Shown piece after piece: positions 1 through 64,000 of a stretch of DNA of 64,000 nucleotides. Source of the DNA: Lentibacillus jeotgali (lineage in GTDB: Bacteria; Bacillota; Bacilli; Bacillales; Amphibacillaceae); assembly GCF_000224785.1 (NCBI RefSeq), contig NZ_AGAV01000018.1, positions 1-64,000 of the forward strand, read 5' to 3'. A program made the position numbers and the translations under genes. The notes under the pieces are model-generated. The model was not told where the DNA came from. It did no database searches and saw only the letters and a list, made by a program, of their open reading frames with translations. The stretch's first letter is position 1, and every line of letters starts with the position of its first letter.

Positions 1-145
1 GCGAGAAGGCCTCAAACTTGTGCGGGAGCGGCTCTAACTCGTGCGGGAAGACTTCGAACTTGAGCGGCAGCCGCCTCAACTCGTGTGAGAAGCCCTCAAA
101 CTTGTGCGACAGCACCCTGAATTCGTGCAGCGGCTCCTGTGGCTA
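1..145. repeat. degenerate 21-bp tandem repeat
   Basis: About six units of 21 bp, each containing a variant of AACTyGTGCGrGAAG, run from the window edge to about 145. Read on the minus strand they encode a seven-residue repeat of the form F/L-S/P-H-E/K-F/L-E/R-x, which I associate with repetitive hypothetical proteins of Bacillaceae. A TAG lies in frame just upstream on that strand and no start codon with a ribosome site is visible, so this is either the broken end of such a gene or a non-coding remnant. The element may continue beyond the window. Confidence 0.6.
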
Positions 146-207
146 CACTTTCACTATCGCTCACGGCAGCACAGCACGGGGATTAACATGCAGCCACCGC
201 CAAGATT

Positions 208-810
208 TTAATCTAAATTGGGAATATTTTTCATTATGTCAGCCATCGTGAAAGATATACACGGGATGCCGGGGGAGGTTACATGCTCGTCTTCCTGGAA
301 AACATCAATAAGAGTGTACTGCGCATCGTGCAGAGAATATTGCTCTAAAATACCTGTCTTAGGTTCTACAATCCAATATTCGGGAATCCGGAAGTTGGCA
401 TACATATTTAGCTTATCAATTTTATCCCGTTTTAATGTAGACGGGGAAAGGATCTCAACTACAAGGTCTGGAGGCCCTATGACACCACGATTACGTAAAA
501 TATTCAAACGCTTGCGGTGGATCAGTACAAGATCCGGCTGTCTTACTTCATTATCAGCCAATATGACATCAATAGGAGCATCTAATATAATATAGTCCGA
601 TTCACAGCTTTCAGTAATTCTTTTTTGCATTTGAGCGCTAATCAATTGATGCGTAACAGATGGCGCTGGACTCATCAATTCTAATTGGCCGTCCACTAGT
701 TCATAGCGGTTTCCGTCATCAATTGACGCATAGTCATCATAGGTGAGGTTGTCTTCTTTTATGAGTTCAGTATAGGCGTGCTTATTTTTATTATCCTCTT
801 TATCACTCAT
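208..810 (-). CDS. Uma2 family endonuclease (DUF820, PD-(D/E)XK fold)
   Basis: Protein of 200 residues matching the Uma2/DUF820 family of predicted restriction-like nucleases. Visible family motifs are NRYELVDGQLELMSPAP near the N-terminus, an acidic position in VRQPDLVLI (about residue 90), and DLVVEILSPST (about residue 115), which carries the E-x-hydrophobic part of the PD-(D/E)XK active site, followed by IPEYWIVEP. The start is the second in-frame ATG because GGGAGGT lies inside the longer reading frame, seven bases before it. It stands alone. The biological role of Uma2 proteins is unknown; many occur in multiple copies in mobile-rich genomes. Confidence 0.85.
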   Translation of the reverse strand: MSDKEDNKNKHAYTELIKEDNLTYDDYASIDDGNRYELVDGQLELMSPAPSVTHQLISAQMQKRITESCESDYIILDAPIDVILADNEVRQPDLVLIHRKRLNILRNRGVIGPPDLVVEILSPSTLKRDKIDKLNMYANFRIPEYWIVEPKTGILEQYSLHDAQYTLIDVFQEDEHVTSPGIPCISFTMADIMKNIPNLD

Positions 811-926
811 CAAAATACCTCCCATTTAGTCGTTTATGATAGTATACCATAAGATCCCTCGGCTATTGCCGAGGGATCTATTCTAAACTCTATACCACCA
901 TGCGTTCGTCAAAGTTTCGAAATTAA

Positions 927-2006
927 TTAATAAAACCGCTTATACCCATCAAAATGCTTGCTCCAATACGGATTGCTCACATTGGAGATTTGAACGCCAT
1001 CGGATCCGGCGTGGATGAAGTCACCGCCGCCGAGATAGATTCCCATGTGTGAGATGCCACTCTTATAAGTATTCTCGAAGAATACGAGATCGCCGACTTG
1101 CGGGTTGTTCACGTATTGAGCGCGGTTGTAATAGCCAGCGCTTGACCGGCGCGGGATGTCTTTGCCGGCTTTATTGAATGTGTATTTGATAAAGCCGCTG
1201 CAGTCGAATCCGCTCGGTGATGCACCGCCCCATGCGTAAGGGGTTCCTTCAAGGCTCGTAGCCGTGCTGATCAACTTATCGACATTGTAGTCAGTATCAA
1301 CGCTGCTTGAGCTGTCACTACTGCTCGAACCTGAAGAACTCGAACCAGATGAACCCGATCCGGATGTCGCCTTAGAGCCGATATTCAGCTTCTGACCGAC
1401 CAGAATCAAATTGGATGACAGGTTGTTCCAATTTCTCAGCTGGCTGACGGATACGCCGTAACGGCTTCCGATCCCTGATAACGTATCACCGGATTGAACG
1501 GTATAAACTTCTGATGAGCCAGTGCTGCCACTCGAACCGGAGTTGCTGCTTCCCGAACTGCTCGATCCGCTATTACTTGAGCCATTTCTCGACACAACAA
1601 ATTGATCGCCTGGATAAATCAAGTGGGAATTAAGATTGTTCCAGTCCATTATATTAGATACGGAAATATTATGTCGTGCTGCGATTCCGCTTAACGTGTC
1701 ACCGCTTTTGACGGTGTATGTAGATCCCTGGCTGCCCGAGCTCGAATTGCTACCGCTGGAAGATGAATTGGATGAGTTGCTGGAATTGGACGTTTCGATT
1801 ACTTGATTCGGATAGATGATGTCACCTGATAGATTATTGATAGATTTCAATTGTGCTACACTTGTGTCATAATTCTGTGCAATCTCCCACAATGAATCGC
1901 CGCTCTTCACCTTATACGAAGCTGCTTCGACGTCATCTGCGGCGAAGATTGCCGAGGCGATAAAAGCACTTGCAGTAACCGACATGAAAATTTTCTTATT
2001 CGCCAA
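927..2006 (-). CDS. cell-wall hydrolase: three LysM repeats plus NlpC/P60 endopeptidase
   Basis: Secreted DL-endopeptidase of the LytE/LytF/CwlS type, expected to cut the gamma-D-Glu-meso-DAP bond of peptidoglycan. Order: signal peptide (1-28, ending near VEAA), LysM at about 30-73, 96-139 and 166-209 (each starting YxVxSGDxLxxI), separated by Ser/Gly/Asn-rich linkers, then NlpC/P60 at 245-359. Catalytic Cys is in SGFDCSGF and the His in GISHMGIYLG, with a further His at FIHAGS. The start is TTG, preceded by AAGGAGG nine bases upstream. A monocistronic unit, probably under WalRK control judging from the motif upstream. Length and domain order fit the family; which paralogue it is cannot be told. 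Confidence 0.92.
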   Translation of the reverse strand: MANKKIFMSVTASAFIASAIFAADDVEAASYKVKSGDSLWEIAQNYDTSVAQLKSINNLSGDIIYPNQVIETSNSSNSSNSSSSGSNSSSGSQGSTYTVKSGDTLSGIAARHNISVSNIMDWNNLNSHLIYPGDQFVVSRNGSSNSGSSSSGSSNSGSSGSTGSSEVYTVQSGDTLSGIGSRYGVSVSQLRNWNNLSSNLILVGQKLNIGSKATSGSGSSGSSSSGSSSSDSSSSVDTDYNVDKLISTATSLEGTPYAWGGASPSGFDCSGFIKYTFNKAGKDIPRRSSAGYYNRAQYVNNPQVGDLVFFENTYKSGISHMGIYLGGGDFIHAGSDGVQISNVSNPYWSKHFDGYKRFY

Positions 2007-2048
2007 TGAAAGGGTCCTCCTTCATAATCGTGTTGAAATATGTGTCAT

Positions 2049-2054
2049 ATTATA
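2049..2054 (-). promoter_or_regulatory. -10 box of the wall hydrolase promoter
   Basis: TATAAT on the minus strand, about 43 bases before the TTG start. The -35 position 17 bases upstream is TATTAA-like and weak, which is compatible with an activator-dependent promoter. Confidence 0.5.
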
Positions 2055-2114
2055 CATGGGTATTGTAAAATTTAATAGATTCCTGACACATTTGTAATCA
2101 ACTTGTGGGCAACA

Positions 2115-2131
2115 TGTAATCTTCTTGTAAT
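2115..2131 (+). promoter_or_regulatory. WalR-like binding site TGTAAT-N5-TGTAAT
   Basis: An exact match to the published WalR (YycF) direct repeat TGTWAH-N5-TGTWAH. It lies roughly 65-80 bp upstream of the -10 box of the NlpC/P60 hydrolase, a class of gene WalR controls in Bacillus. It reads on the opposite strand to the gene. A half site (TGTAAT at 2093-2098) lies closer. Confidence 0.5.
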
Positions 2132-2283
2132 ATTGTGCAGTGAAGGCAGGAACTGGTTGGATCATATCATTTCAACGCAGACAATTGAACCCGGGCGATT
2201 ATGATCGCTAGAAACAAACTTGGGCAGGAAAACGAAAACATGAGCACAAATCCCCAAACATATCCCCAATCGCTCAAACATGG

Positions 2284-2307
2284 CCCCGACTCCCTCCCAA
2301 TCCCCCC
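2284..2307 (-). other. G-quadruplex-type motif
   Basis: On the minus strand four runs of three to six G are separated by loops of 3, 1 and 4 bases. It sits in a stretch (about 2240-2350) where the plus strand has very few G. No gene is supported in 2132-2470 otherwise; the short frames here look like shadows. Confidence 0.45.
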
Positions 2308-2470
2308 AAAAACCACACCACAAACATGTCCGCTCGCCCTCACCTCCATAGTCCAAAAAAACTATCACGATTTACCAAGATATATGTTATAATTTCGTTT
2401 ATGATGCCGAAATCATATAATAGACTATCAAACGACAATCGTATAGAACGAAACAGGAGGTAAGCAATCA

Positions 2471-2866
2471 ATGGAGGAAACGATAACGCTCAAAGAGATC
2501 TTTGAGGTCATCAAGAAGCGGCTTCTGCTCATCATCAGTCTGGTTGTGGGCGCGGCTGCTATTGCAGCTGTGGTCAGTTATTTCATGCTGACGCCGCAAT
2601 ATGAGTCCAGTTCCATGTTTGTGGTCAACCAGAAGGAGCAGAATCAATCGTCGGAAGTCACGCGAAATGATATTCAAACAAACGTTCAATTGATAAATAC
2701 TTATAATGTGATTATCAAAAGCCCGGCGATTCTGGAACAGGTCATCGACGAGCTCGGTCTGAATTATTCCGTCGGGCAGCTGGAAAGCAACCTTAACGTA
2801 TCAAGTGCCGAGAACTCGCAGGTCGTGACCGTGACAGCAACCAATCCGGATCCGGCTCTTGGCTGA
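2471..2866 (+). pseudogene. truncated Wzz/YveK-type polysaccharide co-polymerase
   Basis: N-terminal half of a capsular/exopolysaccharide chain-length protein (Wzz domain, YveK/CapA membrane adaptor of a bacterial tyrosine kinase). Residues 16-37 form the first membrane segment, followed by the family pattern FMLTPQYESSSMFVVNQ and NVQLINTYNVIIKSPAILEQV. Family members have about 230-250 residues and a second membrane segment; here the frame ends after 131 residues. The break is at about 2862, where the sequence passes into the last codons of a DnaD-like gene. RBS AGGAGG precedes the ATG. No kinase or other capsule gene follows, so it is presumably dead. Confidence 0.8.
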
Positions 2867-2912
2867 GTGGGAGGAGGTGGAGCGGTTGTTGGCGAAGTAT
2901 CGGAGCGGGTGA
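2865..2912 (+). pseudogene. 3' end fragment of a DnaD-domain replication gene
   Basis: Encodes EWEEVERLLAKYRSG followed by TGA. This closely matches the C-terminus of the intact DnaD-like protein on the minus strand at 18711-19823 (EECERLLAKY...RSG). It is joined directly to the broken Wzz gene, so the junction marks a deletion or insertion end point. Confidence 0.7.
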
Positions 2913-2930
2913 GAGGGGCCCTTCCGTAAG

Positions 2931-2965
2931 GGTGCCTGTCACTTCTGCTTTGTAATTAAATTAGA
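2931..2965 (+). repeat. interspersed REP-like element, copy 1
   Basis: GGTGCCTGTCACTTCTGC followed by a diverged tail. It lies 18 bases after the DnaD fragment. A small GC stem (GGCCC..GGGTGCC) precedes it. Confidence 0.7.
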
Positions 2966-3130
2966 TTTTTTTTGCAATTTTGAGTGGTTCTAATTAACTG
3001 GTACGAACATTCGAATCATGTTGCTATTCGCTGGTAACGATCTTTAATATTGATGTATGAAAAATATATAGAAAGCTGTCGACTTTAATTATGAGGAGTC
3101 GTTGAAGAGGGAGAGATTGTTATCACTTTC

Positions 3131-4525
3131 ATGATAGCTTTTGGCTTAGCGAGTATTATGCTCTGTGTGGGCATGATTATACGAACGAAGGTTTCTTTTA
3201 TTAGCAAAATGCTGGTACCCGCAAGTGTTGTTGCTGGCGTGTTGGGCTTGATTATCATGAATACGGGTCTGATTACAGCCGTCGACTCGCAAATGTACGT
3301 CGATATTGTGACCTTCTTATTTACGGTGACGTTTATTTCTATCGGATTGACAAGCAATCCTAAGTCCAAAACATCGGATTCTGTTGGAAAGAGTATAGCA
3401 AAAGGATCGATTGGATTAGGTTTTCTTTGGAATTTAATTTATGCCCTTACCCCAGCTGTTGGAGCGATTATCATTATTGGGATTGGCGGCTTCTTCGGAA
3501 TGGATCCGGTATATGGCTTATTAATTCCTTTTGCTTTTACCCAAGGCCCCGGGCAGTCAGCGACATTTGGAGGAATTATGGAACAGCAATATAGGATTGC
3601 CAATGCTGCGACAGTGGGTGTCACCTTTGCAGCGTTAGGATTCCTGCTGTGCTTTCTCGTTGGAGTCCCGTTAGCCAGGTATGGGATTAAACGAGGATTG
3701 GCGAAAAACATGGGTTCATCCAAAATTGAAGATTTTGTTGAACGAGGCTATTATGTGAAAAGCGAAAAAAGAGACACATTAGGAAACGAAACGATGTTCA
3801 GCGGCAACATTGATACGATGACTTTCCATTTTGCAATTATCGGCCTCTGTTTTCTTTTGGCTTTGGGAATGTCCGAAATTGTTTCATACATTCCCGCGAT
3901 TGGTTCCACATTCAGCGGTATGCTGTTTATATATGGAATGCTGGCAGGCTACCTTGTTAAGTTCATTATGAAAAAATGGCGTATCGAAAATATGTTGGAT
4001 AATACGTTTCAGTCTAAAATAACCGGCTGGTCAACGGATTATTTGATTGTTGCTTCCTTTATGGCTGTTCCATTCAGTGTTATTGGAAACTGGATGATTC
4101 CAATTATCACCGTGGCTGTGGTGGTTATGTTAATAAGTGTTATGATCTGCATCTACTTTGGCCAGCGAATGGGCGGCGAAAATGATTTTGAAAGAACAAT
4201 CGGCTTATACGGGACAGTCACAGGAACCGTCCCAAGCGGTATTGCGCTTGTGAGGATTATTGATCCTTCTTTAAGAACCTCAACAGCAGTTGAATTAGGA
4301 TTGATGAACTTGCCAATGGTAGCTTCTTTTGTAACTGTTTCGACGATAATGGCGATAGCGTCCGGTGCATTGTCGATGAGTCTGGGTATTCTTTTGCTAT
4401 TGGCACCCATTCCAATTTATTTAATCGTATTAAAGGTAATCAAAGTATGGGGCACGAAAACATATGACTTTAAATCGGAGTCTGGATCCAAAGTAGAGAG
4501 ACTGAAAAGAGCTACTGCAGAATAG
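3131..4525 (+). CDS. GltS-like sodium:glutamate symporter family protein (ESS)
   Basis: Polytopic membrane protein of 464 residues with about eleven to twelve hydrophobic segments. The segment FTQGPGQSATFGGIME (about 135-150) resembles the conserved pore-loop region of the ESS family (GltS), and a second such region, GLYGTVTGTVPSGIALVR, occurs at about 357-374, as expected for a two-fold pseudo-symmetric carrier. The substrate is not certain; the next gene is a hydrolase, so an amino acid or small acid released from an N-acyl compound is plausible. The best-placed Shine-Dalgarno-like sequence (GAGGGAG) is unusually far, 17 bases, from the ATG. No closer standard start is in frame. Confidence 0.75.
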   Translation: MIAFGLASIMLCVGMIIRTKVSFISKMLVPASVVAGVLGLIIMNTGLITAVDSQMYVDIVTFLFTVTFISIGLTSNPKSKTSDSVGKSIAKGSIGLGFLWNLIYALTPAVGAIIIIGIGGFFGMDPVYGLLIPFAFTQGPGQSATFGGIMEQQYRIANAATVGVTFAALGFLLCFLVGVPLARYGIKRGLAKNMGSSKIEDFVERGYYVKSEKRDTLGNETMFSGNIDTMTFHFAIIGLCFLLALGMSEIVSYIPAIGSTFSGMLFIYGMLAGYLVKFIMKKWRIENMLDNTFQSKITGWSTDYLIVASFMAVPFSVIGNWMIPIITVAVVVMLISVMICIYFGQRMGGENDFERTIGLYGTVTGTVPSGIALVRIIDPSLRTSTAVELGLMNLPMVASFVTVSTIMAIASGALSMSLGILLLLAPIPIYLIVLKVIKVWGTKTYDFKSESGSKVERLKRATAE

Positions 4526-4540
4526 AGAGGGGAGTATTGA

Positions 4541-6163
4541 GTGTTGAAAAAATTGTATTACGGCGGCGATATTGTAACCATGGAGAAGGACATGGATGCG
4601 GCAGAAGCAGTGTTAATTGAAGACGGCGTGATTAAGGAAGTCGGTAGTTTAGACGCATTTCAGGCCTATATGAATGATACGGGTATTGAAAAAGTTGATT
4701 TAAAAGGGAATACCTTGATGCCGGGATTCGTTGATCCTCATGGTCATTTGTCAATGATGGGACCACTGGCAACAATGGCTGATTTAAAAGAATGTGAGAG
4801 CTTCGATGATATTCATTATACACTAACCTCCTACATGCAAAATAAAGAAATTGGCAAGGGAGACTTAGTTGTCGGCTTTGGCTATGATCATAATTTCCTG
4901 AAAGAGGAGCAACATCCGTTAAAACACGTATTAAATGAAGTATCATCAGAAAATCCGATTCTAATTTTCCATGCATCCGGTCACATAGGGTGTGCGAACG
5001 ATGCAGCATTAAATTTTGCAGGGATTGACGAAAATACACCTGACAAAGAAGGCGGCCACATTGGCAGAATGGAAGACACGATGGAGCCCAATGGGTATTT
5101 GGAAGAAGGAATCCTGATGTCCTTGATGAACAGTATCTTTGCAGATATTGATATGGATTATGTCCAGTTAGCCAATCTTGGCCAGGAGATTTATATTAAA
5201 AATGGAATTACGACTGTACAGGATGGTGCGACCTCAAGCGAAACCATCGAGCTCTTTAAAGCGTTGTCGGAAAAGGATAATTTGAAGGTAGATGTTGTTG
5301 CGTATCCATTAGTGGCTGAAAACCCAAATGACATGAAAAATAATGAGCAATACGCTAAGAACTATCATAATCGCTTTAAAATCGGCGGATACAAAATGTT
5401 CTTGGATGGCTCTCCTCAAGGCAAGACAGCATGGATGACAGAACCATATGAAGGGGAAGAAAGCTATCGCGGTTACCCGTGGTACGAGGACGAACAAGTA
5501 AAGCAGTATGTGACGAAAGCCATTAATGACGATGTGCAGCTGCTTACCCACTGTAATGGTGATGCGGCGTCTGATCAGCTGTTAAAAAACTACGAAGCTG
5601 CACTGCAGGAATCGGATAATCCGAACAAAGACAAATTGCGTCCGGTAATGATTCACTGTCAAACTGTCCGTTATGATCAGCTGGACAAGATGGCCGAACT
5701 AGCGATGATACCTTCTATATTCATCCCTCACACATATTTCTGGGGCGATGTACATCTGAAAAATTTGGGGCAAGAGCGCGGAAATCGAATAAGCCCTGCA
5801 AAATCCGCCTTTGACAGGGGACTTATGGTAAACTTCCACCAGGATCCACCAGTCGTAAAACCGGACATGCTTCATACAATATGGTGCGCAGTCAATCGAA
5901 TCACCCGAAAAGGCGTTAACATTGGACCTGAAGAACGCGTCACTGTTTATGACGCCTTGAAAGCTGTAACGATCAATGCAGCTTATTCCTACTTTGAGGA
6001 AGATCAAAAGGGAAGCATAAAAGCAGGAAAACTTGCTGACTTTGTGATATTGGACCAAAATCCGCTTGAAGTGGAAAAACTGGATATAAAGGATATACAA
6101 GTTTTAAATACTATCAAAGAAGGCAGAACGATTTATAGTAGGGATAAGGTTCTTGCTGAATGA
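4541..6163 (+). CDS. metal-dependent amidohydrolase (YtcJ-like, amidohydrolase 3)
   Basis: 540 residues of the COG1574 group. The N-terminal beta domain begins LYYGGDIVTME; the HxH metal motif is DPHGHLSMMG (about 66-75); further ligands fit FHASGHIGC, the Lys of GGYKMFLDGSPQG, and the His of LLTHCNGDA and PVMIHCQT. The C-terminus KAGKLADFVILDQNP is typical of the superfamily. GTG start with GAGAGGGGAG upstream, 15 bases after the carrier stop, so both are one operon. It probably hydrolyses an amide, imide or similar bond in a compound imported by the carrier; the substrate cannot be read from sequence. Confidence 0.85.
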   Translation: MLKKLYYGGDIVTMEKDMDAAEAVLIEDGVIKEVGSLDAFQAYMNDTGIEKVDLKGNTLMPGFVDPHGHLSMMGPLATMADLKECESFDDIHYTLTSYMQNKEIGKGDLVVGFGYDHNFLKEEQHPLKHVLNEVSSENPILIFHASGHIGCANDAALNFAGIDENTPDKEGGHIGRMEDTMEPNGYLEEGILMSLMNSIFADIDMDYVQLANLGQEIYIKNGITTVQDGATSSETIELFKALSEKDNLKVDVVAYPLVAENPNDMKNNEQYAKNYHNRFKIGGYKMFLDGSPQGKTAWMTEPYEGEESYRGYPWYEDEQVKQYVTKAINDDVQLLTHCNGDAASDQLLKNYEAALQESDNPNKDKLRPVMIHCQTVRYDQLDKMAELAMIPSIFIPHTYFWGDVHLKNLGQERGNRISPAKSAFDRGLMVNFHQDPPVVKPDMLHTIWCAVNRITRKGVNIGPEERVTVYDALKAVTINAAYSYFEEDQKGSIKAGKLADFVILDQNPLEVEKLDIKDIQVLNTIKEGRTIYSRDKVLAE

Positions 6164-6374
6164 AGATCAACGGTTTAAGTCCGTCAAAATTTGCCTTACA
6201 TCGAACTGTATGAGAAGGGTTATCCGAGTATTGGCTGAATACTGTGTACTTCCAGAGTGACAAGTTCTGATGAATGGCGTTCAGGCAGATGCTCAGGTTT
6301 CAAGAAAACTGAGTGTGGTCTCCATACCTCTTAGCAGGCGTAAGGGTGCGTGTAAGTCGCTTCAGGCAACAGCT

Positions 6375-6422
6375 GATGAAAAGCTTATCAAACACTTTGA
6401 AAGGCTTTTCATCATTTTTTCC
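6375..6422 (+). terminator. intrinsic terminator of the carrier/amidohydrolase operon
   Basis: Arms GATGAAAAGC (6375) and GCTTTTCATC (6404) followed by ATTTTTTCC. It overlaps the stop codon of the convergent GntR fragment. Nothing else was recognised in 6164-6374. Confidence 0.8.
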
Positions 6423-7005
6423 TCGATAGTTTAATATTAAACGAATACATATCCGATCGATAGCAGGCACGTTCGTATTCGACAAAGTTGCCGTTCACAT
6501 CCCTCAGGTTCCTCTCGGCAACGAGCATACTGGTGTTTGCCGGAACCTCCAGCAGTTTGGTGTCCTCTTTGGCGATGCTCTCTGATCTGATATTCTGATC
6601 TGCTTCAATCGAAAGGACACCTAATTCCTGCTCAAGCAAGTCATATAATGATACTTTGTTTAAATCATATTCCATAATGTTTTCGCCGATCTCAGCTGGG
6701 TAATAGTTGTTTTCAACACCCATTGGTATGTTGTCGGCATATCGGACCCGTTTAATATGAACAGCTTCTTTCAGGCCAGTTATTATCTGCAGATGTACGG
6801 GCGATTGAAAACCTTCTGCTTTAACAAGCTTTGCACCCGGTTCCATTCCCATACCCTGGATGGTTTCGGATGTGCTGCTCAAGCTGCCCAGCCAGTCATT
6901 GATTGGTCTTAATGCGACAAATGTACCTCTGCCAGGCTTTAAACGTAGAGCAATATGTTCTTTTTTCGAAAAAACACTTTCCCAAAAAGGATTAAAAGGT
7001 TTTAT
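6412..7005 (-). pseudogene. GntR/HutC-family regulator lacking its DNA-binding head
   Basis: The UTRA ligand-binding domain is complete (about 150 residues, ending YRSDMYSFNIKLSRK) and is preceded by KPGRGTFVALRPINDWLGSLS, the linker after the winged helix. The winged helix itself is missing: the frame runs back only to a TGA at 7006, inside the stop region of the neighbouring excalibur gene, with no usable start or ribosome site. The intact relative at 59213-59935 shows what is lost, roughly 70 residues. Its fragment position suggests that it once controlled the convergent carrier/amidohydrolase operon. Confidence 0.75.
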
Positions 7006-7646
7006 TCACAGCCAACGCCATCCCCGTCTCTATCAAGGTGAGAGGCATAACCTGGATCTCCGGCATACACTGGTGCTGCACCGGCATTTCTTGCTTCAGT
7101 GCAATTCTCGTAATAAGTATTGCTGCTATTGCTACTTGTACTGGCCGAAGAAGTATTCGATGATCCAGTATTTGTAGAAGCGATAGTAGACTTCAAGTCC
7201 TCAACGTTAGCTTGTAATGAAGAATTTTTGTCTTGAAGTTCTTCAATTTTGCTCGTTTTTTCTTTTAATTCCGAATTCAAACTATCAATCTTATTTTTGG
7301 ATTCATTAAGTTCACTTTTGCTACTCTCTAGCTTATCTTCAACTTTTTTCTTATTAGAATTGAGTTCATCTAACTCATGCTTTAGAGAATCATTGTCTTC
7401 CTTAAGAGAATTAATCTCACTTGTTAGTTCTTCGTTCTTTTGTATTTCTTTATTAAGTTGTACAGTTGTGCTGTCATCAATAAACCCGGAACTAATTATC
7501 ATAAGAGCAACACCACCTATTAGAAGTGGATAAAATAGCTTTTTTGATAGTCTTCTTTCTTTAGTTTTGATTTTTCTGATAAGGTGATATGTAAGATAGA
7601 TTAAAGAAGCTATTAAAGCTAGAAAACCAATTAGAAATAGAGCCAT
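7002..7646 (-). CDS. membrane protein with coiled coil and C-terminal excalibur domain
   Basis: 214 residues. Two membrane segments (about 1-20 and 38-53), then a long Glu/Lys/Ser/Asn-rich coiled coil (about 62-155), a Ser/Thr/Asn linker, and an excalibur motif (CTEAR..GAAPVYAGDPGY..LDRDGDGVGCE), a short Ca-binding-like module with DxDxDGxxCE. The start chosen is ATG with AAAGGTGG eight bases upstream; a longer GTG frame would begin inside an interspersed repeat and is unlikely. Third gene of the minus-strand sortase locus. Probably a surface-exposed envelope protein; no specific function known. Confidence 0.75.
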   Translation of the reverse strand: MALFLIGFLALIASLIYLTYHLIRKIKTKERRLSKKLFYPLLIGGVALMIISSGFIDDSTTVQLNKEIQKNEELTSEINSLKEDNDSLKHELDELNSNKKKVEDKLESSKSELNESKNKIDSLNSELKEKTSKIEELQDKNSSLQANVEDLKSTIASTNTGSSNTSSASTSSNSSNTYYENCTEARNAGAAPVYAGDPGYASHLDRDGDGVGCE

Positions 7647-7673
7647 AACCAAAGCCACCTTTCTACTAGAATT

Positions 7674-7706
7674 GGCGCCTGTCACTTGTCTATTTTTGTC
7701 AAATTA
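7674..7706 (+). repeat. interspersed REP-like element, copy 2
   Basis: GGCGCCTGTCACTTGTC then TTTTTGTCAAATTA. It fills the gap between the sortase stop and the start of the excalibur membrane gene. Confidence 0.6.
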
Positions 7707-7709
7707 CAT

Positions 7710-8333
7710 TCATTCGACCAAAGTAGCCTGTACAATGTAACGATTGGGCGCATAACCGATATAATCAAATGGATAACATGTTGTAAGTGTCAAAGTAGGG
7801 TCTTCTTTTTCGACAATGACTGATCGATCCTCTGCGTCGGTTACCCATGTTTTTGTGATTTCATATTCATAGGTTTCACCGTTGTAATGGACTTCAAGTA
7901 TATCACCCTGACCAAGCTTATCTAACCCGGTGAACACGGTGTCACGATGCCCAGAAAGTACTGTATGGCCGGTTTTACGGTTAGGAACCGTCGTCCATTT
8001 ACTGACATACATACCAACACCTTGATCAAGTGTCTTTTCATCCGTTCCCCAATAAGTTGTAAAACGCTTGTCCATCTTCGGGATATCCAGCATTGCTACC
8101 TCTGTTCCTTTTTTATTATCGAAATTGAGGGTGAGTGGATTAACATCAGTATGACTGGAATCTGGATTATCTTCTTCTGCTTCCTCATCTTTTTTATCTA
8201 TATCAACAGTTGCCGCTTCTGTCTTCTCCGGTATTGTCTGTACTGACTGTGTCGCCTGAAAGTAACTCCAGCCATTATAAACAAAAGCGATGAAACCAAT
8301 CGCAAACAAAAGGATTGATAATTTACGAATCAT
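7710..8333 (-). CDS. class D sortase
   Basis: 207-residue membrane-anchored transpeptidase that joins proteins with an LPxTA-type signal to peptidoglycan. Residues 5-24 are the N-terminal anchor; an acidic linker (about 45-62) follows; the catalytic domain has LSGHRDTVF with the active His and LTLTTCYPFDYIG with the active Cys, and the Arg of PNRYIVQA. The TxTTCYP(F)xYxG form is that of class D sortases of bacilli. Its likely substrate, ending LPDTA, is encoded just upstream on the same strand, 60 bp away. Confidence 0.93.
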   Translation of the reverse strand: MIRKLSILLFAIGFIAFVYNGWSYFQATQSVQTIPEKTEAATVDIDKKDEEAEEDNPDSSHTDVNPLTLNFDNKKGTEVAMLDIPKMDKRFTTYWGTDEKTLDQGVGMYVSKWTTVPNRKTGHTVLSGHRDTVFTGLDKLGQGDILEVHYNGETYEYEITKTWVTDAEDRSVIVEKEDPTLTLTTCYPFDYIGYAPNRYIVQATLVE

Positions 8334-8358
8334 CGGTTTCCCCTCCCTAAAATCTGAG

Positions 8359-8386
8359 AAAGGCAGACGATTGGATCGCCTGCCCT
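8359..8386 (-). terminator. hairpin between sortase substrate gene and sortase gene
   Basis: On the minus strand GGCAGGCGAT..ATCGTCTGCC forms a near-perfect stem followed by TTTCTC. It is a weak terminator and may allow read-through, giving less sortase than substrate. Confidence 0.55.
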
Positions 8387-8392
8387 CAAAGA

Positions 8393-8851
8393 TTACTGAC
8401 GTTTGCGGATACCAAGTGCACCGAGAGCCATAGCGCCTAAACCACCCAGGATACCAAGCGGTAATGCTGTTGCAGTATCAGGCAGCTCGCCTCCCTGTTC
8501 ATCAGATGATGTATTGTCTTCGGATTCAGATGATGTATCTTCTTCAGAGGAGGTAGACTCCTCAGATGAAGTGGCTTCTGAATCGGTGTTGTTCTCAGAT
8601 GTGGATGTATTATCATTGCTGGATGCATCAGAATCACCAGCTGGAAGGTCCTCGCAAGGAAGTCCATCTCCTTCTCTATCTAAATCATCTGGGTCATCTG
8701 GATGTTCTTCAAGATGCGCTTGGGCTTCAGCTTGCGTATCAAAATCCTTACAATCCAAATCGCCTGAATGACTAGCAAAGACCGATTGAGCTGTCCCAAA
8801 CATAAATAGAGCCGAAAGCAATACAGCCAAAGTTAGATATTTACCTTTCAT
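8393..8851 (-). CDS. LPDTA-anchored surface protein with excalibur domain
   Basis: 152 residues: signal peptide (1-26, ending VFASH), excalibur-type region [35 protein letters not shown] (about 31-70), a Ser/Glu/Asp/Thr-rich stalk (72-120), then [15 protein letters not shown], a hydrophobic segment and the tail RKRQ. This is a complete cell-wall sorting signal. The LPDTA form (Ala in place of Gly) matches the preference of class D sortases, and the sortase follows in the same operon. The DxDxxGDGxPCE motif is Ca-binding-like. RBS GGGGGG upstream of ATG. Confidence 0.9.
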
Positions 8852-8941
8852 TTTGTTGTCCCCCCTTATCTATTTATTCTGGCAGTTACGATATAGTCTA
8901 TTGTTCTAAAAATCGACTATGTATGTAACTACTAGAGTCAC

Positions 8942-8967
8942 TGTAACATGTTGGTAGTTATGTTACA
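8942..8967. promoter_or_regulatory. perfect inverted repeat TGTAACAT-N10-ATGTTACA
   Basis: Eight-base perfect arms about 90 bp upstream of the LPDTA protein start; probably an operator for the sortase locus. No regulator is recognised nearby. The stretch 8852-9373 otherwise holds a REP-like copy (9046) and an 18-bp AT palindrome at 9227-9244. Confidence 0.45.
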
Positions 8968-9045
8968 ATAAATTTACGAAATATTACAACGGGTAATGCA
9001 AAAATAGATTTTAGGTTAAGGAAATTCCTTTTTCCTTATAGGTTT

Positions 9046-9076
9046 AGTGTCTGTCACCACCCGAATTTCATCGGTG
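9046..9076 (+). repeat. interspersed REP-like element, copy 3
   Basis: AGTGTCTGTCACCACCC then GAATTTCATCGG. The central CTGTCACC variant also occurs in the copy at 12318. Confidence 0.6.
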
Positions 9077-9373
9077 CGGAATATGTTTAATTATATTCTC
9101 CTTCGCCATGATAAAGTATTTCCTGGAGAACGTAACTGCGCAAGCGAAGGTAATATTTTTCTAATTTAACCATCCCAAACTTTTTCAAACACATTCCAGG
9201 TCCGCTGCAGTTGCCTTTCGTGATTTTATACTATATATAGTATATATGTATAAACATAATATGGCTTATATAGTGTTAATAAAACTTTTTTCCTAGATTT
9301 GGGTTGCCGCAGTCGAACTTTTGTGCTAAATTGGGTGTGTGAAAATTAATAAAAATGGGGGGGAGTGAGAATT

Positions 9374-9484
9374 ATGGCTAAAACGAATAAAGGTAAGAAA
9401 GTAGTACCAGTGAAACCGTATTCGAGGAAGGCCGACAGTAAACGAGTAAAGGTCCGCGGTCATCGCCGTTCAACACCAAATTAA
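9374..9484 (+). CDS. small basic protein, 36 residues
   Basis: Begins MAKTNKGKKVVPVKPY and ends VRGHRRSTPN. The C-terminus resembles the V-x-P-Y-x-R-K...V-x-G-H-x-R-S signature found in small proteins and tails of phage-related proteins of Firmicutes; I know no function for it. The ATG follows GGGGGGAGTGAG at good spacing. Strongly positive charge suggests nucleic-acid contact. A hairpin follows directly after the stop. Confidence 0.6.
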   Translation: MAKTNKGKKVVPVKPYSRKADSKRVKVRGHRRSTPN

Positions 9485-9486
9485 AA

Positions 9487-9622
9487 CGCCCATTGCAAAT
9501 ACAATGGGCGAGGAATTGGACAAGGATCTACCAAATCTCTTTAGTGTCCAGATTATGTACTTATATTTAATATTGTACACTAATTTGTCCAATTCCTCTA
9601 TATTTTTTAAGAAAAAATATAG
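9487..9622. other. block of three adjacent inverted repeats
   Basis: Three perfect inverted repeats follow one another: CGCCCATTG/CAATGGGCG (9487-9510), GAGGAATTGGACAA/TTGTCCAATTCCTC (9510-9523 with 9585-9598) and CTATATTTTTT/AAAAAATATAG (9598-9622). They share their junction bases. The first can end transcription of the small gene; the second encloses 61 bp; the third ends just before the ribosome site of the next frame. Together they look like a small mobile element or a structured leader. Confidence 0.6.
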
Positions 9623-9639
9623 GGAAGGGTGTATTAGTA

Positions 9640-9915
9640 TTGAAAAAGCCGGTAACTCTTTATCAATTTTGTCGTGCTTTTAAGGGAATTAATTCAAATT
9701 CGACTACCAAGCAAAAACAAAATTTCGCATGGGCTATTGGTTCTGCTGAAAGCATCATAGCTGCTTCTTTCAGGAAAAAGTCTCTACGCCCAGTAGAGGG
9801 ATATTTTGAGCTGAAGAAAAGACATGCTTTAACTGATAACTTTATGAAAAGTTTTTCTGATATAAGTTATACTAAATATCGGCTGGGGCCAAAGTATTCG
9901 TCAGGAAATAAATAG
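9640..9915 (+). CDS. hypothetical protein, out of frame with TIR remnant
   Basis: TTG start with GGGAAGGGTG upstream; 91 residues, first part Ser/Lys/Gln-rich (YQFCRAFKGINSNSTTKQ). I do not recognise it. Its last 17 codons overlap, in another frame, the start of a TIR-domain remnant. It may therefore be the frameshifted N-terminal part of the same gene. Coding status is uncertain. Confidence 0.35.
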   Translation: MKKPVTLYQFCRAFKGINSNSTTKQKQNFAWAIGSAESIIAASFRKKSLRPVEGYFELKKRHALTDNFMKSFSDISYTKYRLGPKYSSGNK

Positions 9916-10177
9916 GGGACTTGCAAATTCTAGGTATGGAATCGTTGTAATTTCTTCGAGTTTTATTGAAAAGTATTGGCTAAACTACGAATTAGATGGG
10001 ATTCTTAATAAAGAAGGAAGTACACAAACACAGATGCTTCTGCCAATTTGGCATAATATCACTGCTGATGAAATGAAAAATTATAGTTATTCCTTGTCGA
10101 ATAAATTAGCTCTGAATACCGCTTTGAATACAAAAGACGAAATTGTCGAGAACGTGAAGAAGGTTCTATGGTCTTAA
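9866..10177 (+). pseudogene. 3' half of a TIR-domain gene
   Basis: In the frame ending at the TAA of 10175 the translation contains SIRQEINRGLANSRYGIVVI, FIEKYWLNYELDGIL, LLPIWHNI and LALNT. These are the second half of the bacterial TIR (TIR_2) domain: the helix after box 2, the SRYGIVV strand, the YELDG helix with Trp-x-x-Tyr-Glu and the LPIWH strand. The N-terminal part with the BB loop is not in frame; a stop (9863) precedes. TIR domains of this kind cleave NAD or make cyclic ADP-ribose signals in anti-phage systems. An intact SIR2-domain gene lies 400 bp downstream. Confidence 0.75.
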
Positions 10178-10178
10178 T

Positions 10179-10203
10179 AGGTGTCTGTCAATTCCCGATT
10201 AAC
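10179..10203 (+). repeat. interspersed REP-like element, copy 4
   Basis: GGTGTCTGTCAATTCCC then GATTAA, starting two bases after the TIR remnant stop and ending at the IS66 remnant. Confidence 0.6.
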
Positions 10204-10394
10204 CACTGTGTTTCGACAGGTGTTTCCGACGAACGGTTACCGTGCTCGAACTGCTGAACTCAATAGTGCAGTTGGTGATCTTTGACTTCCTGATTTCGGC
10301 ACCATCTAGCTATACTTTGCCCGCTTTCTTCCCAGGCTTCATAGCGTGCTTGCCACTCTATTCTTTTGTCCTTATTGGGTAATCGTATAACCTC
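10203..10394 (-). pseudogene. remnant of IS66-type accessory protein TnpA
   Basis: On the minus strand the translation reads IRLPNKDKRIEWQARYEAWEESGQSIARWCRN..., then HQLHY, a TGA in place of the usual Trp codon, and VQQFE. This is the helix-turn-helix start of IS66-family TnpA (WxxRxxxWxxSGxSxxxxCxxxxxxxxxxxYW). There is no start codon and no partner transposase. Confidence 0.65.
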
Positions 10395-10573
10395 CCGAGT
10401 TGATTCCTACGTGTATTTTATTTGACGTTTACAAATATACTGAATGTTATTAATTTTTGTTATTTTTTGTAGTATGATATAGATGGTATGTTCGTGAGTA
10501 ATTCTCGCTGTTGATAAAGCAGAAGCATAAATATCTTTATTGAACAATTATGGAAGAAAGGAGCTAATTTAAC

Positions 10574-12166
10574 ATGTCTTTTAATGATTTAGTTAAAGGG
10601 AATAAACTCCCGGTATTATTTATCGGCTCAGGATTTAGTAAACGATATTTAAATTCACCGAACTGGGAAGCATTATTAATGAGGGTTTATCAATACTTGG
10701 GAAAGAATACAATAGATTATAAGTCACTAAAACTAAAAACAAAAAACAAAAGAGAAAATAGAAATTTGAGTACTGGTGAAATAAATGCCATTATTGCTGA
10801 AGAAATTGAAATGGAATTCAATAATTATTTTTATGAAAGTGATTTGGTCCATGAATTTCCTGAATGGGTTGAAAAGGAAGTAAATCCATTTAGAAAATGT
10901 ATAGCATCAATTTTGGATGAGCTCGAATTGCTTGAAGAAAAGCAAGAGGAAATCGAGGCTTTTAAGGAATTAAAAAATAAAATTAAATCAGTGATTACAA
11001 CAAATTATGATACCCTTTTAGAGGACTTATTTGATTTACCGAAAGATAGTACCTTTATTGGCCAACCACAATTATTCAGCCCAAATTCCATGGAAATAGG
11101 GGAGTTATATAAGATCCATGGTTGTATGACTGAATCAGATAATATTGTCATTACAAGCAGAGATTATAGTAACTTTAGAAGTAACGCAAAGCTTTTTAGT
11201 GCAAAATTGCTTACCCTCATTTCTGAAAATCCTGTTGTTTTCATTGGATATTCAATTAGTGATCCTAATATACAACAAACGCTTAGTGATTTGATACGTT
11301 GTTTATCAGAAGAGCAAATCAATAATTTGAAAAGTCATTTTTATGTGATTGAGTTTAATGAGGGTGTTAAAGAAATAGAAGAAAAAGAACTGCTGTTCCA
11401 CGCACAATCTTACCAGGGTGAAACAACCACCTTCCCAATAACTGTTATTAGTACAGACAACTATTTAGGGGTTTATAAAAAATTAAATGAACTAACTCCG
11501 GCAATGAATTTAGATACGGTTAAGCAAGTCAAAAGGATTGTAAAGGATATTGTAGTCGATGCTGTTGAATCTAAGGAAAAAACAGATGTACAGACGATAT
11601 TTATGGATGACATAAATAAGCTGAAACAAACTGATCAAAAGTTTGCAATTGCAATTGGGAATATTAAAGATATTAACAGTAATTATGGTTACAATCTTAG
11701 ACCCGTAGAGGAAGTTTTGGAAGACATACTATTTGATAACAAAAACTTCAACTCAGAAAGGTTAATTAAAGAAACGTATGAAAAATCCTATCTAAAAATA
11801 AAGCGAATTATTCCAATATACAAATACCTAAGAAAATTATCCAAGGAAGAAGTTGAGGAAAAATGTCCGAATGTTTATAATTACGTTTCTACGCATTTAA
11901 AAAAGGATGATTATCTAAATAGTAATATCATTAGATCTCTGAAGAATATTCCGGTTGGAAACAAGATGGATGATATGCCACCAAGTTTTAAAGGTAATAC
12001 ATATAAGACTTCTCTATGGCTTATTAAAAACTTTGAGCTATTACCATTGGAGGAAATCAAGATTTTATTACAAAAGGAATTCGATAATTATGGCCAATTT
12101 AATAGTAATCAACAAAGCAGCTACAGAAGATTAGTATCATTATATGATCTGTTTCAATATAAATAA
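10574..12166 (+). CDS. SIR2-domain protein, probable NADase of an anti-phage system
   Basis: 530 residues. The N-terminal SIR2-like fold (about 10-260) shows LPVLFIGSGFSKRY (Rossmann start), SVITTNYDTLLEDLF with the catalytic Asn, LYKIHGCM with the catalytic His, VITSRDYSNF, and VFIGYSISDPNIQ. This arrangement fits SIR2 domains of defence proteins that deplete NAD after infection. The C-terminal half (about 290-530) is Lys/Glu-rich, probably helical, and not recognised; no SLOG domain was identified, so it is not obviously ThsA. The ATG has AAAGGAG 14 bases upstream. Codon use is very AT-rich, suggesting acquisition. No partner gene is intact nearby. Confidence 0.8.
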   Translation: MSFNDLVKGNKLPVLFIGSGFSKRYLNSPNWEALLMRVYQYLGKNTIDYKSLKLKTKNKRENRNLSTGEINAIIAEEIEMEFNNYFYESDLVHEFPEWVEKEVNPFRKCIASILDELELLEEKQEEIEAFKELKNKIKSVITTNYDTLLEDLFDLPKDSTFIGQPQLFSPNSMEIGELYKIHGCMTESDNIVITSRDYSNFRSNAKLFSAKLLTLISENPVVFIGYSISDPNIQQTLSDLIRCLSEEQINNLKSHFYVIEFNEGVKEIEEKELLFHAQSYQGETTTFPITVISTDNYLGVYKKLNELTPAMNLDTVKQVKRIVKDIVVDAVESKEKTDVQTIFMDDINKLKQTDQKFAIAIGNIKDINSNYGYNLRPVEEVLEDILFDNKNFNSERLIKETYEKSYLKIKRIIPIYKYLRKLSKEEVEEKCPNVYNYVSTHLKKDDYLNSNIIRSLKNIPVGNKMDDMPPSFKGNTYKTSLWLIKNFELLPLEEIKILLQKEFDNYGQFNSNQQSSYRRLVSLYDLFQYK

Positions 12167-12167
12167 A

Positions 12168-12216
12168 ATAACCACATGGAGTGTTCATATTTAGAATATG
12201 AATTCCATATGGTTAT
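12168..12216 (+). terminator. hairpin after the SIR2 gene
   Basis: ATAACCACATGGA pairs with TCCATATGGTTAT (12204-12216) with one mismatch; a second stem TTCATAT/ATATGAA lies in the loop. No long T run, so efficiency is uncertain. Confidence 0.5.
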
Positions 12217-12317
12217 CGTTTACACATAATTAGTATGGTTATATTATATTCAATTATGATTAATTCGTCAAGAAATTTCAAGAAAAAATCCGAGTTATTA
12301 GGTTAGGTGCCCGAGGT

Positions 12318-12590
12318 TAGATACCTGTCACCACTCGAATTTTGTCATTTTATGTCGAATTAAATTATTGTATGGGAGCTGCTGGTTCGAATAGGGCTAG
12401 TGGCTTTTTTGTGGACATGAAAAAATTTATCCGTTTACTCAAAATGGCATTTTCTCCCGCTCTTTTTCGTTAATTTTGGAGTTTTACTTGCGAACGTTTT
12501 CTGAAATTGAAATCTTCATCGTTTGTGGTGTTCATAAGACGATTTCAAGGATTATAAATAAGAACTAGTGTCCTTAACTTTTAACAAAAT
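12318..12590 (+). repeat. long element form, copy A (REP-like core plus comM upstream block)
   Basis: Starts with the core (ACCTGTCACCACTCG, AATTTTGTCATTTTATG), continues with a CTGCTGG..CTAGTGGCTTTTTT hairpin and a tail containing TTCGTTAATTTTGGAG, CGAACG and GACGATTTCAAGG. The same order of blocks recurs at 12595, 14984 and 16137, where it reaches the comM promoter. Copy A stops at about 12590, short of that promoter, where copy B begins. Confidence 0.75.
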
Positions 12591-12594
12591 AGTT

Positions 12595-12915
12595 AGTGTG
12601 CTTGTCACTTTCCGAACTTTGTCGTTTTATGTCGAATAAAATTAATGTATCGAGGTCACTGGTTCAGATCGAGCTGGTGGCTTTTTTATGGACAAGAAAG
12701 ATTTTATTTTTTCTTCAAAATGGCATTTTCTTCTGCTCTTTTTCTTTATTTCCGGAATTTTACCTGTGGTTGTTTTCTGAAATTTGAATTTTCATATTTT
12801 TTAGTGTTCATAAGGTGATTTTATGGGTTATAAATACGAACTAGTGTTCTTGACTTTTAATAAAATATAGCGTATCTTATACCTAATCAATGACTGATAA
12901 AAGGTGTGAGAGATA
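12595..12915 (+). repeat. long element form, copy B, leading into a comM fragment
   Basis: Core variant GTGTGCTTGTCACTTTCC, hairpin GGTTCAGATCGAGCTGGTGGCTTTTTT, then a promoter-like TTGACT with TATCTT about 18 bases downstream, and the leader AAAAGGTGTGAGAGATAATGG that serves comM. It is followed directly by the comM fragment at 12916. Confidence 0.8.
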
Positions 12916-13420
12916 ATGGCTGTGATTGTGTCAAGTATTGGTCTGAAAGGAATTAAAGGGTATCGCGTTGATGTGGAGATACAGCTGTGCCGAGGGTGGA
13001 AGGGGTTAATATTGTCGGATTGCCGGATACCTCAGTTAAAGAATCAAAGAATCGTGTGATAGCGGCTTTGTATGCGAACGACTGTGAAGTTCCGGATAAG
13101 AAAGTTGTGATTAATTTGTCGCCTGCTGAACAGAAGAAAAATAGCCCAATATTTGATTTGGCGATGGCAATTGGGATTATGATATTAAGGAGACAATTCC
13201 GGATAATGCTGCTTTTCTGGGTGTTTTATCATTGGATGGCACGATTAAACCCGTTGATGGCATGCTTCCGGCAATCGTTGCTGCCAAATAAGAAGGCATC
13301 AAGTACTTGTATTTGCCACCAATGAAGGATACGCCATTGCCGCAAATAAACGGTATGGGGATTCGCACCATTCCGCATCAGCTGTTTCACTTATTAGCGA
13401 ATTTTACTTGGTCTCATTCG
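12916..13420 (+). pseudogene. comM: partial duplicate of comM (YifB/Mg-chelatase-like ATPase)
   Basis: Begins MAVIVSSIGLKGIKGYRVDVEIQL like the copy at 16437. It has a one-base loss at about 12988, a short deletion after DLAMAIG (about 13175), a TAA within the VAAK stretch, and then a jump from the IDDMEL-equivalent region to the part matching HSASAVSLIGG of the later copy, so several hundred bases including the Walker A motif are missing. After about 13405 similarity ends. It cannot make ComM. It lies between copy B of the upstream block and an unrelated membrane protein gene. Confidence 0.85.
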
Positions 13421-13478
13421 GGTGAAAATATGATAGTAATTGGCTTACAAGGTTGGAGTTGAAAGGAATGCGACAAAA

Positions 13479-14486
13479 ATGAAGAAATCGACCATATTAT
13501 ATATTTATTCCGGTTTGCTTTTTATATTATTTTTTGATTTATGGGTAGAGAATTCAGAACAAGCTAGTAATTTTTTTGGTATATGGATTAAACCGTTTAT
13601 AGATGAACCTAAATTCTCCTTAGTATGGTCTGTTCTTGCTATAGTTGCAATGGTTGTATTGTTTAAATACATATTAGATGCAAGAGAAGAAGAAAAAAAG
13701 GATTTGGAAAAAACATTAGAGTCTGAGATGGGGATTTTAATTATGGCCAATAAGGAGTTGGCTGGTTACAGGTTACAAGATAATCTTATGAGTATTTTAA
13801 ATAGGTTTGTTCAGCAAAATTCATACGTCAATGCTGCGCAATGGTATCAATATATTGAAAATAATCACCAAGGTGAAACAAAGATTAAGCTGAACTTTCA
13901 ATACGGCTCTGTAGCAGAAGAGGTTAATTTGAATGCAATTCAACAGCTATATTATTATTGCAATACCTCTACTTTGAGAAAGTTTAGAGAAGTAAAAAAG
14001 GCATACACGAACGGTGACACTGATCCATTAGTTGGCTTTATAATTGATGTCCATAATAGTATTGCTCATAAAAGTGAAGAATCACTTACTCAAGAAGATG
14101 CTGTTTTGTGTTCATTAATGGTACTATCCTTTGAAATACTTGAAAGAGACTTTGGTATAGTTTTTGAGGATTTTTCGGGTTCAAACTCAGACAAATTTCA
14201 AAGATTGATAGATGATAACCGAACGGGAATTTTTAGAGCAGCTCTTATGGAGGATGAGTATTATTCTTTCACACATACACGTGATAATGAAAAGTTTAAT
14301 CGACAATATATAGCCCGCTTAGTAAAAATAAGGGATGAAAATGTAGTATTTACTATTGTACTGGATTCCAGCATCTTAGATGAGCCAGAATATAAGAAGA
14401 TTATGCTTGATATTGCTACTGACTTTGAAAGTCTTTTAAAAGATCTTGAAAGAATGTATAATAGAAGTAAAGGAGAAGGTGATTAA
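13479..14486 (+). CDS. hypothetical protein with two membrane segments and a cytoplasmic domain
   Basis: 335 residues. Two membrane segments near the N-terminus (about 6-24 and 46-67) separated by a short loop, then a Glu/Lys-rich stretch and about 250 residues of soluble domain with no motif I recognise (notable: LLYYCNTSTLRKFREVK-like helices, DVHNSIAHKSEESLT, and a C-terminal FTHTRDNEKFNRQYIARL). The ATG chosen has GAAAGGA upstream; a longer TTG frame has no better site. It overlaps by 8 bases the small gene that follows and is flanked by comM-block repeats, so it looks like inserted cargo. A role in phage defence is possible but unproved. Confidence 0.65.
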   Translation: MKKSTILYIYSGLLFILFFDLWVENSEQASNFFGIWIKPFIDEPKFSLVWSVLAIVAMVVLFKYILDAREEEKKDLEKTLESEMGILIMANKELAGYRLQDNLMSILNRFVQQNSYVNAAQWYQYIENNHQGETKIKLNFQYGSVAEEVNLNAIQQLYYYCNTSTLRKFREVKKAYTNGDTDPLVGFIIDVHNSIAHKSEESLTQEDAVLCSLMVLSFEILERDFGIVFEDFSGSNSDKFQRLIDDNRTGIFRAALMEDEYYSFTHTRDNEKFNRQYIARLVKIRDENVVFTIVLDSSILDEPEYKKIMLDIATDFESLLKDLERMYNRSKGEGD

Positions 14487-14664
14487 CATACCAATCCAAA
14501 AAGAGGTTCAAAGAAGAGATCAAAATAAAGCGACTCAAAAGTCGATTGAAAAAAGATTAACTAGTGCCGGGATAAAAGTACAATCAGGTAAAAAGACACC
14601 GAAAAAAGGTGAGTTTTCTGGGATAATTAGTAATAACAACAAGGTATTAAAGCTTAAATTTTGA
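14479..14664 (+). CDS. small basic protein, 61 residues, paralogue of the next gene
   Basis: GTG start overlapping the end of the membrane protein gene (GTGATTAA), with AAAGGAGAAG five bases upstream, so translation is coupled. The C-terminal half reads LTSAGIKVQSGKKTPKKGEFSGI and ends KVLKLKF. It shares the pattern L-x3-G-I-x-V-x2-G-K-K-x-P-x4-E-[FY]-S-G-I...K-x-L-K-[LI]-x-F with the protein at 14754. I know no family for it. High Lys content suggests nucleic-acid or membrane-surface binding. Confidence 0.65.
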   Translation: MINIPIQKEVQRRDQNKATQKSIEKRLTSAGIKVQSGKKTPKKGEFSGIISNNNKVLKLKF

Positions 14665-14672
14665 ATTTTTAT

Positions 14673-14702
14673 AAAAAGACAGCATTCACTGTCTTTTTTT
14701 TG
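14673..14702 (+). terminator. intrinsic terminator
   Basis: AAAAAGACAG, loop CATTCA, CTGTCTTTTTTTT. It separates the membrane protein/small gene pair from the second small gene. Confidence 0.9.
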
Positions 14703-14753
14703 TCTGTATAACATATATATACATTGGGAATAGACAATAAAAGAGGTGTTCCA

Positions 14754-14924
14754 ATGTTGTATAAAAATAATAATGAGTTTAATAAAAAGCAGGTGGAAAT
14801 CGTCAGACGTCTAAATAAAGAAGGTATTAGGGTTCGAAAGGGCAAAAAGGAACCCTTAAATAGAGAATATTCGGGGATACTTGGTTATGAAAGTAAAATA
14901 TTAAAGATAAATTTCCCAAAATAA
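14754..14924 (+). CDS. small basic protein, 56 residues, paralogue of the previous small gene
   Basis: ATG with AGAGGTG six bases upstream. The stretch LNKEGIRVRKGKKEPLNREYSGI and the end KILKINF align without gaps to the 61-residue protein upstream, so the two come from one duplication although a terminator now separates them. Function unknown. Two related small proteins beside a membrane protein could be an immunity or regulatory pair; this is only a guess. Confidence 0.65.
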   Translation: MLYKNNNEFNKKQVEIVRRLNKEGIRVRKGKKEPLNREYSGILGYESKILKINFPK

Positions 14925-14983
14925 AATCGATTTTTGGACTGCTTTGGCCCTTTTTAACACGGCCAAGATCTTTTCGTTATGGT

Positions 14984-15306
14984 GTGGTGCCTGTCATTCC
15001 CCGTAATGAGCGCCTGGCATCACCTGAATTATGTCGTTTTATGTCAAATAAAATTAATGTATCGAAGTCACTGGTTCAGATCGAGCTGGTGGCTTTTTTG
15101 CGGACGTGAAAAATTTTATTCGTTCTTCAAAATGACGTTTTTTTCCCGTTCTTTTTCGTTATTTTTGGAATTTTACTTGCGAACGGTTTCTGAAATTGAA
15201 CTTTTTATCTTTTTTGGTGTATATAAGGCGATTTTATGGGTTATAAATACGAACTAGCGTTCTTGACTTTTAACAAAATATAGCGTATCTTATACCTAAT
15301 CTATGA
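14984..15306 (+). repeat. long element form, copy C
   Basis: Begins with two successive core variants (GGTGCCTGTCATTCCCC and GCGCCTGGCATCACCTG), then GTCGTTTTATG, the GGTTCAGATCGAGCTGGTGGC hairpin and the comM promoter region up to TATACCTAATCTATGACT. The comM gene itself is absent; a further core copy starts ten bases later. Confidence 0.8.
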
Positions 15307-15316
15307 CTTAAGTCTA

Positions 15317-15345
15317 GGTGCCTGTCACTTCCCGAATTATGTCGT
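15317..15345 (+). repeat. interspersed REP-like element, core copy after copy C
   Basis: GGTGCCTGTCACTTCCC then GAATTATGTCG and TTTTATGTCGAAT. It leads into a dehydrogenase remnant. Confidence 0.8.
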
Positions 15346-15373
15346 TTTATGTCGAATATAATTATGAGGTGTG

Positions 15374-15532
15374 GGACAAGAAATCGGCATGTCGCCAATC
15401 TATGAAGAAGGATTGGAAGAGTAAATGCAGAAAAATTATGCTGCAGAAAGAATCGATTCTACGACCGGTTATGAATCAGCCTATAAAGACGCAGACGTCA
15501 TTTTTCTTGGCGCAACAATTAATATCTTTTAA
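15374..15532 (+). pseudogene. remnant of UDP-glucose/nucleotide-sugar 6-dehydrogenase
   Basis: Translation contains SPIYEEGLEE, a TAA, MQKNYAAERIDSTT and AYKDADVIFLGA. This matches the N-terminal NAD-binding region of UDP-glucose dehydrogenases (PIYEPGLEEL...R..FTTD...A...ADVIFI.VGTP). About 50 codons remain, with the nonsense codon inside, bounded upstream by a REP-like copy. Confidence 0.7.
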
Positions 15533-15598
15533 AAATAGATTCTTTACAGTTTAAGTGTTATTATATTTAAAATTCAATAGTAGGGAGGAACTTCTTTT

Positions 15599-16096
15599 AT
15601 GAGCGATTATTCATCACCTGTGGTACATTCAGTAGCAAAAGTTCTTGAACTAAGTAGGGATATTGAAGAAAAACTCCAAGGATATTTAGTAGATAAACAT
15701 GAGCGCCCGGATATATCCTATGAATTACTAAAAATATTAACAATAGCAGATGATTTAACTCAACTTGTAGATCCAGAAAAAATATCTGGAGAGTTTTTTG
15801 GTCTTCCAAAGGATGTTGTTGCAGGGTCTAAGGAGCCAGTTTCATTTTCTAACAACCTTGGATGGGATTTTGGCCCTTGGTTTAGTGAGAAAAGCACCAG
15901 TTTAAAAAAGGGTATTCAAAAAGTAATAAAAAATTGGGATTGTGACCCTAATACAGTTAATTTGGTAAGTGATGCTCCGATGTCCAAGAACGAATATCTA
16001 AGATATGGGATAGATAGTGGGCTTCATGAAGTTAAGACATATGCTAAAGTTATATTTGATCAATTATTTTCTGACCAGGTAAACGTAGATAAATAA
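15599..16096 (+). CDS. hypothetical protein, 165 residues
   Basis: ATG with GGGAGGA nine bases upstream. Soluble and acidic, mostly helical (SVAKVLELSRDIEEKLQGYL; ILTIADDLTQLVDPE), with a Trp/Phe-rich central stretch NNLGWDFGPWFSEKS. No family recognised. It sits alone between two copies of the comM upstream block, like the membrane protein group between copies B and C, and is presumably another piece of cargo. AT-rich codon use is similar to the SIR2 gene. Confidence 0.6.
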   Translation: MSDYSSPVVHSVAKVLELSRDIEEKLQGYLVDKHERPDISYELLKILTIADDLTQLVDPEKISGEFFGLPKDVVAGSKEPVSFSNNLGWDFGPWFSEKSTSLKKGIQKVIKNWDCDPNTVNLVSDAPMSKNEYLRYGIDSGLHEVKTYAKVIFDQLFSDQVNVDK

Positions 16097-16136
16097 AACA
16101 AAAAAACATCTTAACCTGTGACATTGGGGGCTGGGT

Positions 16137-16436
16137 TTGGTTCCTGTCACTTTCTGGGTTTTATTATTTTATGCCGAATAATGTTATTGGATAGGAGCTG
16201 CTGGTTCGGATAGAGCTGGTGGCTTTTTTGTGGACGTGAAAGATTTTATTTGTTTTTCAAAATGGCGTTTTTTCCCGTTCTTTTTCGTTATTTTTGGAAT
16301 TTTACTTGCGAACGGTTTCTTTTGGTGTTTATAAGCCAATTTCAAGGGTCCTGAATACGAACAAATGTTCATGTCTTTTGAAAGAATATGGCGTATCTTA
16401 TACCTAATCTATGACTGATAAAAGGTGTGAGAGATA
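16137..16436 (+). repeat. long element form, copy D, with the comM promoter
   Basis: Core variant TGGTTCCTGTCACTTTCTG, hairpin GCTGGTTCGGATAGAGCTGGTGGCTTTTTT, a tail shared with copies A-C, then TATCTTATACCTAATC and the leader AAAAGGTGTGAGAGATAATGG of comM. Confidence 0.85.
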
Positions 16437-17968
16437 ATGGCTGGGATTGTGTCGAGTATTGGTCTGAAAGGGATTGAAGGGTATCGTGTTGAAGTGGAGG
16501 TACAGCTGTTGCCGGGGGTGGAAGGGGTCAATATTGTCGGTTTCCGGATGCTTCGGTTAAAGAGTCAAAAGATCGTGTGACGGCGGCTTTGTATGCGAAC
16601 GACTGTGAGGTTCCGGATAAGAAAATTGTAATTAATTTGTCTCCAGCTGAACAGAAGAAAAATAGTCCGATATTTGATTTGGCGATGGCTATTGGGACTA
16701 TGGAAGAAGCGGGGGATATTAAAGATGCCATTCCGGATAATGCTGCTTTTCTAGGTGTTTTATCACTGGGTGGCATGATTAAAACCGTTGATGGAATGCT
16801 TCCGGCAATCGTTGCTGCCAAAAAAGAAGGCATCAAGCACTTGTATCTGCCACCAATGAAGCATACGCCAATGCCGAAAATAGATGATATGGAATTATGT
16901 TTTGTTGAAACGCTCCATGATGTCGTTGCTTCTTTTTCCGGCCAGCTTTCTTCATTTACTATAACGTCCATGCCCTCTACTGAAATAACGAATCTGAAGC
17001 CAGTAGCTTACGACAAGGATTTCCAGCAAATTCTTGGCCATAAGCAAGCGAAAAGAGCACTGGAGATTGCTGCTGCGGGCGGTCATAATGTGTTAATGAC
17101 AGGTCCTCCAGGGTGTGGAAAGAGTTTACTGGCATAGACTTTTCCTTCGATTCTGCCTCTCTTGAGTGAATCGAGTCAATTTGATGTGATGAGCATTTAT
17201 CAGTTGGCTGGTATAACGAATGACAATTATCAAATTCCGCCATTCCGGGATCCGCATCATTCCGCATCGGCTGTTTCGCTTATTGGCGGGGGAACCAACC
17301 CGAAGCCTGGTGAAGTTTCTTTAGCACATCGTGGTGTATTGTTCCTTGATGAAATGGCCGAGTTCCCCAAGCGTACATTGGACATGCTCAGGCAGCCGGT
17401 CGAATCAGGGAAGGTGACTATCAGCCGGGCAGCCTCAACTGTAACTTATCCGTCAGAGTTTCTGCTGCTGGGCGCCATGAATCCATGCCCATGCGGTTTT
17501 TTAGGGTCAAGACATTATTATTGTACGTGCACACCTAAACAAATAACGGCTTACAGTAACCGTGTATCCGGGCCCATTCAGGATCGTATGGATATATTGC
17601 TGAGGCTTGATACAGTAGGACTGGACAAGACGACTGAAGATAATGAAACATCAGCATCCATCTGCAACCGTGTAAGTGCCGTTCGCAAAAGGCAATATGA
17701 TCGTTATGGTGACGACATACTCAATGCAAACGCGCCAAATGAAACCATATTAAGAAATAGTCAACTAACTGAAGACCAGCAAAAAATGATGCAGCAATGG
17801 TCAAGTAAACATAACTGGAGCCCACGCGTGCAGATGAAAATTTTGCGCCTGGCACGGACGATTTCGGATTTGAGCGGTGATGAAGGGATAACCAATGAAA
17901 GTATCTGGGAAGCTGTCACAATGAGGCGTTCCCGCGGAAATAAACGAGAGAAAGGGATGGTACAATAA
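16437..17968 (+). pseudogene. comM: comM/yifB-like AAA+ ATPase gene, broken by frameshift and amber codon
   Basis: Nearly full-length gene for the Mg-chelatase-like ATPase ComM/YifB, a helicase that helps branch migration in natural transformation. The N-terminal Lon-like domain (VSSIGLKGIEGYRVEVEVQL, then VINLSPAEQKK), Walker A GPPGCGKSLLA, Walker B GVLFLDEMAEF, MNPCPCGFLG and the C-terminal sensor region WSPRVQMKILRLARTISDL are all present. Two lesions: loss of one base near 16547 (IVGF.. where copy B has IVGLPDTS) and TAG at 17135 replacing the Glu codon after KSLLA. The frame is otherwise intact, so the damage is recent. The stop lies two bases before the RAYT start. Confidence 0.88.
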
Positions 17969-17970
17969 CG

Positions 17971-18510
17971 ATGGGCAGGAAGAAACGGGTCTGGGTGCCC
18001 AACTCATTTTACCACGTCGTTTGTCGCGGCAATCGCCGTGATGCTCTTTTCAAAGACGAAGGTGACTTTAAAACCTTTCTCCGGATCCTTCGACAGATTC
18101 ATCAAAAAACACCATTTGAACTCGCTTCCTATTGCTTGATAACCAACCATTTTCACCTGCAAATACGCTCCAAAGAACAGCCGATCTCCAAAGTTATGTC
18201 CCTCATAAACAAGCGGTATGCCGATTATTACAATACAAAGAACCGCATCACCGGTCACGCCTTTGAAAAACGGTATTATGCTAAAGTTATTGATTCGATG
18301 GAAGGGATGCTCGAAGTAAGCCGCTACATCCATTTGAATCCGGTTGATGCGAATATGGTTGTAACCCCGCAGAATTACCAATGGAGCAGTTACCGATATT
18401 ACATGCATACGTTCCGTTACCAACTATTGAATATGGCAGTTATCTTGGATTACTTTTCGGGAAATGCGTGGGAGAAACGGCGGAAGTATCAGGCGTTTGT
18501 TCGTGGTTGA
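17971..18510 (+). CDS. REP-associated tyrosine transposase (RAYT, Y1 family)
   Basis: 179-residue single-strand DNA transposase of the IS200-like HUH superfamily. Visible: FYHVVCRGNRRDALF, the HUH motif NHFHLQI (residues 50-56), and the catalytic Tyr in SRYIHLNPV (about 114-122). GHAFEKRYYAKVID is typical of RAYT. These enzymes move or maintain short palindromic REP elements. ATG two bases after the comM stop, so both were probably one transcript. A copy of the interspersed element begins directly after its stop codon. It is the only intact transposase-like gene seen here. Confidence 0.88.
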   Translation: MGRKKRVWVPNSFYHVVCRGNRRDALFKDEGDFKTFLRILRQIHQKTPFELASYCLITNHFHLQIRSKEQPISKVMSLINKRYADYYNTKNRITGHAFEKRYYAKVIDSMEGMLEVSRYIHLNPVDANMVVTPQNYQWSSYRYYMHTFRYQLLNMAVILDYFSGNAWEKRRKYQAFVRG

Positions 18511-18575
18511 GTGCCTGTCACTTCCTGGATTTTGCCATTATTGTTGAATAAAATAATAGTTAGGTGGCGAATGCT
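18511..18575 (+). repeat. interspersed REP-like element, copy abutting RAYT
   Basis: GTGCCTGTCACTTCCTG then GATTTTGCCATTATTG and GAATAAAATAAT. It starts at the base after the RAYT stop codon. Confidence 0.85.
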
Positions 18576-18710
18576 GGTTTTTGATTGAAAGATAGTTTGA
18601 AACACGGTAACTGTTATACGGTCAGTAATAAAAACTCTCCCTGAGCGGCTACGATGAAGTGTATGTAATATCAATCTGTTTGATCAAACCGCTTTTATCT
18701 CAACCTATTC

Positions 18711-19823
18711 TCACCCGCTCCGGGCACGCTTCTTTTTCGAATACTTCGCCAGCAAACGCTCGCACTCTTCCCGCTCTGATTCGGTGCAGGCAGATCCGAT
18801 TTTGGCGATTTTTCGCTGCTGTCGTTCCCGTTCGATTGTCTGCTGCTTCTTCCGCTCTTTGAACCATTCCGGTACGACTTCATCTTTGTCGGATGTTCGG
18901 CTTGTGGGTTTTTGGGCATACTGGTTCCTGAACCGTTTATCGTCAATTGCGACCTGCTCAACGGTCGTAATACCTTTTGCTTTCCAGGACTTAAGAATGC
19001 CTTTGACATAATGCCATGTCGGTTTATTTTGTTCCACGGCACGTTTCATGGCATCCAAAACGAGCGCGTCACCCATGTCCGTGATCCACTGACTGATGTC
19101 GTGAAGAACATACGAACCGGGCACGTTGAAGTTTTGCTGGTAAAACTGGATGGCAGCAGTTGTTGTTGTTATTGGTTTATGTTTTGTATTCGTTTTGTTT
19201 ATGTATTGTTTAAATAATGGGGCCGGTGTGTGGTCCGCGCTGTGGTCCATTGAGCAGTCCGGATTGTGGACCAGCGTTTGGACCGTGTTGTCGCTCGGTT
19301 TGTGAGCGGGTGTGCGGTCTGTGGTGACATTTGCCTTTTGGTCCATCTGGTGGTTTGCAGTCAGATCCATTGTGTTTGTCTGGATACGCTCATTGGGTTC
19401 TTTGGATATTTGTCCAATCGCCGTCGTTGGAAGCTGTTTTTCTGACGGCTGATGAATCGGCTCATATGACGCATGATGAATTGCTGCAACAGGCTGTGGC
19501 TTCGCAGTGTGATGTGTAGGGCTGTCGTGCTGCTCATATGTTTTGATTTGTGAAATCATACGGTAGGTGGCAGCCTGGTTACCGCTGCCTGATGTCACGG
19601 CGATATAGCCTTTTTCCTGCAGTTCGGTTCGGGCGCGTTTGAAGGTTGTGCCTTTAACGCCGGAAGTAAGTTCGATGAAGCCGGCAGGGACGGTGAATGT
19701 CCGTTGCCAGCCACTTTTGTTGTTATAGTGCATGAGTGTGTGCCAGACTGATATGGCTGAGCTTGATAGTGGATTGAAGATGAGTTGATCATAAAACGCA
19801 TTCATTTCTTTGATATAGTTCAT
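18711..19823 (-). CDS. DnaD-domain replication protein
   Basis: 370 residues. The N-terminal winged helix (about 1-90: FYDQLIFNPLSSSAISVWHTLMHYNNKSGW..TFKRARTELQEKGYI) resembles replisome organisers; then a long His/Thr/Pro-rich linker of low complexity (about 100-225); then a DnaD/DnaB_2 domain (about 226-290: AIQFYQQNFNV..ISQWITDMGDALVLDAMKRAVEQNKPTWHYVKGILKSWKAKGI); and a basic tail. Such proteins load helicase in Gram-positive phages and plasmids. ATG with AAGGAG. With the sigma factor and XRE genes upstream on the same strand it forms a mobile-element-like module. Fragments of related genes occur at 2865 and 30235. Confidence 0.85.
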   Translation of the reverse strand: MNYIKEMNAFYDQLIFNPLSSSAISVWHTLMHYNNKSGWQRTFTVPAGFIELTSGVKGTTFKRARTELQEKGYIAVTSGSGNQAATYRMISQIKTYEQHDSPTHHTAKPQPVAAIHHASYEPIHQPSEKQLPTTAIGQISKEPNERIQTNTMDLTANHQMDQKANVTTDRTPAHKPSDNTVQTLVHNPDCSMDHSADHTPAPLFKQYINKTNTKHKPITTTTAAIQFYQQNFNVPGSYVLHDISQWITDMGDALVLDAMKRAVEQNKPTWHYVKGILKSWKAKGITTVEQVAIDDKRFRNQYAQKPTSRTSDKDEVVPEWFKERKKQQTIERERQQRKIAKIGSACTESEREECERLLAKYSKKKRARSG

Positions 19824-20003
19824 GTTAATTCTCCTTGTTCGTATGAATTTTGCGGGTAAGTTGCCAAATAGAAGTATTATAGTTTTCCAACTGCGGATTT
19901 GTGGTTTCAGCCGAACAAATGGGTATCGGTGTTAGAACGGCTGCCGGTTGGAGGCGATAATCGATTGCACCTTTTTCGATGGGATGGCTGATCTTAGTGT
20001 CTG

Positions 20004-20567
20004 TTACAGGAGCTCGTCCAGATTGATGCCTTTTTGAAAGCCGGAGTCGCGCAATTTCTTCTTGACCTGTTTGCCCCGGCTTTTAACAGCTTCAACTGTT
20101 GTATTTTCCGCTTGTGCAATTTCCGGGTAGGACATGCCCTCCAAAACGTGATGATACAGCCATTTCCATTGATTGTCGGTCAGCCGGGATTTAATTTGAT
20201 TCCAAAGGTTGGGATTGTCGATAGGGATGTGCGCCTCATGGGGCAGTGGTGTGGCCATGCCGTTTTGGCGCTGGTGATTACCGTCAGTGAGTTGTGTCCT
20301 GTCTTCCTGAATCGCTTTTCTCTGGATGTCTCTTTGATGGTTTTCTTTATTGATGCGATCAATGAGGCGGTTCCGGATGGTGTAATTAAAGTAGGTAGCC
20401 ATGGGGCCTTTGTCCGGCTGATACGTTTCATAAGCTCGCCACATTGCAATGAGGCCTTCCTGAAAGAATTCCTGATGCGGATCATGAATGTTCATCTTGT
20501 GAATCTGGTAGTGGATCCGGCGCTTGTTCTGCTCGTAAATGTCTTCAAACGATATTCTGTTGTCCAT
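20004..20567 (-). CDS. sigma-70 family RNA polymerase sigma factor (ECF/ComX-like)
   Basis: 187 residues. Region 2 is FQEGLIAMWRAYETYQPDKGPMATYFNYTIRNRLIDRINKE (about 35-76) and region 4 is LTDNQWKWLYHHVLEGMSYPEIAQAENTTVEAVKSRGKQVKKKLR (about 130-175), with a linker rich in His and Gln. Strong RBS (AAGGAG) before ATG. Its own target promoter is not obvious. Upstream of the DnaD-like gene with a 180-bp gap, in which nothing was recognised. A remnant of a related gene lies at 58897. Confidence 0.85.
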   Translation of the reverse strand: MDNRISFEDIYEQNKRRIHYQIHKMNIHDPHQEFFQEGLIAMWRAYETYQPDKGPMATYFNYTIRNRLIDRINKENHQRDIQRKAIQEDRTQLTDGNHQRQNGMATPLPHEAHIPIDNPNLWNQIKSRLTDNQWKWLYHHVLEGMSYPEIAQAENTTVEAVKSRGKQVKKKLRDSGFQKGINLDELL

Positions 20568-20681
20568 GTGATTGCTCCTTCTGTGATTAGGTAATGAGGT
20601 GAGGCTGCTTTTGTAAGAAAAAAAGGAAGTTCTAGTTGTCAGGTGGGTGTGTGGAAGGTGAGGGGATAGAAAATCTCGCGA

Positions 20682-20900
20682 TTATGTGTCCTGGTTATTG
20701 TGAGGCACGTCTATCGTATGTATTACTTCACTGATCAGTTGATTGGCATCCAGATTCAGAGGGACACTGAGTTTGCAGATGGTTTTGGATGAAGGCTCTC
20801 GCTTGCCCAGTTCCACTTTGCTCAGATGCTTTTCATCCATGCCGGACTCATAGGCCAATTCCTCCAGTGTCATGCCACATGCTATTCGTCTTTCCCGCAA
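20682..20900 (-). CDS. small XRE-family transcriptional regulator
   Basis: 72 residues, one helix-turn-helix of the Cro/C1 type (LRERRIACGMTLEELAYESGMDEKHLSKVELGKREPSSKTICKL), then a short acidic tail. The best start is TTG after GGGGGGAAAA; the frame stays open further upstream without ATG or GTG with a ribosome site, so the N-terminus is uncertain. Probably controls the sigma factor/DnaD module downstream. Confidence 0.7.
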   Translation of the reverse strand: MRERRIACGMTLEELAYESGMDEKHLSKVELGKREPSSKTICKLSVPLNLDANQLISEVIHTIDVPHNNQDT

Positions 20901-20981
20901 TTTTCCCCCCGGAATTTCGCATACAATACTTTTAATCCCCTGTGTGTCTTCCTTTTAAAACTATTATCCGGCTGTTGTAGG

Positions 20982-21025
20982 AGGTGCCTGTCACTTCCCG
21001 AATTTTGTCGAATGTTGTTGATTAA
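20982..21025 (+). repeat. interspersed REP-like element, consensus-like copy
   Basis: GGTGCCTGTCACTTCCC then GAATTTTGTCGAATG. One of the copies closest to the window consensus. Confidence 0.85.
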
Positions 21026-21167
21026 ACGGAAGATTCCCCCATCATTTCAATCAATTTCCGGAAAGAAAATTATCATATGTACTTTTGTATGGGTGGTATC
21101 AAGCGGATATAGAAGCATTTTTACATGCTTTTTTTAGTCACCGTTTTAGCCATACAATATTTCATCT

Positions 21168-21385
21168 TATTTCACGAACACAAAAGATTGAACTTTTCAG
21201 GTGAAGAGTCGTTGTCCAGGATTTTATAGCACTGCTTAAGCCCGGTTAAAAATAGTCTCCCTCACCCCTATAATCGAACCGGACCTGATAAAAGTGGCAT
21301 CTTCCGTCCGAAAAAATAAAAAATAATTTTCATTCTCATGCCCACAACTCTTTAAATGTTTCGATTATAGTTATGAATAGGAGTC
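21168..21385 (+). repeat. second repeat family, copy 1 (inverted arms CTATAATCGAA/TTCGATTATAG)
   Basis: About 215 bp closely similar to 40134-40350 (shared: ACACAAAAGATTGAACTTTT, CTCACCCCTATAATCGAA, GGCATCTTCCGTCCGAAAA). Perfect 11-base inverted arms at 21268-21278 and 21360-21370. It follows a REP-like core as in the other two copies. No gene was recognised in 21386-21848. Confidence 0.8.
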
Positions 21386-21446
21386 TATTGAGCGAACGTA
21401 ATTCATTATCCGCATCCTCCATGACACTATGGCACGCGTAGTATTG

Positions 21447-21482
21447 GGTGCCTGTCACTTCCCGGATTTTGCCGAATTATAT
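21447..21482 (+). repeat. interspersed REP-like element
   Basis: GGTGCCTGTCACTTCCC then GGATTTTGCCGAATTAT. Confidence 0.8.
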
Positions 21483-21848
21483 CTATCTCTTCTATTTTTG
21501 TTTCATGATGTGATTATCATAGTTGCTAAAAGGATGATAGATGACTTGAGGAGAAGATTAATACGCGCGATTTGTTTTAGTCGGGGGTATTAGATTTTAA
21601 AAATGGGCTTTGTATAGAACACCTCTATGTGCGGATTTTATTGATATTCGGCTGTTGTAACTTTCAAAGTGGATGTATCATTTTAATATATCTTAACTGT
21701 TGTGATCGATGAATAACCGTTCCAACAACTTCCGGGATCTGTGGCGAAAGGAGTCATGGATCAAAGGCAGGGCATTGGTTGCTTTTTAAAAAGAACCATG
21801 AATAGGACAATCTTCCTAAGTAATATGTATTAAAAAAAGGAGGAATGC

Positions 21849-22445
21849 TTGTTTATGGAGACATCAAGAGAGTACAGATTAAGAAATGCAGCTGACCAAA
21901 TGTCTGAGTATGAATATGAAGTCTTAAGGAGTGGGGTTCAAAAATTACAACCATATCATCTATCTGATTCAGAAGCTTTATATTTCGGTAATTTAATATC
22001 TCTTCCGGAGAAACAGGAATTAGCCAATCCATCCCATGTGAAAATTCAGTCATCCAAGAAAACAAGGATCGATCATATAGCGAAACTAGAGAACCCGGAA
22101 CTCATAACGGCATTAGAAGAATTGCAAAAGAAGTATAATTTAAAACAAGGCGACTTGGATAAAATTTCAAAATGGATGAATAAAATAAAAAAAGAATATG
22201 AAGATGTTCAAAATAATGTGAGTAAGTTAATATTTGAAATGAAGAAGTATACAGATCAGGTGATTAATGAAACACAGATACAAAAATATGTAAAAAGCAT
22301 TGAAAAGAACTGCAAGAACTTGGCAAATTGCCTCACCCTGGAAAATCCTGAAGCTCTTTCAAATGAAACAAGAAAGGAGCTTGTTAATAAGATAAATGTT
22401 TTGCAAACTCACATAGATGATTTTATAAAGCAAATGTCAGTATAG
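21849..22445 (+). CDS. hypothetical coiled-coil protein
   Basis: 198 residues (196 if the ATG at 21855 is used); TTG at 21849 sits five bases after GGAGG, the ATG eleven bases after it. Sequence starts ETSREYRLRNAADQMSEYEYEVLRSG and continues with long Lys/Glu/Asn-rich helices (about 85-195) predicted to form coiled coils; no membrane segment or motif recognised. Single gene, bounded downstream by a REP-like copy at 22482. AT-rich like other cargo genes here. No function assigned. Confidence 0.55.
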   Translation: MFMETSREYRLRNAADQMSEYEYEVLRSGVQKLQPYHLSDSEALYFGNLISLPEKQELANPSHVKIQSSKKTRIDHIAKLENPELITALEELQKKYNLKQGDLDKISKWMNKIKKEYEDVQNNVSKLIFEMKKYTDQVINETQIQKYVKSIEKNCKNLANCLTLENPEALSNETRKELVNKINVLQTHIDDFIKQMSV

Positions 22446-22481
22446 CGCAGTCACTGTTTAGCGCAAACAAAGATCGGTCCT

Positions 22482-22510
22482 GGGTTCCTGTCATCACCTG
22501 AATTAGGAAG
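22482..22510 (+). repeat. interspersed REP-like element
   Basis: GGGTTCCTGTCATCACCTG then AATTAGG. It lies between the coiled-coil gene and the broken HipA-like gene. Confidence 0.6.
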
Positions 22511-22640
22511 TAGTTGAGGATCGGAAAAAATTCAACGCCTCTGAATATGAAAAAGCTGAAGAACGTGTCCGAGAGTTTCGGGAAAATAGTAATAAAAACA
22601 TAATTAAATTTCCTATTATAATTATAGACGCGGTTGTTTA

Positions 22641-23297
22641 ATGAGACACTTCCGTTTTCAATGGAAGGCAGAGGATGAGGAAACAGCTGCAAGTTTATTT
22701 AATGCCGAATTTGGATCTGCTTATGAGGATTTGCAATATAGTAGGTTAAAAAACAAGGCATTAATGCGGGAATTTTTCTCTTTATTTAAATCGTTTAGCT
22801 TATTTAATCTGCTTCGAGAAAATTTTGCTTTAATGAATTTATTTGATATTCTGATTGGAAACCAAGATCGCCATGCACATAATTGGAAGGTATTATATAT
22901 TAATCAGAAACCGACTTTTGGGCCATTATATGATAATGGTGCTTCCCTTGGGTGGCAGTTGCCTGAAGAGCAAATACAACAACAATTACACTCAGTTCAG
23001 AAAATGAATACATTTTTTAAAAAGTCAAGAGTCAAAATGGGAATGGATAATAAGGAAAGCCCAAGAATAAAAGCAAAACAAGTATTATACTATCTGAGTA
23101 TAAACTATCCTAACGAAACCCGCTTATTTTACAACAAATTGCCTGATTTTAACCTGGATACGCTTGAAGAATATTTAAAACCATTTCCTTTGCTGACGAA
23201 AACAAGGAAACAATTTATTATTGAAATGATTCGTTTCCGCCGGATGAAAATGCTTGAGATTCTAAAAGAGGGAGGAACAGCAAATGAGCAATATTAA
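22641..23297 (+). pseudogene. C-terminal part of a HipA/CtkA-like kinase
   Basis: The 218-residue frame holds the catalytic half of a HipA-type Ser/Thr kinase: DILIGNQDRHAHNWKVLY with the catalytic Asp and Asn of the NxDRHxxN motif, and FGPLYDNGASLGW with the Mg-binding Asp. The N-terminal half, with the nucleotide-binding loop, is missing: a TAA lies upstream in frame and a REP-like copy 130 bp upstream marks the break. The start has no good ribosome site. It overlaps the next gene by 14 bases, so the two were translationally coupled. A kinase of a toxin-antitoxin or defence-like pair, now probably inactive. Confidence 0.75.
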
Positions 23298-24046
23298 GTC
23301 ATTGCTGTTGGTGTGGCAAAATAGGGAAACTAGGCTATATTACCATATTGGGACGTTGAACTTTGATGGGTGAACAATATACATTTACGTATACTAACCG
23401 CATCGAATCGAATCGTAATGTCCTGGCTGCTATGCGGAATGGATACCATTTGCATCCAACGTTTCCGAAACTGGAAAAAACGTATACTGCACAATTGTTA
23501 TTCCCTGCCTTCAACCGACGAATACCAGATACATCAAGGATTGGTTATCACAAAATTTTAGATGAGTTTGCCTTACCGTCTGATGCTGACAGGATGGATG
23601 TATTGCGTGAAACGCGCGGGGCCCTTGCCTGGGATCCTTATACATTTGAAGAGCCGCTGCGACTTAACGGCAGTCATCTGCGCTCAAATTTTTATATAAA
23701 TGGTATGCGGCATATGGATGTACCAGGCAACTGGACGGACCATGTCCAAGTAGGTGATCAACTAAGGGTGGATTTAGATAGCGACAATAAGGTGGATCCA
23801 TTTGCTGTGAGTATTAAAACACAGGATGGACTGCAACTGGGCTATGTTCCAGGCATATACGCGCAGGCTGTGCATGCTTTATTGCACCAGGAAATCGACC
23901 TGGCTTTAGCGGTTACCCAGATGCATCCAAATTTTTCCCCACAATGGTGGGTGCGTGTGGAATTGTCAGCCGTTATCGAAAGTCTGTCAAGATATGAGGA
24001 GGATTCCAGTCATCTCAAAAGTATAATTTTTCGAGAAACAGCATAG
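23284..24046 (+). pseudogene. HIRAN-domain protein with a frameshift
   Basis: Starts MSNIKSLLLVWQNRETRLYYHIGTLNFDG and meets TGA at 23371; reading continues one base shifted as GEQYTFTYTNRIES and on to 24046. A single extra base in the GGG at about 23369 restores one frame of about 253 residues. The HIRAN domain is at the C-terminus (LRSNFYINGMRHM..VQVGDQLRVDLDSDNKVDPFAVSI..GLQLGYVPGIYAQAVHALL). HIRAN domains bind DNA ends. The pairing with a HipA-like kinase resembles known HIRAN-HipA gene neighbours in bacteria. Confidence 0.75.
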
Positions 24047-24049
24047 GTT

Positions 24050-24140
24050 GGGTGCCTGTCTCTTCCGGTTTTTGTCGAATGAAATTAAAATGGTTTATAA
24101 AAGCTGCTGGTTTGGATAGAGCTGGCGGCTTTTTTGCGTC
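24050..24140 (+). repeat. interspersed REP-like element with terminator hairpin
   Basis: GGTGCCTGTCTCTTCCG then GTTTTTGTCGAATGAAAT, followed by AGCTGCTGG...CTGGCGGCTTTTTT, which pairs along nine positions (with G-U pairs) and ends in T6. It directly follows the HIRAN gene and would terminate it. Confidence 0.8.
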
Positions 24141-24380
24141 ATCCAAAAAGTAAGTGAAATATTTCTTAGTTTATGCGAGAATAAGCGCATAGATTATGGT
24201 ATTTCTTTTTCACCGATTCTTCCAGGAATTAGATGGGGAGTGACAAAGACATGACTAAATACCTATTTTACAGAGAATTGAATTCAATTAAACATTGCTT
24301 CACTTATGTATTGTATACTAATGACTAATAAGAATATTTTACCAAACGGTGAAGTGTGCATCGTAATGGGAGGCTTTTCA

Positions 24381-25034
24381 GTGAAATATTTTATAAGCGT
24401 TCTTTTTGTGCTCTCGATTATTACATTAGGAGGTTGTGGAATGGGCCAGGATCAAAACAAAAAACCATCTGAAATGAATCCGGAAGACTTGCCTGATGTC
24501 AGGGCATTTAATGATGAATTTACGCTCGATTTTCTACAATCCACAGAGGAAACAAGAGATGGGTATTATCCGTTTTTATCAGGAACTGGTAAATATAAGA
24601 TGGACTTTCCAGCTGGTGGTGTGATTGGAAAAAGGGCATATTCCATAAAAGAGAAAGGTCATGAAGAGGTTCCGATTCATATTAAGGATGAAACAGGTGC
24701 CATGATCCATGTTATTTATTATTCATACCGGAAATCTGATCAGGTAGCATCATATCTTGACCGTTTTAAAAAAAGATCAGGAATAGAAACAGAATTCGAA
24801 AAGCTGGAAGATAGTAATCAATCACTTTATTATGCGCATAATGAAGATGATATATTCCGAACCTATGCAGGCTATGTGCAAAATGAAAAAGGTACTGGTG
24901 GTATTGAAGTAGTTTATGAGATAGACTGCAGAGGTGAAAAGGAAAAAAACTGTTCAGAAAACAAACAAGACGATAAGGGACGTGTGATGAAATGGATGAA
25001 ATCGATTCAGTTTGTTCATGAAGATGGGAAGTGA
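24381..25034 (+). CDS. lipoprotein of unknown function
   Basis: 217 residues. GTG start seven bases after GGGAGG. Signal peptide MKYFISVLFVLSIITLGGC with lipobox TLGG-C, so exported and lipid-modified. The mature part begins with an acidic linker, then a domain with YPFLSGTGKYKMDFPAGGVIG and IHVIYYSYRKSDQVASYLD; not recognised. The stop overlaps the ribosome site of the following gene, so it is the first gene of a three-gene operon with the lipase-like protein. Such trios occur in Bacillaceae and may be linked to secreted toxins. Confidence 0.75.
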   Translation: MKYFISVLFVLSIITLGGCGMGQDQNKKPSEMNPEDLPDVRAFNDEFTLDFLQSTEETRDGYYPFLSGTGKYKMDFPAGGVIGKRAYSIKEKGHEEVPIHIKDETGAMIHVIYYSYRKSDQVASYLDRFKKRSGIETEFEKLEDSNQSLYYAHNEDDIFRTYAGYVQNEKGTGGIEVVYEIDCRGEKEKNCSENKQDDKGRVMKWMKSIQFVHEDGK

Positions 25035-25039
25035 GTGCA

Positions 25040-26887
25040 ATGAGCGAAGAGGTTATGCATACACAGGAAATGCGATTGCGATTGATTGATTTGGAGTACA
25101 AAGATTTGTCAGAAAAAGAATTAAAAAAAGAAATCGAACGTATATATGTCGAAGAGTATGGTGAAGAACTTTCGGCTAAGATAGATGTCTTCACTTCTTC
25201 AGATGCGGAAAGTTTAGAAGATAATACGTCTGGTTATGATGGCACAGCTATTCATTTCCAATCCGAAGAAAACAATATCGATGAAGTATATGTTATATCG
25301 CAAGGTACGCAGGGTGCTAAAGATTGGGAATACAATATGAAGGCAATGCTGGCTGGACAGGACATAAGTCAAGCCGATGCAACAGAGGAATTTGTAAATG
25401 AAGCAAAAAAGAATTTTAAAACAGGTGATTCCACATCGATTATTGGCTTATCACATTCATTAGCTCATAATAATAATACAACGGCTCATTTACTATACGA
25501 TACATTTGATGACATCTATAGTGTTAATGGTGCCCAGACAAACTATTATCAACTTTATAATTATAGTGGAGAATTTAGAAAAGCGATATCAGAAGAGTTC
25601 TCAATATCTCCGTCAAATCTAAATACTATTTATGAAATTAATCCAGATAAATTAAAAGCATTCGCCAAAGATTATTACAAGGATAAGGGTGAAAACATCC
25701 ACCAAATCATTTCCGAAGATGATCCGCTTTATGCGGTGAGTAGTACACGTGGGTTTTTCACGCTTGGAGATGTGGAATTTGTAGACACCAATACAGATTA
25801 TCCAGGACTTCGATCTATCATGGATGACATCCCGGATGAAGCTGTGAAAGATCTTCAGGAGCTTGCTATTCAATATACGACTGCTTCTAATCGTGGCGGG
25901 ACAGATGCTGCAGTTCAGGAGATATTAGGTGTAGACATGGGTCTAGTCAAGCAAATTGATGGGTTTTGGAGTGCGGCAGGCGTATACACCACAAATCAGT
26001 CTGAAATTGATGAGATGATCAGGGACGTTAATGATAAGTTGCCCCGGCTGCTCTCACAAGTCAAAACGGTCACGACAAACGCTGATGTGATTTTCCAGCG
26101 GGTTGTTGATGCCGGATATATTAGTGCTGAGCAGAAGCAGCTGATCGTTACGGAACTTACGACTATTCAATCGGAGTTGGACGGGATGATGGAATCCATT
26201 TCAAGATTGGTTGACATTCGCGATATGCACAATTTGTCTTCACAACTTGGTGGGGATCTGGGTACTTACATAAATATCAAGAATCATGCTCAAGCAATCC
26301 AGGGTAGTCTCGATAAACTGAACACAGAGAAATTTCGTGCCCTTTTGCAAACAATTGGGAGCGGTCATGATATCACTGGTATATTGGAATCAATGAATAA
26401 AGGAAACAAATCTTACTTGGGTACAGATATGGTTCTCACGGCGACCAAAGGAAGTGGGGAAATCCAGGTCAATATTTCAGCCACTTTGCGAATGTATGAA
26501 GAAGGAAAAAGATTACTTGAAGACAAAGCGACAGAGATTAAACGAATGCAGGCTACCATTGACCGGGAAGTCATGCAAAGTTACAAAACGGAACGAAGAA
26601 AAGTCATGAATAAGATCTATGACATGGAAGCAAGCCCCAGCACGTATACCCACCTTCTCAGAAAACATGTATATTTTGTCAGATTGGATAAGTCAATCAC
26701 AAGCATTAACGTTCATGAAGAATTTTATCCGTTCAATCATACCAATATGGATGACAAGATTAGCCTTTTAAATGAAAGTGTGGAAAAAGGCCATACTTAT
26801 CTCGAAAACTATCGATCGGCTATTCAAGATCTATTTGACGAGGAAGAAAATATTGCAGCCTTATTTGATGTGGTGGAGGGTTCTTAA
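25040..26887 (+). CDS. lipase-like protein (DUF6792-like)
   Basis: 615 residues. The N-terminal half (about 40-230) looks like an alpha/beta-hydrolase: VYVISQGTQGAKDWEYNMKAML, then SIIGLSHSLAHNNNTTAHL with a GxSxS nucleophile motif, and IYSVNGAQTNYYQL. The C-terminal half (about 270-615) is helical with coiled-coil stretches. The layout resembles DUF6792 proteins of bacilli, which I place here from memory. Start chosen as ATG with GGGAAGTGAG upstream; a GTG three codons earlier is less likely. No signal peptide; a type VII-like export route is possible because the next gene is a small helical protein. Confidence 0.65.
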   Translation: MSEEVMHTQEMRLRLIDLEYKDLSEKELKKEIERIYVEEYGEELSAKIDVFTSSDAESLEDNTSGYDGTAIHFQSEENNIDEVYVISQGTQGAKDWEYNMKAMLAGQDISQADATEEFVNEAKKNFKTGDSTSIIGLSHSLAHNNNTTAHLLYDTFDDIYSVNGAQTNYYQLYNYSGEFRKAISEEFSISPSNLNTIYEINPDKLKAFAKDYYKDKGENIHQIISEDDPLYAVSSTRGFFTLGDVEFVDTNTDYPGLRSIMDDIPDEAVKDLQELAIQYTTASNRGGTDAAVQEILGVDMGLVKQIDGFWSAAGVYTTNQSEIDEMIRDVNDKLPRLLSQVKTVTTNADVIFQRVVDAGYISAEQKQLIVTELTTIQSELDGMMESISRLVDIRDMHNLSSQLGGDLGTYINIKNHAQAIQGSLDKLNTEKFRALLQTIGSGHDITGILESMNKGNKSYLGTDMVLTATKGSGEIQVNISATLRMYEEGKRLLEDKATEIKRMQATIDREVMQSYKTERRKVMNKIYDMEASPSTYTHLLRKHVYFVRLDKSITSINVHEEFYPFNHTNMDDKISLLNESVEKGHTYLENYRSAIQDLFDEEENIAALFDVVEGS

Positions 26888-26888
26888 A

Positions 26889-27224
26889 TTGCAAGGAGAC
26901 GACCATTCTATAACGGTTACTGAACAACTATTGGACAGTGAAGACTTTTCCGATAAGAAGGGAATTCTAAAACGGCATACTGAGAAAATTAATGAATGTG
27001 ATACGGACTTTTTCAAGCGCGTTGATTCCATTATTGTTAATGAAGAGCAAAAAGGGGAAATCGTTGACTCGATGCTGGAGGAAACGAAAAAATTAAAGCG
27101 TCAAAATTTTGATTTAATAGAGGACGTCAACCAGCAAATCACTAACACCGTAACAAAATTTAACGAACAGGTAGAAGAAATGAAAACACAGCGGCTGACC
27201 ATCAGGTACCGGGATAATATTTAG
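26889..27224 (+). CDS. small helical protein, possible secretion partner
   Basis: 111 residues, TTG start eight bases after GGAGGG and overlapping nothing: the lipase-like gene ends at 26887. Sequence LLDSEDFSDKKGILKRHTEKINECDTDFFKRVDSII is followed by long helices with Glu/Lys/Gln. The opening DSE(D/Q)FS pattern recalls small type VII-associated proteins (DUF3130/TIGR04197-like), but this is a weak similarity. Third gene of the lipoprotein operon. Confidence 0.5.
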   Translation: MQGDDHSITVTEQLLDSEDFSDKKGILKRHTEKINECDTDFFKRVDSIIVNEEQKGEIVDSMLEETKKLKRQNFDLIEDVNQQITNTVTKFNEQVEEMKTQRLTIRYRDNI

Positions 27225-27270
27225 TGATCATTCAGAGTCCGATGATTTTACTGGTGGCGACTGTTAGGAT

Positions 27271-27305
27271 GGGTGCCTGTCACTTTCCGAATTTTGTCGA
27301 ATTGG
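27271..27305 (+). repeat. interspersed REP-like element
   Basis: GGGTGCCTGTCACTTTCC then GAATTTTGTCGAATTGG. The stretch 27306-27648 has no supported gene; a plus-strand frame around 27585-27660 (ELSDKEFKKYKRVLNAVGSG) looks like gene debris. Confidence 0.8.
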
Positions 27306-27648
27306 TAAGGAAAGACTGTTTCACAAACTTAGGTTGAAAAATATTCATAGCCTGCCTGCACCAGTTTTTGAACAGCTTCGGTAAGGGTCAGGATGGTTGG
27401 AGCGGAGCTAATTAAGAGGTCAAAAGGTATTAACGAATACTGCAGTCGTTTGGGATTGCAGGGGATACAGGAAACGTGGTTTTATTGAACGTGCGCCTTT
27501 TTATTGCCCGATTTTCCGACGTAGATAGATATTCCCGATTTTACCAAAGAAGGTGTAATGATTTATGATAAAGTAATGGACAAATGAATTGAGCGATAAA
27601 GAATTTAAGAAATACAAAAGGGTGTTAAATGCTGTAGGTTCAGGAGAT

Positions 27649-27744
27649 TCATTTTTGCCAGGCTCCCTGAATGCCTCCGAAATCTTTAAGTGCTTGATCG
27701 TGTAGTTCGATGACATCTTCAACCTCAAGATATTCTACTTTCAT
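27649..27744 (-). pseudogene. doc: N-terminal fragment of a Doc/Fic-type toxin
   Basis: 31 codons: MKVEYLEVEDVIELHDQ then ALKDFGGIQG, ending TGA. It matches the start of death-on-curing proteins (MxYLTVEDVIxIHxxALExFGGxxGIRD); the HPFxxGNxR active site is gone. Its ATG overlaps the stop of the small basic gene upstream (TAATG), as is usual in toxin-antitoxin pairs. Confidence 0.65.
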
Positions 27745-27887
27745 TAATTCTTACTAAGCTTTTCCAAAGCCTTACCATTTGCTTTAACAGCTTTTTTGTA
27801 ACTTTCCTGGATTCTTTTTTTGCGTTTTACAGCTTGTGGTTTCATAACGGATTTGTTCATTTCTTTATCATCCTTTTTCTTCTTCAT
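27744..27887 (-). CDS. small basic protein, candidate orphan antitoxin of Doc
   Basis: 47 residues, very Lys-rich (MKKKKDDKEMNKSVMKPQ...AVKRKKRIQESYKKAVKANG). Strong RBS AGGAGG before the ATG. It overlaps the start of the Doc fragment by one base in an antitoxin-toxin arrangement. Antitoxins of Doc vary; its family is unknown to me. Confidence 0.55.
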   Translation of the reverse strand: MKKKKDDKEMNKSVMKPQAVKRKKRIQESYKKAVKANGKALEKLSKN

Positions 27888-28013
27888 TGGATAGCCCTCC
27901 TGCATAAGATACATCCATATATATGTTAGCTTATCCAATATCAGAAGTATTTAAATTCGTTTACTCTATTTTATCATAGTACAGTCTATCTTTCTATTAA
28001 CTGAATAAGCTCT

Positions 28014-28055
28014 AGGTACTGCCAATTCCCGGATTTTATCCTATTATGTCTATAA
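28014..28055 (+). repeat. interspersed REP-like element, diverged
   Basis: AGGTACTGCCAATTCCC then GGATTTTATCCTATTATG. Nothing else was recognised in 27888-28230. Confidence 0.55.
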
Positions 28056-28230
28056 AGTTATTGGAAAATGGCTGTTGGTTTGGTGGGAGGTTTCATTTTT
28101 AACAATATTTTATAAAACGGAAATTTTCGTATATATTTGCTTGGAATAAGTAAAGATGCCACAGCAGGGGAAAGGCTACTGGCAGGTGCATTTACGTTTA
28201 CACCAATGAGGTATAGGTGAGGTGAGAAGT

Positions 28231-28693
28231 ATGGATGTAAAATCAGAATTAGAAAGAATTTACTCTAATAGATTTTACAATCCCAGAAAGAAATATCAGA
28301 ATTTGAAGAGGCATTAGATAATCTAATCAGTTTAGGTGATCCGTCAATTATTAGTGAATTATGCATGGCATTTGACGATGATACAGAACAATATGAAGTA
28401 ATGTTTGGACTAATACATGGAATAGAGTATCTCTATAAGGAAAGTGTTGAAGAAGGAATTTACTTAATAGCTTTAGCTGTTCCCGGAGTTATTTATAGAG
28501 CATCAGAATGGATGGGAATTTTACATTTTTTAGAATTTTAAATCATAAACAAGTGAGAAGAATATATGGTAAGGTATTATCTAACCTAGGTGTGGATACA
28601 AAAGAGGTAGTAATAAATTTATTAAGTGACATAAAAAATGAAGACCCAAATATGTTCGGAAATTCTGTCGATGACGTATTAAAAGCGATTTAG
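28231..28693 (+). pseudogene. Imm30-like immunity protein gene with two frameshifts
   Basis: ATG with GGTGAG upstream starts MDVKSELERIYSNR; the frame breaks at about 28275 and continues shifted as ILQSQKEISEFEEALDNLISLGD..., AFDDDTEQYEVMFGLIHGIEYLY; a second shift in the T run at about 28528 leads to FRILNHKQVRRIYGKVLSNL and ends LKAI at 28693. Joined, it is a normal-length (about 153 residues) immunity protein like the Imm30 family that protects against contact-dependent or secreted toxins. About 250 bp of debris follow. Confidence 0.75.
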
Positions 28694-28949
28694 TACAATT
28701 ATCCTGACTAGCTAGGAATTTTGAAAGTTAAAAAAATAGACAGGTGATTGACTTACCACAAGGTCAACCAGTAGCCGTTTAATGTTGGGGCTCTTCGCCA
28801 TTTAGTGTTGAAAAATGATCCTAAATTCATATTAATCCTAACACTATACCTTCAGGTGTAAATAGGACTGAATTTAATAAATAGCGAACTAATAACTGGA
28901 AAAGTAGAGCAAATGATTATTAATATTAATATGAAAAAGGGGTATAAAG

Positions 28950-29420
28950 ATGAGCCTTGAAACTTATCAAAAAGCTAAGCAAATAATTTTGGCAGAAGAA
29001 GACATTGCTGACTTTGTTGGAGGTTGCACAAGTGATTTAAAAAGGTTGGCTGAAGAAAAGATAGGGTTAAAGTTTGCTGGTTTATATCTAGATTACGTAA
29101 AGACGTTCGGAGCAGGTAATTTCGGATCCCAAGAAATTTACGGAATTATTCATGATGATTTTGAAAACTCTTCAGTGCCGGATGCCATATGGTACACTTT
29201 AACAGAACGGAGGGAAATTGACTTACCAAATAACCTCCTTATTATTTATGATACTGGCAGTGATGGGCTATTTTGCTTAGATTATGATCAACTTGATGAA
29301 AACGGAGAACCAATAATCGTATCATTTACGCCTGGGGTTGAGCTAGAAAGTCAAACATATGAAATAATTGCAAATGATTTTGGTGATTTCTTATTGGATC
29401 TAGTTAAACTAGAGGTGTAA
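28950..29420 (+). CDS. SMI1/KNR4 (SUKH) family immunity protein
   Basis: 156 residues with the SUKH pattern: LKRLAEEKIGLKFAGLYLDYVKTFGAGNFGSQEIYGI (about 30-66), NNLLIIYDTGSDGLFCLDYDQ (about 93-113) and PIIVSF. This corresponds to YobK-like antitoxins that neutralise YobL-type LXG nucleases. RBS AAAAGGGG, then ATG. It is intact while the toxin fragment next to it (29498) is broken, the usual state of orphan immunity genes. Confidence 0.85.
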   Translation: MSLETYQKAKQIILAEEDIADFVGGCTSDLKRLAEEKIGLKFAGLYLDYVKTFGAGNFGSQEIYGIIHDDFENSSVPDAIWYTLTERREIDLPNNLLIIYDTGSDGLFCLDYDQLDENGEPIIVSFTPGVELESQTYEIIANDFGDFLLDLVKLEV

Positions 29421-29433
29421 ACGCAAAAATAGA

Positions 29434-29466
29434 AGAGGCTGGAATAACAAATCCAGTCTCTTTTTA
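29434..29466 (+). terminator. intrinsic terminator of the SUKH gene
   Basis: GAGGCTGGA, loop, TCCAGTCTC followed by TTTTTATTTTT; one G-U pair. Confidence 0.85.
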
Positions 29467-29497
29467 TTTTTGCCAACTCTCACATAACAATCACATA

Positions 29498-29734
29498 ATG
29501 GAAGTCATAGGCGCCAATTCGTCATTAGCGGGCACATCCGAGGATGATGTGTTTGGTGGTGTGAAGAAGGGGACTGGGAAATCAAATCTTGAATTAATGA
29601 AAAAGGGAAGATCACCATATTGGGAAGATGGGACCGCGATAGAGCTTCATCATAAAGTACAGTACTTTGGAATAATCTGGAGTCGTGACGGTTGGAACTA
29701 TAAATACCAAGTTGATTATAGTATTGATTCCTAA
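29498..29734 (+). pseudogene. C-terminal fragment of an LHH-type nuclease toxin
   Basis: The stretch FGGVKKGTGKSNLELMKKG, RSPYWEDGTAIELHH matches the start of the LHH (HNH/EndoVII-like) nuclease domain found at the end of polymorphic toxins (K..GNSNLxLMxxGxxPYxxDGxxIELHH). After the HH pair the sequence diverges (KVQYFGIIW). There is no secretion domain, so it is a leftover cassette end. The 29735-29852 stretch carries an unrecognised frame (DGKSVGDFSVIYPEFRITIW). Confidence 0.65.
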
Positions 29735-29852
29735 ACAGAACGTCATTCTTAAAATTGGATGGTAAATCGGTCGGTGACTTTTCAGTTATATATCCCGAAT
29801 TTAGAATAACCATCTGGAAAAAGGATGAGGAAAACCACCTCAAAGCATCAAT

Positions 29853-30143
29853 TTACTTTTTAGGTTTGCCTTCAGTAGTAATAATATTGTTATTTTCAAT
29901 ATGAACAGAATTGGGTGTATTTGTTTCCATTCGTTTTTGCTTTTTTCGGTACCTTAAATGAAAAGTCAGAAATAGACTTAATGTAAACAGAAGGAAAGTG
30001 GTACCGCTTGCATTTAACAAGAAATTAATAAAAAGGTATACACTTAAAGTAGTGTCAAAGTTTTTTAAAGCCTTTATAATTCCTTTTCCTGCCATATTAA
30101 TTATCTGGAGTAAGTAATAGATGTTCTGCAGCATTTCTTTCAC
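29853..30143 (-). CDS. small membrane protein
   Basis: 96 residues, GTG start six bases after GGGGTG. An amphipathic start, then one clear membrane region (about 33-62, possibly two short spans: LSVYLFINFLLNASGTTFLL and TLSLFLTFHLRYRKK), then a polar tail ending TEGKPKK. No family recognised. Confidence 0.5.
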   Translation of the reverse strand: MKEMLQNIYYLLQIINMAGKGIIKALKNFDTTLSVYLFINFLLNASGTTFLLFTLSLFLTFHLRYRKKQKRMETNTPNSVHIENNNIITTEGKPKK

Positions 30144-30234
30144 TTTTTACACCCCTTTGTTTATATTTTTATAATTGCCATTTTTATTGATTGTATACAT
30201 CATGGTATTGGCAGTGAAGAGTATTGTGTTAAGA

Positions 30235-30426
30235 GGTTTTATTCGGTGCGGGTGTGCCTTTGATGCTGGAATTTATTTTGGTCAGGCTGGCAGGGACGGA
30301 AAATGTCCTTTATCAGTCGCTTTTATTATTGAAGTGCATTAATGTGTGCCAAACGGCAATAGCTGCGCTCTATAACGGATTGAAGTATGAGCTGGTCATA
30401 AAACGCTCTTCTTTGATATAGTTCAT
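30235..30426 (-). pseudogene. N-terminal fragment of a second DnaD-like gene
   Basis: Minus strand: ATG at 30426 preceded by AAGGAGAAACAAC, then sequence parallel to the first 55 codons of the gene at 18711-19823 (shared plus-strand words CATAAAACGC, TTCTTTGATATAGTTCATG, GGCAGGGACGG, GTGTGCCTTT). Frameshifts are present. Nothing else is supported in 30427-30588. Confidence 0.7.
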
Positions 30427-30588
30427 GTTGTTTCTCCTTGTTTGCTGGTTTTTTCGCAATTGGGTCCCGGAATTTATTAGTGTAAAATTGCCGTGGTTTT
30501 TGTCGGTGCGGATGTGCGTAGAGGGAGGTGAAGCCGAAGCATCAAATTAACTTGGCCATGCCATGCCGCTTTCTTTAATGAACTGGAC

Positions 30589-31330
30589 TCATATGATGAA
30601 GTACGCTGGCTCAAAATGAATTAGATCATTGACGACATGGCCCTTGACCCGAGCATCGTCAATTAATACAACAACCCGTACTTTGAGCATGTCGGCTGTT
30701 GCCTGCCGAAAGGTGTCAAGCAGCTTCTTGCTGACCATGATGATTTGCCAAACAACATTATGCAAACCATCGTGAATGCGAACCGCATACAAAAGGGCCA
30801 CATTGCCAATATAATCATCGAAGGAAACCCGGATGTTGTCGGGATTTTCTGTCTGACTAATAAAGGCTGCCTTCGACCCTTCAGGCAACTGCCACTCAAG
30901 TGTTTTGAAACGAATTAAAGCAAAAAAAGTTGAAGTCATTTTTACGAACCAGTAAGCGCGCGGAAGAAACATTTTATAATTCGCAGGTTGAATTAATTGG
31001 AGAATGTCCGAACCTAGCGGCAGGAATGGTCTTGTCTCCGGAAACTTGTCATTGTAATGGGTGATAAGTGGCTCCGAAATCCAAAACACCATTGGATGTG
31101 TAGACATTACCCCGACGCAGCCCGGCCTTGAGAAAATAACGTATAGTACCATTAAAAGCAACCAATCGGTGAAAGCCAACAGTGCCGTAATGGGTATTGA
31201 AAGCCGTTAATTCTTGTTCGCCATATGTATCTGCGTGAGTAGAATCCAAATCAATAATAAGGGTATTGGACTCCCGATGTTGGTGCACTTTGTCCAACAG
31301 CTCCTGTGTATAATTAAAATTGGTAATATA
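30589..31330 (-). pseudogene. degraded IS1380-family transposase
   Basis: In two frames the minus strand encodes LIIDLDSTHADTYGEQE, FNTHYGTVGFHRLVAF, LRRGNVYTSNGVLDF and then FWISEPLITHYNDKFPETRPFLP. These are hallmark motifs of IS1380 transposases (DLDSTxxxTxGxQEGxxYNxHxxxxGYHPL). The downstream part is much diverged, and no ends or target duplications could be made out. Confidence 0.7.
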
Positions 31331-31374
31331 ATGATATTTTGATAAGCAAAGACCCGCGAATTATATGTTTCTTT

Positions 31375-32139
31375 CTATGTGTTTTTATCTTCTACACTAT
31401 CGACATATTCCACATATTTACGGAACATATACTCAATTGTAATATGAAACGGTATAAAAGACACTATTTCAGTTCCATTTTTACTATTGTTGGCAGTAGT
31501 AGTAGCGTATATGTTGTATGGAGACATTTGTGCAAGTCGATTATTTTTCAGATTGGTAATTGAAATAAAATTGATTCCCCTTGCTGTTAACTGTTTTACT
31601 TGTGGAATAAGGACTGGCGTGTCTCCAGATAGTGATAAAATAATCACAACATCATTTTCATTGATACTGGGGGAGATTGATTCGAACTCAACTTTATCAT
31701 GAATGATGGTAATAAATCTTTTTATAATGGCAAATAACCGTTGTGCCTCTATCGCACAGGTTATCTGCGCAGTTCCAGTGCCATAAATAAAAATTCGATC
31801 AGCATTATAAAGTATTTGACTTATCTTCTCAAAATCAGTAGATGATAGGTTTTTTAATGTAACAGTTAAATCACTTTCCAGCACATCAACATGATTCCCG
31901 TCCGATTGATCGGCTTGATCTTTCCATTTTAAGAAAACACGAAATTCACTATAGCCGCTGAAACCTAATTTTTTGGTCATGCGATGGATGGACGAACGTG
32001 ACACAAAACATAAGTCTGACAGTTTGTTTATACCTAAGTTACGGGAATTCTCTTTATGATTTAATATATACCTCAAAACTTGAAGATCATTTTCATTCAA
32101 TCGCTCATAATTCTCATTTATGAGTTCTTCTAAATGCAT
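31375..32139 (-). CDS. MurR/RpiR family regulator of the sugar locus
   Basis: 254 residues: N-terminal RpiR helix-turn-helix (about 1-75: INKLSDLCFVSRSSIHRMTKKLGFSGYSEFRVFLK) and a C-terminal SIS domain (about 110-235: RIFIYGTGTAQITCAIEAQRLF, VVIILSLSGDTPVLI) that senses a phosphosugar. Divergent from the alpha-glucoside operon, so the obvious target. Start chosen as ATG at 32139 with AGGAG ten bases upstream; an earlier in-frame ATG precedes the ribosome site. Same type as GlvR/YfiA of Bacillus, which regulates phospho-alpha-glucosidase genes. Confidence 0.88.
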   Translation of the reverse strand: MHLEELINENYERLNENDLQVLRYILNHKENSRNLGINKLSDLCFVSRSSIHRMTKKLGFSGYSEFRVFLKWKDQADQSDGNHVDVLESDLTVTLKNLSSTDFEKISQILYNADRIFIYGTGTAQITCAIEAQRLFAIIKRFITIIHDKVEFESISPSINENDVVIILSLSGDTPVLIPQVKQLTARGINFISITNLKNNRLAQMSPYNIYATTTANNSKNGTEIVSFIPFHITIEYMFRKYVEYVDSVEDKNT

Positions 32140-32267
32140 TTCAATTCGGCTCCTATGAAGGTATTTAATCAATTATAGTATAGCATAAAAATATAACTTG
32201 AGAATATTCCCAGCATTTGAAAATGCATTCATTTCTTGCTGACCTTTCCCTTTACGCTCATAGTCTA

Positions 32268-32296
32268 TTGAACCCCTTTTCAATGCAACGTACAAT
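32268..32296 (+). promoter_or_regulatory. sigma-A promoter of the alpha-glucoside/sucrose operon
   Basis: TTGAAC, 17-base spacer, TACAAT, 48 bases before the EIICB start. Confidence 0.75.
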
Positions 32297-32307
32297 AAAA
32301 TTGTAAA

Positions 32308-32322
32308 ATGAAAGCGAAAACA
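32308..32322 (+). promoter_or_regulatory. cre site (CcpA operator)
   Basis: ATGAAAGCGAAAACA fits WTGNAANCGNWNNCW at every position. It lies just downstream of the predicted transcription start, where CcpA binding represses. The operon should therefore be shut off by glucose. Confidence 0.75.
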
Positions 32323-32343
32323 TAAACAGGGGGTGTTAATTTA

Positions 32344-35303
<2,960 letters not shown>

Positions 35304-35321
35304 TAATAGTAGGTGACATTT

Positions 35322-35352
35322 TCCTCCCTGGTTCGGCTAGGGAGGATTTTGG
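35322..35352 (+). terminator. hairpin after the phospho-glucosidase gene
   Basis: TCCTCCCT, nine-base loop, AGGGAGGA then TTTT. The T run is short, so it may reduce rather than stop transcription into the next genes. Confidence 0.6.
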
Positions 35353-35455
35353 ATTTGATGATTTTTTAAAGAGAACGTAGAATTAAGGCTCCCTTGAATC
35401 TAGGTTACTTCTTAAGCTGTTACTTAATAAGGTCGGACTATTAGGAGGAACCGAT

Positions 35456-36283
35456 GTGACCGTAAAATTGATAGCTGTTGATATGGATGGAACGTTTCTT
35501 AATATCCAAAAGAAATATGATTATGAAAGATTTTTAAAACAATATTTAAAATTGAAGGAGCAGGGAGTTCAATTTGTAGTTGCAAGCGGAAATCAATATT
35601 ATCAGTTGAAATCATTCTTTGGTGACATACAGGACGAAATAAGCTACATTTCTGAAAATGGGGCTCTTGTTGTGAATCAAGGACAGGAGGTATCCTCTGC
35701 CGAAATTCCTAAGAAGGATGTAAATCTTATTATGGATGTGCTGGTAATGTATAATAAATTGTCCATTGTATTATGTGGAAAAGAAAGTGCCTATGTTCTT
35801 GAGAGTGTATCTGATGATTTTTTTGAAACAATGAATAAGTATTATATCAGATTAAAGAGGGTACAAAGCTTTGAGCTGATTGATGATCAAATTTTAAAGT
35901 TTGCATTATTTTGTCCAGAGGAGGAAACGAATCCTTTAAGAGATCTGCTGCACAGTAAAATCGGAAAAATCATAACACCTGTCTCTAGTGGGCATGGGAG
36001 TATAGATTTAATTGTTCCTGGATTCCATAAAGCTTCAGGTATCCAATTCTTACAGCAAAAATGGGATATTAAAGACGATGAAACGATGGCTTTTGGTGAC
36101 GGAGGCAATGATATTGAAATGCTAAAGCATGTAAAGTATGGATTTGCAATGGAAAATGCGAGCGATGAAGTAAAAAATATCGCAAATTATATAGCACCAT
36201 CAAATGAGGAAAGTGGTGTATTGGAGATAATTGATCAATATTTTTTAAATCAGGGTCCATTTGGCAGTAATTTAAACCATTAA
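35456..36283 (+). CDS. Cof-type HAD phosphatase
   Basis: 275 residues. Motif I is VDMDGTFL (residues 8-15), motif II FVVASGNQY (about 40), motif III Lys around GFHKASGIQFL and motif IV FGDGGNDIEML (about 208-218), with the C2b cap in between. Such enzymes remove phosphate from sugar phosphates; beside PTS genes they are thought to relieve sugar-phosphate excess. GTG start with TAGGAGG upstream. Confidence 0.85.
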   Translation: MTVKLIAVDMDGTFLNIQKKYDYERFLKQYLKLKEQGVQFVVASGNQYYQLKSFFGDIQDEISYISENGALVVNQGQEVSSAEIPKKDVNLIMDVLVMYNKLSIVLCGKESAYVLESVSDDFFETMNKYYIRLKRVQSFELIDDQILKFALFCPEEETNPLRDLLHSKIGKIITPVSSGHGSIDLIVPGFHKASGIQFLQQKWDIKDDETMAFGDGGNDIEMLKHVKYGFAMENASDEVKNIANYIAPSNEESGVLEIIDQYFLNQGPFGSNLNH

Positions 36284-36296
36284 TTCGGGGGATAAG

Positions 36297-36660
36297 ATGA
36301 AAGTAGAGCATGTGGCAATCTGGGTTAAAGATATAGAAGTTATGAAGACATTTTAATGAAACGTGATTTAATGCACAAGCAAACTCAAGATATCATAATG
36401 AGGAAAAGCAATTTGAATCCTATTTTTTACGTTTGACGAAGGTGCACGTGCAAGCCGGGAGTCAATAAGTCGAATTATGACAATAGGATTGGCTGGGCTC
36501 ATATTGCAATTGCCCTTGGGAGCAGGGAATCCGTCAATAAGTTGACGGAACGTGTACAAAATGATGGTTATTGCTTAGTGAATGGCCCTCGTGTTACTGG
36601 TGATGGATATTATGAGAGTGTGATAGAAGATCCGAATAACCTCGATTATTGGTATCGTGC
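36297..36660 (+). pseudogene. VOC (glyoxalase/bleomycin-resistance) family gene, several frameshifts
   Basis: Starts MKVEHVAIWVKDIEVMKTF, then shifts; pieces in other frames read SRYHNE, FESYFLRF, NRIGWAHIAIALGSRESVNKLTERV and NGPRVTGDGYYESVIEDP. These are both halves of a metal-binding VOC protein of about 125 residues. The small bases between the pieces are consistent with single-base losses. Confidence 0.75.
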
Positions 36661-36789
36661 TTGGGTTGATGTTAGTAAGTCCTTCATTGCCAAATGCATG
36701 GGGAGTTCGGTTATTCCGATGATAAATTGCAAAATACTGAAATAGAACAATAGATAATAAACATCTTTGATTTAGGAGAATTAACGAAC

Positions 36790-38247
36790 ATGAAACAAAA
36801 CTCTTCAGGATTACTTGGACTTGCTGAATGTCGGGCAAATGACTTTAAAGACGTTGTAACATATGACCTTTACCGTCTGCATTATCATTTGATGCCACCG
36901 GTCGGGCTGTTAAACGACCCAAACGGTTTTGTCTTTTTCAATGGAAACTATCATCTTTTTTATCAATGGAATCCGTTTGGAACAGAGCACGGCGTCAAAT
37001 ATTGGGGTCATTATGTCTCGCCGGATCTCGTCCATTGGGAATCAGCACCTGTGGCATTGGCGCCGGATCAATGGTATGACAAGGATGGCTGTTATTCAGG
37101 GAGTGCTGTTGTTCATCAAAACAAGTTATATCTTTTTTATACGGGAAATGTGAAAGATGAATCAGGCCGTCGCTCGTCTTATCAATGTATGGCTGTCTCT
37201 GAAGATGGTTTGACGTTTCATAAAAAAGGCATTGTGATTGATGTTCCTCGTGGATACACTGCACACTTCCGGGACCCGAAAGTGTTTTATAAACACGATC
37301 AGTGGCACATAGTGATTGGTGCTCAGACGGAATCTGGTAACGGTGCTGTTGTCTGGTACACATCGGATGATCTGATGAACTGGATCTATAAAGGACCGAT
37401 TGCAGGTAGTGGTTTAAACGGGCTTGGTGCGTTTGGTTACATGTGGGAATGCCCGGATTTCTTTGAATTGGCTGGGAAGGACATTTTGATGATTTCCCCG
37501 CAAGGTTTGAGCCCTCGAGGTTCCCTTTTCAATAATATTTATCAGTCCGGCTATATAGCGGGAGACATGGACTACGATACAATTAGCTATCAGCATGGGG
37601 CATTTACTGAGCTGGATAATGGATTTGATTTCTATTCGCCACAGACAATGCTGGATCATAAAGGGCGGCGAATCATGGTCGGTTGGATGGGTGTTCCCGA
37701 AAATGAATCAGCACATCCTACTACACATTATGGTTGGATCCATGCGCTGACGATTCCACGGGAGTTGACATGGGAAAATGGTGCGTTAAAGCAGCGTCCT
37801 GTGGAAGAAATGGCTTTGCTACGAAAAAGGGAAGGTCATCAAACAACCTTCATTTTCGGGGATGGGGAGCTATCCCCGCCATCCAGACCTGGTATAGCCT
37901 TCGAACTGGATATAAGTTTTGATAGTCACGATGCGGAATTATATTCGATGACCGTTGGAACCAGTACATCTATAACCTTTGATAAGCGAAAGAAAACTAT
38001 GACACTGAAACGACGCAGTTTTGCCGAGCCTGGGAAATTTGAAACAAGGCATTGTGAACTGTGTGATTTAAAACATTTGCAGTTGTTTAAAGATACATCT
38101 TCAATAGAATTGTTTGTTAATGATGGAGATGCTGTATTTTCAGCACGGATTTTTGATGACTTACAAGAAAGGGATGTTATTTTTCAGGCAAATAACAACC
38201 TAGAGATGACTGTTACACACTGGGCTTTAAAAAAGGTTTGTGACTAG
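36790..38247 (+). CDS. scrB: sucrose-6-phosphate hydrolase (GH32 invertase)
   Basis: 485 residues. Cleaves sucrose-6-phosphate to glucose-6-phosphate and fructose. N-terminal five-blade propeller with the nucleophile Asp in GLLNDPNGFVFF (about 40), transition-state Asp in HFRDPKVFY (about 160), and the acid Glu in WECPDFFEL (about 220); the C-terminal beta-sandwich follows. Upstream are the PTS genes, downstream the EIIA, so the locus handles sucrose or its isomers as phosphates. RBS TTAGGAG. Confidence 0.92.
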   Translation: MKQNSSGLLGLAECRANDFKDVVTYDLYRLHYHLMPPVGLLNDPNGFVFFNGNYHLFYQWNPFGTEHGVKYWGHYVSPDLVHWESAPVALAPDQWYDKDGCYSGSAVVHQNKLYLFYTGNVKDESGRRSSYQCMAVSEDGLTFHKKGIVIDVPRGYTAHFRDPKVFYKHDQWHIVIGAQTESGNGAVVWYTSDDLMNWIYKGPIAGSGLNGLGAFGYMWECPDFFELAGKDILMISPQGLSPRGSLFNNIYQSGYIAGDMDYDTISYQHGAFTELDNGFDFYSPQTMLDHKGRRIMVGWMGVPENESAHPTTHYGWIHALTIPRELTWENGALKQRPVEEMALLRKREGHQTTFIFGDGELSPPSRPGIAFELDISFDSHDAELYSMTVGTSTSITFDKRKKTMTLKRRSFAEPGKFETRHCELCDLKHLQLFKDTSSIELFVNDGDAVFSARIFDDLQERDVIFQANNNLEMTVTHWALKKVCD

Positions 38248-38287
38248 CCTCTAATCTTCAAACAATAATATGATAGGATGAATAGAG

Positions 38288-38782
38288 ATGTTTAAAAATT
38301 TATTTAAGAAAAAGGAAGAAATAAAAGAAATTGCTGTACATTCAGCTGTGACAGGAGAATTCATCCCACTGGAGGACGTTCCAGATCCGGTCTTTTCAGA
38401 GAAAATGATGGGAGACGGGTGTGCCATTAAACCAAGTGACGAGGAAGTTTTTGCTCCGGTCAGCGGGGAAATTGTTCAAGTGTTTCCCACTAAACATGCG
38501 ATTGGAATAGAAGCAGAAAATGGTGCACAAATCCTGGTCCATGTGGGTCTTGAAACCGTGAATTTAAATGGAGAAGGTTTTACTGTTCACGTAGAAGAAG
38601 GCGACACCGTTAACCAAGGTGACAAGTTGCTGCGTTTTGACATGAACGTTATTGAGGATAAAGCAGCAAGTACCATCATTCCAATCATTGTTACGAATAC
38701 AGATGAAATGCAGGAAATCCGACCGAATGGGGCAGGATCTGTAACTGCCGGTCAGGATGATATTCTATTTTTTAAGAAATAG
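38288..38782 (+). CDS. PTS glucose-type EIIA
   Basis: 164 residues. Cytoplasmic phosphocarrier that passes phosphate from HPr to the EIICB upstream. Core motifs: VFAPVSGEIVQVFPTKHAIG with the first His, and ILVHVGLETVNLNGEGF with the phosphorylated His. It completes the split alpha-glucoside/sucrose permease. Confidence 0.92.
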   Translation: MFKNLFKKKEEIKEIAVHSAVTGEFIPLEDVPDPVFSEKMMGDGCAIKPSDEEVFAPVSGEIVQVFPTKHAIGIEAENGAQILVHVGLETVNLNGEGFTVHVEEGDTVNQGDKLLRFDMNVIEDKAASTIIPIIVTNTDEMQEIRPNGAGSVTAGQDDILFFKK

Positions 38783-38810
38783 CCGTTTGTTACGAAAAAG
38801 GAGCAGTAAT

Positions 38811-38856
38811 AAAAGGAAAAGTCTTGTGAATCTGTGGCTACAAGACTTTTCCTTTT
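38811..38856 (+). terminator. strong terminator after EIIA
   Basis: A 17-base perfect stem (AAAAGGAAAAGTCTTGT with ACAAGACTTTTCCTTTT) and a 12-base loop. The A/T flanks serve both strands. Confidence 0.9.
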
Positions 38857-38871
38857 GGAGGCGAGCAACAT

Positions 38872-39066
38872 ATGTTAATAGGTGCAATCGAAGCAGGGGG
38901 TACGAAAATTGTCTGTGCGGTTGGTGATCGTTCCGGTGAAATTAAGGTAAAGGAAAATATACCGACCAGGAATCCGGACGAAACACTTCAGGAAGTGAGG
39001 GCATTTTTTTCAGCGTATGAACTGGAAGCATTGGGTGTTGGCAGTTTTGGCCCGATCTGGCGCTGA
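38872..39066 (+). pseudogene. scrK: N-terminal fragment of ROK-family fructokinase
   Basis: 64 codons: MLIGAIEAGGTKIVCAVGD (phosphate-1 motif of ROK kinases), TRNPDETLQEV and LGVGSFGPI, then divergence and TGA. The full protein has about 290 residues. The sugar- and zinc-binding parts are missing. The break runs into manA. Confidence 0.85.
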
Positions 39067-39115
39067 TATCGAAGCAGCGGCTGGGTCATCTTGTTAGAGT
39101 AGGGGAACTAAATAA

Positions 39116-40039
39116 GCGCAGGAAAAAATCTGGGGCGGCGATAAATTAAAAACCGTTTATGATTATGATATTCCTTCAGAGCAAACCGGAGAAGCCTGGG
39201 TGATTTCAGCTCATCCAAACGGTCCGAGCAAAATCCAAAACGGTCCGTTAAAAGGTCACACCTTAGCTGACGCCTGGGATTCCTATGGTGAACTTTTCAA
39301 TAAATCAGCAGATAATAATGAAGCATACCCGCTACTCGTCAAAATTTTAGATGCCAATGATGATCTGTCGGTGCAGGTGCATCCGGACGATGCGTTTGCC
39401 CGTGAAATAGAAGGTGTCCCATACGGGAAAACGGAATGCTGGTATATACTGGATGCGGATCCGGGCGCAGAACTTATTTTGGGACATCACGCGGAGACAA
39501 AGCAAGAACTTGAGCAGATGATGGCGGACAGTGAATGGGACAAGCTATTGAGGCATGTGAAGGTGCAACCCGGCGATTTTGTCTATGTGCCAAGCGGGAC
39601 CATTCATGCGATCGGTGGCGGCATTGTTCTCCTGGAAACACAGCAGAGTTCGGATACGACTTATCGTGTCTATGATTATAACCGGACGGACGCTGATGGA
39701 AATAAACGGGAGCTGCATCTAAAGAAAGCTGCAGCGGTGACAAACGTTCCGCATCAGATTCCCGAGTTGAATCAAGAAGAAGCTGTTTCGGGTGATTTGA
39801 CGATAACAAAGCTCGTTGTAAATAATTATTTTGGTGTGAGCCACTGGGTACTCAATGGCCGCGTCGAACAGTTAATGAAGTCTGATTTTCTGCAGGTCAG
39901 TGTGATTGCAGGCCAAGCTGTTCTTACCGTCGGTGATAAACAATTCGAAATAGAAAAAGGCATGCACTTTATATTGCCGCACGGAACCGGAAAATACGAG
40001 TTTTCAGGTGAGGCTGAGTTTGTGGTGTCATGGGTTTAA
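39116..40039 (+). pseudogene. manA: mannose-6-phosphate isomerase lacking its start
   Basis: A frame of 307 residues opens after a TAA at 39113 and begins QEKIWGGDKL, the family motif found near residue 15. The zinc ligands are present (VQVHPDDAFA, KTECWYIL, PSGTIHAIGGGI) and the C-terminal cupin is complete. The first dozen codons with the start and ribosome site are lost; the first usable codon, GTG at 39200, has no ribosome site and would omit the IWGG strand. Fructose-6-phosphate/mannose-6-phosphate interconversion from this copy is therefore doubtful. Confidence 0.8.
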
Positions 40040-40044
40040 ATAGT

Positions 40045-40130
40045 TAGGATGCCTATTACTCTCGAGTTTAGTAGAATTATATTATATATGAGCTGCTAGT
40101 TTTAAAACTGGTAGCTCTTTTTGATTTGTG
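40045..40130 (+). repeat. interspersed REP-like element with terminator hairpin, diverged
   Basis: GGATGCCTATTACTCTCG then AGTTTAGTAGAATTA, followed by GAGCTGCTAGTTTTAAAACTGG, TAGCTCTTTTT. The layout is as in 24050. Confidence 0.6.
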
Positions 40131-40133
40131 GTT

Positions 40134-40350
40134 TTATTTCATCAACACAAAAGATTGAACTTTTCACTGAAGCGGCGTTGTCTAGGATTTTATGGCACCG
40201 CTTAAACTCGGTTATAAATAGTCTTCCTCACCCCTATAATCGAAACGGACTTGGTAAAACTGGCATCTTCCGTCCGAAAAAATAAAAACATTTTTCAATC
40301 TCATGCCCCCAACTCCTTAAATGTTTCGATTATAGTTATGAAGAGGAGGT
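40134..40350 (+). repeat. second repeat family, copy 2
   Basis: Same block as 21168-21385 with similar spacing; inverted arms CTATAATCGAA at 40234-40244 and TTCGATTATAG at 40325-40335. The remaining 150 bp before the next gene are AT-rich with nothing recognised. Confidence 0.8.
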
Positions 40351-40500
40351 ATTAAGCTTTAATGCTACTTAATCATAAACAAGGTAACCGCTATCTTTTA
40401 AATAATATAAAATATTCACTCGAATAAATCATACAATCATAATATAATTAAATGACAGTCTATTTGTGAAATACTTATTCATTGAGGAGAATATTAAATC

Positions 40501-41883
40501 ATGCAGGATTACAGTAAACAAAATTTTAGTTTAGCTACCGACTATACAAGTTGGTTAGAAGGTATTATTGATTCCATTAATGACGGTGTTTTGGTAATAG
40601 ATTCTCGAGGAATAGTACAGTTTATAAATAAGGAGTATACTGAAATTACTGGTGTGAGAAGGAATAAGATTATAGGAAGATATTTGATTGACGTAAGGAA
40701 AGGTGCTGTTTTACCAAAGACTCTCAGAGATGGTAAGCGACGATCAGGAATACAACGTAAAGAAGGAAATAATAGATACATTGTAGATATGGCACCAATA
40801 TATATAAGGGGCAAAAAAGCCGGAGCTGTCTCAGTACTAAAAAGTTTAAATGAGGTCCATGACCTAGCAAAGGAGCTCGAAAAAAACCAGGAAAAGCTCG
40901 GGAAATTAGAAAAAACCATGGGACAAATTTATAAAACCAGTTATACATTTGATGACATTGTGGGGGGAGATGATGGTTTAAAAGAGTCTGTTAATCTTAG
41001 TAAAAAAGCAGCACATTCAAACTTAAACATTCTTATTCAAGGGGAAAGTGGGACGGGGAAAGAATTATTTGCTCATGCTATTCATCATGAGAGTCCTCGA
41101 TCTAACCATCCGTTTGTTCCTGTTAATTGTGCTGCCATCCCTACATCACTGCTTGAAACCGAACTATTTGGTTACGAGGAAGGAACCTTCACTGATTCAA
41201 AGAAGGGTGGGAAAATTGGATTATTTGAATTAGCCCATCTCGGTACTCTATTTTTAGATGAAATTGGAGATATGCCTTTAGAACTGCAGGCCAAGCTCTT
41301 AAGAGTTCTACAAGATGGACGAATTCGCAAAGTAGGTAGTTTAGCTGAACAGGCATTAGATGTTCAAGTGATCACAGCAACAAATAAAGACTTGGAAAAT
41401 ATGGTGAAAAAGGATAAATTTAGAGAGGATTTATACTATCGATTAAATGGAATTCAGATTGCAATTCCACCACTTCGAAAACGAAAAAATGATCTTAATG
41501 TACTAATAAATCACTTGCTAAGCCAAGAAGATATAAGTTCTTCCTTAACCCTAACGAGCGAGGCACGTGAGGTATTGCAGCAATATGATTGGCCTGGTAA
41601 TACACGGGAACTTTTTAATGTTATTCAATATGGTATAAACATGATCGACAATGAAATGATTGAACTTCAACATTTACCTGAGCCTATTAGAAAACAAGGG
41701 CGATTTACTAAAACATTTCAACAGGAAACTTTGAAAGACATTTTACTTGAGACAGAACAGGCAGTTATTCAGGAAACTTTAGAAAACTGTGGGCATACTC
41801 TTGAAGGGAAGAAAAAAGCAGCAAATAAATTAGGTATTTCACTAGCGACTTTGTATAATAAAATAAACAACAGTTCTAGATAA
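40501..41883 (+). CDS. sigma-54-dependent activator (PAS, AAA+, Fis-type HTH)
   Basis: 460 residues. PAS domain at about 15-115 (GVLVIDSRGIVQFINKEYTEITG), coiled linker, AAA+ domain at about 150-380 with Walker A GESGTGKE, Walker B TLFLDEIGD and the arginine-finger region, then a Fis-like helix-turn-helix (about 420-457: KKKAANKLGISLATLYNKI). The loop that contacts sigma-54 reads GTFTDS in place of GAFTGA. A -24/-12 promoter and tandem palindromes lie between this gene and the CitMHS/AtuA operon, which it most likely activates in response to a ligand of its PAS domain. Confidence 0.88.
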   Translation: MQDYSKQNFSLATDYTSWLEGIIDSINDGVLVIDSRGIVQFINKEYTEITGVRRNKIIGRYLIDVRKGAVLPKTLRDGKRRSGIQRKEGNNRYIVDMAPIYIRGKKAGAVSVLKSLNEVHDLAKELEKNQEKLGKLEKTMGQIYKTSYTFDDIVGGDDGLKESVNLSKKAAHSNLNILIQGESGTGKELFAHAIHHESPRSNHPFVPVNCAAIPTSLLETELFGYEEGTFTDSKKGGKIGLFELAHLGTLFLDEIGDMPLELQAKLLRVLQDGRIRKVGSLAEQALDVQVITATNKDLENMVKKDKFREDLYYRLNGIQIAIPPLRKRKNDLNVLINHLLSQEDISSSLTLTSEAREVLQQYDWPGNTRELFNVIQYGINMIDNEMIELQHLPEPIRKQGRFTKTFQQETLKDILLETEQAVIQETLENCGHTLEGKKKAANKLGISLATLYNKINNSSR

Positions 41884-41910
41884 TTAGAAAGAGTTCTACA
41901 TTTTTAGAAC
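41873..41910. promoter_or_regulatory. tandem activator sites GTTCTA-N6-TAGAA(A/C)
   Basis: Two palindromes, GTTCTA-GATAAT-TAGAAA (41873-41890) and GTTCTA-CATTTT-TAGAAC (41893-41910), 20 bp apart, so on the same face of the helix. They lie 120-160 bp upstream of the -24 element, the normal place for enhancer sites. The first overlaps the end of the regulator gene. Confidence 0.6.
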
Positions 41911-41917
41911 CACTTAA

Positions 41918-41932
41918 TAAAAGCGCTTTCAT
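41918..41932 (-). promoter_or_regulatory. cre-like site
   Basis: Minus strand TGAAAGCGCTTTTA, 13 of 14 positions of TGWNANCGNTNWCA. It sits between activator sites and promoter. Confidence 0.45.
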
Positions 41933-42030
41933 TTTATTGATTATCGGTGAAGGATTAATCAATTATTATAAGGATTTAGAACTATTAAATAAATGTATGT
42001 GAAAAGGCCCCGATTCATGGGCTTCTTTTT

Positions 42031-42047
42031 TTGGCATAATTTTTGCA
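42031..42047 (+). promoter_or_regulatory. sigma-54 (SigL) promoter of the CitMHS/AtuA operon
   Basis: TTGGCATAATTTTTGCA: GG and GC are ten bases apart as required for -24/-12 elements, with one departure from TTGGCAC-N5-TTGC. Confidence 0.8.
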
Positions 42048-42157
42048 TTTACTATAGATAAGTGTTTATTGACAAAGGGGGGGTGACAGGAAAAACATCG
42101 TATAAAAAACTCGGACAGAGGATAGACAAATTTTAATTAATTGAAAGGGGAAGACTT

Positions 42158-43453
42158 ATGTTAGCACTACTGGGCTTTTTGACCATTGCTATTTTTTTAG
42201 CTCTTATTTTAACGAAACGGATGTCGGTAATTGCTGCTTTAATTGTAGTTCCAACTGTTTTTGCTTTACTCGGTGGAATAACTGCTGACTTGGGATCAAT
42301 GATGTTAGAAGGAATTACGGGGGTTGCTCCTACCGGGATAATGCTGGCTTTTGCAATTCTTTATTTTGGAATTATGAATCAAGCTGGTTTGTTTGATCCA
42401 ATCATTTCCAGTATTTTGAAATTAATTAAAGGTGATCCTACTAAAATAGTAATCGGGACAGCAGTCGTTGCAATGGTTTCACATTTGGATGGCTCAGGTG
42501 CTTCGACATTTTTAATTACTATACCTGCATTTCTTCCACTTTACGACAAACTCGGCATTAGAAGGATTGTATTAGCGGGCATTGTAGCATTAGGAGCTGG
42601 AACAATGAATCTCGTCCCATGGGGCGGTCCAACCGCAAGAGCTGCTAGTGCATTAAATACAGATGCTACCAACATTTTCAATCCAATTATCCCAGCAATA
42701 ATTGCTGGCGTTTTATGGGTGTTATTCGTGGCTTATTTATTGGGAAAGAAAGAGCGGAAAAGATTGGGTGTTCAAGCTATTGAATATGATTATCATAGTG
42801 AACTGACAGAGGAAGAAAAGGCATTAAAACGCCCAAAGCTCTTTTGGGTAAACCTGTTTCTGACAATATTGGTTATAGTTGCATTGGTTCAAACTTGGCT
42901 ACCATTGTCAATCGTCTTTATGGTTGGCTTTGCTATTGCATTGTTAGTAAACTATCCAAACCCAAAGGTACAGCAAGAACGTATCACTTCTTTAGCGCCT
43001 AGTGTTATAACGGTTTCCATGATTATTTTTGCAGCAGGTATTTTTACAGGTATATTATCGGGTTCTGGAATGATTGATGCAATGGCGGAGTCGATGATTT
43101 CTATCATCCCTGAGAGCTTGGGAGGGACTATGGCTGTTATAGTTGCGGTGTTTAGTATGCCATTAAGTCTTTTGTTTACACCGGACTCCTTTTACTTTGG
43201 GGTTCTTCCTGTTATAAGTCAAACTGCTTCGGCTTACGGGATAGAAAGTTTGGAAATGGCACGAGCCGCAATATTAGGACAAATGACTACCGGCTTTCCA
43301 CTTAGCCCGTTAACTGGATCAACATTTTTACTTATTGGTTTAGCTGAAGTAGATTTAGGCGATCATCAGCGATTTATTTTTAAGTGGGCTTTCGGAACGA
43401 CAATTGTAATGACAATAGTTGCGATAATTACAGGAGCGATACCATTATTTTAA
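42158..43453 (+). CDS. CitMHS-family carboxylate transporter
   Basis: 431 residues, about twelve membrane segments. The family motifs HLDGSGASTFLITIPAFLPLY (about 109-129) and NLVPWGGPTARAASAL (about 148-163) are clear, the second repeated as SPLTGSTFLLIGLAEV near the C-terminus. Known members bring in metal-citrate complexes. Here the gene precedes the AtuA pair, so the substrate is more likely a branched or other organic acid whose CoA or free form is handled by AtuA. RBS GAAAGGGG. Confidence 0.85.
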   Translation: MLALLGFLTIAIFLALILTKRMSVIAALIVVPTVFALLGGITADLGSMMLEGITGVAPTGIMLAFAILYFGIMNQAGLFDPIISSILKLIKGDPTKIVIGTAVVAMVSHLDGSGASTFLITIPAFLPLYDKLGIRRIVLAGIVALGAGTMNLVPWGGPTARAASALNTDATNIFNPIIPAIIAGVLWVLFVAYLLGKKERKRLGVQAIEYDYHSELTEEEKALKRPKLFWVNLFLTILVIVALVQTWLPLSIVFMVGFAIALLVNYPNPKVQQERITSLAPSVITVSMIIFAAGIFTGILSGSGMIDAMAESMISIIPESLGGTMAVIVAVFSMPLSLLFTPDSFYFGVLPVISQTASAYGIESLEMARAAILGQMTTGFPLSPLTGSTFLLIGLAEVDLGDHQRFIFKWAFGTTIVMTIVAIITGAIPLF

Positions 43454-43482
43454 AATTCATTGAGGTAATATAGGAGGATATC

Positions 43483-44808
43483 ATGCTAAAAATAGGGTCA
43501 GGTGCAGGTTTTTCGGGAGACCGAATTGAGCCTGCAGAAGAGTTATTACAACAAGTCGACTTAGATTATCTAGTTTTGGAATGTTTAGCAGAAAGAACTA
43601 TTGCACTTGCGCAAAAGAAAAAATCACATCAGGCGGACGAAGGGTACGACCCCTTATTGGAAAGGAGAATTCGAAGACTTCTTCCACTGCTTTTAAAAAA
43701 GGGTGTCCGTTTAATAACAAATATGGGAGCTGCTAACCCGATTGCAGGAGCAGAAAAAATCCTTGAAATAGCCGAAGAACTAAAACTTTCTTGTAAGGTT
43801 GCCGCTGTAACAGGTGATGATGTATTGGATCAAATTGATCGGAACTCTAAAATTTGGGAAGATAACAGCAAACTATCATCTTACGACCCAATATTATCTG
43901 CTAATGCCTATCTTGGTGTTGACGCATTACTGCCTGCTCTTGAATCAGAAGCGGACATCATTATCACAGGAAGGGTTGCTGATCCATCTCTTTTCCTTGC
44001 ACCACAAGTATATCATTTTAATTGGTCAAAAGAAGATTATAACAAATTAGGGCAAGGAACAATTAATGGTCATTTACTTGAATGTGCTGGTCAAGTCAGT
44101 GGGGGATATTTTGCAGATGGGAATAAGAAGAATGTCACTGATATGGCTAACATTGGCTTTCCTTATGCCGAAATAGCTTCCAATGGTCAGGCAATTATAA
44201 AAAAAGCGGAAAAAACAGGAGGACTAATTGATCTTAGAACGGTTAAAGAGCAATTGTTATATGAAGTTCACAATCCAGCTGAATATATAACGCCTGATGT
44301 AATAGCTGACTTTACGTCTGTTCAAATTAAAGAAATTGGGGAAAATCAAGTCAAAGTATTTAATGGTAGTGGGCGAGAAAAAACAGATTCATTTAAAGTT
44401 TCTTTAGGTTATCATGCAGGTTTCCTAGGCGAAGGAGAAATTTCATATGCCGGTACAAATGCTGTAGAGCGTGCTGAATTAGCTGGCGAGATTTTGAAGG
44501 AAAGGCTCTCGGGGAAGATACCAGATTTGAGGATTGATTATATTGGTTTATCTTCTGTACACCGAACCAATTTTGACGACTCATTGATTCCTTATGAAGT
44601 CAGAGTTCGTGCGGCAGGCTACCATCACTCAAATCTACAAGCAGCATTAATTGGCGAAGAAGTAGAATCATTATATCTTAATGGACCCTATGGCGGTGGC
44701 GGTGCACGAAAGAAAGTTACTGAATCAATTGGTGTCGTTTCTTCGCTAATTCCTAGAGATCAAGTGAACACAAAAATCTATTACAGGGAGTGGGAAAACG
44801 AGTTATGA
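43483..44808 (+). CDS. acyclic terpene utilisation AtuA family protein (DUF1446)
   Basis: 441 residues. The N-terminal region is typical: IGSGAGFSGDRIEPAEELL, LDYLVLECLAERTIAL, VRLITNMGAANP, ADIIITGRVADPSLFLAP, LLECAGQVSGGYFAD. The C-terminus carries GPYGGGGARKKVTES. AtuA of Pseudomonas belongs to citronellol/geraniol catabolism but its reaction is not established; DUF1446 homologues occur in many acid-degradation clusters. It overlaps the next gene by four bases (ATGA). Confidence 0.88.
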   Translation: MLKIGSGAGFSGDRIEPAEELLQQVDLDYLVLECLAERTIALAQKKKSHQADEGYDPLLERRIRRLLPLLLKKGVRLITNMGAANPIAGAEKILEIAEELKLSCKVAAVTGDDVLDQIDRNSKIWEDNSKLSSYDPILSANAYLGVDALLPALESEADIIITGRVADPSLFLAPQVYHFNWSKEDYNKLGQGTINGHLLECAGQVSGGYFADGNKKNVTDMANIGFPYAEIASNGQAIIKKAEKTGGLIDLRTVKEQLLYEVHNPAEYITPDVIADFTSVQIKEIGENQVKVFNGSGREKTDSFKVSLGYHAGFLGEGEISYAGTNAVERAELAGEILKERLSGKIPDLRIDYIGLSSVHRTNFDDSLIPYEVRVRAAGYHHSNLQAALIGEEVESLYLNGPYGGGGARKKVTESIGVVSSLIPRDQVNTKIYYREWENEL

Positions 44809-45131
44809 AATTAGTTGAAGTGGCTCATAGCAGGGCAGGGGATAAGGGAGATATCATAAATCTCTCGCTTATCCCATACAATGAAGACCATTATGGTTGG
44901 CTATGTAAAGAGGTAACGGCAGATAAAGTTAAGGATCATTTAAGAGATATAGTCTCTGGTAAAGTGATTCGTTATGAACTGCCGAATATTAAAGCTTTAA
45001 ATTTCGTTTGTTACAGCAGCCTATTGGGAGGAGTAACAACTTCACTTGCAATGGATACTCATGGAAAAAGTTTGAGCAGTGCTTTGTTGGAGATGGAGAT
45101 TAATAATGAGGAATTATATGGTGTTAGCTAA
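44805..45131 (+). CDS. AtuA-associated small protein (ferredoxin-like fold)
   Basis: 108 residues, family that is either fused to or encoded after AtuA. Motif: AHSRAGDKGDIINLSLIPY at the N-terminus and LNFVCYSSLLGGVTTSLAMDTHGK later. Start taken as the ATG overlapping the AtuA stop, nine bases after GGGAGTGGG; a GTG 15 bases earlier is possible. Presumably forms a complex with AtuA. Confidence 0.85.
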   Translation: MKLVEVAHSRAGDKGDIINLSLIPYNEDHYGWLCKEVTADKVKDHLRDIVSGKVIRYELPNIKALNFVCYSSLLGGVTTSLAMDTHGKSLSSALLEMEINNEELYGVS

Positions 45132-45162
45132 ATAATTGAATAATTAGCTCAGTTGAGAGTAT

Positions 45163-45220
45163 AAACTAAACTGTCTAAATGGAAGTGCCTACACATTTCA
45201 TATCGCAGTTTAGTTTTTTT
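45163..45220 (+). terminator. intrinsic terminator of the AtuA operon
   Basis: AACTAAACTG (45164) pairs perfectly with CAGTTTAGTT (45206) and is followed by a T run. Confidence 0.85.
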
Positions 45221-45258
45221 ATTGGTAGAATATAGGCAAATCACTAGGGGTGGTGGAA

Positions 45259-46866
45259 ATGAATAATGGTTTTTTCGATACAATGACTTTGGATGAATTT
45301 AAAGTACCAGTTATAATCTTCGATGAAAACTATACCTACAACAAAATGAACGAATTGGCTAAATTAATGTTGGTCAAGCATGATATAGATATATCCAAAG
45401 TAAAGATAGAAGTTCATCTTAATTCAAACATGAAATCAGTGATCAATTTATCGGAGAATATTGAAGGAAGAATACTATTTAACGACGACAAAAATAGCCT
45501 GTATATCTTACGTGAGAAAGATTCAAGAGAAGTAAAGTATGAGGAGATGAACTTGGATATTGAGGCTATCTTCAAACATACCTTTGATGTTATCTATATT
45601 GCAAATGGTGATGGAGTAACATTAAGAGTCAGTGAGGCAGCCAAAAAAATATGGGGGCTTTCTCCGGAAGAGTTAGAGGGGCAAAGTGTTTATAAACTGG
45701 AAAAAGAAGGCGTATTTCATCCTTCTGTTATTAGGCTTGTACTAGAAGCGGACAGAAAAGTTTCAGCTATTCAAACCACGAAAACAGGAAAGAGGCTGAT
45801 AATTCTTGGAATCCCGATTAAAGATGAAAATGACAACATTATCAGGGTAGTAAACGTATCCCGAGACATTACGGAAGTTAGTCACCTGCAAAAGGAACTG
45901 CAGGATACGAAATCATTACTTGAAGGATACAGGGAAGAACTGTTGTCATTACGGGAGAAAAAGGGTGTTCAAAACAGGTTAATTTATCGAAGCCCGGCAA
46001 TGAGAAAAGTCATTGCCATTGCCAAAAAAGCAGCAATTAGTAACTCTCCTGTAATAGTAAAAGGTGAAAATGGAGTAGGCAAACGTTTATTATGTGAATT
46101 TATTCATAATTACAGTGAAAGAAGTTCAAGTCCTTTTATCATTCTTAATTGTGCTGCCATTACAGATAACATCTTTTTAGAGGATATAAATGTTACCGAC
46201 AACAACGGAGAAAATAATCCTCATATTGGTAATAGAGCGTATAACGGTACCATTATTTTTGAGAATATCTCGGAATTAAGTGAGAAGCTACAGGGGGATC
46301 TGACAGGTTTTGTTGAGCATATCCAAGGTGATCCAAATTCAGCCCGAATAATGGCAACAACAGATATGGATTTATATAAATTAATGGAAAAAGGTGACTT
46401 TCGAAAAGATCTATTTTTTCTTTTGAATGTCATTCCAATTGAAATACCTCCATTAAAGGATCGACGTGAAGATATTATTCCACTCTGCCTATATTTTTTG
46501 CGACAATTTAATGATGAGCAGGACAGCAATAAATACTTCAGTAATGAAGTAAGAAGATTCATCGAACGATATGATTGGCTTGGTAATGTAAATGAGCTGA
46601 AGAATGTTATCGAACATATGGTGCTTCTGTCTGATAATGAAGTTTTGAATCGTGAATTAATTCCGGAGTATATCAAAGGAGATCATGAACTATCATCATC
46701 CATTTCTGTTAATGAACTAATACCTTTGAAAGAAGCAATCGAACAGGTTGAGAAGGAACTGCTGTACAAAGCAAAAGAACGTTTTGCGTCTACTACTAAA
46801 ATGGCACAAATCTTGGGTGTTAATCAGTCAAATATAAGCAGGAAGTTAAAGAAATATGAACTTTAA
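45259..46866 (+). CDS. PAS/AAA+ transcriptional regulator without a GAFTGA motif
   Basis: 535 residues. N-terminal sensing part (about 1-90), a PAS domain (about 100-210: TFDVIYIANGDGVTLRVSEAAKKIWGLSPEELEGQSVY), coiled linker, AAA+ (about 240-465) with Walker A KGENGVGKRLL, and a TyrR/Fis-like helix-turn-helix (about 497-535: TTKMAQILGVNQSNISRKLKKYEL). The sigma-54 contact loop is replaced by unrelated sequence (DINVTDNNGENN) and Walker B is GTIIFENISEL, so it probably acts with sigma-A like TyrR. ATG start after AGGGGTGGTGG. Palindrome pairs downstream point to the nitrilase operon as target. Confidence 0.82.
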   Translation: MNNGFFDTMTLDEFKVPVIIFDENYTYNKMNELAKLMLVKHDIDISKVKIEVHLNSNMKSVINLSENIEGRILFNDDKNSLYILREKDSREVKYEEMNLDIEAIFKHTFDVIYIANGDGVTLRVSEAAKKIWGLSPEELEGQSVYKLEKEGVFHPSVIRLVLEADRKVSAIQTTKTGKRLIILGIPIKDENDNIIRVVNVSRDITEVSHLQKELQDTKSLLEGYREELLSLREKKGVQNRLIYRSPAMRKVIAIAKKAAISNSPVIVKGENGVGKRLLCEFIHNYSERSSSPFIILNCAAITDNIFLEDINVTDNNGENNPHIGNRAYNGTIIFENISELSEKLQGDLTGFVEHIQGDPNSARIMATTDMDLYKLMEKGDFRKDLFFLLNVIPIEIPPLKDRREDIIPLCLYFLRQFNDEQDSNKYFSNEVRRFIERYDWLGNVNELKNVIEHMVLLSDNEVLNRELIPEYIKGDHELSSSISVNELIPLKEAIEQVEKELLYKAKERFASTTKMAQILGVNQSNISRKLKKYEL

Positions 46867-46871
46867 CCTGA

Positions 46872-46968
46872 TTATGCAATACTGCATAACCAGGGTTTGC
46901 TTTGTTCTCCCAAGGCTTTAAATCATTAAGTGTACACTAGGATTGTAAATAAATGCAAATATGCATAG
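46872..46968. promoter_or_regulatory. two related palindromes, probable operators of the nitrilase operon
   Basis: TTATGCA-ATAC-TGCATAA (46872-46889) and AAATGCAAATATGCATAG (46951-46968) share the core ATGCAA-x-A-x-TGCATA. They are 79 bp apart and end 18 bp before the -35 box. Confidence 0.55.
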
Positions 46969-46986
46969 ATTTTTGTATTTATTTTA

Positions 46987-47015
46987 TTGTTTCGAATACT
47001 GACAACGCTTACAAT
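46987..47015 (+). promoter_or_regulatory. sigma-A promoter with overlapping cre site
   Basis: TTGTTT, 17-base spacer, TACAAT. TGACAACGCTTACA at 47000-47013 fits the cre consensus TGWNANCGNTNWCA fully and covers the -10 box, so CcpA would block polymerase. Confidence 0.65.
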
Positions 47016-47040
47016 TATAGAAACGAAGGGAGTGAGTTTT

Positions 47041-47286
47041 ATGCAAAAGAAACACGGAATTACGTTAGCTGTATTTTTTATCCTGTACGCATTAACTTTT
47101 TTACCTAATCTCGGCATATTCAATTCATTAACCTGGGTTGGGCCACTGCCATTGCCATTATTTTGGGTTTTGTTACTCAATTTAATCAATACTATCATTG
47201 TTATTTACGTTTATAAAAAGTTCTTTAGACCGTTTGCTTTAAGAACTGAACAAGAATTATTAGACGAAAAGCAAAGGAGGGAATAA
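47041..47286 (+). CDS. DUF3311 small membrane subunit
   Basis: 81 residues with two membrane segments (about 8-26 and 36-58: VGPLPLPLFWVLLLNLINTI). This family is encoded just before sodium:solute symporters and is thought to be an accessory subunit. ATG after AAGGGAGTG. Ends one base before the symporter start. Confidence 0.8.
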   Translation: MQKKHGITLAVFFILYALTFLPNLGIFNSLTWVGPLPLPLFWVLLLNLINTIIVIYVYKKFFRPFALRTEQELLDEKQRRE

Positions 47287-47287
47287 C

Positions 47288-48796
47288 ATGGCTTCGGTAA
47301 CGACTACCATTATTGTACTTTCGTTATTTTTAATTATATTACTATCTATTTCGTTTTTGGCTTCCCGCTCAAATATTTCTACTCCGGACGATTTCTATCT
47401 GGCAAATCGTGGTCTTGGAACAATCGTTATGGTCATGACGACAGGAGCTAGTTTCTTTAGCACATGGACACTACTCGGAGCAGTTGGCTCATATTACAGG
47501 GGTGGCGTATGGTTTATTGCTTTTGCGGCTTGGGCAATTGTGCACGCGATGTTTATTTGGATATTCGGTGCACGAATATGGTACTTAGGGAAGAAGTACA
47601 ATTTCGTGACGCCCGGTGAGTTAATTGAAAAGTACTATAAAAGCAGTACGTTACGTCTGCTATTTGCTGTAATAGGTATTATTGGGTTAGTTCCTTATAT
47701 GTTAATTCAGGTGACTGGCGGTGCCTCGGCGTTAAACAGTCTGACGGGAGAACAAATTCCATATTGGATTGGTGTTTTGATTATGGGTGCCTTCGTTGGT
47801 CTTATCGTAACGCTTAGTGGTGGACGAGGTGCAGCATGGTCAGACACATTTATGGGCTTCTTCTTTGGCTTTGTATTAATTTTTATTACGGCAATCTTTT
47901 TTATGAATACTGGTGGAGTAAATGCACTGAAATCAATTGAAAATGTTGCTCCTGAAATTCTAACAAATCATGGTGATTTCTGGGGTATTTTTGATACAGC
48001 TCTTGGATTGGGTTTAGGTTATTGGGTGATGCCCCATATGTGGCAAAAGTTTTACTCTGCTAAATCACCAATGATTTTGGCTAAAACATCCGTAATAACA
48101 CCATTTTGGAATTCATGGCTAATGGCCTGCGGGGCCTTGTTCATTGGAATTTTAGCACATTATCCCGGTTTGGTTCCTGGAATAACTGCTGCTAACAGTG
48201 ACCAGATTATTCCGGTGTTTTTCTCAAGCTATGCACCTATTTTCGGATCTATTGTGGTAGCAGCGATCTTGGCGGCTGGTATTTCAACTATTAACAGTCA
48301 GATGTTATCATCAGCCAGTTTATTGGTCACTGATATTTATGTTCGTTTCTTTAACAAGGACGTAACAGTTAAACAAACAACTGTCATCGGAAAAACGACT
48401 GTTTTGGCACTTACTGGCCTAGTTGTTTTACTTTCATTCCTTCCTGCAGCGCAAGGTTTCCTAGTACCGCTTGCATCATTAGGATTTGCCATCTCTATAC
48501 AGCTTGTGCCCGCTGCGATAGGTCCTTTGTTGTGGAGGAAAGCGAGTACAACGGCTGCGATATTGAGTATTATTGTTGGGGAAGTAGCTTTAACGCTAGT
48601 TTATTTACTTGGTTCACCACTTCCGATGGGACCCGCGGCGTCAGGAATCATACTTGCCAGTATTGTGTTTTTCGGAGGAAGTCTTCTGGATAATAGAGAG
48701 CCGTCAGCTATACAAAACGAATTTCACGATACACTTGTTTCAAAATTATATGGGAATGGGAAGAAGTCAAATAGTTATATAAAAAATACTAATTAA
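47288..48796 (+). CDS. sodium:solute symporter family transporter
   Basis: 502 residues, about thirteen membrane segments. SSS features: DDFYLANRGLGTIVMVMTTGASFFSTWTLLG near the N-terminus and AAGISTINSQMLSSASLLVTDIYVRFF (about 328-354), the sodium-site region. Encoded between DUF3311 and nitrilase, so it probably imports a nitrile or its analogue, or an acid product. Substrate not determinable. Confidence 0.88.
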   Translation: MASVTTTIIVLSLFLIILLSISFLASRSNISTPDDFYLANRGLGTIVMVMTTGASFFSTWTLLGAVGSYYRGGVWFIAFAAWAIVHAMFIWIFGARIWYLGKKYNFVTPGELIEKYYKSSTLRLLFAVIGIIGLVPYMLIQVTGGASALNSLTGEQIPYWIGVLIMGAFVGLIVTLSGGRGAAWSDTFMGFFFGFVLIFITAIFFMNTGGVNALKSIENVAPEILTNHGDFWGIFDTALGLGLGYWVMPHMWQKFYSAKSPMILAKTSVITPFWNSWLMACGALFIGILAHYPGLVPGITAANSDQIIPVFFSSYAPIFGSIVVAAILAAGISTINSQMLSSASLLVTDIYVRFFNKDVTVKQTTVIGKTTVLALTGLVVLLSFLPAAQGFLVPLASLGFAISIQLVPAAIGPLLWRKASTTAAILSIIVGEVALTLVYLLGSPLPMGPAASGIILASIVFFGGSLLDNREPSAIQNEFHDTLVSKLYGNGKKSNSYIKNTN

Positions 48797-48813
48797 GATT
48801 AGGGGAGATTAAG

Positions 48814-49770
48814 ATGAGCGAACAACAGTCATATCCAAAAATAAAAGCAGCAGCAGTACAAATTTCTCCAGTTTTTCCGTTTAATAAGAAAAAAACAATA
48901 ACTAAAATGCTGGAATATGTAAAAGAAGCAGCAGATAATCAAGCGGAGATTGCTGTATTTCCGGAGTGTTTCATCCCAGCATATCCGAATTGGTCCATTG
49001 ATTTTAATGAACCTTCAAGGTGGGAAGAAGACTTGGCTGATTTTACTCTGGAATGTGTAAATATAGGGAGAGGGGATTTGGAACCGCTGCAAAGGGCTGC
49101 TAAGGAAAATAGAATTACTGTTGTGACAGGTATTAACGAAATTATCGATCATTATGATGGTGTTATCTTTAATTCATTAGTCACTATTGGTTCTGATGGG
49201 GAACTATTAAATGTTCACCGTAAAGTATTTCCTTCAAACAGGGAAAAGATGTTCCATACTCGGGGGGATGTAAACGGATTAAATGTTGTTGATACAGCAG
49301 CAGGTCGTGTTGGAGGCCTCATTTGTTATGAGCACTTGCAACCAATGCTGAAATATGGATTAATAACTCAAGGTGAACAAATTCACTGTGCTTCATGGCC
49401 GGGTTGGCCAGTTTTTGAAAATGGCCGTTCGAATAAAGGGGTTATCGAGACAGCAAGCAAGGCTTATGCGCTTGAAGGACAATGTTTTGTGATCGCATCC
49501 TCATTTTATGTTTCCAAAGATGAGGAAGGTATTGATTCAATCGGTAATGCAAGTTGGGATTATTTTGGCGGAAGTGCGATTATCTCTCCAAGTGGTGAAT
49601 ATTTAGCAGGTCCACTTTATGATAAAGAAGGAATCGTATACGCTGATCTTGATTTTAGCTTAATTCCAAAACGAAAAGCATCTGTTGATGTAACCGGAAG
49701 AGATTCATATCCAGAAGGGTTTGACGTTACATTTAACAGAAGAAACAGGGATCTCATTGATTTTTCGTAA
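48814..49770 (+). CDS. nitrilase family carbon-nitrogen hydrolase
   Basis: 318 residues. Catalytic triad visible: Glu in AVFPECFIPAYP (about 50), Lys in NVHRKVFPS (about 132) and Cys in GGLICYEHLQP (about 171). The C-(Y/W)-E-H-LQP context and GEQIHCASWPGWPVF are those of true nitrilases/cyanide-type enzymes rather than amidases such as NIT2. Converts a nitrile to acid plus ammonia. Last gene of the DUF3311-symporter-nitrilase operon. Confidence 0.88.
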   Translation: MSEQQSYPKIKAAAVQISPVFPFNKKKTITKMLEYVKEAADNQAEIAVFPECFIPAYPNWSIDFNEPSRWEEDLADFTLECVNIGRGDLEPLQRAAKENRITVVTGINEIIDHYDGVIFNSLVTIGSDGELLNVHRKVFPSNREKMFHTRGDVNGLNVVDTAAGRVGGLICYEHLQPMLKYGLITQGEQIHCASWPGWPVFENGRSNKGVIETASKAYALEGQCFVIASSFYVSKDEEGIDSIGNASWDYFGGSAIISPSGEYLAGPLYDKEGIVYADLDFSLIPKRKASVDVTGRDSYPEGFDVTFNRRNRDLIDFS

Positions 49771-49789
49771 GTTGAATAACTAGGTAGAT

Positions 49790-49828
49790 AACTCGTGAGA
49801 AGCATTTGCTTATTCACGAGTTATTTTA
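49790..49828 (+). terminator. intrinsic terminator of the nitrilase operon
   Basis: AACTCGTGA pairs with TCACGAGTT, then ATTTTAGTTTT. Confidence 0.85.
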
Positions 49829-49837
49829 GTTTTACTG

Positions 49838-50120
49838 AAAACCATATTCGAAATAATCAGTAACCTACACCAAGGATCACTCAATTCCCGTTGTGAACGA
49901 TTAATCCCTAAATTAACCTTCTCGACGTGAGCACCCATGTTTTCAAAAACTTTTACAGAATTTGTTACGATGTTCTCAACTTCTTGATCTACAGGGAAGA
50001 CGTTAAAGTTAGGACTGTAAGCAATTTTCCACCCTTTTATTGAGTGCCCCAGTGCCCTGCTAAAAGGTCCCCTGAAAACTCATCAACTGCAAACATATCG
50101 TTCAAGAGATTCATTTTTTC
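49838..50120 (-). pseudogene. fragment of an amidase-signature enzyme
   Basis: Minus strand, in two frames: MNLLNDMFAVDEFSGDL, then KGWKIAYSPNFNVFPVDQEV, NSVKVFENMGAHVEKV and SQRELSDPWCRLL. This is the middle of an amidase (LKGLKIAYSPD...FPVDPxV). The active-site Ser-rich part is not present. A REP-like copy lies directly at its 5' side (50132). Next to the nitrilase operon it suggests a former nitrile/amide pathway. Confidence 0.7.
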
Positions 50121-50131
50121 ATGTCATAAAT

Positions 50132-50175
50132 GTAGGCACGGCTGCCACTTCCGAATTTTATCGAATGAAATGAAG
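50132..50175 (+). repeat. interspersed REP-like element, diverged
   Basis: AGGCACGGCTGCCACTTCC then GAATTTTATCGAATGAAAT. It flanks the amidase fragment. In 50253-50487 no gene was recognised. Confidence 0.65.
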
Positions 50176-50215
50176 TCCCGCTAATATTCAGTGCTGTTTC
50201 TCAAATCGGTAAAAG

Positions 50216-50252
50216 AAAAAGTGTCATGTATAAGTTCATCATGACACTTTTT
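50216..50252. terminator. bidirectional terminator hairpin
   Basis: AAAAAGTGTCATG with CATGACACTTTTT; symmetrical, could serve the symporter remnant on the minus strand. Confidence 0.75.
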
Positions 50253-50487
50253 CCATTTAGTAGCGATAATAGAAAACAAACAGTCATTTAGCAGCCTCGT
50301 ACTTACCGTGGCCTGGTAATCATGTTGATTGTCAGCAGGTGAAGAGTATACTCAAGAAGTACTAGTCTAAGGTTTATACAATTCATTGAAGCACAAACAG
50401 AAGAGCTTTCCAATCGTTTGGCGCCTAATCTATTTACTTCATCAATGATTGTACATGTATCCTTTAGTTTTATTTGCAACCAAATCG

Positions 50488-51165
50488 CTACATTGGGATA
50501 GAGAAGCCCGACTCACTTTTATTTCTTGTAAGAAAGCTTATAACGAATATTCCAAGCAAGGAACCAACCAATCCAAATACAACATAAGGGATATCAGTCC
50601 CGATAATATGGGCAATCGCAGTACCCAACAGGCCAATGAATATACTGCCTATAGCCCCTTGTTGGGTTAAAATTCGGGTGTTTTTTAAGAAAAATCCAAG
50701 AAAAATAGGAACCAATAAACCGGAAGCGGAATAGGCATAAGTGGCTACAAGCCAGTCTAAAGCTGATGGATATAATACAGCCAAAAGAATTGCTACAAAA
50801 AGAACGATGATTGACATAAGTTTGGATAGGTTTAATAATCTCCTCTCACTCACCTCTGGATTGATATAGGATTGATATATATCACGGGTTATATTTACAA
50901 CAACAGATTGAACAGCACTACTAACAGTGGACATAATAGCTGCTATGATAAAAGCGGAATATATTGCTAAAAACCAGAGAGGAAGTTGCGTTAAAAACCA
51001 ACCAGGAGCCATTTCAGAGTTTTCCAAACCAGGATTCATAGAACGAATCGAAATTCCCATAATAGATGCCCATACATCTGACAGTACAATGATAATTGCC
51101 GTGATGACTAGTGACCATTTTACTGTACTCACATCTTTAGCTGCATAAATTCGTTGATAATACAT
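50488..51165 (-). pseudogene. C-terminal half of a sodium:solute symporter
   Basis: 225 residues matching the second half of the SSS family: YYQRIYAAKDVSTVKW, then SAFIIAAIMSTVSSAVQSVVVNITRDIY with the sodium-site Ser residues, and five further membrane segments. The first half, about 250 residues, is gone; 12 bp upstream of the first codon a REP-like copy begins. No ribosome site is present at the Met codon. Confidence 0.8.
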
Positions 51166-51176
51166 TTGATTCGTTA

Positions 51177-51212
51177 AGGTCCCTGTGCACTTTCCCGAAT
51201 TTTATAGAATAA
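51177..51212 (+). repeat. interspersed REP-like element at the break of the symporter gene
   Basis: AGGTCCCTGTGCACTTTCC, CGAATTTTATAGAATAA. It sits exactly where symporter similarity ends. The rest of 51213-51439 is without a recognised gene. Confidence 0.75.
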
Positions 51213-51439
51213 TAGTCCCCGGGCCACAATGAGAAGTTCGGGGAATGGTATGGTGATTATCGTTAGAAGTATTCCTTCATTGCACAATTCCGTCAGCGTT
51301 AAGTGATCAAACTTATAAATGCTTGAGTCAAGTTTGTTTTCAAGACACAAGTCCTTGTACATTTCAATAGTTTTGTTAGAATACTAATAGACTGAATAGT
51401 AGGAAAAGCGTGTATGGTATTTTATTGGAGGAAAATGAC

Positions 51440-52804
51440 ATGAAGCTTGAAACATCTTTTAATGACAAGATATTGGAGATTATTTTTGAAAGCTCTTATT
51501 ATGGAACAGTTATTGTGGATAGTGACGGGAACATCAAATTTATGAGTAAAAACTATTGTGCGTTTTTAGGAAAAGAACAAAGTCAAGTTGTGGGGCAGCA
51601 TGTGACAGATGTCATTGAAAATACGAGGATGCACCTGGTCGCCCAGATCGGAAGCAAAGAAATAGCTGATCTGCAGTTCCTTAAAGGTACGTTTGTCATA
51701 GCCAATAGGATTCCGATTCTGGAAAACGGCACGATTATTGGTGCAATAGGGACTATTATTTACCGTGATTTGCATGAATGGAAGAGCATGAATGATCACA
51801 TCCAGGATTTGCTGAGCGAGTATAACTTATACCCGCCTGAGCCCAGTAAAACGAATGGGGCCAGATATTCCCTGGATGACTTAATTGGTATATCATCTGA
51901 AATTCACAATTTAAAAGAAAAGGTCATGCTATTGGCGAAGGGGAATATATCCGTTTTAATAAGAGGGGAAAGCGGAACAGGCAAAGAAATCATCGCACAC
52001 AGTATCCATCAAAACAGTGAACGATCGGACAAGCCGTTTATAAAAGTAAATTGCGGCGCTATTCCAATGGATTTGCTTGAGTCGGAACTTTTTGGATATG
52101 AAGAAGGGTCTTTCACCGGAGCAAAGCGGGGCGGGAAACCGGGTAAGTTTCAAATAGCGGATGGCGGTTCAATCTTCCTAGATGAGATAGGGGACATGCC
52201 TCAATACTTGCAAGTTAAACTCTTAAGGGTGTTACAGGAAAAAGAAATAGAGCCGGTTGGAGCTACCGAGCCTAAAAAAATAGACGTCAGAGTTATTGCT
52301 GCAACAAGCCGCTCTTTAGAAGAATTACTGGACGAAGGAACTTTCAGAAAAGATTTGTATTACCGAATAAATGCTGTTGAATTATATATCCCGCCATTAC
52401 GTGAACGACCTGAGGATATCTCTGTGATTGTGAAGCATTTGCTTAAAAAAGTAACAGCGCGTATCAATAAAAGAGTGGTGCCCATAGATTCGAATGTCAT
52501 GTCCTTACTGGAACAATACAACTGGCCGGGTAATGTCCGGGAATTAGAAAACGTGATTGAGGCAGCTGTTCATTTAACGAACAATGATAATATAACTGCA
52601 GATGACTTACCGGAATACATTGTCAGAGCAGAAGCAAAAGAACGAGGCTTAAAACAAATCGTTGAAGATACCGAGATAATGGTAATTGAAAAACATCTAA
52701 AGCGATTTAATTTTGATAAAAGAAAAGTGGCTGGGGTATTGGGGATTGGATATTCCACCCTTTACGAAAAGATGAAGAAGTATGGGATAAAGCTATATCG
52801 ATGA
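51440..52804 (+). CDS. sigma-54-dependent activator of the acyl-CoA ligase operon
   Basis: 454 residues: PAS domain at about 12-110 (YGTVIVDSDGNIKFMSKNY), AAA+ at about 140-370 with Walker A RGESGTGKE, sigma-54 loop GSFTGA, Walker B SIFLDEIGD, and a Fis-type helix-turn-helix at the C-terminus (KRKVAGVLGIGYSTLYEKMKKYG). ATG eight bases after GGAGG; the frame extends upstream but without a better site. It lies immediately before a set of palindromes and a -24/-12 promoter, its evident target. Confidence 0.92.
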   Translation: MKLETSFNDKILEIIFESSYYGTVIVDSDGNIKFMSKNYCAFLGKEQSQVVGQHVTDVIENTRMHLVAQIGSKEIADLQFLKGTFVIANRIPILENGTIIGAIGTIIYRDLHEWKSMNDHIQDLLSEYNLYPPEPSKTNGARYSLDDLIGISSEIHNLKEKVMLLAKGNISVLIRGESGTGKEIIAHSIHQNSERSDKPFIKVNCGAIPMDLLESELFGYEEGSFTGAKRGGKPGKFQIADGGSIFLDEIGDMPQYLQVKLLRVLQEKEIEPVGATEPKKIDVRVIAATSRSLEELLDEGTFRKDLYYRINAVELYIPPLRERPEDISVIVKHLLKKVTARINKRVVPIDSNVMSLLEQYNWPGNVRELENVIEAAVHLTNNDNITADDLPEYIVRAEAKERGLKQIVEDTEIMVIEKHLKRFNFDKRKVAGVLGIGYSTLYEKMKKYGIKLYR

Positions 52805-52942
52805 TTCTGGATTTCCAGAAACCATTTCGGATTTTCAGATAGGAACGAATACTGTTCTTATTGTTGTGAAAATATGCCCGGAGTGTGCTAATTCACATCG
52901 AACCAAAAAAATAATTGACATGCTATTTCGGAATTTCAGAAA
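52805..52942. promoter_or_regulatory. activator sites upstream of the ligase operon
   Basis: Three related palindromes: TTCTGGA-TT-TCCAGAA (52805-52820), TTTCGGATTTTCAGAT (52825-52840) and TTTCGGAATTTCAGAAA (52926-52942). Consensus TTTCnGnATTTnCAGAAA. They lie 50-190 bp before the -24 element, as enhancer sites for the adjacent activator would. Confidence 0.6.
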
Positions 52943-52992
52943 GATAATATTCAGCTACACGCTAAAATGTCTGTAAAACAAGAGTTAGATAT

Positions 52993-53009
52993 TTGGCATG
53001 AATTTTGCA
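52993..53009 (+). promoter_or_regulatory. sigma-54 (SigL) promoter of the ligase operon
   Basis: TTGGCATGAATTTTGCA: GG and GC separated by ten bases. It fixes the ligase start downstream, since transcripts begin near 53020. Confidence 0.8.
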
Positions 53010-53080
53010 TTAATATTTGTGAAATGATTTTCAAGAAACTTATTTTGTATCCGCTTACAATAGGAGTGGGAGGGATTCAA

Positions 53081-54646
53081 ATGGATGTCGGGTACATCAC
53101 AAGACAGATGGTGAATGATCTTGGATCCGCGGAATCTGAAAAAACAGCAGTAAAAGTGGAAAGCGGGGATTCATGGTCATACCGGGAACTGCACGAAAAA
53201 TCAAATGCATATGCTAATAAACTTTTTGAATTGGGGGTGAGAAAAGGCGACCGTGTCGGTATTTTATTCTACAACTGTAAAGAATATATTGGTCTTTATT
53301 TTGCAGTTGCAAAAATTGGTGCTATTGCAGTCAGGCTGAATTTCAGGCTTTCGAGTAATGAATTGGAATATGCGTTAGACGATTCCGAAACGAAAGTATT
53401 ATGTTTTCACTCAGATTTTGAAGATAAAATAGAAGCCATACGTGAACATATTCCTGTCCAAGAATATATTTGTCTTCCTTATAATGACCAAGATATCCCA
53501 GAATGGTCGGAGCGGTGGCAGGTTTTGGATAGTGGCACAACTGAGGAGATCCGTGACCAAAATATAAAACTTACAGATCCGGTCATGCTAATGTATACTT
53601 CCGGAACAACAGGAAAGCCAAAAGGCGCGATATGGACCCACGATACGACCTTTTGGTTCTCAGCCATTCAGTCAATAAAATGGAACTTTACCGGGAACGA
53701 AATTGGAATGACTACAGGCCCGTTATACCATGTTGGGGCTCTTGAAGATATAGCACTTCCCATTTTAATGAGGGGTGGAACTGTCGTGATTACTCAGAGC
53801 AAAGGCTTTGATATTTCAAGGGTATTATCCGTCATAGAGAATGAAAAGGTCACCGATTGTTTTATGTTTCCATTTATGATTTATGAAATGCTCCAATTAC
53901 CTGGTATCGATCGATATAAGCTGAAGAGTTTAACAACGATTTATACTGGCGGGGATTCTTTGATGCCGTGGGCACTTGAAGAATTAAATGAAAAATACCC
54001 TCATCTTGGCGTTGTTCAGGTTTATGGACTGACTGAAGGGCAGCCAATTGCCGCGTCATTGGATTCTAGTGATTCGCGTTCAAAAGCTCATACCGTTGGC
54101 AAACCAATGCCGTTAACTGAAGTGAAAATCATTGACGAAGATAGTAATCTTTTGCCGGCTGGCGATGTTGGTGAAATTGCCATTAAGAGTCCAGGTGTAT
54201 CAGCGGGTTATTGGAGAAGGCTGGATGCTACAAAAGAAACATTTATCGATGGTTGGTGTAAAACAGGTGATTTAGGGATGTTTGATGAAGATGGTTATCT
54301 GTCGATAGCTGGCAGGAAGAAAGATATGATTCGAAGCGGTGGCGAAAATATTTATGCCGCAGAGATAGAGGATGTTCTCTATAGACATAACGCTGTCAAA
54401 GAGGCATCCATAATAGGTATACCAGATCCGAAGTTTATTGAAGCTGTGTGCGCCGTTATTGTTACAAAGGAGACAGCCAACGTAACGGAAGAAGACATAA
54501 TCAATCACTGTAAAGACTATCTTGCTGGTTACAAAAAACCAAAGAAAGTCATATTTGTAGATGAGTTACCACGTACACCATCAGGAAAGATTCAAAAATT
54601 TGTTTTGCGTAAGCAGTTCGGTGAGAAATACACTTCCGCAAAATAA
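53081..54646 (+). CDS. acyl-CoA synthetase (AMP-forming ligase)
   Basis: 521 residues of the ANL superfamily. Phosphate loop MLMYTSGTTGKPKG (about 162-175), adenine-site VYGLTEGQP (about 305), TGDLGMFDEDGYLSIAGRKKDMIRSGGENI hinge region (about 385-415) and the C-terminal Lys in PRTPSGKIQKF. Activates a carboxylic acid to its CoA ester; which acid is not clear. ATG at 53081 follows GGGAGGG; an upstream frame from 52967 spans the -24/-12 promoter and is excluded. Confidence 0.9.
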   Translation: MDVGYITRQMVNDLGSAESEKTAVKVESGDSWSYRELHEKSNAYANKLFELGVRKGDRVGILFYNCKEYIGLYFAVAKIGAIAVRLNFRLSSNELEYALDDSETKVLCFHSDFEDKIEAIREHIPVQEYICLPYNDQDIPEWSERWQVLDSGTTEEIRDQNIKLTDPVMLMYTSGTTGKPKGAIWTHDTTFWFSAIQSIKWNFTGNEIGMTTGPLYHVGALEDIALPILMRGGTVVITQSKGFDISRVLSVIENEKVTDCFMFPFMIYEMLQLPGIDRYKLKSLTTIYTGGDSLMPWALEELNEKYPHLGVVQVYGLTEGQPIAASLDSSDSRSKAHTVGKPMPLTEVKIIDEDSNLLPAGDVGEIAIKSPGVSAGYWRRLDATKETFIDGWCKTGDLGMFDEDGYLSIAGRKKDMIRSGGENIYAAEIEDVLYRHNAVKEASIIGIPDPKFIEAVCAVIVTKETANVTEEDIINHCKDYLAGYKKPKKVIFVDELPRTPSGKIQKFVLRKQFGEKYTSAK

Positions 54647-54716
54647 AGATTATCGTTTGTGGAAGTCCTTTCTTTTTTTACTTACATTTATCGGAATTTT
54701 CTAAAGGGGGATGTTG

Positions 54717-54839
54717 ATGTTTGGATTGTCATCAATCATGACATTTATGTTATTTGTGTTTTGGCCGTTGTCGCTTGTAGCAGCCGCATTATGGGGGATA
54801 TTTGCTTTTAAAGATGTGGAAGAGGATGATCAGTTATGA
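54717..54839 (+). CDS. symporter small accessory protein
   Basis: 40 residues, MFGLSSIMTFMLFVFWPLSL...DVEEDDQL, a single membrane span with an acidic end. RBS GGGGG six bases before the ATG; the stop overlaps the symporter ATG (ATGA). Very small hydrophobic proteins of this form precede SSS transporters. Confidence 0.75.
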   Translation: MFGLSSIMTFMLFVFWPLSLVAAALWGIFAFKDVEEDDQL

Positions 54840-56305
54840 CTCTGACCATAGGGATCATTTATTTACTTGTCATTTTGGCAATCGGACTATGGTCAATGAG
54901 ACGTCAAGTGGATATGAACACGTTTTATTTAGGTGGACGCAGTTTCGGCCCGTGGCTAATTGCTTTTGCTGTATCGTCTACAACAATGTCAGGTTTTGGC
55001 TTTATTGGGATTCCGGGATTGGTCTATGAAAATGGTTATCCCAATATGATGATTATCATTTTTGCGACTGCCGGTATTTTTGTCAGTTTTTTAATTTTAG
55101 CAAAGCCAATGAGGAAAATCACACAAAAGTTTGGAACGTTGACGATTCCAGATTTATTGGAGATAAGGTACAACAGTAAAGCGGTTAGAGGTATTGCAGC
55201 TCTCGCCATACTTGGTGGAGCTATCGGTTATCAGATGGCTCAATACAAAGCACTGGGAAATATGCTCCAAACGGTGTTGGGCGTTGATTACAAACTTGCG
55301 CTAATAATTGGTGTTGTCATTTTAACGTTCTACGTGGTGGCTGGTGGCATGGTAAGCGCGATATGGACCGATTTTCTTCAAATGATTATAATGGTCGTCG
55401 GTTCATTAATTGTCTTTATTGGAGGAATGAATTTAGTCGGTGGTATGTCGCAGCTTAACTCCGATCTTTCAAATATAAATCCTGATTTAGTACAGGCATA
55501 CCATACGACGGGGCCTATTGGGATATTCGCGTTTATCTCGTATTTTTTCATCTATGTTATCGGTCATCAAGGACAGCCGCATGTTGTTTCTAAGTTTTAT
55601 ATGATTAAAAAAGTATCACTATTAAAATGGGCTTGTATTATAGCAGCATCTACTTACGCTATAACAGGATTACTATCTTTCACAGGACTTTATGCAAGAG
55701 TCCTTGTGGAACGGGGCGATATGGCCGTTCCACCGTCTGCTGATATGGTGGCCCCAATGTTTATTGAGGCCTACTTCCCTTCCGTTATAGCGGGATTAAT
55801 CTTTGCTGCCGTGATGGCTGCAATTATGTCAACAAGTGAGGCATTTCTCCTGATAGCAAGTCAGTCAGTTGTTCGGGATATCTATCAACAGATTATAAAA
55901 AAAGGTGAAGAACTTTCACAAAAGAAAGAGCTTGCACTATCCAGGTGGATTACCTTTGGGATCATTGCATTTACATTCGTAATTTCTTTGAATCCGCCAG
56001 ATCTTGTTGGTTGGTTAGGCAATGCTTCGTGGGGGATTTTTGCCGCATCACTGGTGCCAGTATTAAGTATAGGGATTCTTTGGAAGCGTGCTACAAGAAT
56101 AGCTGCTATCTGCTCTTCTTTCTTGGGATTAGTTTTTAGTGTTGGCTTATATATCTTAAGTGTCAATGACATTTACACACCAGCCCTGGATACAGGAGCA
56201 GTCGCTTTTATTATTTCCGCAGTTTCCTTTGTAGGCATATCACTAGTAACAAAACCAGAAACCAATTTAATATTTGATGAAAATACAGATGAAAAGTCGG
56301 CTTAG
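54836..56305 (+). CDS. sodium:solute symporter family transporter
   Basis: 489 residues, about thirteen membrane segments: FYLGGRSFGPWLIAFAVSSTTMSGFGFIGIPG at the N-terminus, GGMVSAIWTDFLQMIIM (about 165-181), and AAIMSTSEAFLLIASQSVVRDIYQ (about 325-348). PutP/PanF-like. Coupled to the small protein before it. The likely substrate is the acid that the ligase activates. Confidence 0.9.
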   Translation: MTLTIGIIYLLVILAIGLWSMRRQVDMNTFYLGGRSFGPWLIAFAVSSTTMSGFGFIGIPGLVYENGYPNMMIIIFATAGIFVSFLILAKPMRKITQKFGTLTIPDLLEIRYNSKAVRGIAALAILGGAIGYQMAQYKALGNMLQTVLGVDYKLALIIGVVILTFYVVAGGMVSAIWTDFLQMIIMVVGSLIVFIGGMNLVGGMSQLNSDLSNINPDLVQAYHTTGPIGIFAFISYFFIYVIGHQGQPHVVSKFYMIKKVSLLKWACIIAASTYAITGLLSFTGLYARVLVERGDMAVPPSADMVAPMFIEAYFPSVIAGLIFAAVMAAIMSTSEAFLLIASQSVVRDIYQQIIKKGEELSQKKELALSRWITFGIIAFTFVISLNPPDLVGWLGNASWGIFAASLVPVLSIGILWKRATRIAAICSSFLGLVFSVGLYILSVNDIYTPALDTGAVAFIISAVSFVGISLVTKPETNLIFDENTDEKSA

Positions 56306-56346
56306 AATTTCGAAATCTAACAATGAAACATGAAGGAGGCATCATC

Positions 56347-56559
56347 ATGCAGGAGGTAAAAGCAAATATGGCAGGAAGTGTATGGAAAGTTAATGTACGT
56401 GAAGGTGAAAAAGTGGAAGCCGATCAGGATGTGGTTATTTTAGAATCTATGAAAATGGAAATCCCGATTGCTGCAGAAGATGACGGAACCGTAATAAAGC
56501 TAAAGGTTTCAGAAGGTGACTTTGTGAACGAAGAGGATGTTATAGCCGTTATCGAATAG
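56347..56559 (+). CDS. biotin/lipoyl carrier protein (BCCP-like)
   Basis: 70 residues, a single biotinyl domain with the attachment Lys in VILESMKMEIPI and the GSVWKVNVREGEKV turn. ESMKM marks biotin rather than lipoate. No biotin carboxylase or carboxyltransferase gene is in the operon, so the partner must be elsewhere. ATG after AAGGAGG. Confidence 0.88.
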   Translation: MQEVKANMAGSVWKVNVREGEKVEADQDVVILESMKMEIPIAAEDDGTVIKLKVSEGDFVNEEDVIAVIE

Positions 56560-56592
56560 AAGTTGGAAAGTATTGAAAGGGGACTGATTAGG

Positions 56593-57048
56593 ATGTTTGA
56601 TAAATACCTTGAAGAATATGAAATTAATGAATCTTGGACCTCGAGAGGCAGAACCATTACCGAATCTGATTTAGTTATGTTTTCAGCATTTAGTGGAGAT
56701 TGGTTTCCACTCCACACAGATGAAGAATATGCTAAAAAAACCCAATATAACCAGCGTATTGCCCATGGAATGCTCGTACTATCGGTTGCAACTGGATTAC
56801 TGCATTTTGAACCAGAAATTGTTTTTGCTTTTTATGGTATGGAAAAGGTAAGATTTATAAAGCCAACATATATAGGGGATACCATACATTTGGAGCTGAA
56901 TGTCGATGATGTAAATGTTAAAAATCCTTCTCAAGGCGTTATCACAGCCCAAATGGAAGTTAAGAAGCAAACAGATGAAGTTGTTGCCGCTGCACAAATG
57001 AAATTATTAGTAAAAGGTAAACGGAAATCGCTTCCGTCACACACTTAA
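56593..57048 (+). CDS. MaoC-like (R)-hydratase
   Basis: 151 residues, hot-dog fold. The active-site pattern FSAFSGDWFPLHTDEEYAKKTQY, RIAHGMLVLSVATGLL contains the Asp and His of (R)-specific enoyl-CoA hydratases (D-x4-H). Likely hydrates or dehydrates an acyl-CoA made by the ligase. ATG chosen at 56593; a TTG 30 bases earlier contains the AAAGGGG site. Confidence 0.85.
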   Translation: MFDKYLEEYEINESWTSRGRTITESDLVMFSAFSGDWFPLHTDEEYAKKTQYNQRIAHGMLVLSVATGLLHFEPEIVFAFYGMEKVRFIKPTYIGDTIHLELNVDDVNVKNPSQGVITAQMEVKKQTDEVVAAAQMKLLVKGKRKSLPSHT

Positions 57049-57061
57049 TAAGGAGGAAATA

Positions 57062-58045
57062 ATGTTGAGTAATAAACTTGCTGTAGTTGGAGTTGGGCAC
57101 GTAGGCTCTTATGTACTTTCAGACGCGATGAAGTTGGGGTTATTCTCAGAAATCGTCGTAATTGATCAAAATAAAGATATAGCGTCTGGAGAAGCGCTTG
57201 ACCAAGCCCATGCTACCGCTCTTACCAACATGACAAACATTGATGTTTATGCTGGCGATTATGAAGATGTTAAGGATGCTGATGTAATTATTGTTGCAGC
57301 AGGTCCGAGCATCATCATTACCGAAGAAAATAAAAAACCGGACCGGGCCATGCTAGCAGAAGAAAACGGAAAGAACATTCGTGAGGTCATGTCAGGCATC
57401 ACCAAATATACAACGGAAGCCATCATTATTTTAATTACCAATCCTCTGGATACAATGGTATATGTTGCTGAAAATGAATTTGGTTATCCAAAAGGACGCA
57501 TTTTTGGTACGGGAACGATGCTTGATTCCGCACGTCTGCGTCATGTGGTAGCATCCAATTATAACATCGACCCCAAAAGCGTTACTGGGTACATGATGGG
57601 TGAACATGGAATGACTGCATTTCCAGTCTTTAGCCGCCTAAATGTTTATGGGTTCGGCGAAAAAGAATTGGACACCCATTTTCAAGGAAAAGAAACCCTT
57701 GATCGAAAAGCATTTGGCCAAAAAGTCGTAAATGCAGCTTATGACGTCTTAAATGGAAAAGGGTGGACCAATGCAGGAGTTGCCCAAGCGGCCGTTACTC
57801 TGGCAAAAGCCATTTTACTGAATGAACGGAGCGTTTATCCTGTTTGCACCACATTGAACGGACAATATGGCTATGATGGAGACGTTGCCTTAAGCATGCC
57901 TTGCATCATTGGCGAAAACGGAGTGGAACAGCAATTGGAAATTGAATTAGACGAGGAAGAAATAAAGCTGTTGCATCAATCCGCTGCTTATATAAAAGAA
58001 ACAATGAAGATAGCAAAAACAGGAAAAGATAAAATAGTGAACTGA
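57062..58045 (+). CDS. NAD-dependent 2-hydroxyacid dehydrogenase (lactate/malate dehydrogenase family)
   Basis: 327 residues. Dinucleotide motif VVGVGHVGSYVL, NPLDTMVYVAE, the Arg of GTMLDSARLRH and the catalytic His in MMGEHGMTAFPV. The substrate loop (IIITEENKKPDRAML) lacks the usual lactate loop Gln/Arg arrangement and the pattern resembles L-2-hydroxyisocaproate dehydrogenases, so a larger or branched 2-hydroxyacid is probable. RBS AAGGAGG. Last gene of the ligase operon. Confidence 0.85.
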   Translation: MLSNKLAVVGVGHVGSYVLSDAMKLGLFSEIVVIDQNKDIASGEALDQAHATALTNMTNIDVYAGDYEDVKDADVIIVAAGPSIIITEENKKPDRAMLAEENGKNIREVMSGITKYTTEAIIILITNPLDTMVYVAENEFGYPKGRIFGTGTMLDSARLRHVVASNYNIDPKSVTGYMMGEHGMTAFPVFSRLNVYGFGEKELDTHFQGKETLDRKAFGQKVVNAAYDVLNGKGWTNAGVAQAAVTLAKAILLNERSVYPVCTTLNGQYGYDGDVALSMPCIIGENGVEQQLEIELDEEEIKLLHQSAAYIKETMKIAKTGKDKIVN

Positions 58046-58080
58046 ACCGTATACGGATTAGTCGACTAAGCGAAGGGTTC

Positions 58081-58118
58081 TGGTGCCTGTCACTTCCCGG
58101 ATTTTGTCATTTTATGTT
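58081..58118 (+). repeat. interspersed REP-like element
   Basis: TGGTGCCTGTCACTTCCC then GGATTTTGTCATTTTATG; followed by GGTGGGACTGGGAGGCGGG..CCTCGTCCCACC, a possible hairpin. Confidence 0.85.
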
Positions 58119-58209
58119 GAAAAAGTGGCTGTTGATTTGGTGGTGGGACTGGGAGGCGGGCTTCTCCTCGTCCCACCTATGTTTGGGGCGGGAGAATGAG
58201 TATGTTCTT

Positions 58210-58566
58210 TTAACCTTTACGAAGCCACTCTCTTGCTGCTTCCAGTTTTTCCAGTGGATACTGTTGTATTTCCACACCCGGTATAAGTTTTTCTACTTTT
58301 TCGTTAAGACCCACAAACGATTCATCTGCGACAATAGCGCTTTTCTTTATGCTTTTCAGGTGGGTGACAATTTTCCAGCCCTGCATCAGTGCTTTTGGTG
58401 TGTTACCATCAATGTTCTTGAAGATAAACAAAATGTTGACGGGATCCTCTTGAAGTTTTTTAGCCTTTAAAGCCTCCTCAAATTTTTGTAAGTCATCCTG
58501 TGTTGCCGTACCCTCAGTCGTCACCTCCAAAATTTCACCTTTATTTTCACCTTTTATTTCCAGCAT
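58210..58566 (-). CDS. SpoIIAA-like STAS/SEC14-fold protein
   Basis: 118 residues of the DUF3478 type: LEIKGENKGEILEVTTEGTATQDDLQKFEEAL and VNILFIFKNIDGNTPKALMQGWKI, with VEKLIPGVEIQQYPLEKLEAAREWL at the end. Family function is unclear. The ATG at 58566 has AAAGG nine bases upstream; an ATG three codons earlier is too close to it. Confidence 0.8.
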   Translation of the reverse strand: MLEIKGENKGEILEVTTEGTATQDDLQKFEEALKAKKLQEDPVNILFIFKNIDGNTPKALMQGWKIVTHLKSIKKSAIVADESFVGLNEKVEKLIPGVEIQQYPLEKLEAAREWLRKG

Positions 58567-58641
58567 CAAACTCATCCTTTCATTTTCATCTTTGTGTATA
58601 GTATTTCACTCTGAGGGTGAGATGAAACATGCGGATTGGGT

Positions 58642-58870
58642 GGGTGCCTGTGACTTCCCGAATTTTGTCGAATACACTCACCTACTTATACAGACAAACG
58701 GCTGCTGTTTCTTTAATTGCTGGCTTTCTTATCCCTATATTCGAAATGAACGTGGAAAAGGTGGCGTTATTAGCTGAAAAAATTAAAGATACTTTTTAGT
58801 TCCATGCCCCCAAATGGCAAATTGTTCCGATTATAGTTGTGAGAGATAGTTTATTAAGCTAATACGCAAG
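58642..58870 (+). repeat. REP-like core plus second-family module, copy 3
   Basis: Core GGGTGCCTGTGACTTCCC, GAATTTTGTCGAAT, then CTATATTCGAA (58735) and TTCCGATTATAG (58825-58836) as diverged inverted arms with CCATGCCCCCAA between, as in 21168 and 40134. Confidence 0.75.
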
Positions 58871-58896
58871 TTGCTATTTGGGGGTGAAAATGGGGA

Positions 58897-58974
58897 CAGA
58901 GGTACCGTCTGAAGAAGGGACCAATGGCAACCTATTTCGACTATCTTACCCGAAATCGCCTAATCGTTTGATGC
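58897..58974 (+). pseudogene. fragment of a sigma factor gene
   Basis: Translation QRYRLKKGPMATYFDYLTRNRLIV, then TGA, matches region 2 of the intact sigma factor at 20004-20567 (KGPMATYFNYTIRNRLID). Opposite strand to the intact gene. No more can be recognised to 59212. Confidence 0.6.
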
Positions 58975-59212
58975 GGAAAGGAAAACAACGAGCTGGATAA
59001 GACCTCACCTTATGCTTACGAATGCTGGGCAGATTTCTATGATCAGCTAATAACTGCTGTGGATTGTATGTAAGTAGTAAATTGTATTGAAGCGATTTCA
59101 ATATAGGATTATAATAGGTAAAAGGAATCACGCAATACGAATTTCATCCCCTGTGTACTTTAAATTTTCCAAAGCAGGGTTATATATACAATCTACGGTA
59201 AGGAGCAAACTG

Positions 59213-59935
59213 ATGGCACTAGACTTCAATAGTCCCGAACCACTGCATAATCAATTAAAGGAACTGATCAGAAATGAAGTTCTAAAGGGGAATTTTAACG
59301 GCAAAATACCAAGTGAACGAGTATTGATGGAAACCTATTCTGTTAGCCGTACCACCATCCGCTTGGCCTTGTCAGACCTGGTTCACGAAGGTATTTTAGT
59401 GAAAAGGCATGGTCGGGGGACGTTTACATCGAATATACCTGTACAAGATTGGCTGGGGTCATTTAGAAGTATCACTGAAACGATTAGAAATATGAACATG
59501 GAACCGGGAACCCGCTTGCTCTCCCAGGAAGAAAGATCACGTTCCAAAAAAGCTAAGGAAATGTTTAAGGTGGATAAATATTATTTAATTGAGAGATTGC
59601 GGTTTGCGGATGATACTCCGATTGCAATCGAAAAGCACTATTATCCTGTGGAAATTGGATATAAACTAAAAGATTTTGATCTTCATTCAGTTGTATTATA
59701 TGATCTGCTTCAATCTTCATTGGGAATTAATCTTTGGAAGGCACAACAAATGATTATGAGCGGTAAGCCTACACAGACCGATTCCGAACATTTGAATATT
59801 GATCAGAATTCAAGTGTACTGTTAAGCGAACGTTTGATTAAGGATCCTGATGGCAGGCCTGTAGAGTTTTTGCAAAGTGTGTTCAGGTCGGATATGTATG
59901 CTTTTAACATTGAATTGGTGCAAAGGGGCAATTAA
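59213..59935 (+). CDS. GntR/HutC-family repressor of the sulfonate operon
   Basis: 240 residues: winged helix (about 1-72: PLHNQLKELIRNEVLKGNF..PSERVLMETYSVSRTTIRLALSDLVHEGILVKRHGRGTF) and UTRA ligand domain (about 90-235, ending FRSDMYAFNIEL). AAGGAG eight bases before the ATG. Upstream of and in the same direction as the alcohol dehydrogenase-Xsc operon, which has a HutC-type palindrome in its leader. Probably derepressed by a sulfonate such as isethionate or sulfoacetaldehyde. Paralogue of the headless regulator at 6412. Confidence 0.9.
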   Translation: MALDFNSPEPLHNQLKELIRNEVLKGNFNGKIPSERVLMETYSVSRTTIRLALSDLVHEGILVKRHGRGTFTSNIPVQDWLGSFRSITETIRNMNMEPGTRLLSQEERSRSKKAKEMFKVDKYYLIERLRFADDTPIAIEKHYYPVEIGYKLKDFDLHSVVLYDLLQSSLGINLWKAQQMIMSGKPTQTDSEHLNIDQNSSVLLSERLIKDPDGRPVEFLQSVFRSDMYAFNIELVQRGN

Positions 59936-59977
59936 TAGTTCTATTTGCAGAAAATACATTGGGTAGTACGAAACATT

Positions 59978-60015
59978 ATAATCCCTTACTGATGGTAGTA
60001 AGGGATTATTTTATA
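59978..60015 (+). terminator. intrinsic terminator of the GntR gene
   Basis: ATAATCCCTTACT pairs with AGTAAGGGATTAT, then TTTATAG. Confidence 0.85.
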
Positions 60016-60047
60016 GACATGTGAATATTTGAACACATCAAAAAATA

Positions 60048-60076
60048 TTGACAATAATTCTATGCCGTGTTTTAAT
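60048..60076 (+). promoter_or_regulatory. sigma-A promoter of the sulfonate operon
   Basis: TTGACA, 17-base spacer, TTTAAT, with the start predicted near 60083. Confidence 0.75.
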
Positions 60077-60091
60077 ATGTATAAATCCATA

Positions 60092-60107
60092 ACTGGTAGA
60101 TACCAGT
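60092..60107. promoter_or_regulatory. GntR/HutC-type operator ACTGGTA-GA-TACCAGT
   Basis: Perfect seven-base arms around two bases, close to the TGGT-N4-ACCA operators of the HutC subfamily (DasR, NagR). It lies about 9-25 bases downstream of the predicted start of transcription, a roadblock position. Confidence 0.7.
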
Positions 60108-60162
60108 AGTTACAATTCAATGGTTGATTCATGGCTTATAATTTTATTTGAGGAGGTATTCA

Positions 60163-61338
60163 ATGGCCACTTTATCATTACCATATCAAATAGAAACGGG
60201 CATTGGATCTGTAAAGCAAATTGGGGACGTTGCAATAGCAAATGGTGCTTCCCGTGCACTGGTGGTGATGGACTCATTTTTAGCTCAACCCCCTTTGAAC
60301 ATCAATGAAAAGGTTGGAGAGGCTCTGAAGCAGGATGGTATTGAATGTGCTTTATTTTCGGATTATGCAGGAGAACCGACGACAGACCATGTGAATGAAG
60401 CATTAAAAACTCTGCAAGATTTTAATGCGGATTGTGTTATAGCAGTTGGCGGCGGAAGTGCAATCGATATTTCGAAAGCGGTTTCATTATTTGCGCTAAA
60501 TCCGGAAATGGAGTGGGATAAAATAACATCATATCCGCGGTTAAATTGCCTTCCATTGATAGCGGTCCCAACAACTGCCGGTACGGGATCCGAGGCAACG
60601 AAAGTCATGGTTATAACAGATGCTGAGACAGATTATAAGATGAATCCTGGTCACCACAGTTTAATCCCTGATGCTGCCATTTTGGATCCGGAATTAACCG
60701 TAAGCCTGCCGGAGAACTTCACAGCTTTTACCGGTCTGGATGCACTAACCCATGCAATCGAAGCTTATGTTTCGAATAAGGCATCCAGAATGACCGATTT
60801 GTATGCTTTAGAGGCAATTCAGATGATTGGCAAGTCACTTCCGGCTGTTTATGAAAATGGTGCAGATCTGGAAGAAAGGGAAAACATGCTTTTGGCTAGT
60901 TGCTACGCGGGGATTGCATTTTCGAATTCTTCTACAAATCTTGCACACGCTGCAGCACGTCCGTTGGGGGCACGCTTCCATATACCACATGGGTTAAGTG
61001 TCGCACTGCTGTTGCCTTTTGTCATAAGGTTCGGTCTGGAAAGCGCTGTGGATCGTTATGCTGATATCGCCATTGCTTTGGGTGCTAATAGAGAATCGGA
61101 TCCTATCCAAACTTCTGAAGCAGCAATTGAGATTACAGAAGGTTTCAATCGTCAATTTAAGATTTGGGAAGCCGGGGGAGACGTCATTAAAGAAATTGGT
61201 GATAATGAGATGAAATTGCTCGTCAATGACGCATTGTCAGGCAATGGTATTCAAACGAACAGAAGAATACCAACAGCTAAAAATATTGAAGATATTTATC
61301 AATCTTTGATTCATAGGTTAGGACAGAAGGTAGTTTGA
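60163..61338 (+). CDS. iron-containing alcohol dehydrogenase, probable isethionate/sulfoacetaldehyde oxidoreductase
   Basis: 391 residues of the Fe-ADH family. NAD motif AVGGGSAIDISKA (about 93-105), TTAGTGSEAT, metal ligands Asp in IPDAAILDPEL, His in GLDALTHAIEAY, and two His in ARPLGARFHIPHG. Relatives (SarD-type) interconvert sulfoacetaldehyde and isethionate; with Xsc in the same operon oxidation of isethionate to sulfoacetaldehyde is the logical role. Other alcohols cannot be excluded. RBS GGAGG before ATG. Confidence 0.85.
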   Translation: MATLSLPYQIETGIGSVKQIGDVAIANGASRALVVMDSFLAQPPLNINEKVGEALKQDGIECALFSDYAGEPTTDHVNEALKTLQDFNADCVIAVGGGSAIDISKAVSLFALNPEMEWDKITSYPRLNCLPLIAVPTTAGTGSEATKVMVITDAETDYKMNPGHHSLIPDAAILDPELTVSLPENFTAFTGLDALTHAIEAYVSNKASRMTDLYALEAIQMIGKSLPAVYENGADLEERENMLLASCYAGIAFSNSSTNLAHAAARPLGARFHIPHGLSVALLLPFVIRFGLESAVDRYADIAIALGANRESDPIQTSEAAIEITEGFNRQFKIWEAGGDVIKEIGDNEMKLLVNDALSGNGIQTNRRIPTAKNIEDIYQSLIHRLGQKVV

Positions 61339-61383
61339 GTAATTGAAGAAAACCATTTATTTATAGAGGGAGGATTTCAAATT

Positions 61384-63156
61384 ATGGTCAACCAAACAGA
61401 TGAAAGGAAGCAGGCAGTCAATCAGAAACAGAAAATGACACCAAGTGAAGCTATCGTGGAAACCTTGGTGGCGGAAAACATTAAGGAAGTCTACGGGATC
61501 GTGGGCTCGGCGTTTATGGATATGCTTGATTTATTCCCGGCAGCGGGCATCCGGTTTATCCCGGTACGGCATGAACAAAGTGCCGGTCATATGGCAGATG
61601 CCTACGAGCGTGTTTCCGGCACGGCAGGTGTTATTGTCGGGCAAAATGGGCCGGGGATCACCAACATGGTGACATCGGTGGCAGCCGCAAATCAGGCGCA
61701 CAGCCCATTGGTTGTTATTTCACCGTCTGCCGGCACAAACGCAATTGGTATGGATGGTTTCCAGGAAGCCAATCAAGTATCGATTTTTAAAGACATTACC
61801 AAAGAAACGGTGCAGGTAACCAATAAAAACCGGGTGGCCGATAAACTTCGGACGGCATTCCGGATTGCTTATGCCGAGCGTGGGCCGGTTCTGTTCGATA
61901 TTCCGCGTGATCTGTTTTACGGCGAAGTGGAAGATGTGATTCTGGAACCGCATCAGTACCGCGCTGATAAACGGGGAGTTGGGGACCCTGCATCAATTGA
62001 GCACGCTGTGGAACTGTTGAAGAACGCCAAGAATCCGGCGATCATCTCCGGCCGCGGCTCAGTAGATGCGGAGGGTGTTGATTCCGTCGTGAAAATTGCC
62101 GAGTATTTGACAGCCCCAGGCGCCACGGCTTATATGCACAATGACGCTTTCCCGGCGGATCATCCGCTTGCGGTTGGGCCGATCGGCTATATGGGCGCCA
62201 AATCGGCCATGTATTCATTGCAGGAAGCCGATGTTGTTCTGGCAGTCGGAACGCGCCTGTCACAGTTCGGAACGCTGCCGTGCTATGATATTGACTATTT
62301 CCCGACACATGCCAAAATCATTCAAATCGATATCAATCCGCGGCAAATCGGACGGACGCATCCGGTTGAAGTGGGCATCATTGGCGATGCGAAAGCAGCA
62401 AGTGATGAGATCTATCGTCAGCTGAAACTGGCTATGCCGTCACCTGAAAAGGATAACGAACGGATCCAGGCGGTAACTAAGCGGAAGGAAGAGTGGGAGC
62501 AGGAGCTGGTGGATTCAGCCATGGAAGATGGCGATCCGATTAACCCAAGACGCGCCTTGCTTGAGATGACCAGAGCGATGCCTGAGAACGCGATTGTATC
62601 ATCGGATATCGGTAACGTGTCGTCAACCGCGAATGCCTATTTGAAATTTAACCAGACCCGCCGTCATATTGCGGCCCTGACATTCGGCAACACCGGCTTT
62701 GCCTATCCGGCTGCCCTTGGTGCACAGCTTGCCGAACCGGATGCACCTGTATTTGCGATCGTCGGTGACGGGGCATGGGGCATGAGCCTGCATGAAGTCA
62801 GTACAGCCGTTGAGCAGAATATCCCGGTTATTGCCTGCGTGTTTAATAATAAGGCATGGGCCGCTGAGAAAAAGAACCAGGTTGATTATTATGATGACCG
62901 CTATGTGGGTTCCGATATTAAAGCGCCTGAATTCGCTGAGGTAGCAAAGTCTATGGGCGCATTGGGCTACACGATCGATAAACCGGAAGACATTGGTCCG
63001 GCAATTGAAGACGTGCTGAAACAGCGCAAGCCTGCCGTTTTGAACATTTATGTTGATGGCACACAGCTGGCGCCGCCATTCCGTAAAGATGCCTTGAAGA
63101 TGCCTACCCGTCTGTTGGATAAATATAAGCACCTAGATTATGAGGTTTGGGGTTAA
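61384..63156 (+). CDS. xsc: sulfoacetaldehyde acetyltransferase
   Basis: 590 residues. Thiamine-diphosphate enzyme that converts sulfoacetaldehyde plus phosphate to acetyl phosphate plus sulfite. N-terminal [34 protein letters not shown] and [19 protein letters not shown], with the cofactor-activating Glu, and the C-terminal ThDP site [29 protein letters not shown] fit Xsc rather than acetolactate synthase, which has no GSAFMDMLD. Length matches the family (580-600). RBS GGGAGG. By eye it is more GC-rich than its neighbours. No phosphotransacetylase gene lies in the window. Confidence 0.93.
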
Positions 63157-63164
63157 CGCTAAAG

Positions 63165-63186
63165 GAGAGCTTGGTTTCAAGCTCTC
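63165..63186 (+). terminator. hairpin between xsc and the carrier gene
   Basis: GAGAGCTTG, GTTT, CAAGCTCTC: a perfect nine-base stem without a T run. It may reduce read-through or protect the xsc message. Confidence 0.55.
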
Positions 63187-63204
63187 TAATGTTTTATCAC
63201 TCAA

Positions 63205-63219
63205 TGAAAACGCTTTACA
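63205..63219 (+). promoter_or_regulatory. weak cre-like sequence
   Basis: TGAAAACGCTTTACA resembles cre (TGAAAACGCTTTCA) with one extra base near the end. About 50 bp before the carrier start. Confidence 0.3.
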
Positions 63220-63268
63220 GCATTTAATTTTAAAAGGGCGTTAAAATAATTAAAAGAGGTGAACTTAT

Positions 63269-64000
63269 ATGAGTACACCGGATAAAAAAATGGTTAAACG
63301 TGTTGTGGCCTCAAGTGTGATTGGAGCAACAATTGAATGGTATGACTTTTTCCTTTATGGCGTCGTAGCCGGAATTGTGCTGAATCAGCTTTATTTTCCA
63401 TCAGGCGATCCTGTCATATCCACATTACTTGCTTTTGCGACGTTTGCTGTTGGATTTGTGATGCGTCCTCTGGGAGGCATTATAATTGGCCATTTTGGAG
63501 ATAAAATTGGGCGGAAAAGCATGCTGATATTAACCCTCACTGTTATGGGCATTGCGACAGGATTAATTGCCTTTCTGCCGACATACGAGCAAATTGGTAT
63601 TTGGGCACCCATCATTTTGTTGGCGTTACGTATGCTGCAGGGCTTGGCTGTCGGCGGTGAATGGGGCGGAGCCGTGTTGATGACATTTGAGTATGCTAAG
63701 CCTTCCCGGCGTGGTCTTTTTGCCAGTTTGCCGCAGGTTGGTCTGTCAATAGGTCTGCTATTATCCTCCGGTATTGTCGGTTTGCTCTCAACATTATTAA
63801 CAAACGGACAATTCATGGCATGGGGCTGGCGTGTTGCCTTTGGTGTAAGTGTTGTACTCGTATTTTTGGGCTTATATATCCGTTTGAAAGTCTCAGAAAC
63901 ACCTGAATTCCAAGAAGTGAAAGATCAAAAAACTGAATCCAAGGTTCCTTTTAAAGACATGTGGAAAGGAAATGTCGGAAACGTGCTGGCAGGCATGGGT
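63269..64000 (+). CDS. MFS transporter of the metabolite:H+ symporter family (partial, runs off the window)
   Basis: The first 244 residues: ASSVIGATIEWYDFFLYGVVAG (first span, typical of the MHS group with ProP/ShiA/KgtP), VGFVMRPLGGIIIGHFGDKIGRKSML (MFS loop motif), LRMLQGLAVGGEWGGAVLMTFEYA, and AWGWRVAFGVS. Six or so spans are present before the edge. It follows xsc and is the probable importer of isethionate or another sulfonate. AAGAGGTG before ATG. Confidence 0.88.
   Translation, partial: MSTPDKKMVKRVVASSVIGATIEWYDFFLYGVVAGIVLNQLYFPSGDPVISTLLAFATFAVGFVMRPLGGIIIGHFGDKIGRKSMLILTLTVMGIATGLIAFLPTYEQIGIWAPIILLALRMLQGLAVGGEWGGAVLMTFEYAKPSRRGLFASLPQVGLSIGLLLSSGIVGLLSTLLTNGQFMAWGWRVAFGVSVVLVFLGLYIRLKVSETPEFQEVKDQKTESKVPFKDMWKGNVGNVLAGMG

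Follow-up and report, generated by a model that had tools for sequence, protein, structure and literature searches.

REP-associated tyrosine transposases (RAYTs) are regarded as domesticated transposases. The closest described counterpart of the locus studied here is the REPtron or RAYT-REP system (TnpA-REP class 2; Quentin et al., 2018, PMC6006769; Nunvar et al., 2010, PMC2817692), in which a HuH-Y1 protein of low copy number is encoded by a gene flanked by its own repeat family, and the repeats are mostly intergenic. Local build-up of repeats near rayt genes is already known in Proteobacteria; one paper reports REP accumulation no farther than 200 kb from rayt in three marine gammaproteobacteria and partly in Thauera (PMC2817692). 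The IS200/IS605 elements (TnpA-IS200) and their non-autonomous derivatives share the Y1 fold and hairpin-marked ends, and their studied members prefer the lagging strand (PMC6006769). CGTC-tagged REPs (Di Nocera et al., 2013, PMC3733652) are likewise short palindromic intergenic repeats, and are described in that paper as having stems of 8-9 bp, as mostly alphaproteobacterial, and as lacking a flanked transposase gene that could be found. Apart from two Geobacillus genome papers, which tabulate RayT gene counts (PMC4847372, PMC9693769), RAYT repeats in Bacillaceae did not appear among the matches listed from the open-licence literature. The matches listed there for the core sequence contained no REP work, and those for comM together with RAYT contained no paper.

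Lentibacillus jeotgali is a salt-loving relative of Bacillus. The window, which is the whole 64-kb stretch of its DNA analysed here, carries a RAYT gene (17971..18510, + strand) with an open frame of 179 aa that contains the HFH and RYIHLNP motifs. The encoded Y1/HuH protein matches PF01797 with 53 bits, NF047646 with 71.7 bits, which is under the 80-bit cut-off, and, with the RAYT alignment as query, the TnpA-REP structure 4er8 of the PDB with an E of 1e-5. Its match to the IS200 family NF033573 stays at 20 bits, where the cut-off is 55, and the locus differs from IS200/IS605 in having a single RAYT gene and no multi-copy mobile unit. Only one Y1_Tnp was found in the genome, as expected of a low-copy protein. 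RYIHLNP is present in all eight aligned RAYTs, and the HuH motif is HFH in seven of them and HYH in one. A comM/yifB pseudogene of the Mg-chelatase-like AAA+ ATPase type (16541..17968, +) lies directly upstream, and the comM-RAYT pair is flanked by its own REP family at 16137 and 18508.

The repeat element consists of a short hairpin, GGTG-CCTGT-CAC, and a directional tail, CCCGAATTTTGTCGAA. The GGTG/CAC(C) arms form an imperfect palindrome present in many copies, and 164 of 177 scored copies fall outside predicted ORFs. The element differs from the REPtron repeats in that its hairpin is very short and is followed by a directional 3' tail, in that the foot of the hairpin carries no GT[AG]G guide, and in the prevalence of same-direction copies over inverted pairs (BIME/REPIN); the system further differs in that comM adjoins RAYT at many loci. 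Specifically, the 7 nt 5' to the hairpin contain GT[AG]G in 13/246 exact copies on one strand and 1/246 on the other, compared with 8/246 in a control stretch. No inverted partner was found in the window, and in some relatives an inverted copy lies just downstream of RAYT. The outermost hairpin pair shows no covariation (108 vs 100 ± 5.6). The stem seemingly changes on both sides between RAYT clades (GGTG/CACC and GGGG/CCCC), but covariation across the clades is not claimed, because one locus (L276) pairs GGTG with CCC.

A sequence-only reading of the window had listed about 21 copies, all in one orientation. The pattern GGTGCCTGTCACTTCCC gives 14 matches at up to three mismatches, all on the + strand and none on the - strand, whereas dinucleotide shuffles of the window give a mean of 0.02. 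A tail-only search returned seven + matches and one - match (expectation 1.66), and a seed HMM made from ten copies detected no copy on the - strand. The uniform orientation stands, and the list itself was partly sustained by the seed HMM and a second model, R1. All copies given coordinates below are on the + strand, and places noted by the reading are given in brackets where they differ from the start. Eleven of the 21 places are clear: 12318..12362 (repeat families, R1 E 1e-10), 12597..12639 (12595; repeat families, R1 E 6e-12), 15315..15358 (15317; pattern, R1 E 1e-13, the top scorer of the genome), 16137..16181 (upstream of comM; pattern, R1 E 2e-9, seed HMM E 0.05, thus strong in R1 alone, whose training set included it), 18508..18551 (18511; pattern, R1 E 6e-10), 20982..21023 (pattern, tail, R1 E 4e-11), 21444..21480 (21447; pattern, tail, R1 E 5e-10), 24048..24082 (24050; pattern, tail, repeat family D7, R1 E 6e-6), 27270..27303 (27271; pattern, tail, R1 E 1.5e-9), 58081..58124 (pattern, R1 E 2e-13), and 58641..58673 (58642; pattern, tail, R1 E 1e-8). 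The clear copy at 15012..15051 (repeat families, seed HMM, R1 E 3e-4) had been missed. Four places hold decayed copies (seed HMM E 0.003-0.04): 2930..2945 (2931; pattern, R1 E 0.07), 7674..7706 (pattern, R1 E 0.02), 9045..9073 (9046; a GTGTCTGTCACC form, R1 E 0.08), and 50142..50166 (50132; seed HMM E 0.04), the last being best kept in its tail, by which it was also found. Five are doubtful (E 0.2-1.5): 10178..10198 (10179; pattern, seed HMM E 0.2), 14985..15005 just before the 15012 copy (14984; pattern, seed HMM, R1 E 1), 22481..22504 (22482; seed HMM E 0.5), 28022..28050 (28014; seed HMM E 0.7, R1 E 0.05), and 51177..51210 (tail, seed HMM E 0.75). The place at 40045 has no match at E ≤ 10 with either model. 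Neither model found a copy between about 28.1 and 50.1 kb, and in this sense the reading holds for the sugar locus. The copy said to begin at the base after the RAYT stop is present, but its first base, an A instead of G, doubles as the final base of the stop codon. Rfam gave no match in the window at the gathering threshold.

Five clear copies (12318, 12597, 15012, 16137, and 24048) have downstream sequence in common (repeat families D1, D3, and D7). The first four sit in comM-leader pieces that are themselves repeated, and do not represent independent insertions; the terminator-like sequence downstream of the 24048 copy is shared with them (D7). A second comM N-terminal fragment (12987..13325, +) belongs to the comM-leader duplication (D4, D9). 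These shared flanks, and the patchy distribution of RAYT and comM among relatives, are what would be seen if the array were one block, horizontally acquired or segmentally duplicated, whose orientation was inherited by descent. We consider this origin very unlikely for the array as a whole: the other clear copies have no common flank in their local context or among 20 of at least 60 repeat families, clustering at RAYT recurs in eight genomes, and one pair of filled and empty sites is found between V. subterraneus and V. litoralis. That pair, the only resolved insertion, has a 15-bp duplication. In this it differs from IS200/IS605, whose single-strand insertion should make no target duplication, and it counts against a single-strand step of RAYT as proposed below. 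As candidate target-site duplications, flanking repeats (at least 10) accompany 17 of 433 copies vs 9 of 1284 control pairs; only those at L173, L174, L186, and perhaps L147 look clean, because tandem or repeat-derived sequence accounts for many of the 17. At 58081 and 58641 the flanks align too poorly to give an empty-site junction, with partial likeness to 58641 in G006 (L. kapialis) and G007.

In the whole L. jeotgali genome, R1, which was built from 16 of the resulting copies, found 19 at E ≤ 1e-3 among the 150 of 2015 first-look candidates that were scored: 16 on C14, the contig carrying the window (+), two on C27 (-), and a weak one on C29 (-). Equal numbers of both orientations, named beforehand as counting against the sequence-only reading, are thus not what the genome contains. 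The model-free pattern gave 13 matches at up to one mismatch, 11 on C14 (+) and two on C27 (-), and 24 matches at up to two mismatches compared with 13 for the reversed control.

The tie between repeats and RAYT, proposed from the window, is borne out by the sole Y1_Tnp of the genome and by homologous RAYTs of Bacillaceae and their kin that come with the same core. Across 79 RAYT loci of these relatives (1.40 Mb), the core occurs 296 times and the reversed motif once. Scored by their tails, 235 copies are oriented with the RAYT gene and 39 against it, 70 of the 344 being unscored. This score supersedes a loop-only count (224 vs 72) as well as a more stringent tail criterion (158 vs 25, of 344 copies), because in some lineages (L114, L116) the loop is flipped and the tail is not. 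Upstream of RAYT, 166 copies are co-oriented vs nine against, and within 0-600 bp downstream ten are oriented with the gene vs 14 against. The first kb upstream of RAYT holds 0.83 copies per kb, and by 5-10 kb the density has dropped to about 0.15 per kb; several species have copies on both sides. In eight genomes, the copies within 100 kb of RAYT number 15/19, 6/18, 11/33, 12/20, 8/21, 5/17, 15/26, and 5/6, where a share of 3-6% is expected. Of the copies scored as near, 77/96 are co-oriented with RAYT, with mixed orientation in two genomes (4 vs 5 in G009 and 3 vs 4 in G010). Adjacent copies have the same orientation in 59/81 pairs near RAYT and 20/31 far from it.

All nine genomes with at least four copies have a RAYT match; one of them (G002) has four copies with a long-type RAYT only. 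Among the 28 RAYT-matching genomes, 13 do not contain the 17-base core, and other RAYT clades carry other repeats. Of three genomes reached via RAYT loci, one (G043) has no exact core, another (G044) has one copy about 110 kb from RAYT, and the third (G042) has three copies, two of them near a RAYT with an internal stop. Presence of the element in relatives without RAYT, which the reading had set against itself, occurs at trace level: two of 12 RAYT-less relatives (G011 and G029) have one copy each, and RAYT-less G003 has a further 91% match. The 58081 copy has a match in L. kapialis and a decayed counterpart in RAYT-less G011; since that counterpart persists, the trace copies may be fossils.

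A functional 3'-end signal, such as a terminator or mRNA-end element, would be maintained by selection and share the direction of the genes, and the placement of the copies outside ORFs would suit it. A terminator-like site lies within 130 nt downstream of 25/94 copies vs 35/470 random places, but this excess may merely mirror the intergenic position, because the random control included non-intergenic DNA. Such a signal, spread genome-wide, should not cluster at RAYT, and just 24/43 distant copies follow a codirectional gene pair, so that we regard it as highly improbable. With 45/55 for near copies, a gene-direction rule is not general. Terminators as insertion targets, for which there is an excess near copies against a control that was not intergenic, are not claimed.

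The sequence-only reading had suggested strand-biased insertion, for example into the lagging-strand template, as the reason for the uniform orientation. In its strict form, RAYT would insert only into that template, and the orientation would follow the fork genome-wide and flip at origin and terminus. Fork direction was read from local GC skew in the eight genomes. At all distances, 111/163 scorable copies agree with the skew. All five scored copies of Alkalihalophilus pseudofirmus OF4 are on the - strand in negative skew, and in a second, RAYT-free cluster of E. clarkii (731-753 kb) all eight scored tails are on the - strand, with 20-kb skews of -0.02 and -0.07. However, copies near RAYT account for a large part of the overall agreement, and RAYT is itself on the GC-skew leading strand at 68/70 loci (longer than 12 kb, skew beyond 0.02); near copies therefore cannot tell the direction of RAYT from that of the fork. 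The distant copies (more than 150 kb from RAYT or on other contigs) agree with the skew in just 35/68 cases. Genomes differ in this respect, with 6/7 in E. clarkii and 7/22 in G012, and the C27 pair of L. jeotgali is on the - strand in positive skew, i.e. opposed. A replication-strand bias is hence not supported by the distant copies and seems an unlikely cause.

We conclude that a Bacillaceae RAYT/REP system probably gave rise to the array locally. RAYT would recognise the short hairpin with its 3' tail and seed most new copies no farther than about 100 kb from its gene, co-directional with it. Close to its locus, it most likely acts on one strand in single-stranded form by nicking, copying or rejoining, and reinsertion; donor and target would then be on the same strand, and orientation would therefore be kept. 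Copies travelling further would lose the orientation rule. The L. jeotgali array appears to be ageing, with many copies decayed and comM broken, whereas RAYT has an open frame.

The window comM has one in-frame TAG, its first 31 profile positions are unmatched, and its ChlI, Mg_chelatase, and Mg_chelatase_C domains are split in two pieces. In relatives, the Walker A motif GxxGxGKS is present in 39/41 RAYT-linked comM genes. Within this bacterial order, every tested comM (ComM/YifB ATPase) above the family cut-off is adjoined by RAYT (10/10), and the RAYT-linked comM genes form one clade; this linkage and single clade are apparently new. Repeat density per 10 kb differs with comM status, being 1.78 (n = 32) vs 3.16 (n = 37; p 0.0015, kinship ignored; 10 of the 79 loci were excluded for a partial comM or a length of at most 10 kb). 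ComM elsewhere is a branch-migration helicase of natural transformation. We tentatively raise the possibility that RAYTs of Bacilli work together with a ComM-type ATPase dedicated to them, and that repeats pile up around RAYT when ComM is lost. The ATPase might open or branch-migrate DNA where RAYT cuts and joins REPs, and the window might represent such a pile-up after ComM loss. The local co-orientation of repeats throughout the family and the repeated association with a ComM-type AAA+ ATPase offer testable handles on RAYTs. If comM and RAYT act together, RAYTs would have a partner and might take part in single-stranded DNA recombination.

The REP-associated tyrosine transposase (RAYT) gene at 17971-18510 encodes the only Y1_Tnp of the 3.78-Mb L. 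jeotgali genome, which is assembled in 31 contigs; the window covers the opening 64 kb of the 312-kb contig C14. A pattern search found the hairpin core far above chance and, as the sequence-only reading had stated, on one strand of the window only. Among the 21 copies listed there, model searches of the window supported 11 as clear and 4 as decayed, and left 5 doubtful and 1 unsupported; a clear copy at 15012 was missing from that list. Five clear copies share their downstream sequence, and four of them sit in segments of the comM leader that are repeated, so independent insertions are fewer than copies. The copy at 58081 has a match in L. kapialis (G006) and a decayed match in the RAYT-less genome G011, and by this comparison REP copies seem to outlive the enzyme.

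Across species, the unit is made up of a short hairpin, GGTG-CCTGT-CAC(C), and, after it, the tail CCCGAATTTTGTCGAA, which is replaced by CCCGAATAATCTTGTTTCAC in some lineages. A second TTTTGTCGAA is often found about 10 bp beyond CCCGAATTTTGTCGAA. Loop and tail are opposed in 32 of the 274 scored copies, and in 28 of these the tail runs along the RAYT; copy orientation was therefore defined by the tail. Locus L173, where an exact 31-nt unit is flanked by an 11-bp direct repeat, gives the best clue to the limits of the element. Unlike classical REPs, the Bacillaceae repeat has no GT[AG]G guide. The common tail TTTTGTCGAA, for example at 20982-21023, resembles a Spo0A box; tails of the second type (type-2; L096, L105, and L109) contain TGTTTCAC, half of a parS site.

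We inspected 79 loci from Bacillaceae and related families, fetched from named genomes with an alignment of eight RAYTs (best 80 of 499 confirmed stretches). In these loci the core has 296 matches at one mismatch or fewer versus 1 for the reversed motif, and repeat density drops with distance from the RAYT. A RAYT match is present in 28 of 40 genomes including our own and absent from the other 12; the 17-base core (at most one mismatch) occurs in 15 of the former and 2 of the latter. The sequence-only reading had tied the element to the RAYT and set its presence in RAYT-less relatives against that tie: two such genomes do carry the core, and a RAYT match is present in all nine genomes that hold at least four copies. 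Strict specificity is countered by G002, with four copies and a sole RAYT of the longer length class, and by the RAYT-less G003, with one 91% match.

The share of copies lying no more than 100 kb from the RAYT is 15/19, 6/18, 11/33, 12/20, 8/21, 5/17, 15/26, and 5/6 in eight genomes picked for having copies, with copy lists from different searches, where 3-6% is expected (binomial p 2e-4 or less per count, assuming independent copies, which tandem copies are not). Three further genomes have 0, 1, and 3 exact cores. Local clustering is not new in kind, because REPs have been described as accumulating within at most 200 kb of rayt in three marine gammaproteobacteria and partly in Thauera (PMC2817692). 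Our search of open-licence papers found no report of REP clustering near a RAYT in Bacillaceae.

In the 79 loci (best 80 of 499 stretches), tails run along the RAYT in 235 copies and against it in 39, with 70 unscored; 77 of 96 copies within 150 kb follow the RAYT direction in the eight genomes. The rule is nearly strict upstream (166 with, 9 against), gone just downstream (10 with, 14 against), and present further downstream (59 with, 16 against). To the sequence-only reading, the uniform direction had suggested strand-biased insertion, for example into the lagging-strand template. As the RAYT is on the GC-skew leading strand in 68 of the 70 loci with skew beyond 0.02, near copies cannot separate RAYT direction from fork direction. 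Only 35 of 68 distant copies agree with the skew (27 of 204 copies being unscored, 14 more in weak skew, and 4 of 18 from G001 not fetched). The fork rule holds for E. clarkii, G012 goes against it, and the two copies on our contig C27 are on the - strand in positive skew. Hence, a strict lagging-strand rule is unsupported, and we regard co-orientation as an effect of proximity to the RAYT. E. clarkii also has a second tight cluster of eight same-tail copies (G040:C1:731655-752777); no RAYT was found within about 800 kb, and it is perhaps the site of a lost one.

Directly upstream of the window RAYT lies a comM/yifB pseudogene (ComM-type AAA+ ATPase), which is interrupted by an in-frame TAG and whose start is unmatched. 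A comM match adjoins the RAYT in 40 of the 79 loci (best 80 of 499 stretches), 30 upstream and 10 downstream, some being fragments only. Five of the 40 genomes have a comM over the family cut-off, our broken one included, and a class-wide sample of 299 genomes gave five more from the same order; all ten adjoin a RAYT, some being the same records as the fetched loci. Regarding fragments, that of G027 adjoins a RAYT and those of G006 and G031 do not. In other orders, a RAYT lies within 1.5 kb of none of the 30 best-scoring comM (two cut by contig ends) and of six of 20 chosen lower-scoring ones, all six from one family and two with the genes on opposite strands. In quick FastTree trees of rows picked by similarity, 41 RAYT-linked rows (two duplicated) form one clade versus 30 unlinked ones (support 1.0, stem 1.05). 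After 20 rows were added, support was 0.76 for the 41 alone and 1.0 (stem 1.1) for 47 rows including six further linked comM. This clade mixes both gene orders and RAYT length classes, which speaks for repeated re-pairing of comM and RAYT. At L254, L255, and L258, ComM is also paired with long-type RAYTs (open frames of 265-272 codons). Among the papers listed by our literature search, none contains both the terms comM and RAYT.

The RAYTs closest to our own are those of L. kapialis and L. salicampi (G008), both from assemblies of about 130-150 contigs. Genome-wide, L. salicampi has a stop-free comM and a single 17-base core copy, L. kapialis a comM fragment and 18 copies, and our genome a broken comM and 10 copies. 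In loci longer than 10 kb (best 80 of 499 stretches), repeats per 10 kb are 1.78 with comM (n=32) versus 3.16 without (n=37; p 0.0015). This contrast is a lead rather than a result because ancestry is uncorrected.

A second dispersed repeat, MITE-like and about 110-140 nt long, with imperfect inverted ends CTATAATCGAA ... TTCGATTATAG, lies at 21202-21375, 40168-40341, and 58724-58860, at C14:168812 and C27:23526, and in at least 12 places in G007 and at least six in G008. Two of its three window copies lie no more than 100 bp from REP copies, those at 21444 and 58641. Two REP copies bracket a 121-aa gene (58210-58575, - strand), whose stretch has 74-85% DNA identity in all eight aligned congeners, with differing flanks. 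The repeat-rich stretch also holds genes for SIR2_2 (10574-12166), a HipA_C-like protein below cut-off (22641-23297), HIRAN (23363-24046), and DUF6792 (25031-26887).

Most likely, the RAYT would act on single-stranded DNA near its own gene, and such local action would keep donor and target on one strand. In the one resolved filled/empty pair, TGTTAGCTCTTTTTT occurs once in V. litoralis and is repeated in V. subterraneus, together with about 55 additional nt. Simple IS200/IS605 insertion does not fit this 15-bp duplication, which in this one case suggests a staggered or copy-type step. We consider it probable that the copies are local progeny of a Bacillaceae RAYT/REP system, a reading slightly weakened by the smaller number of independent copies and the non-strict specificity. 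The window holds a RAYT/REP system with unusual, local, and co-oriented repeats, whose RAYT lineage is often paired with a ComM-type ATPase.
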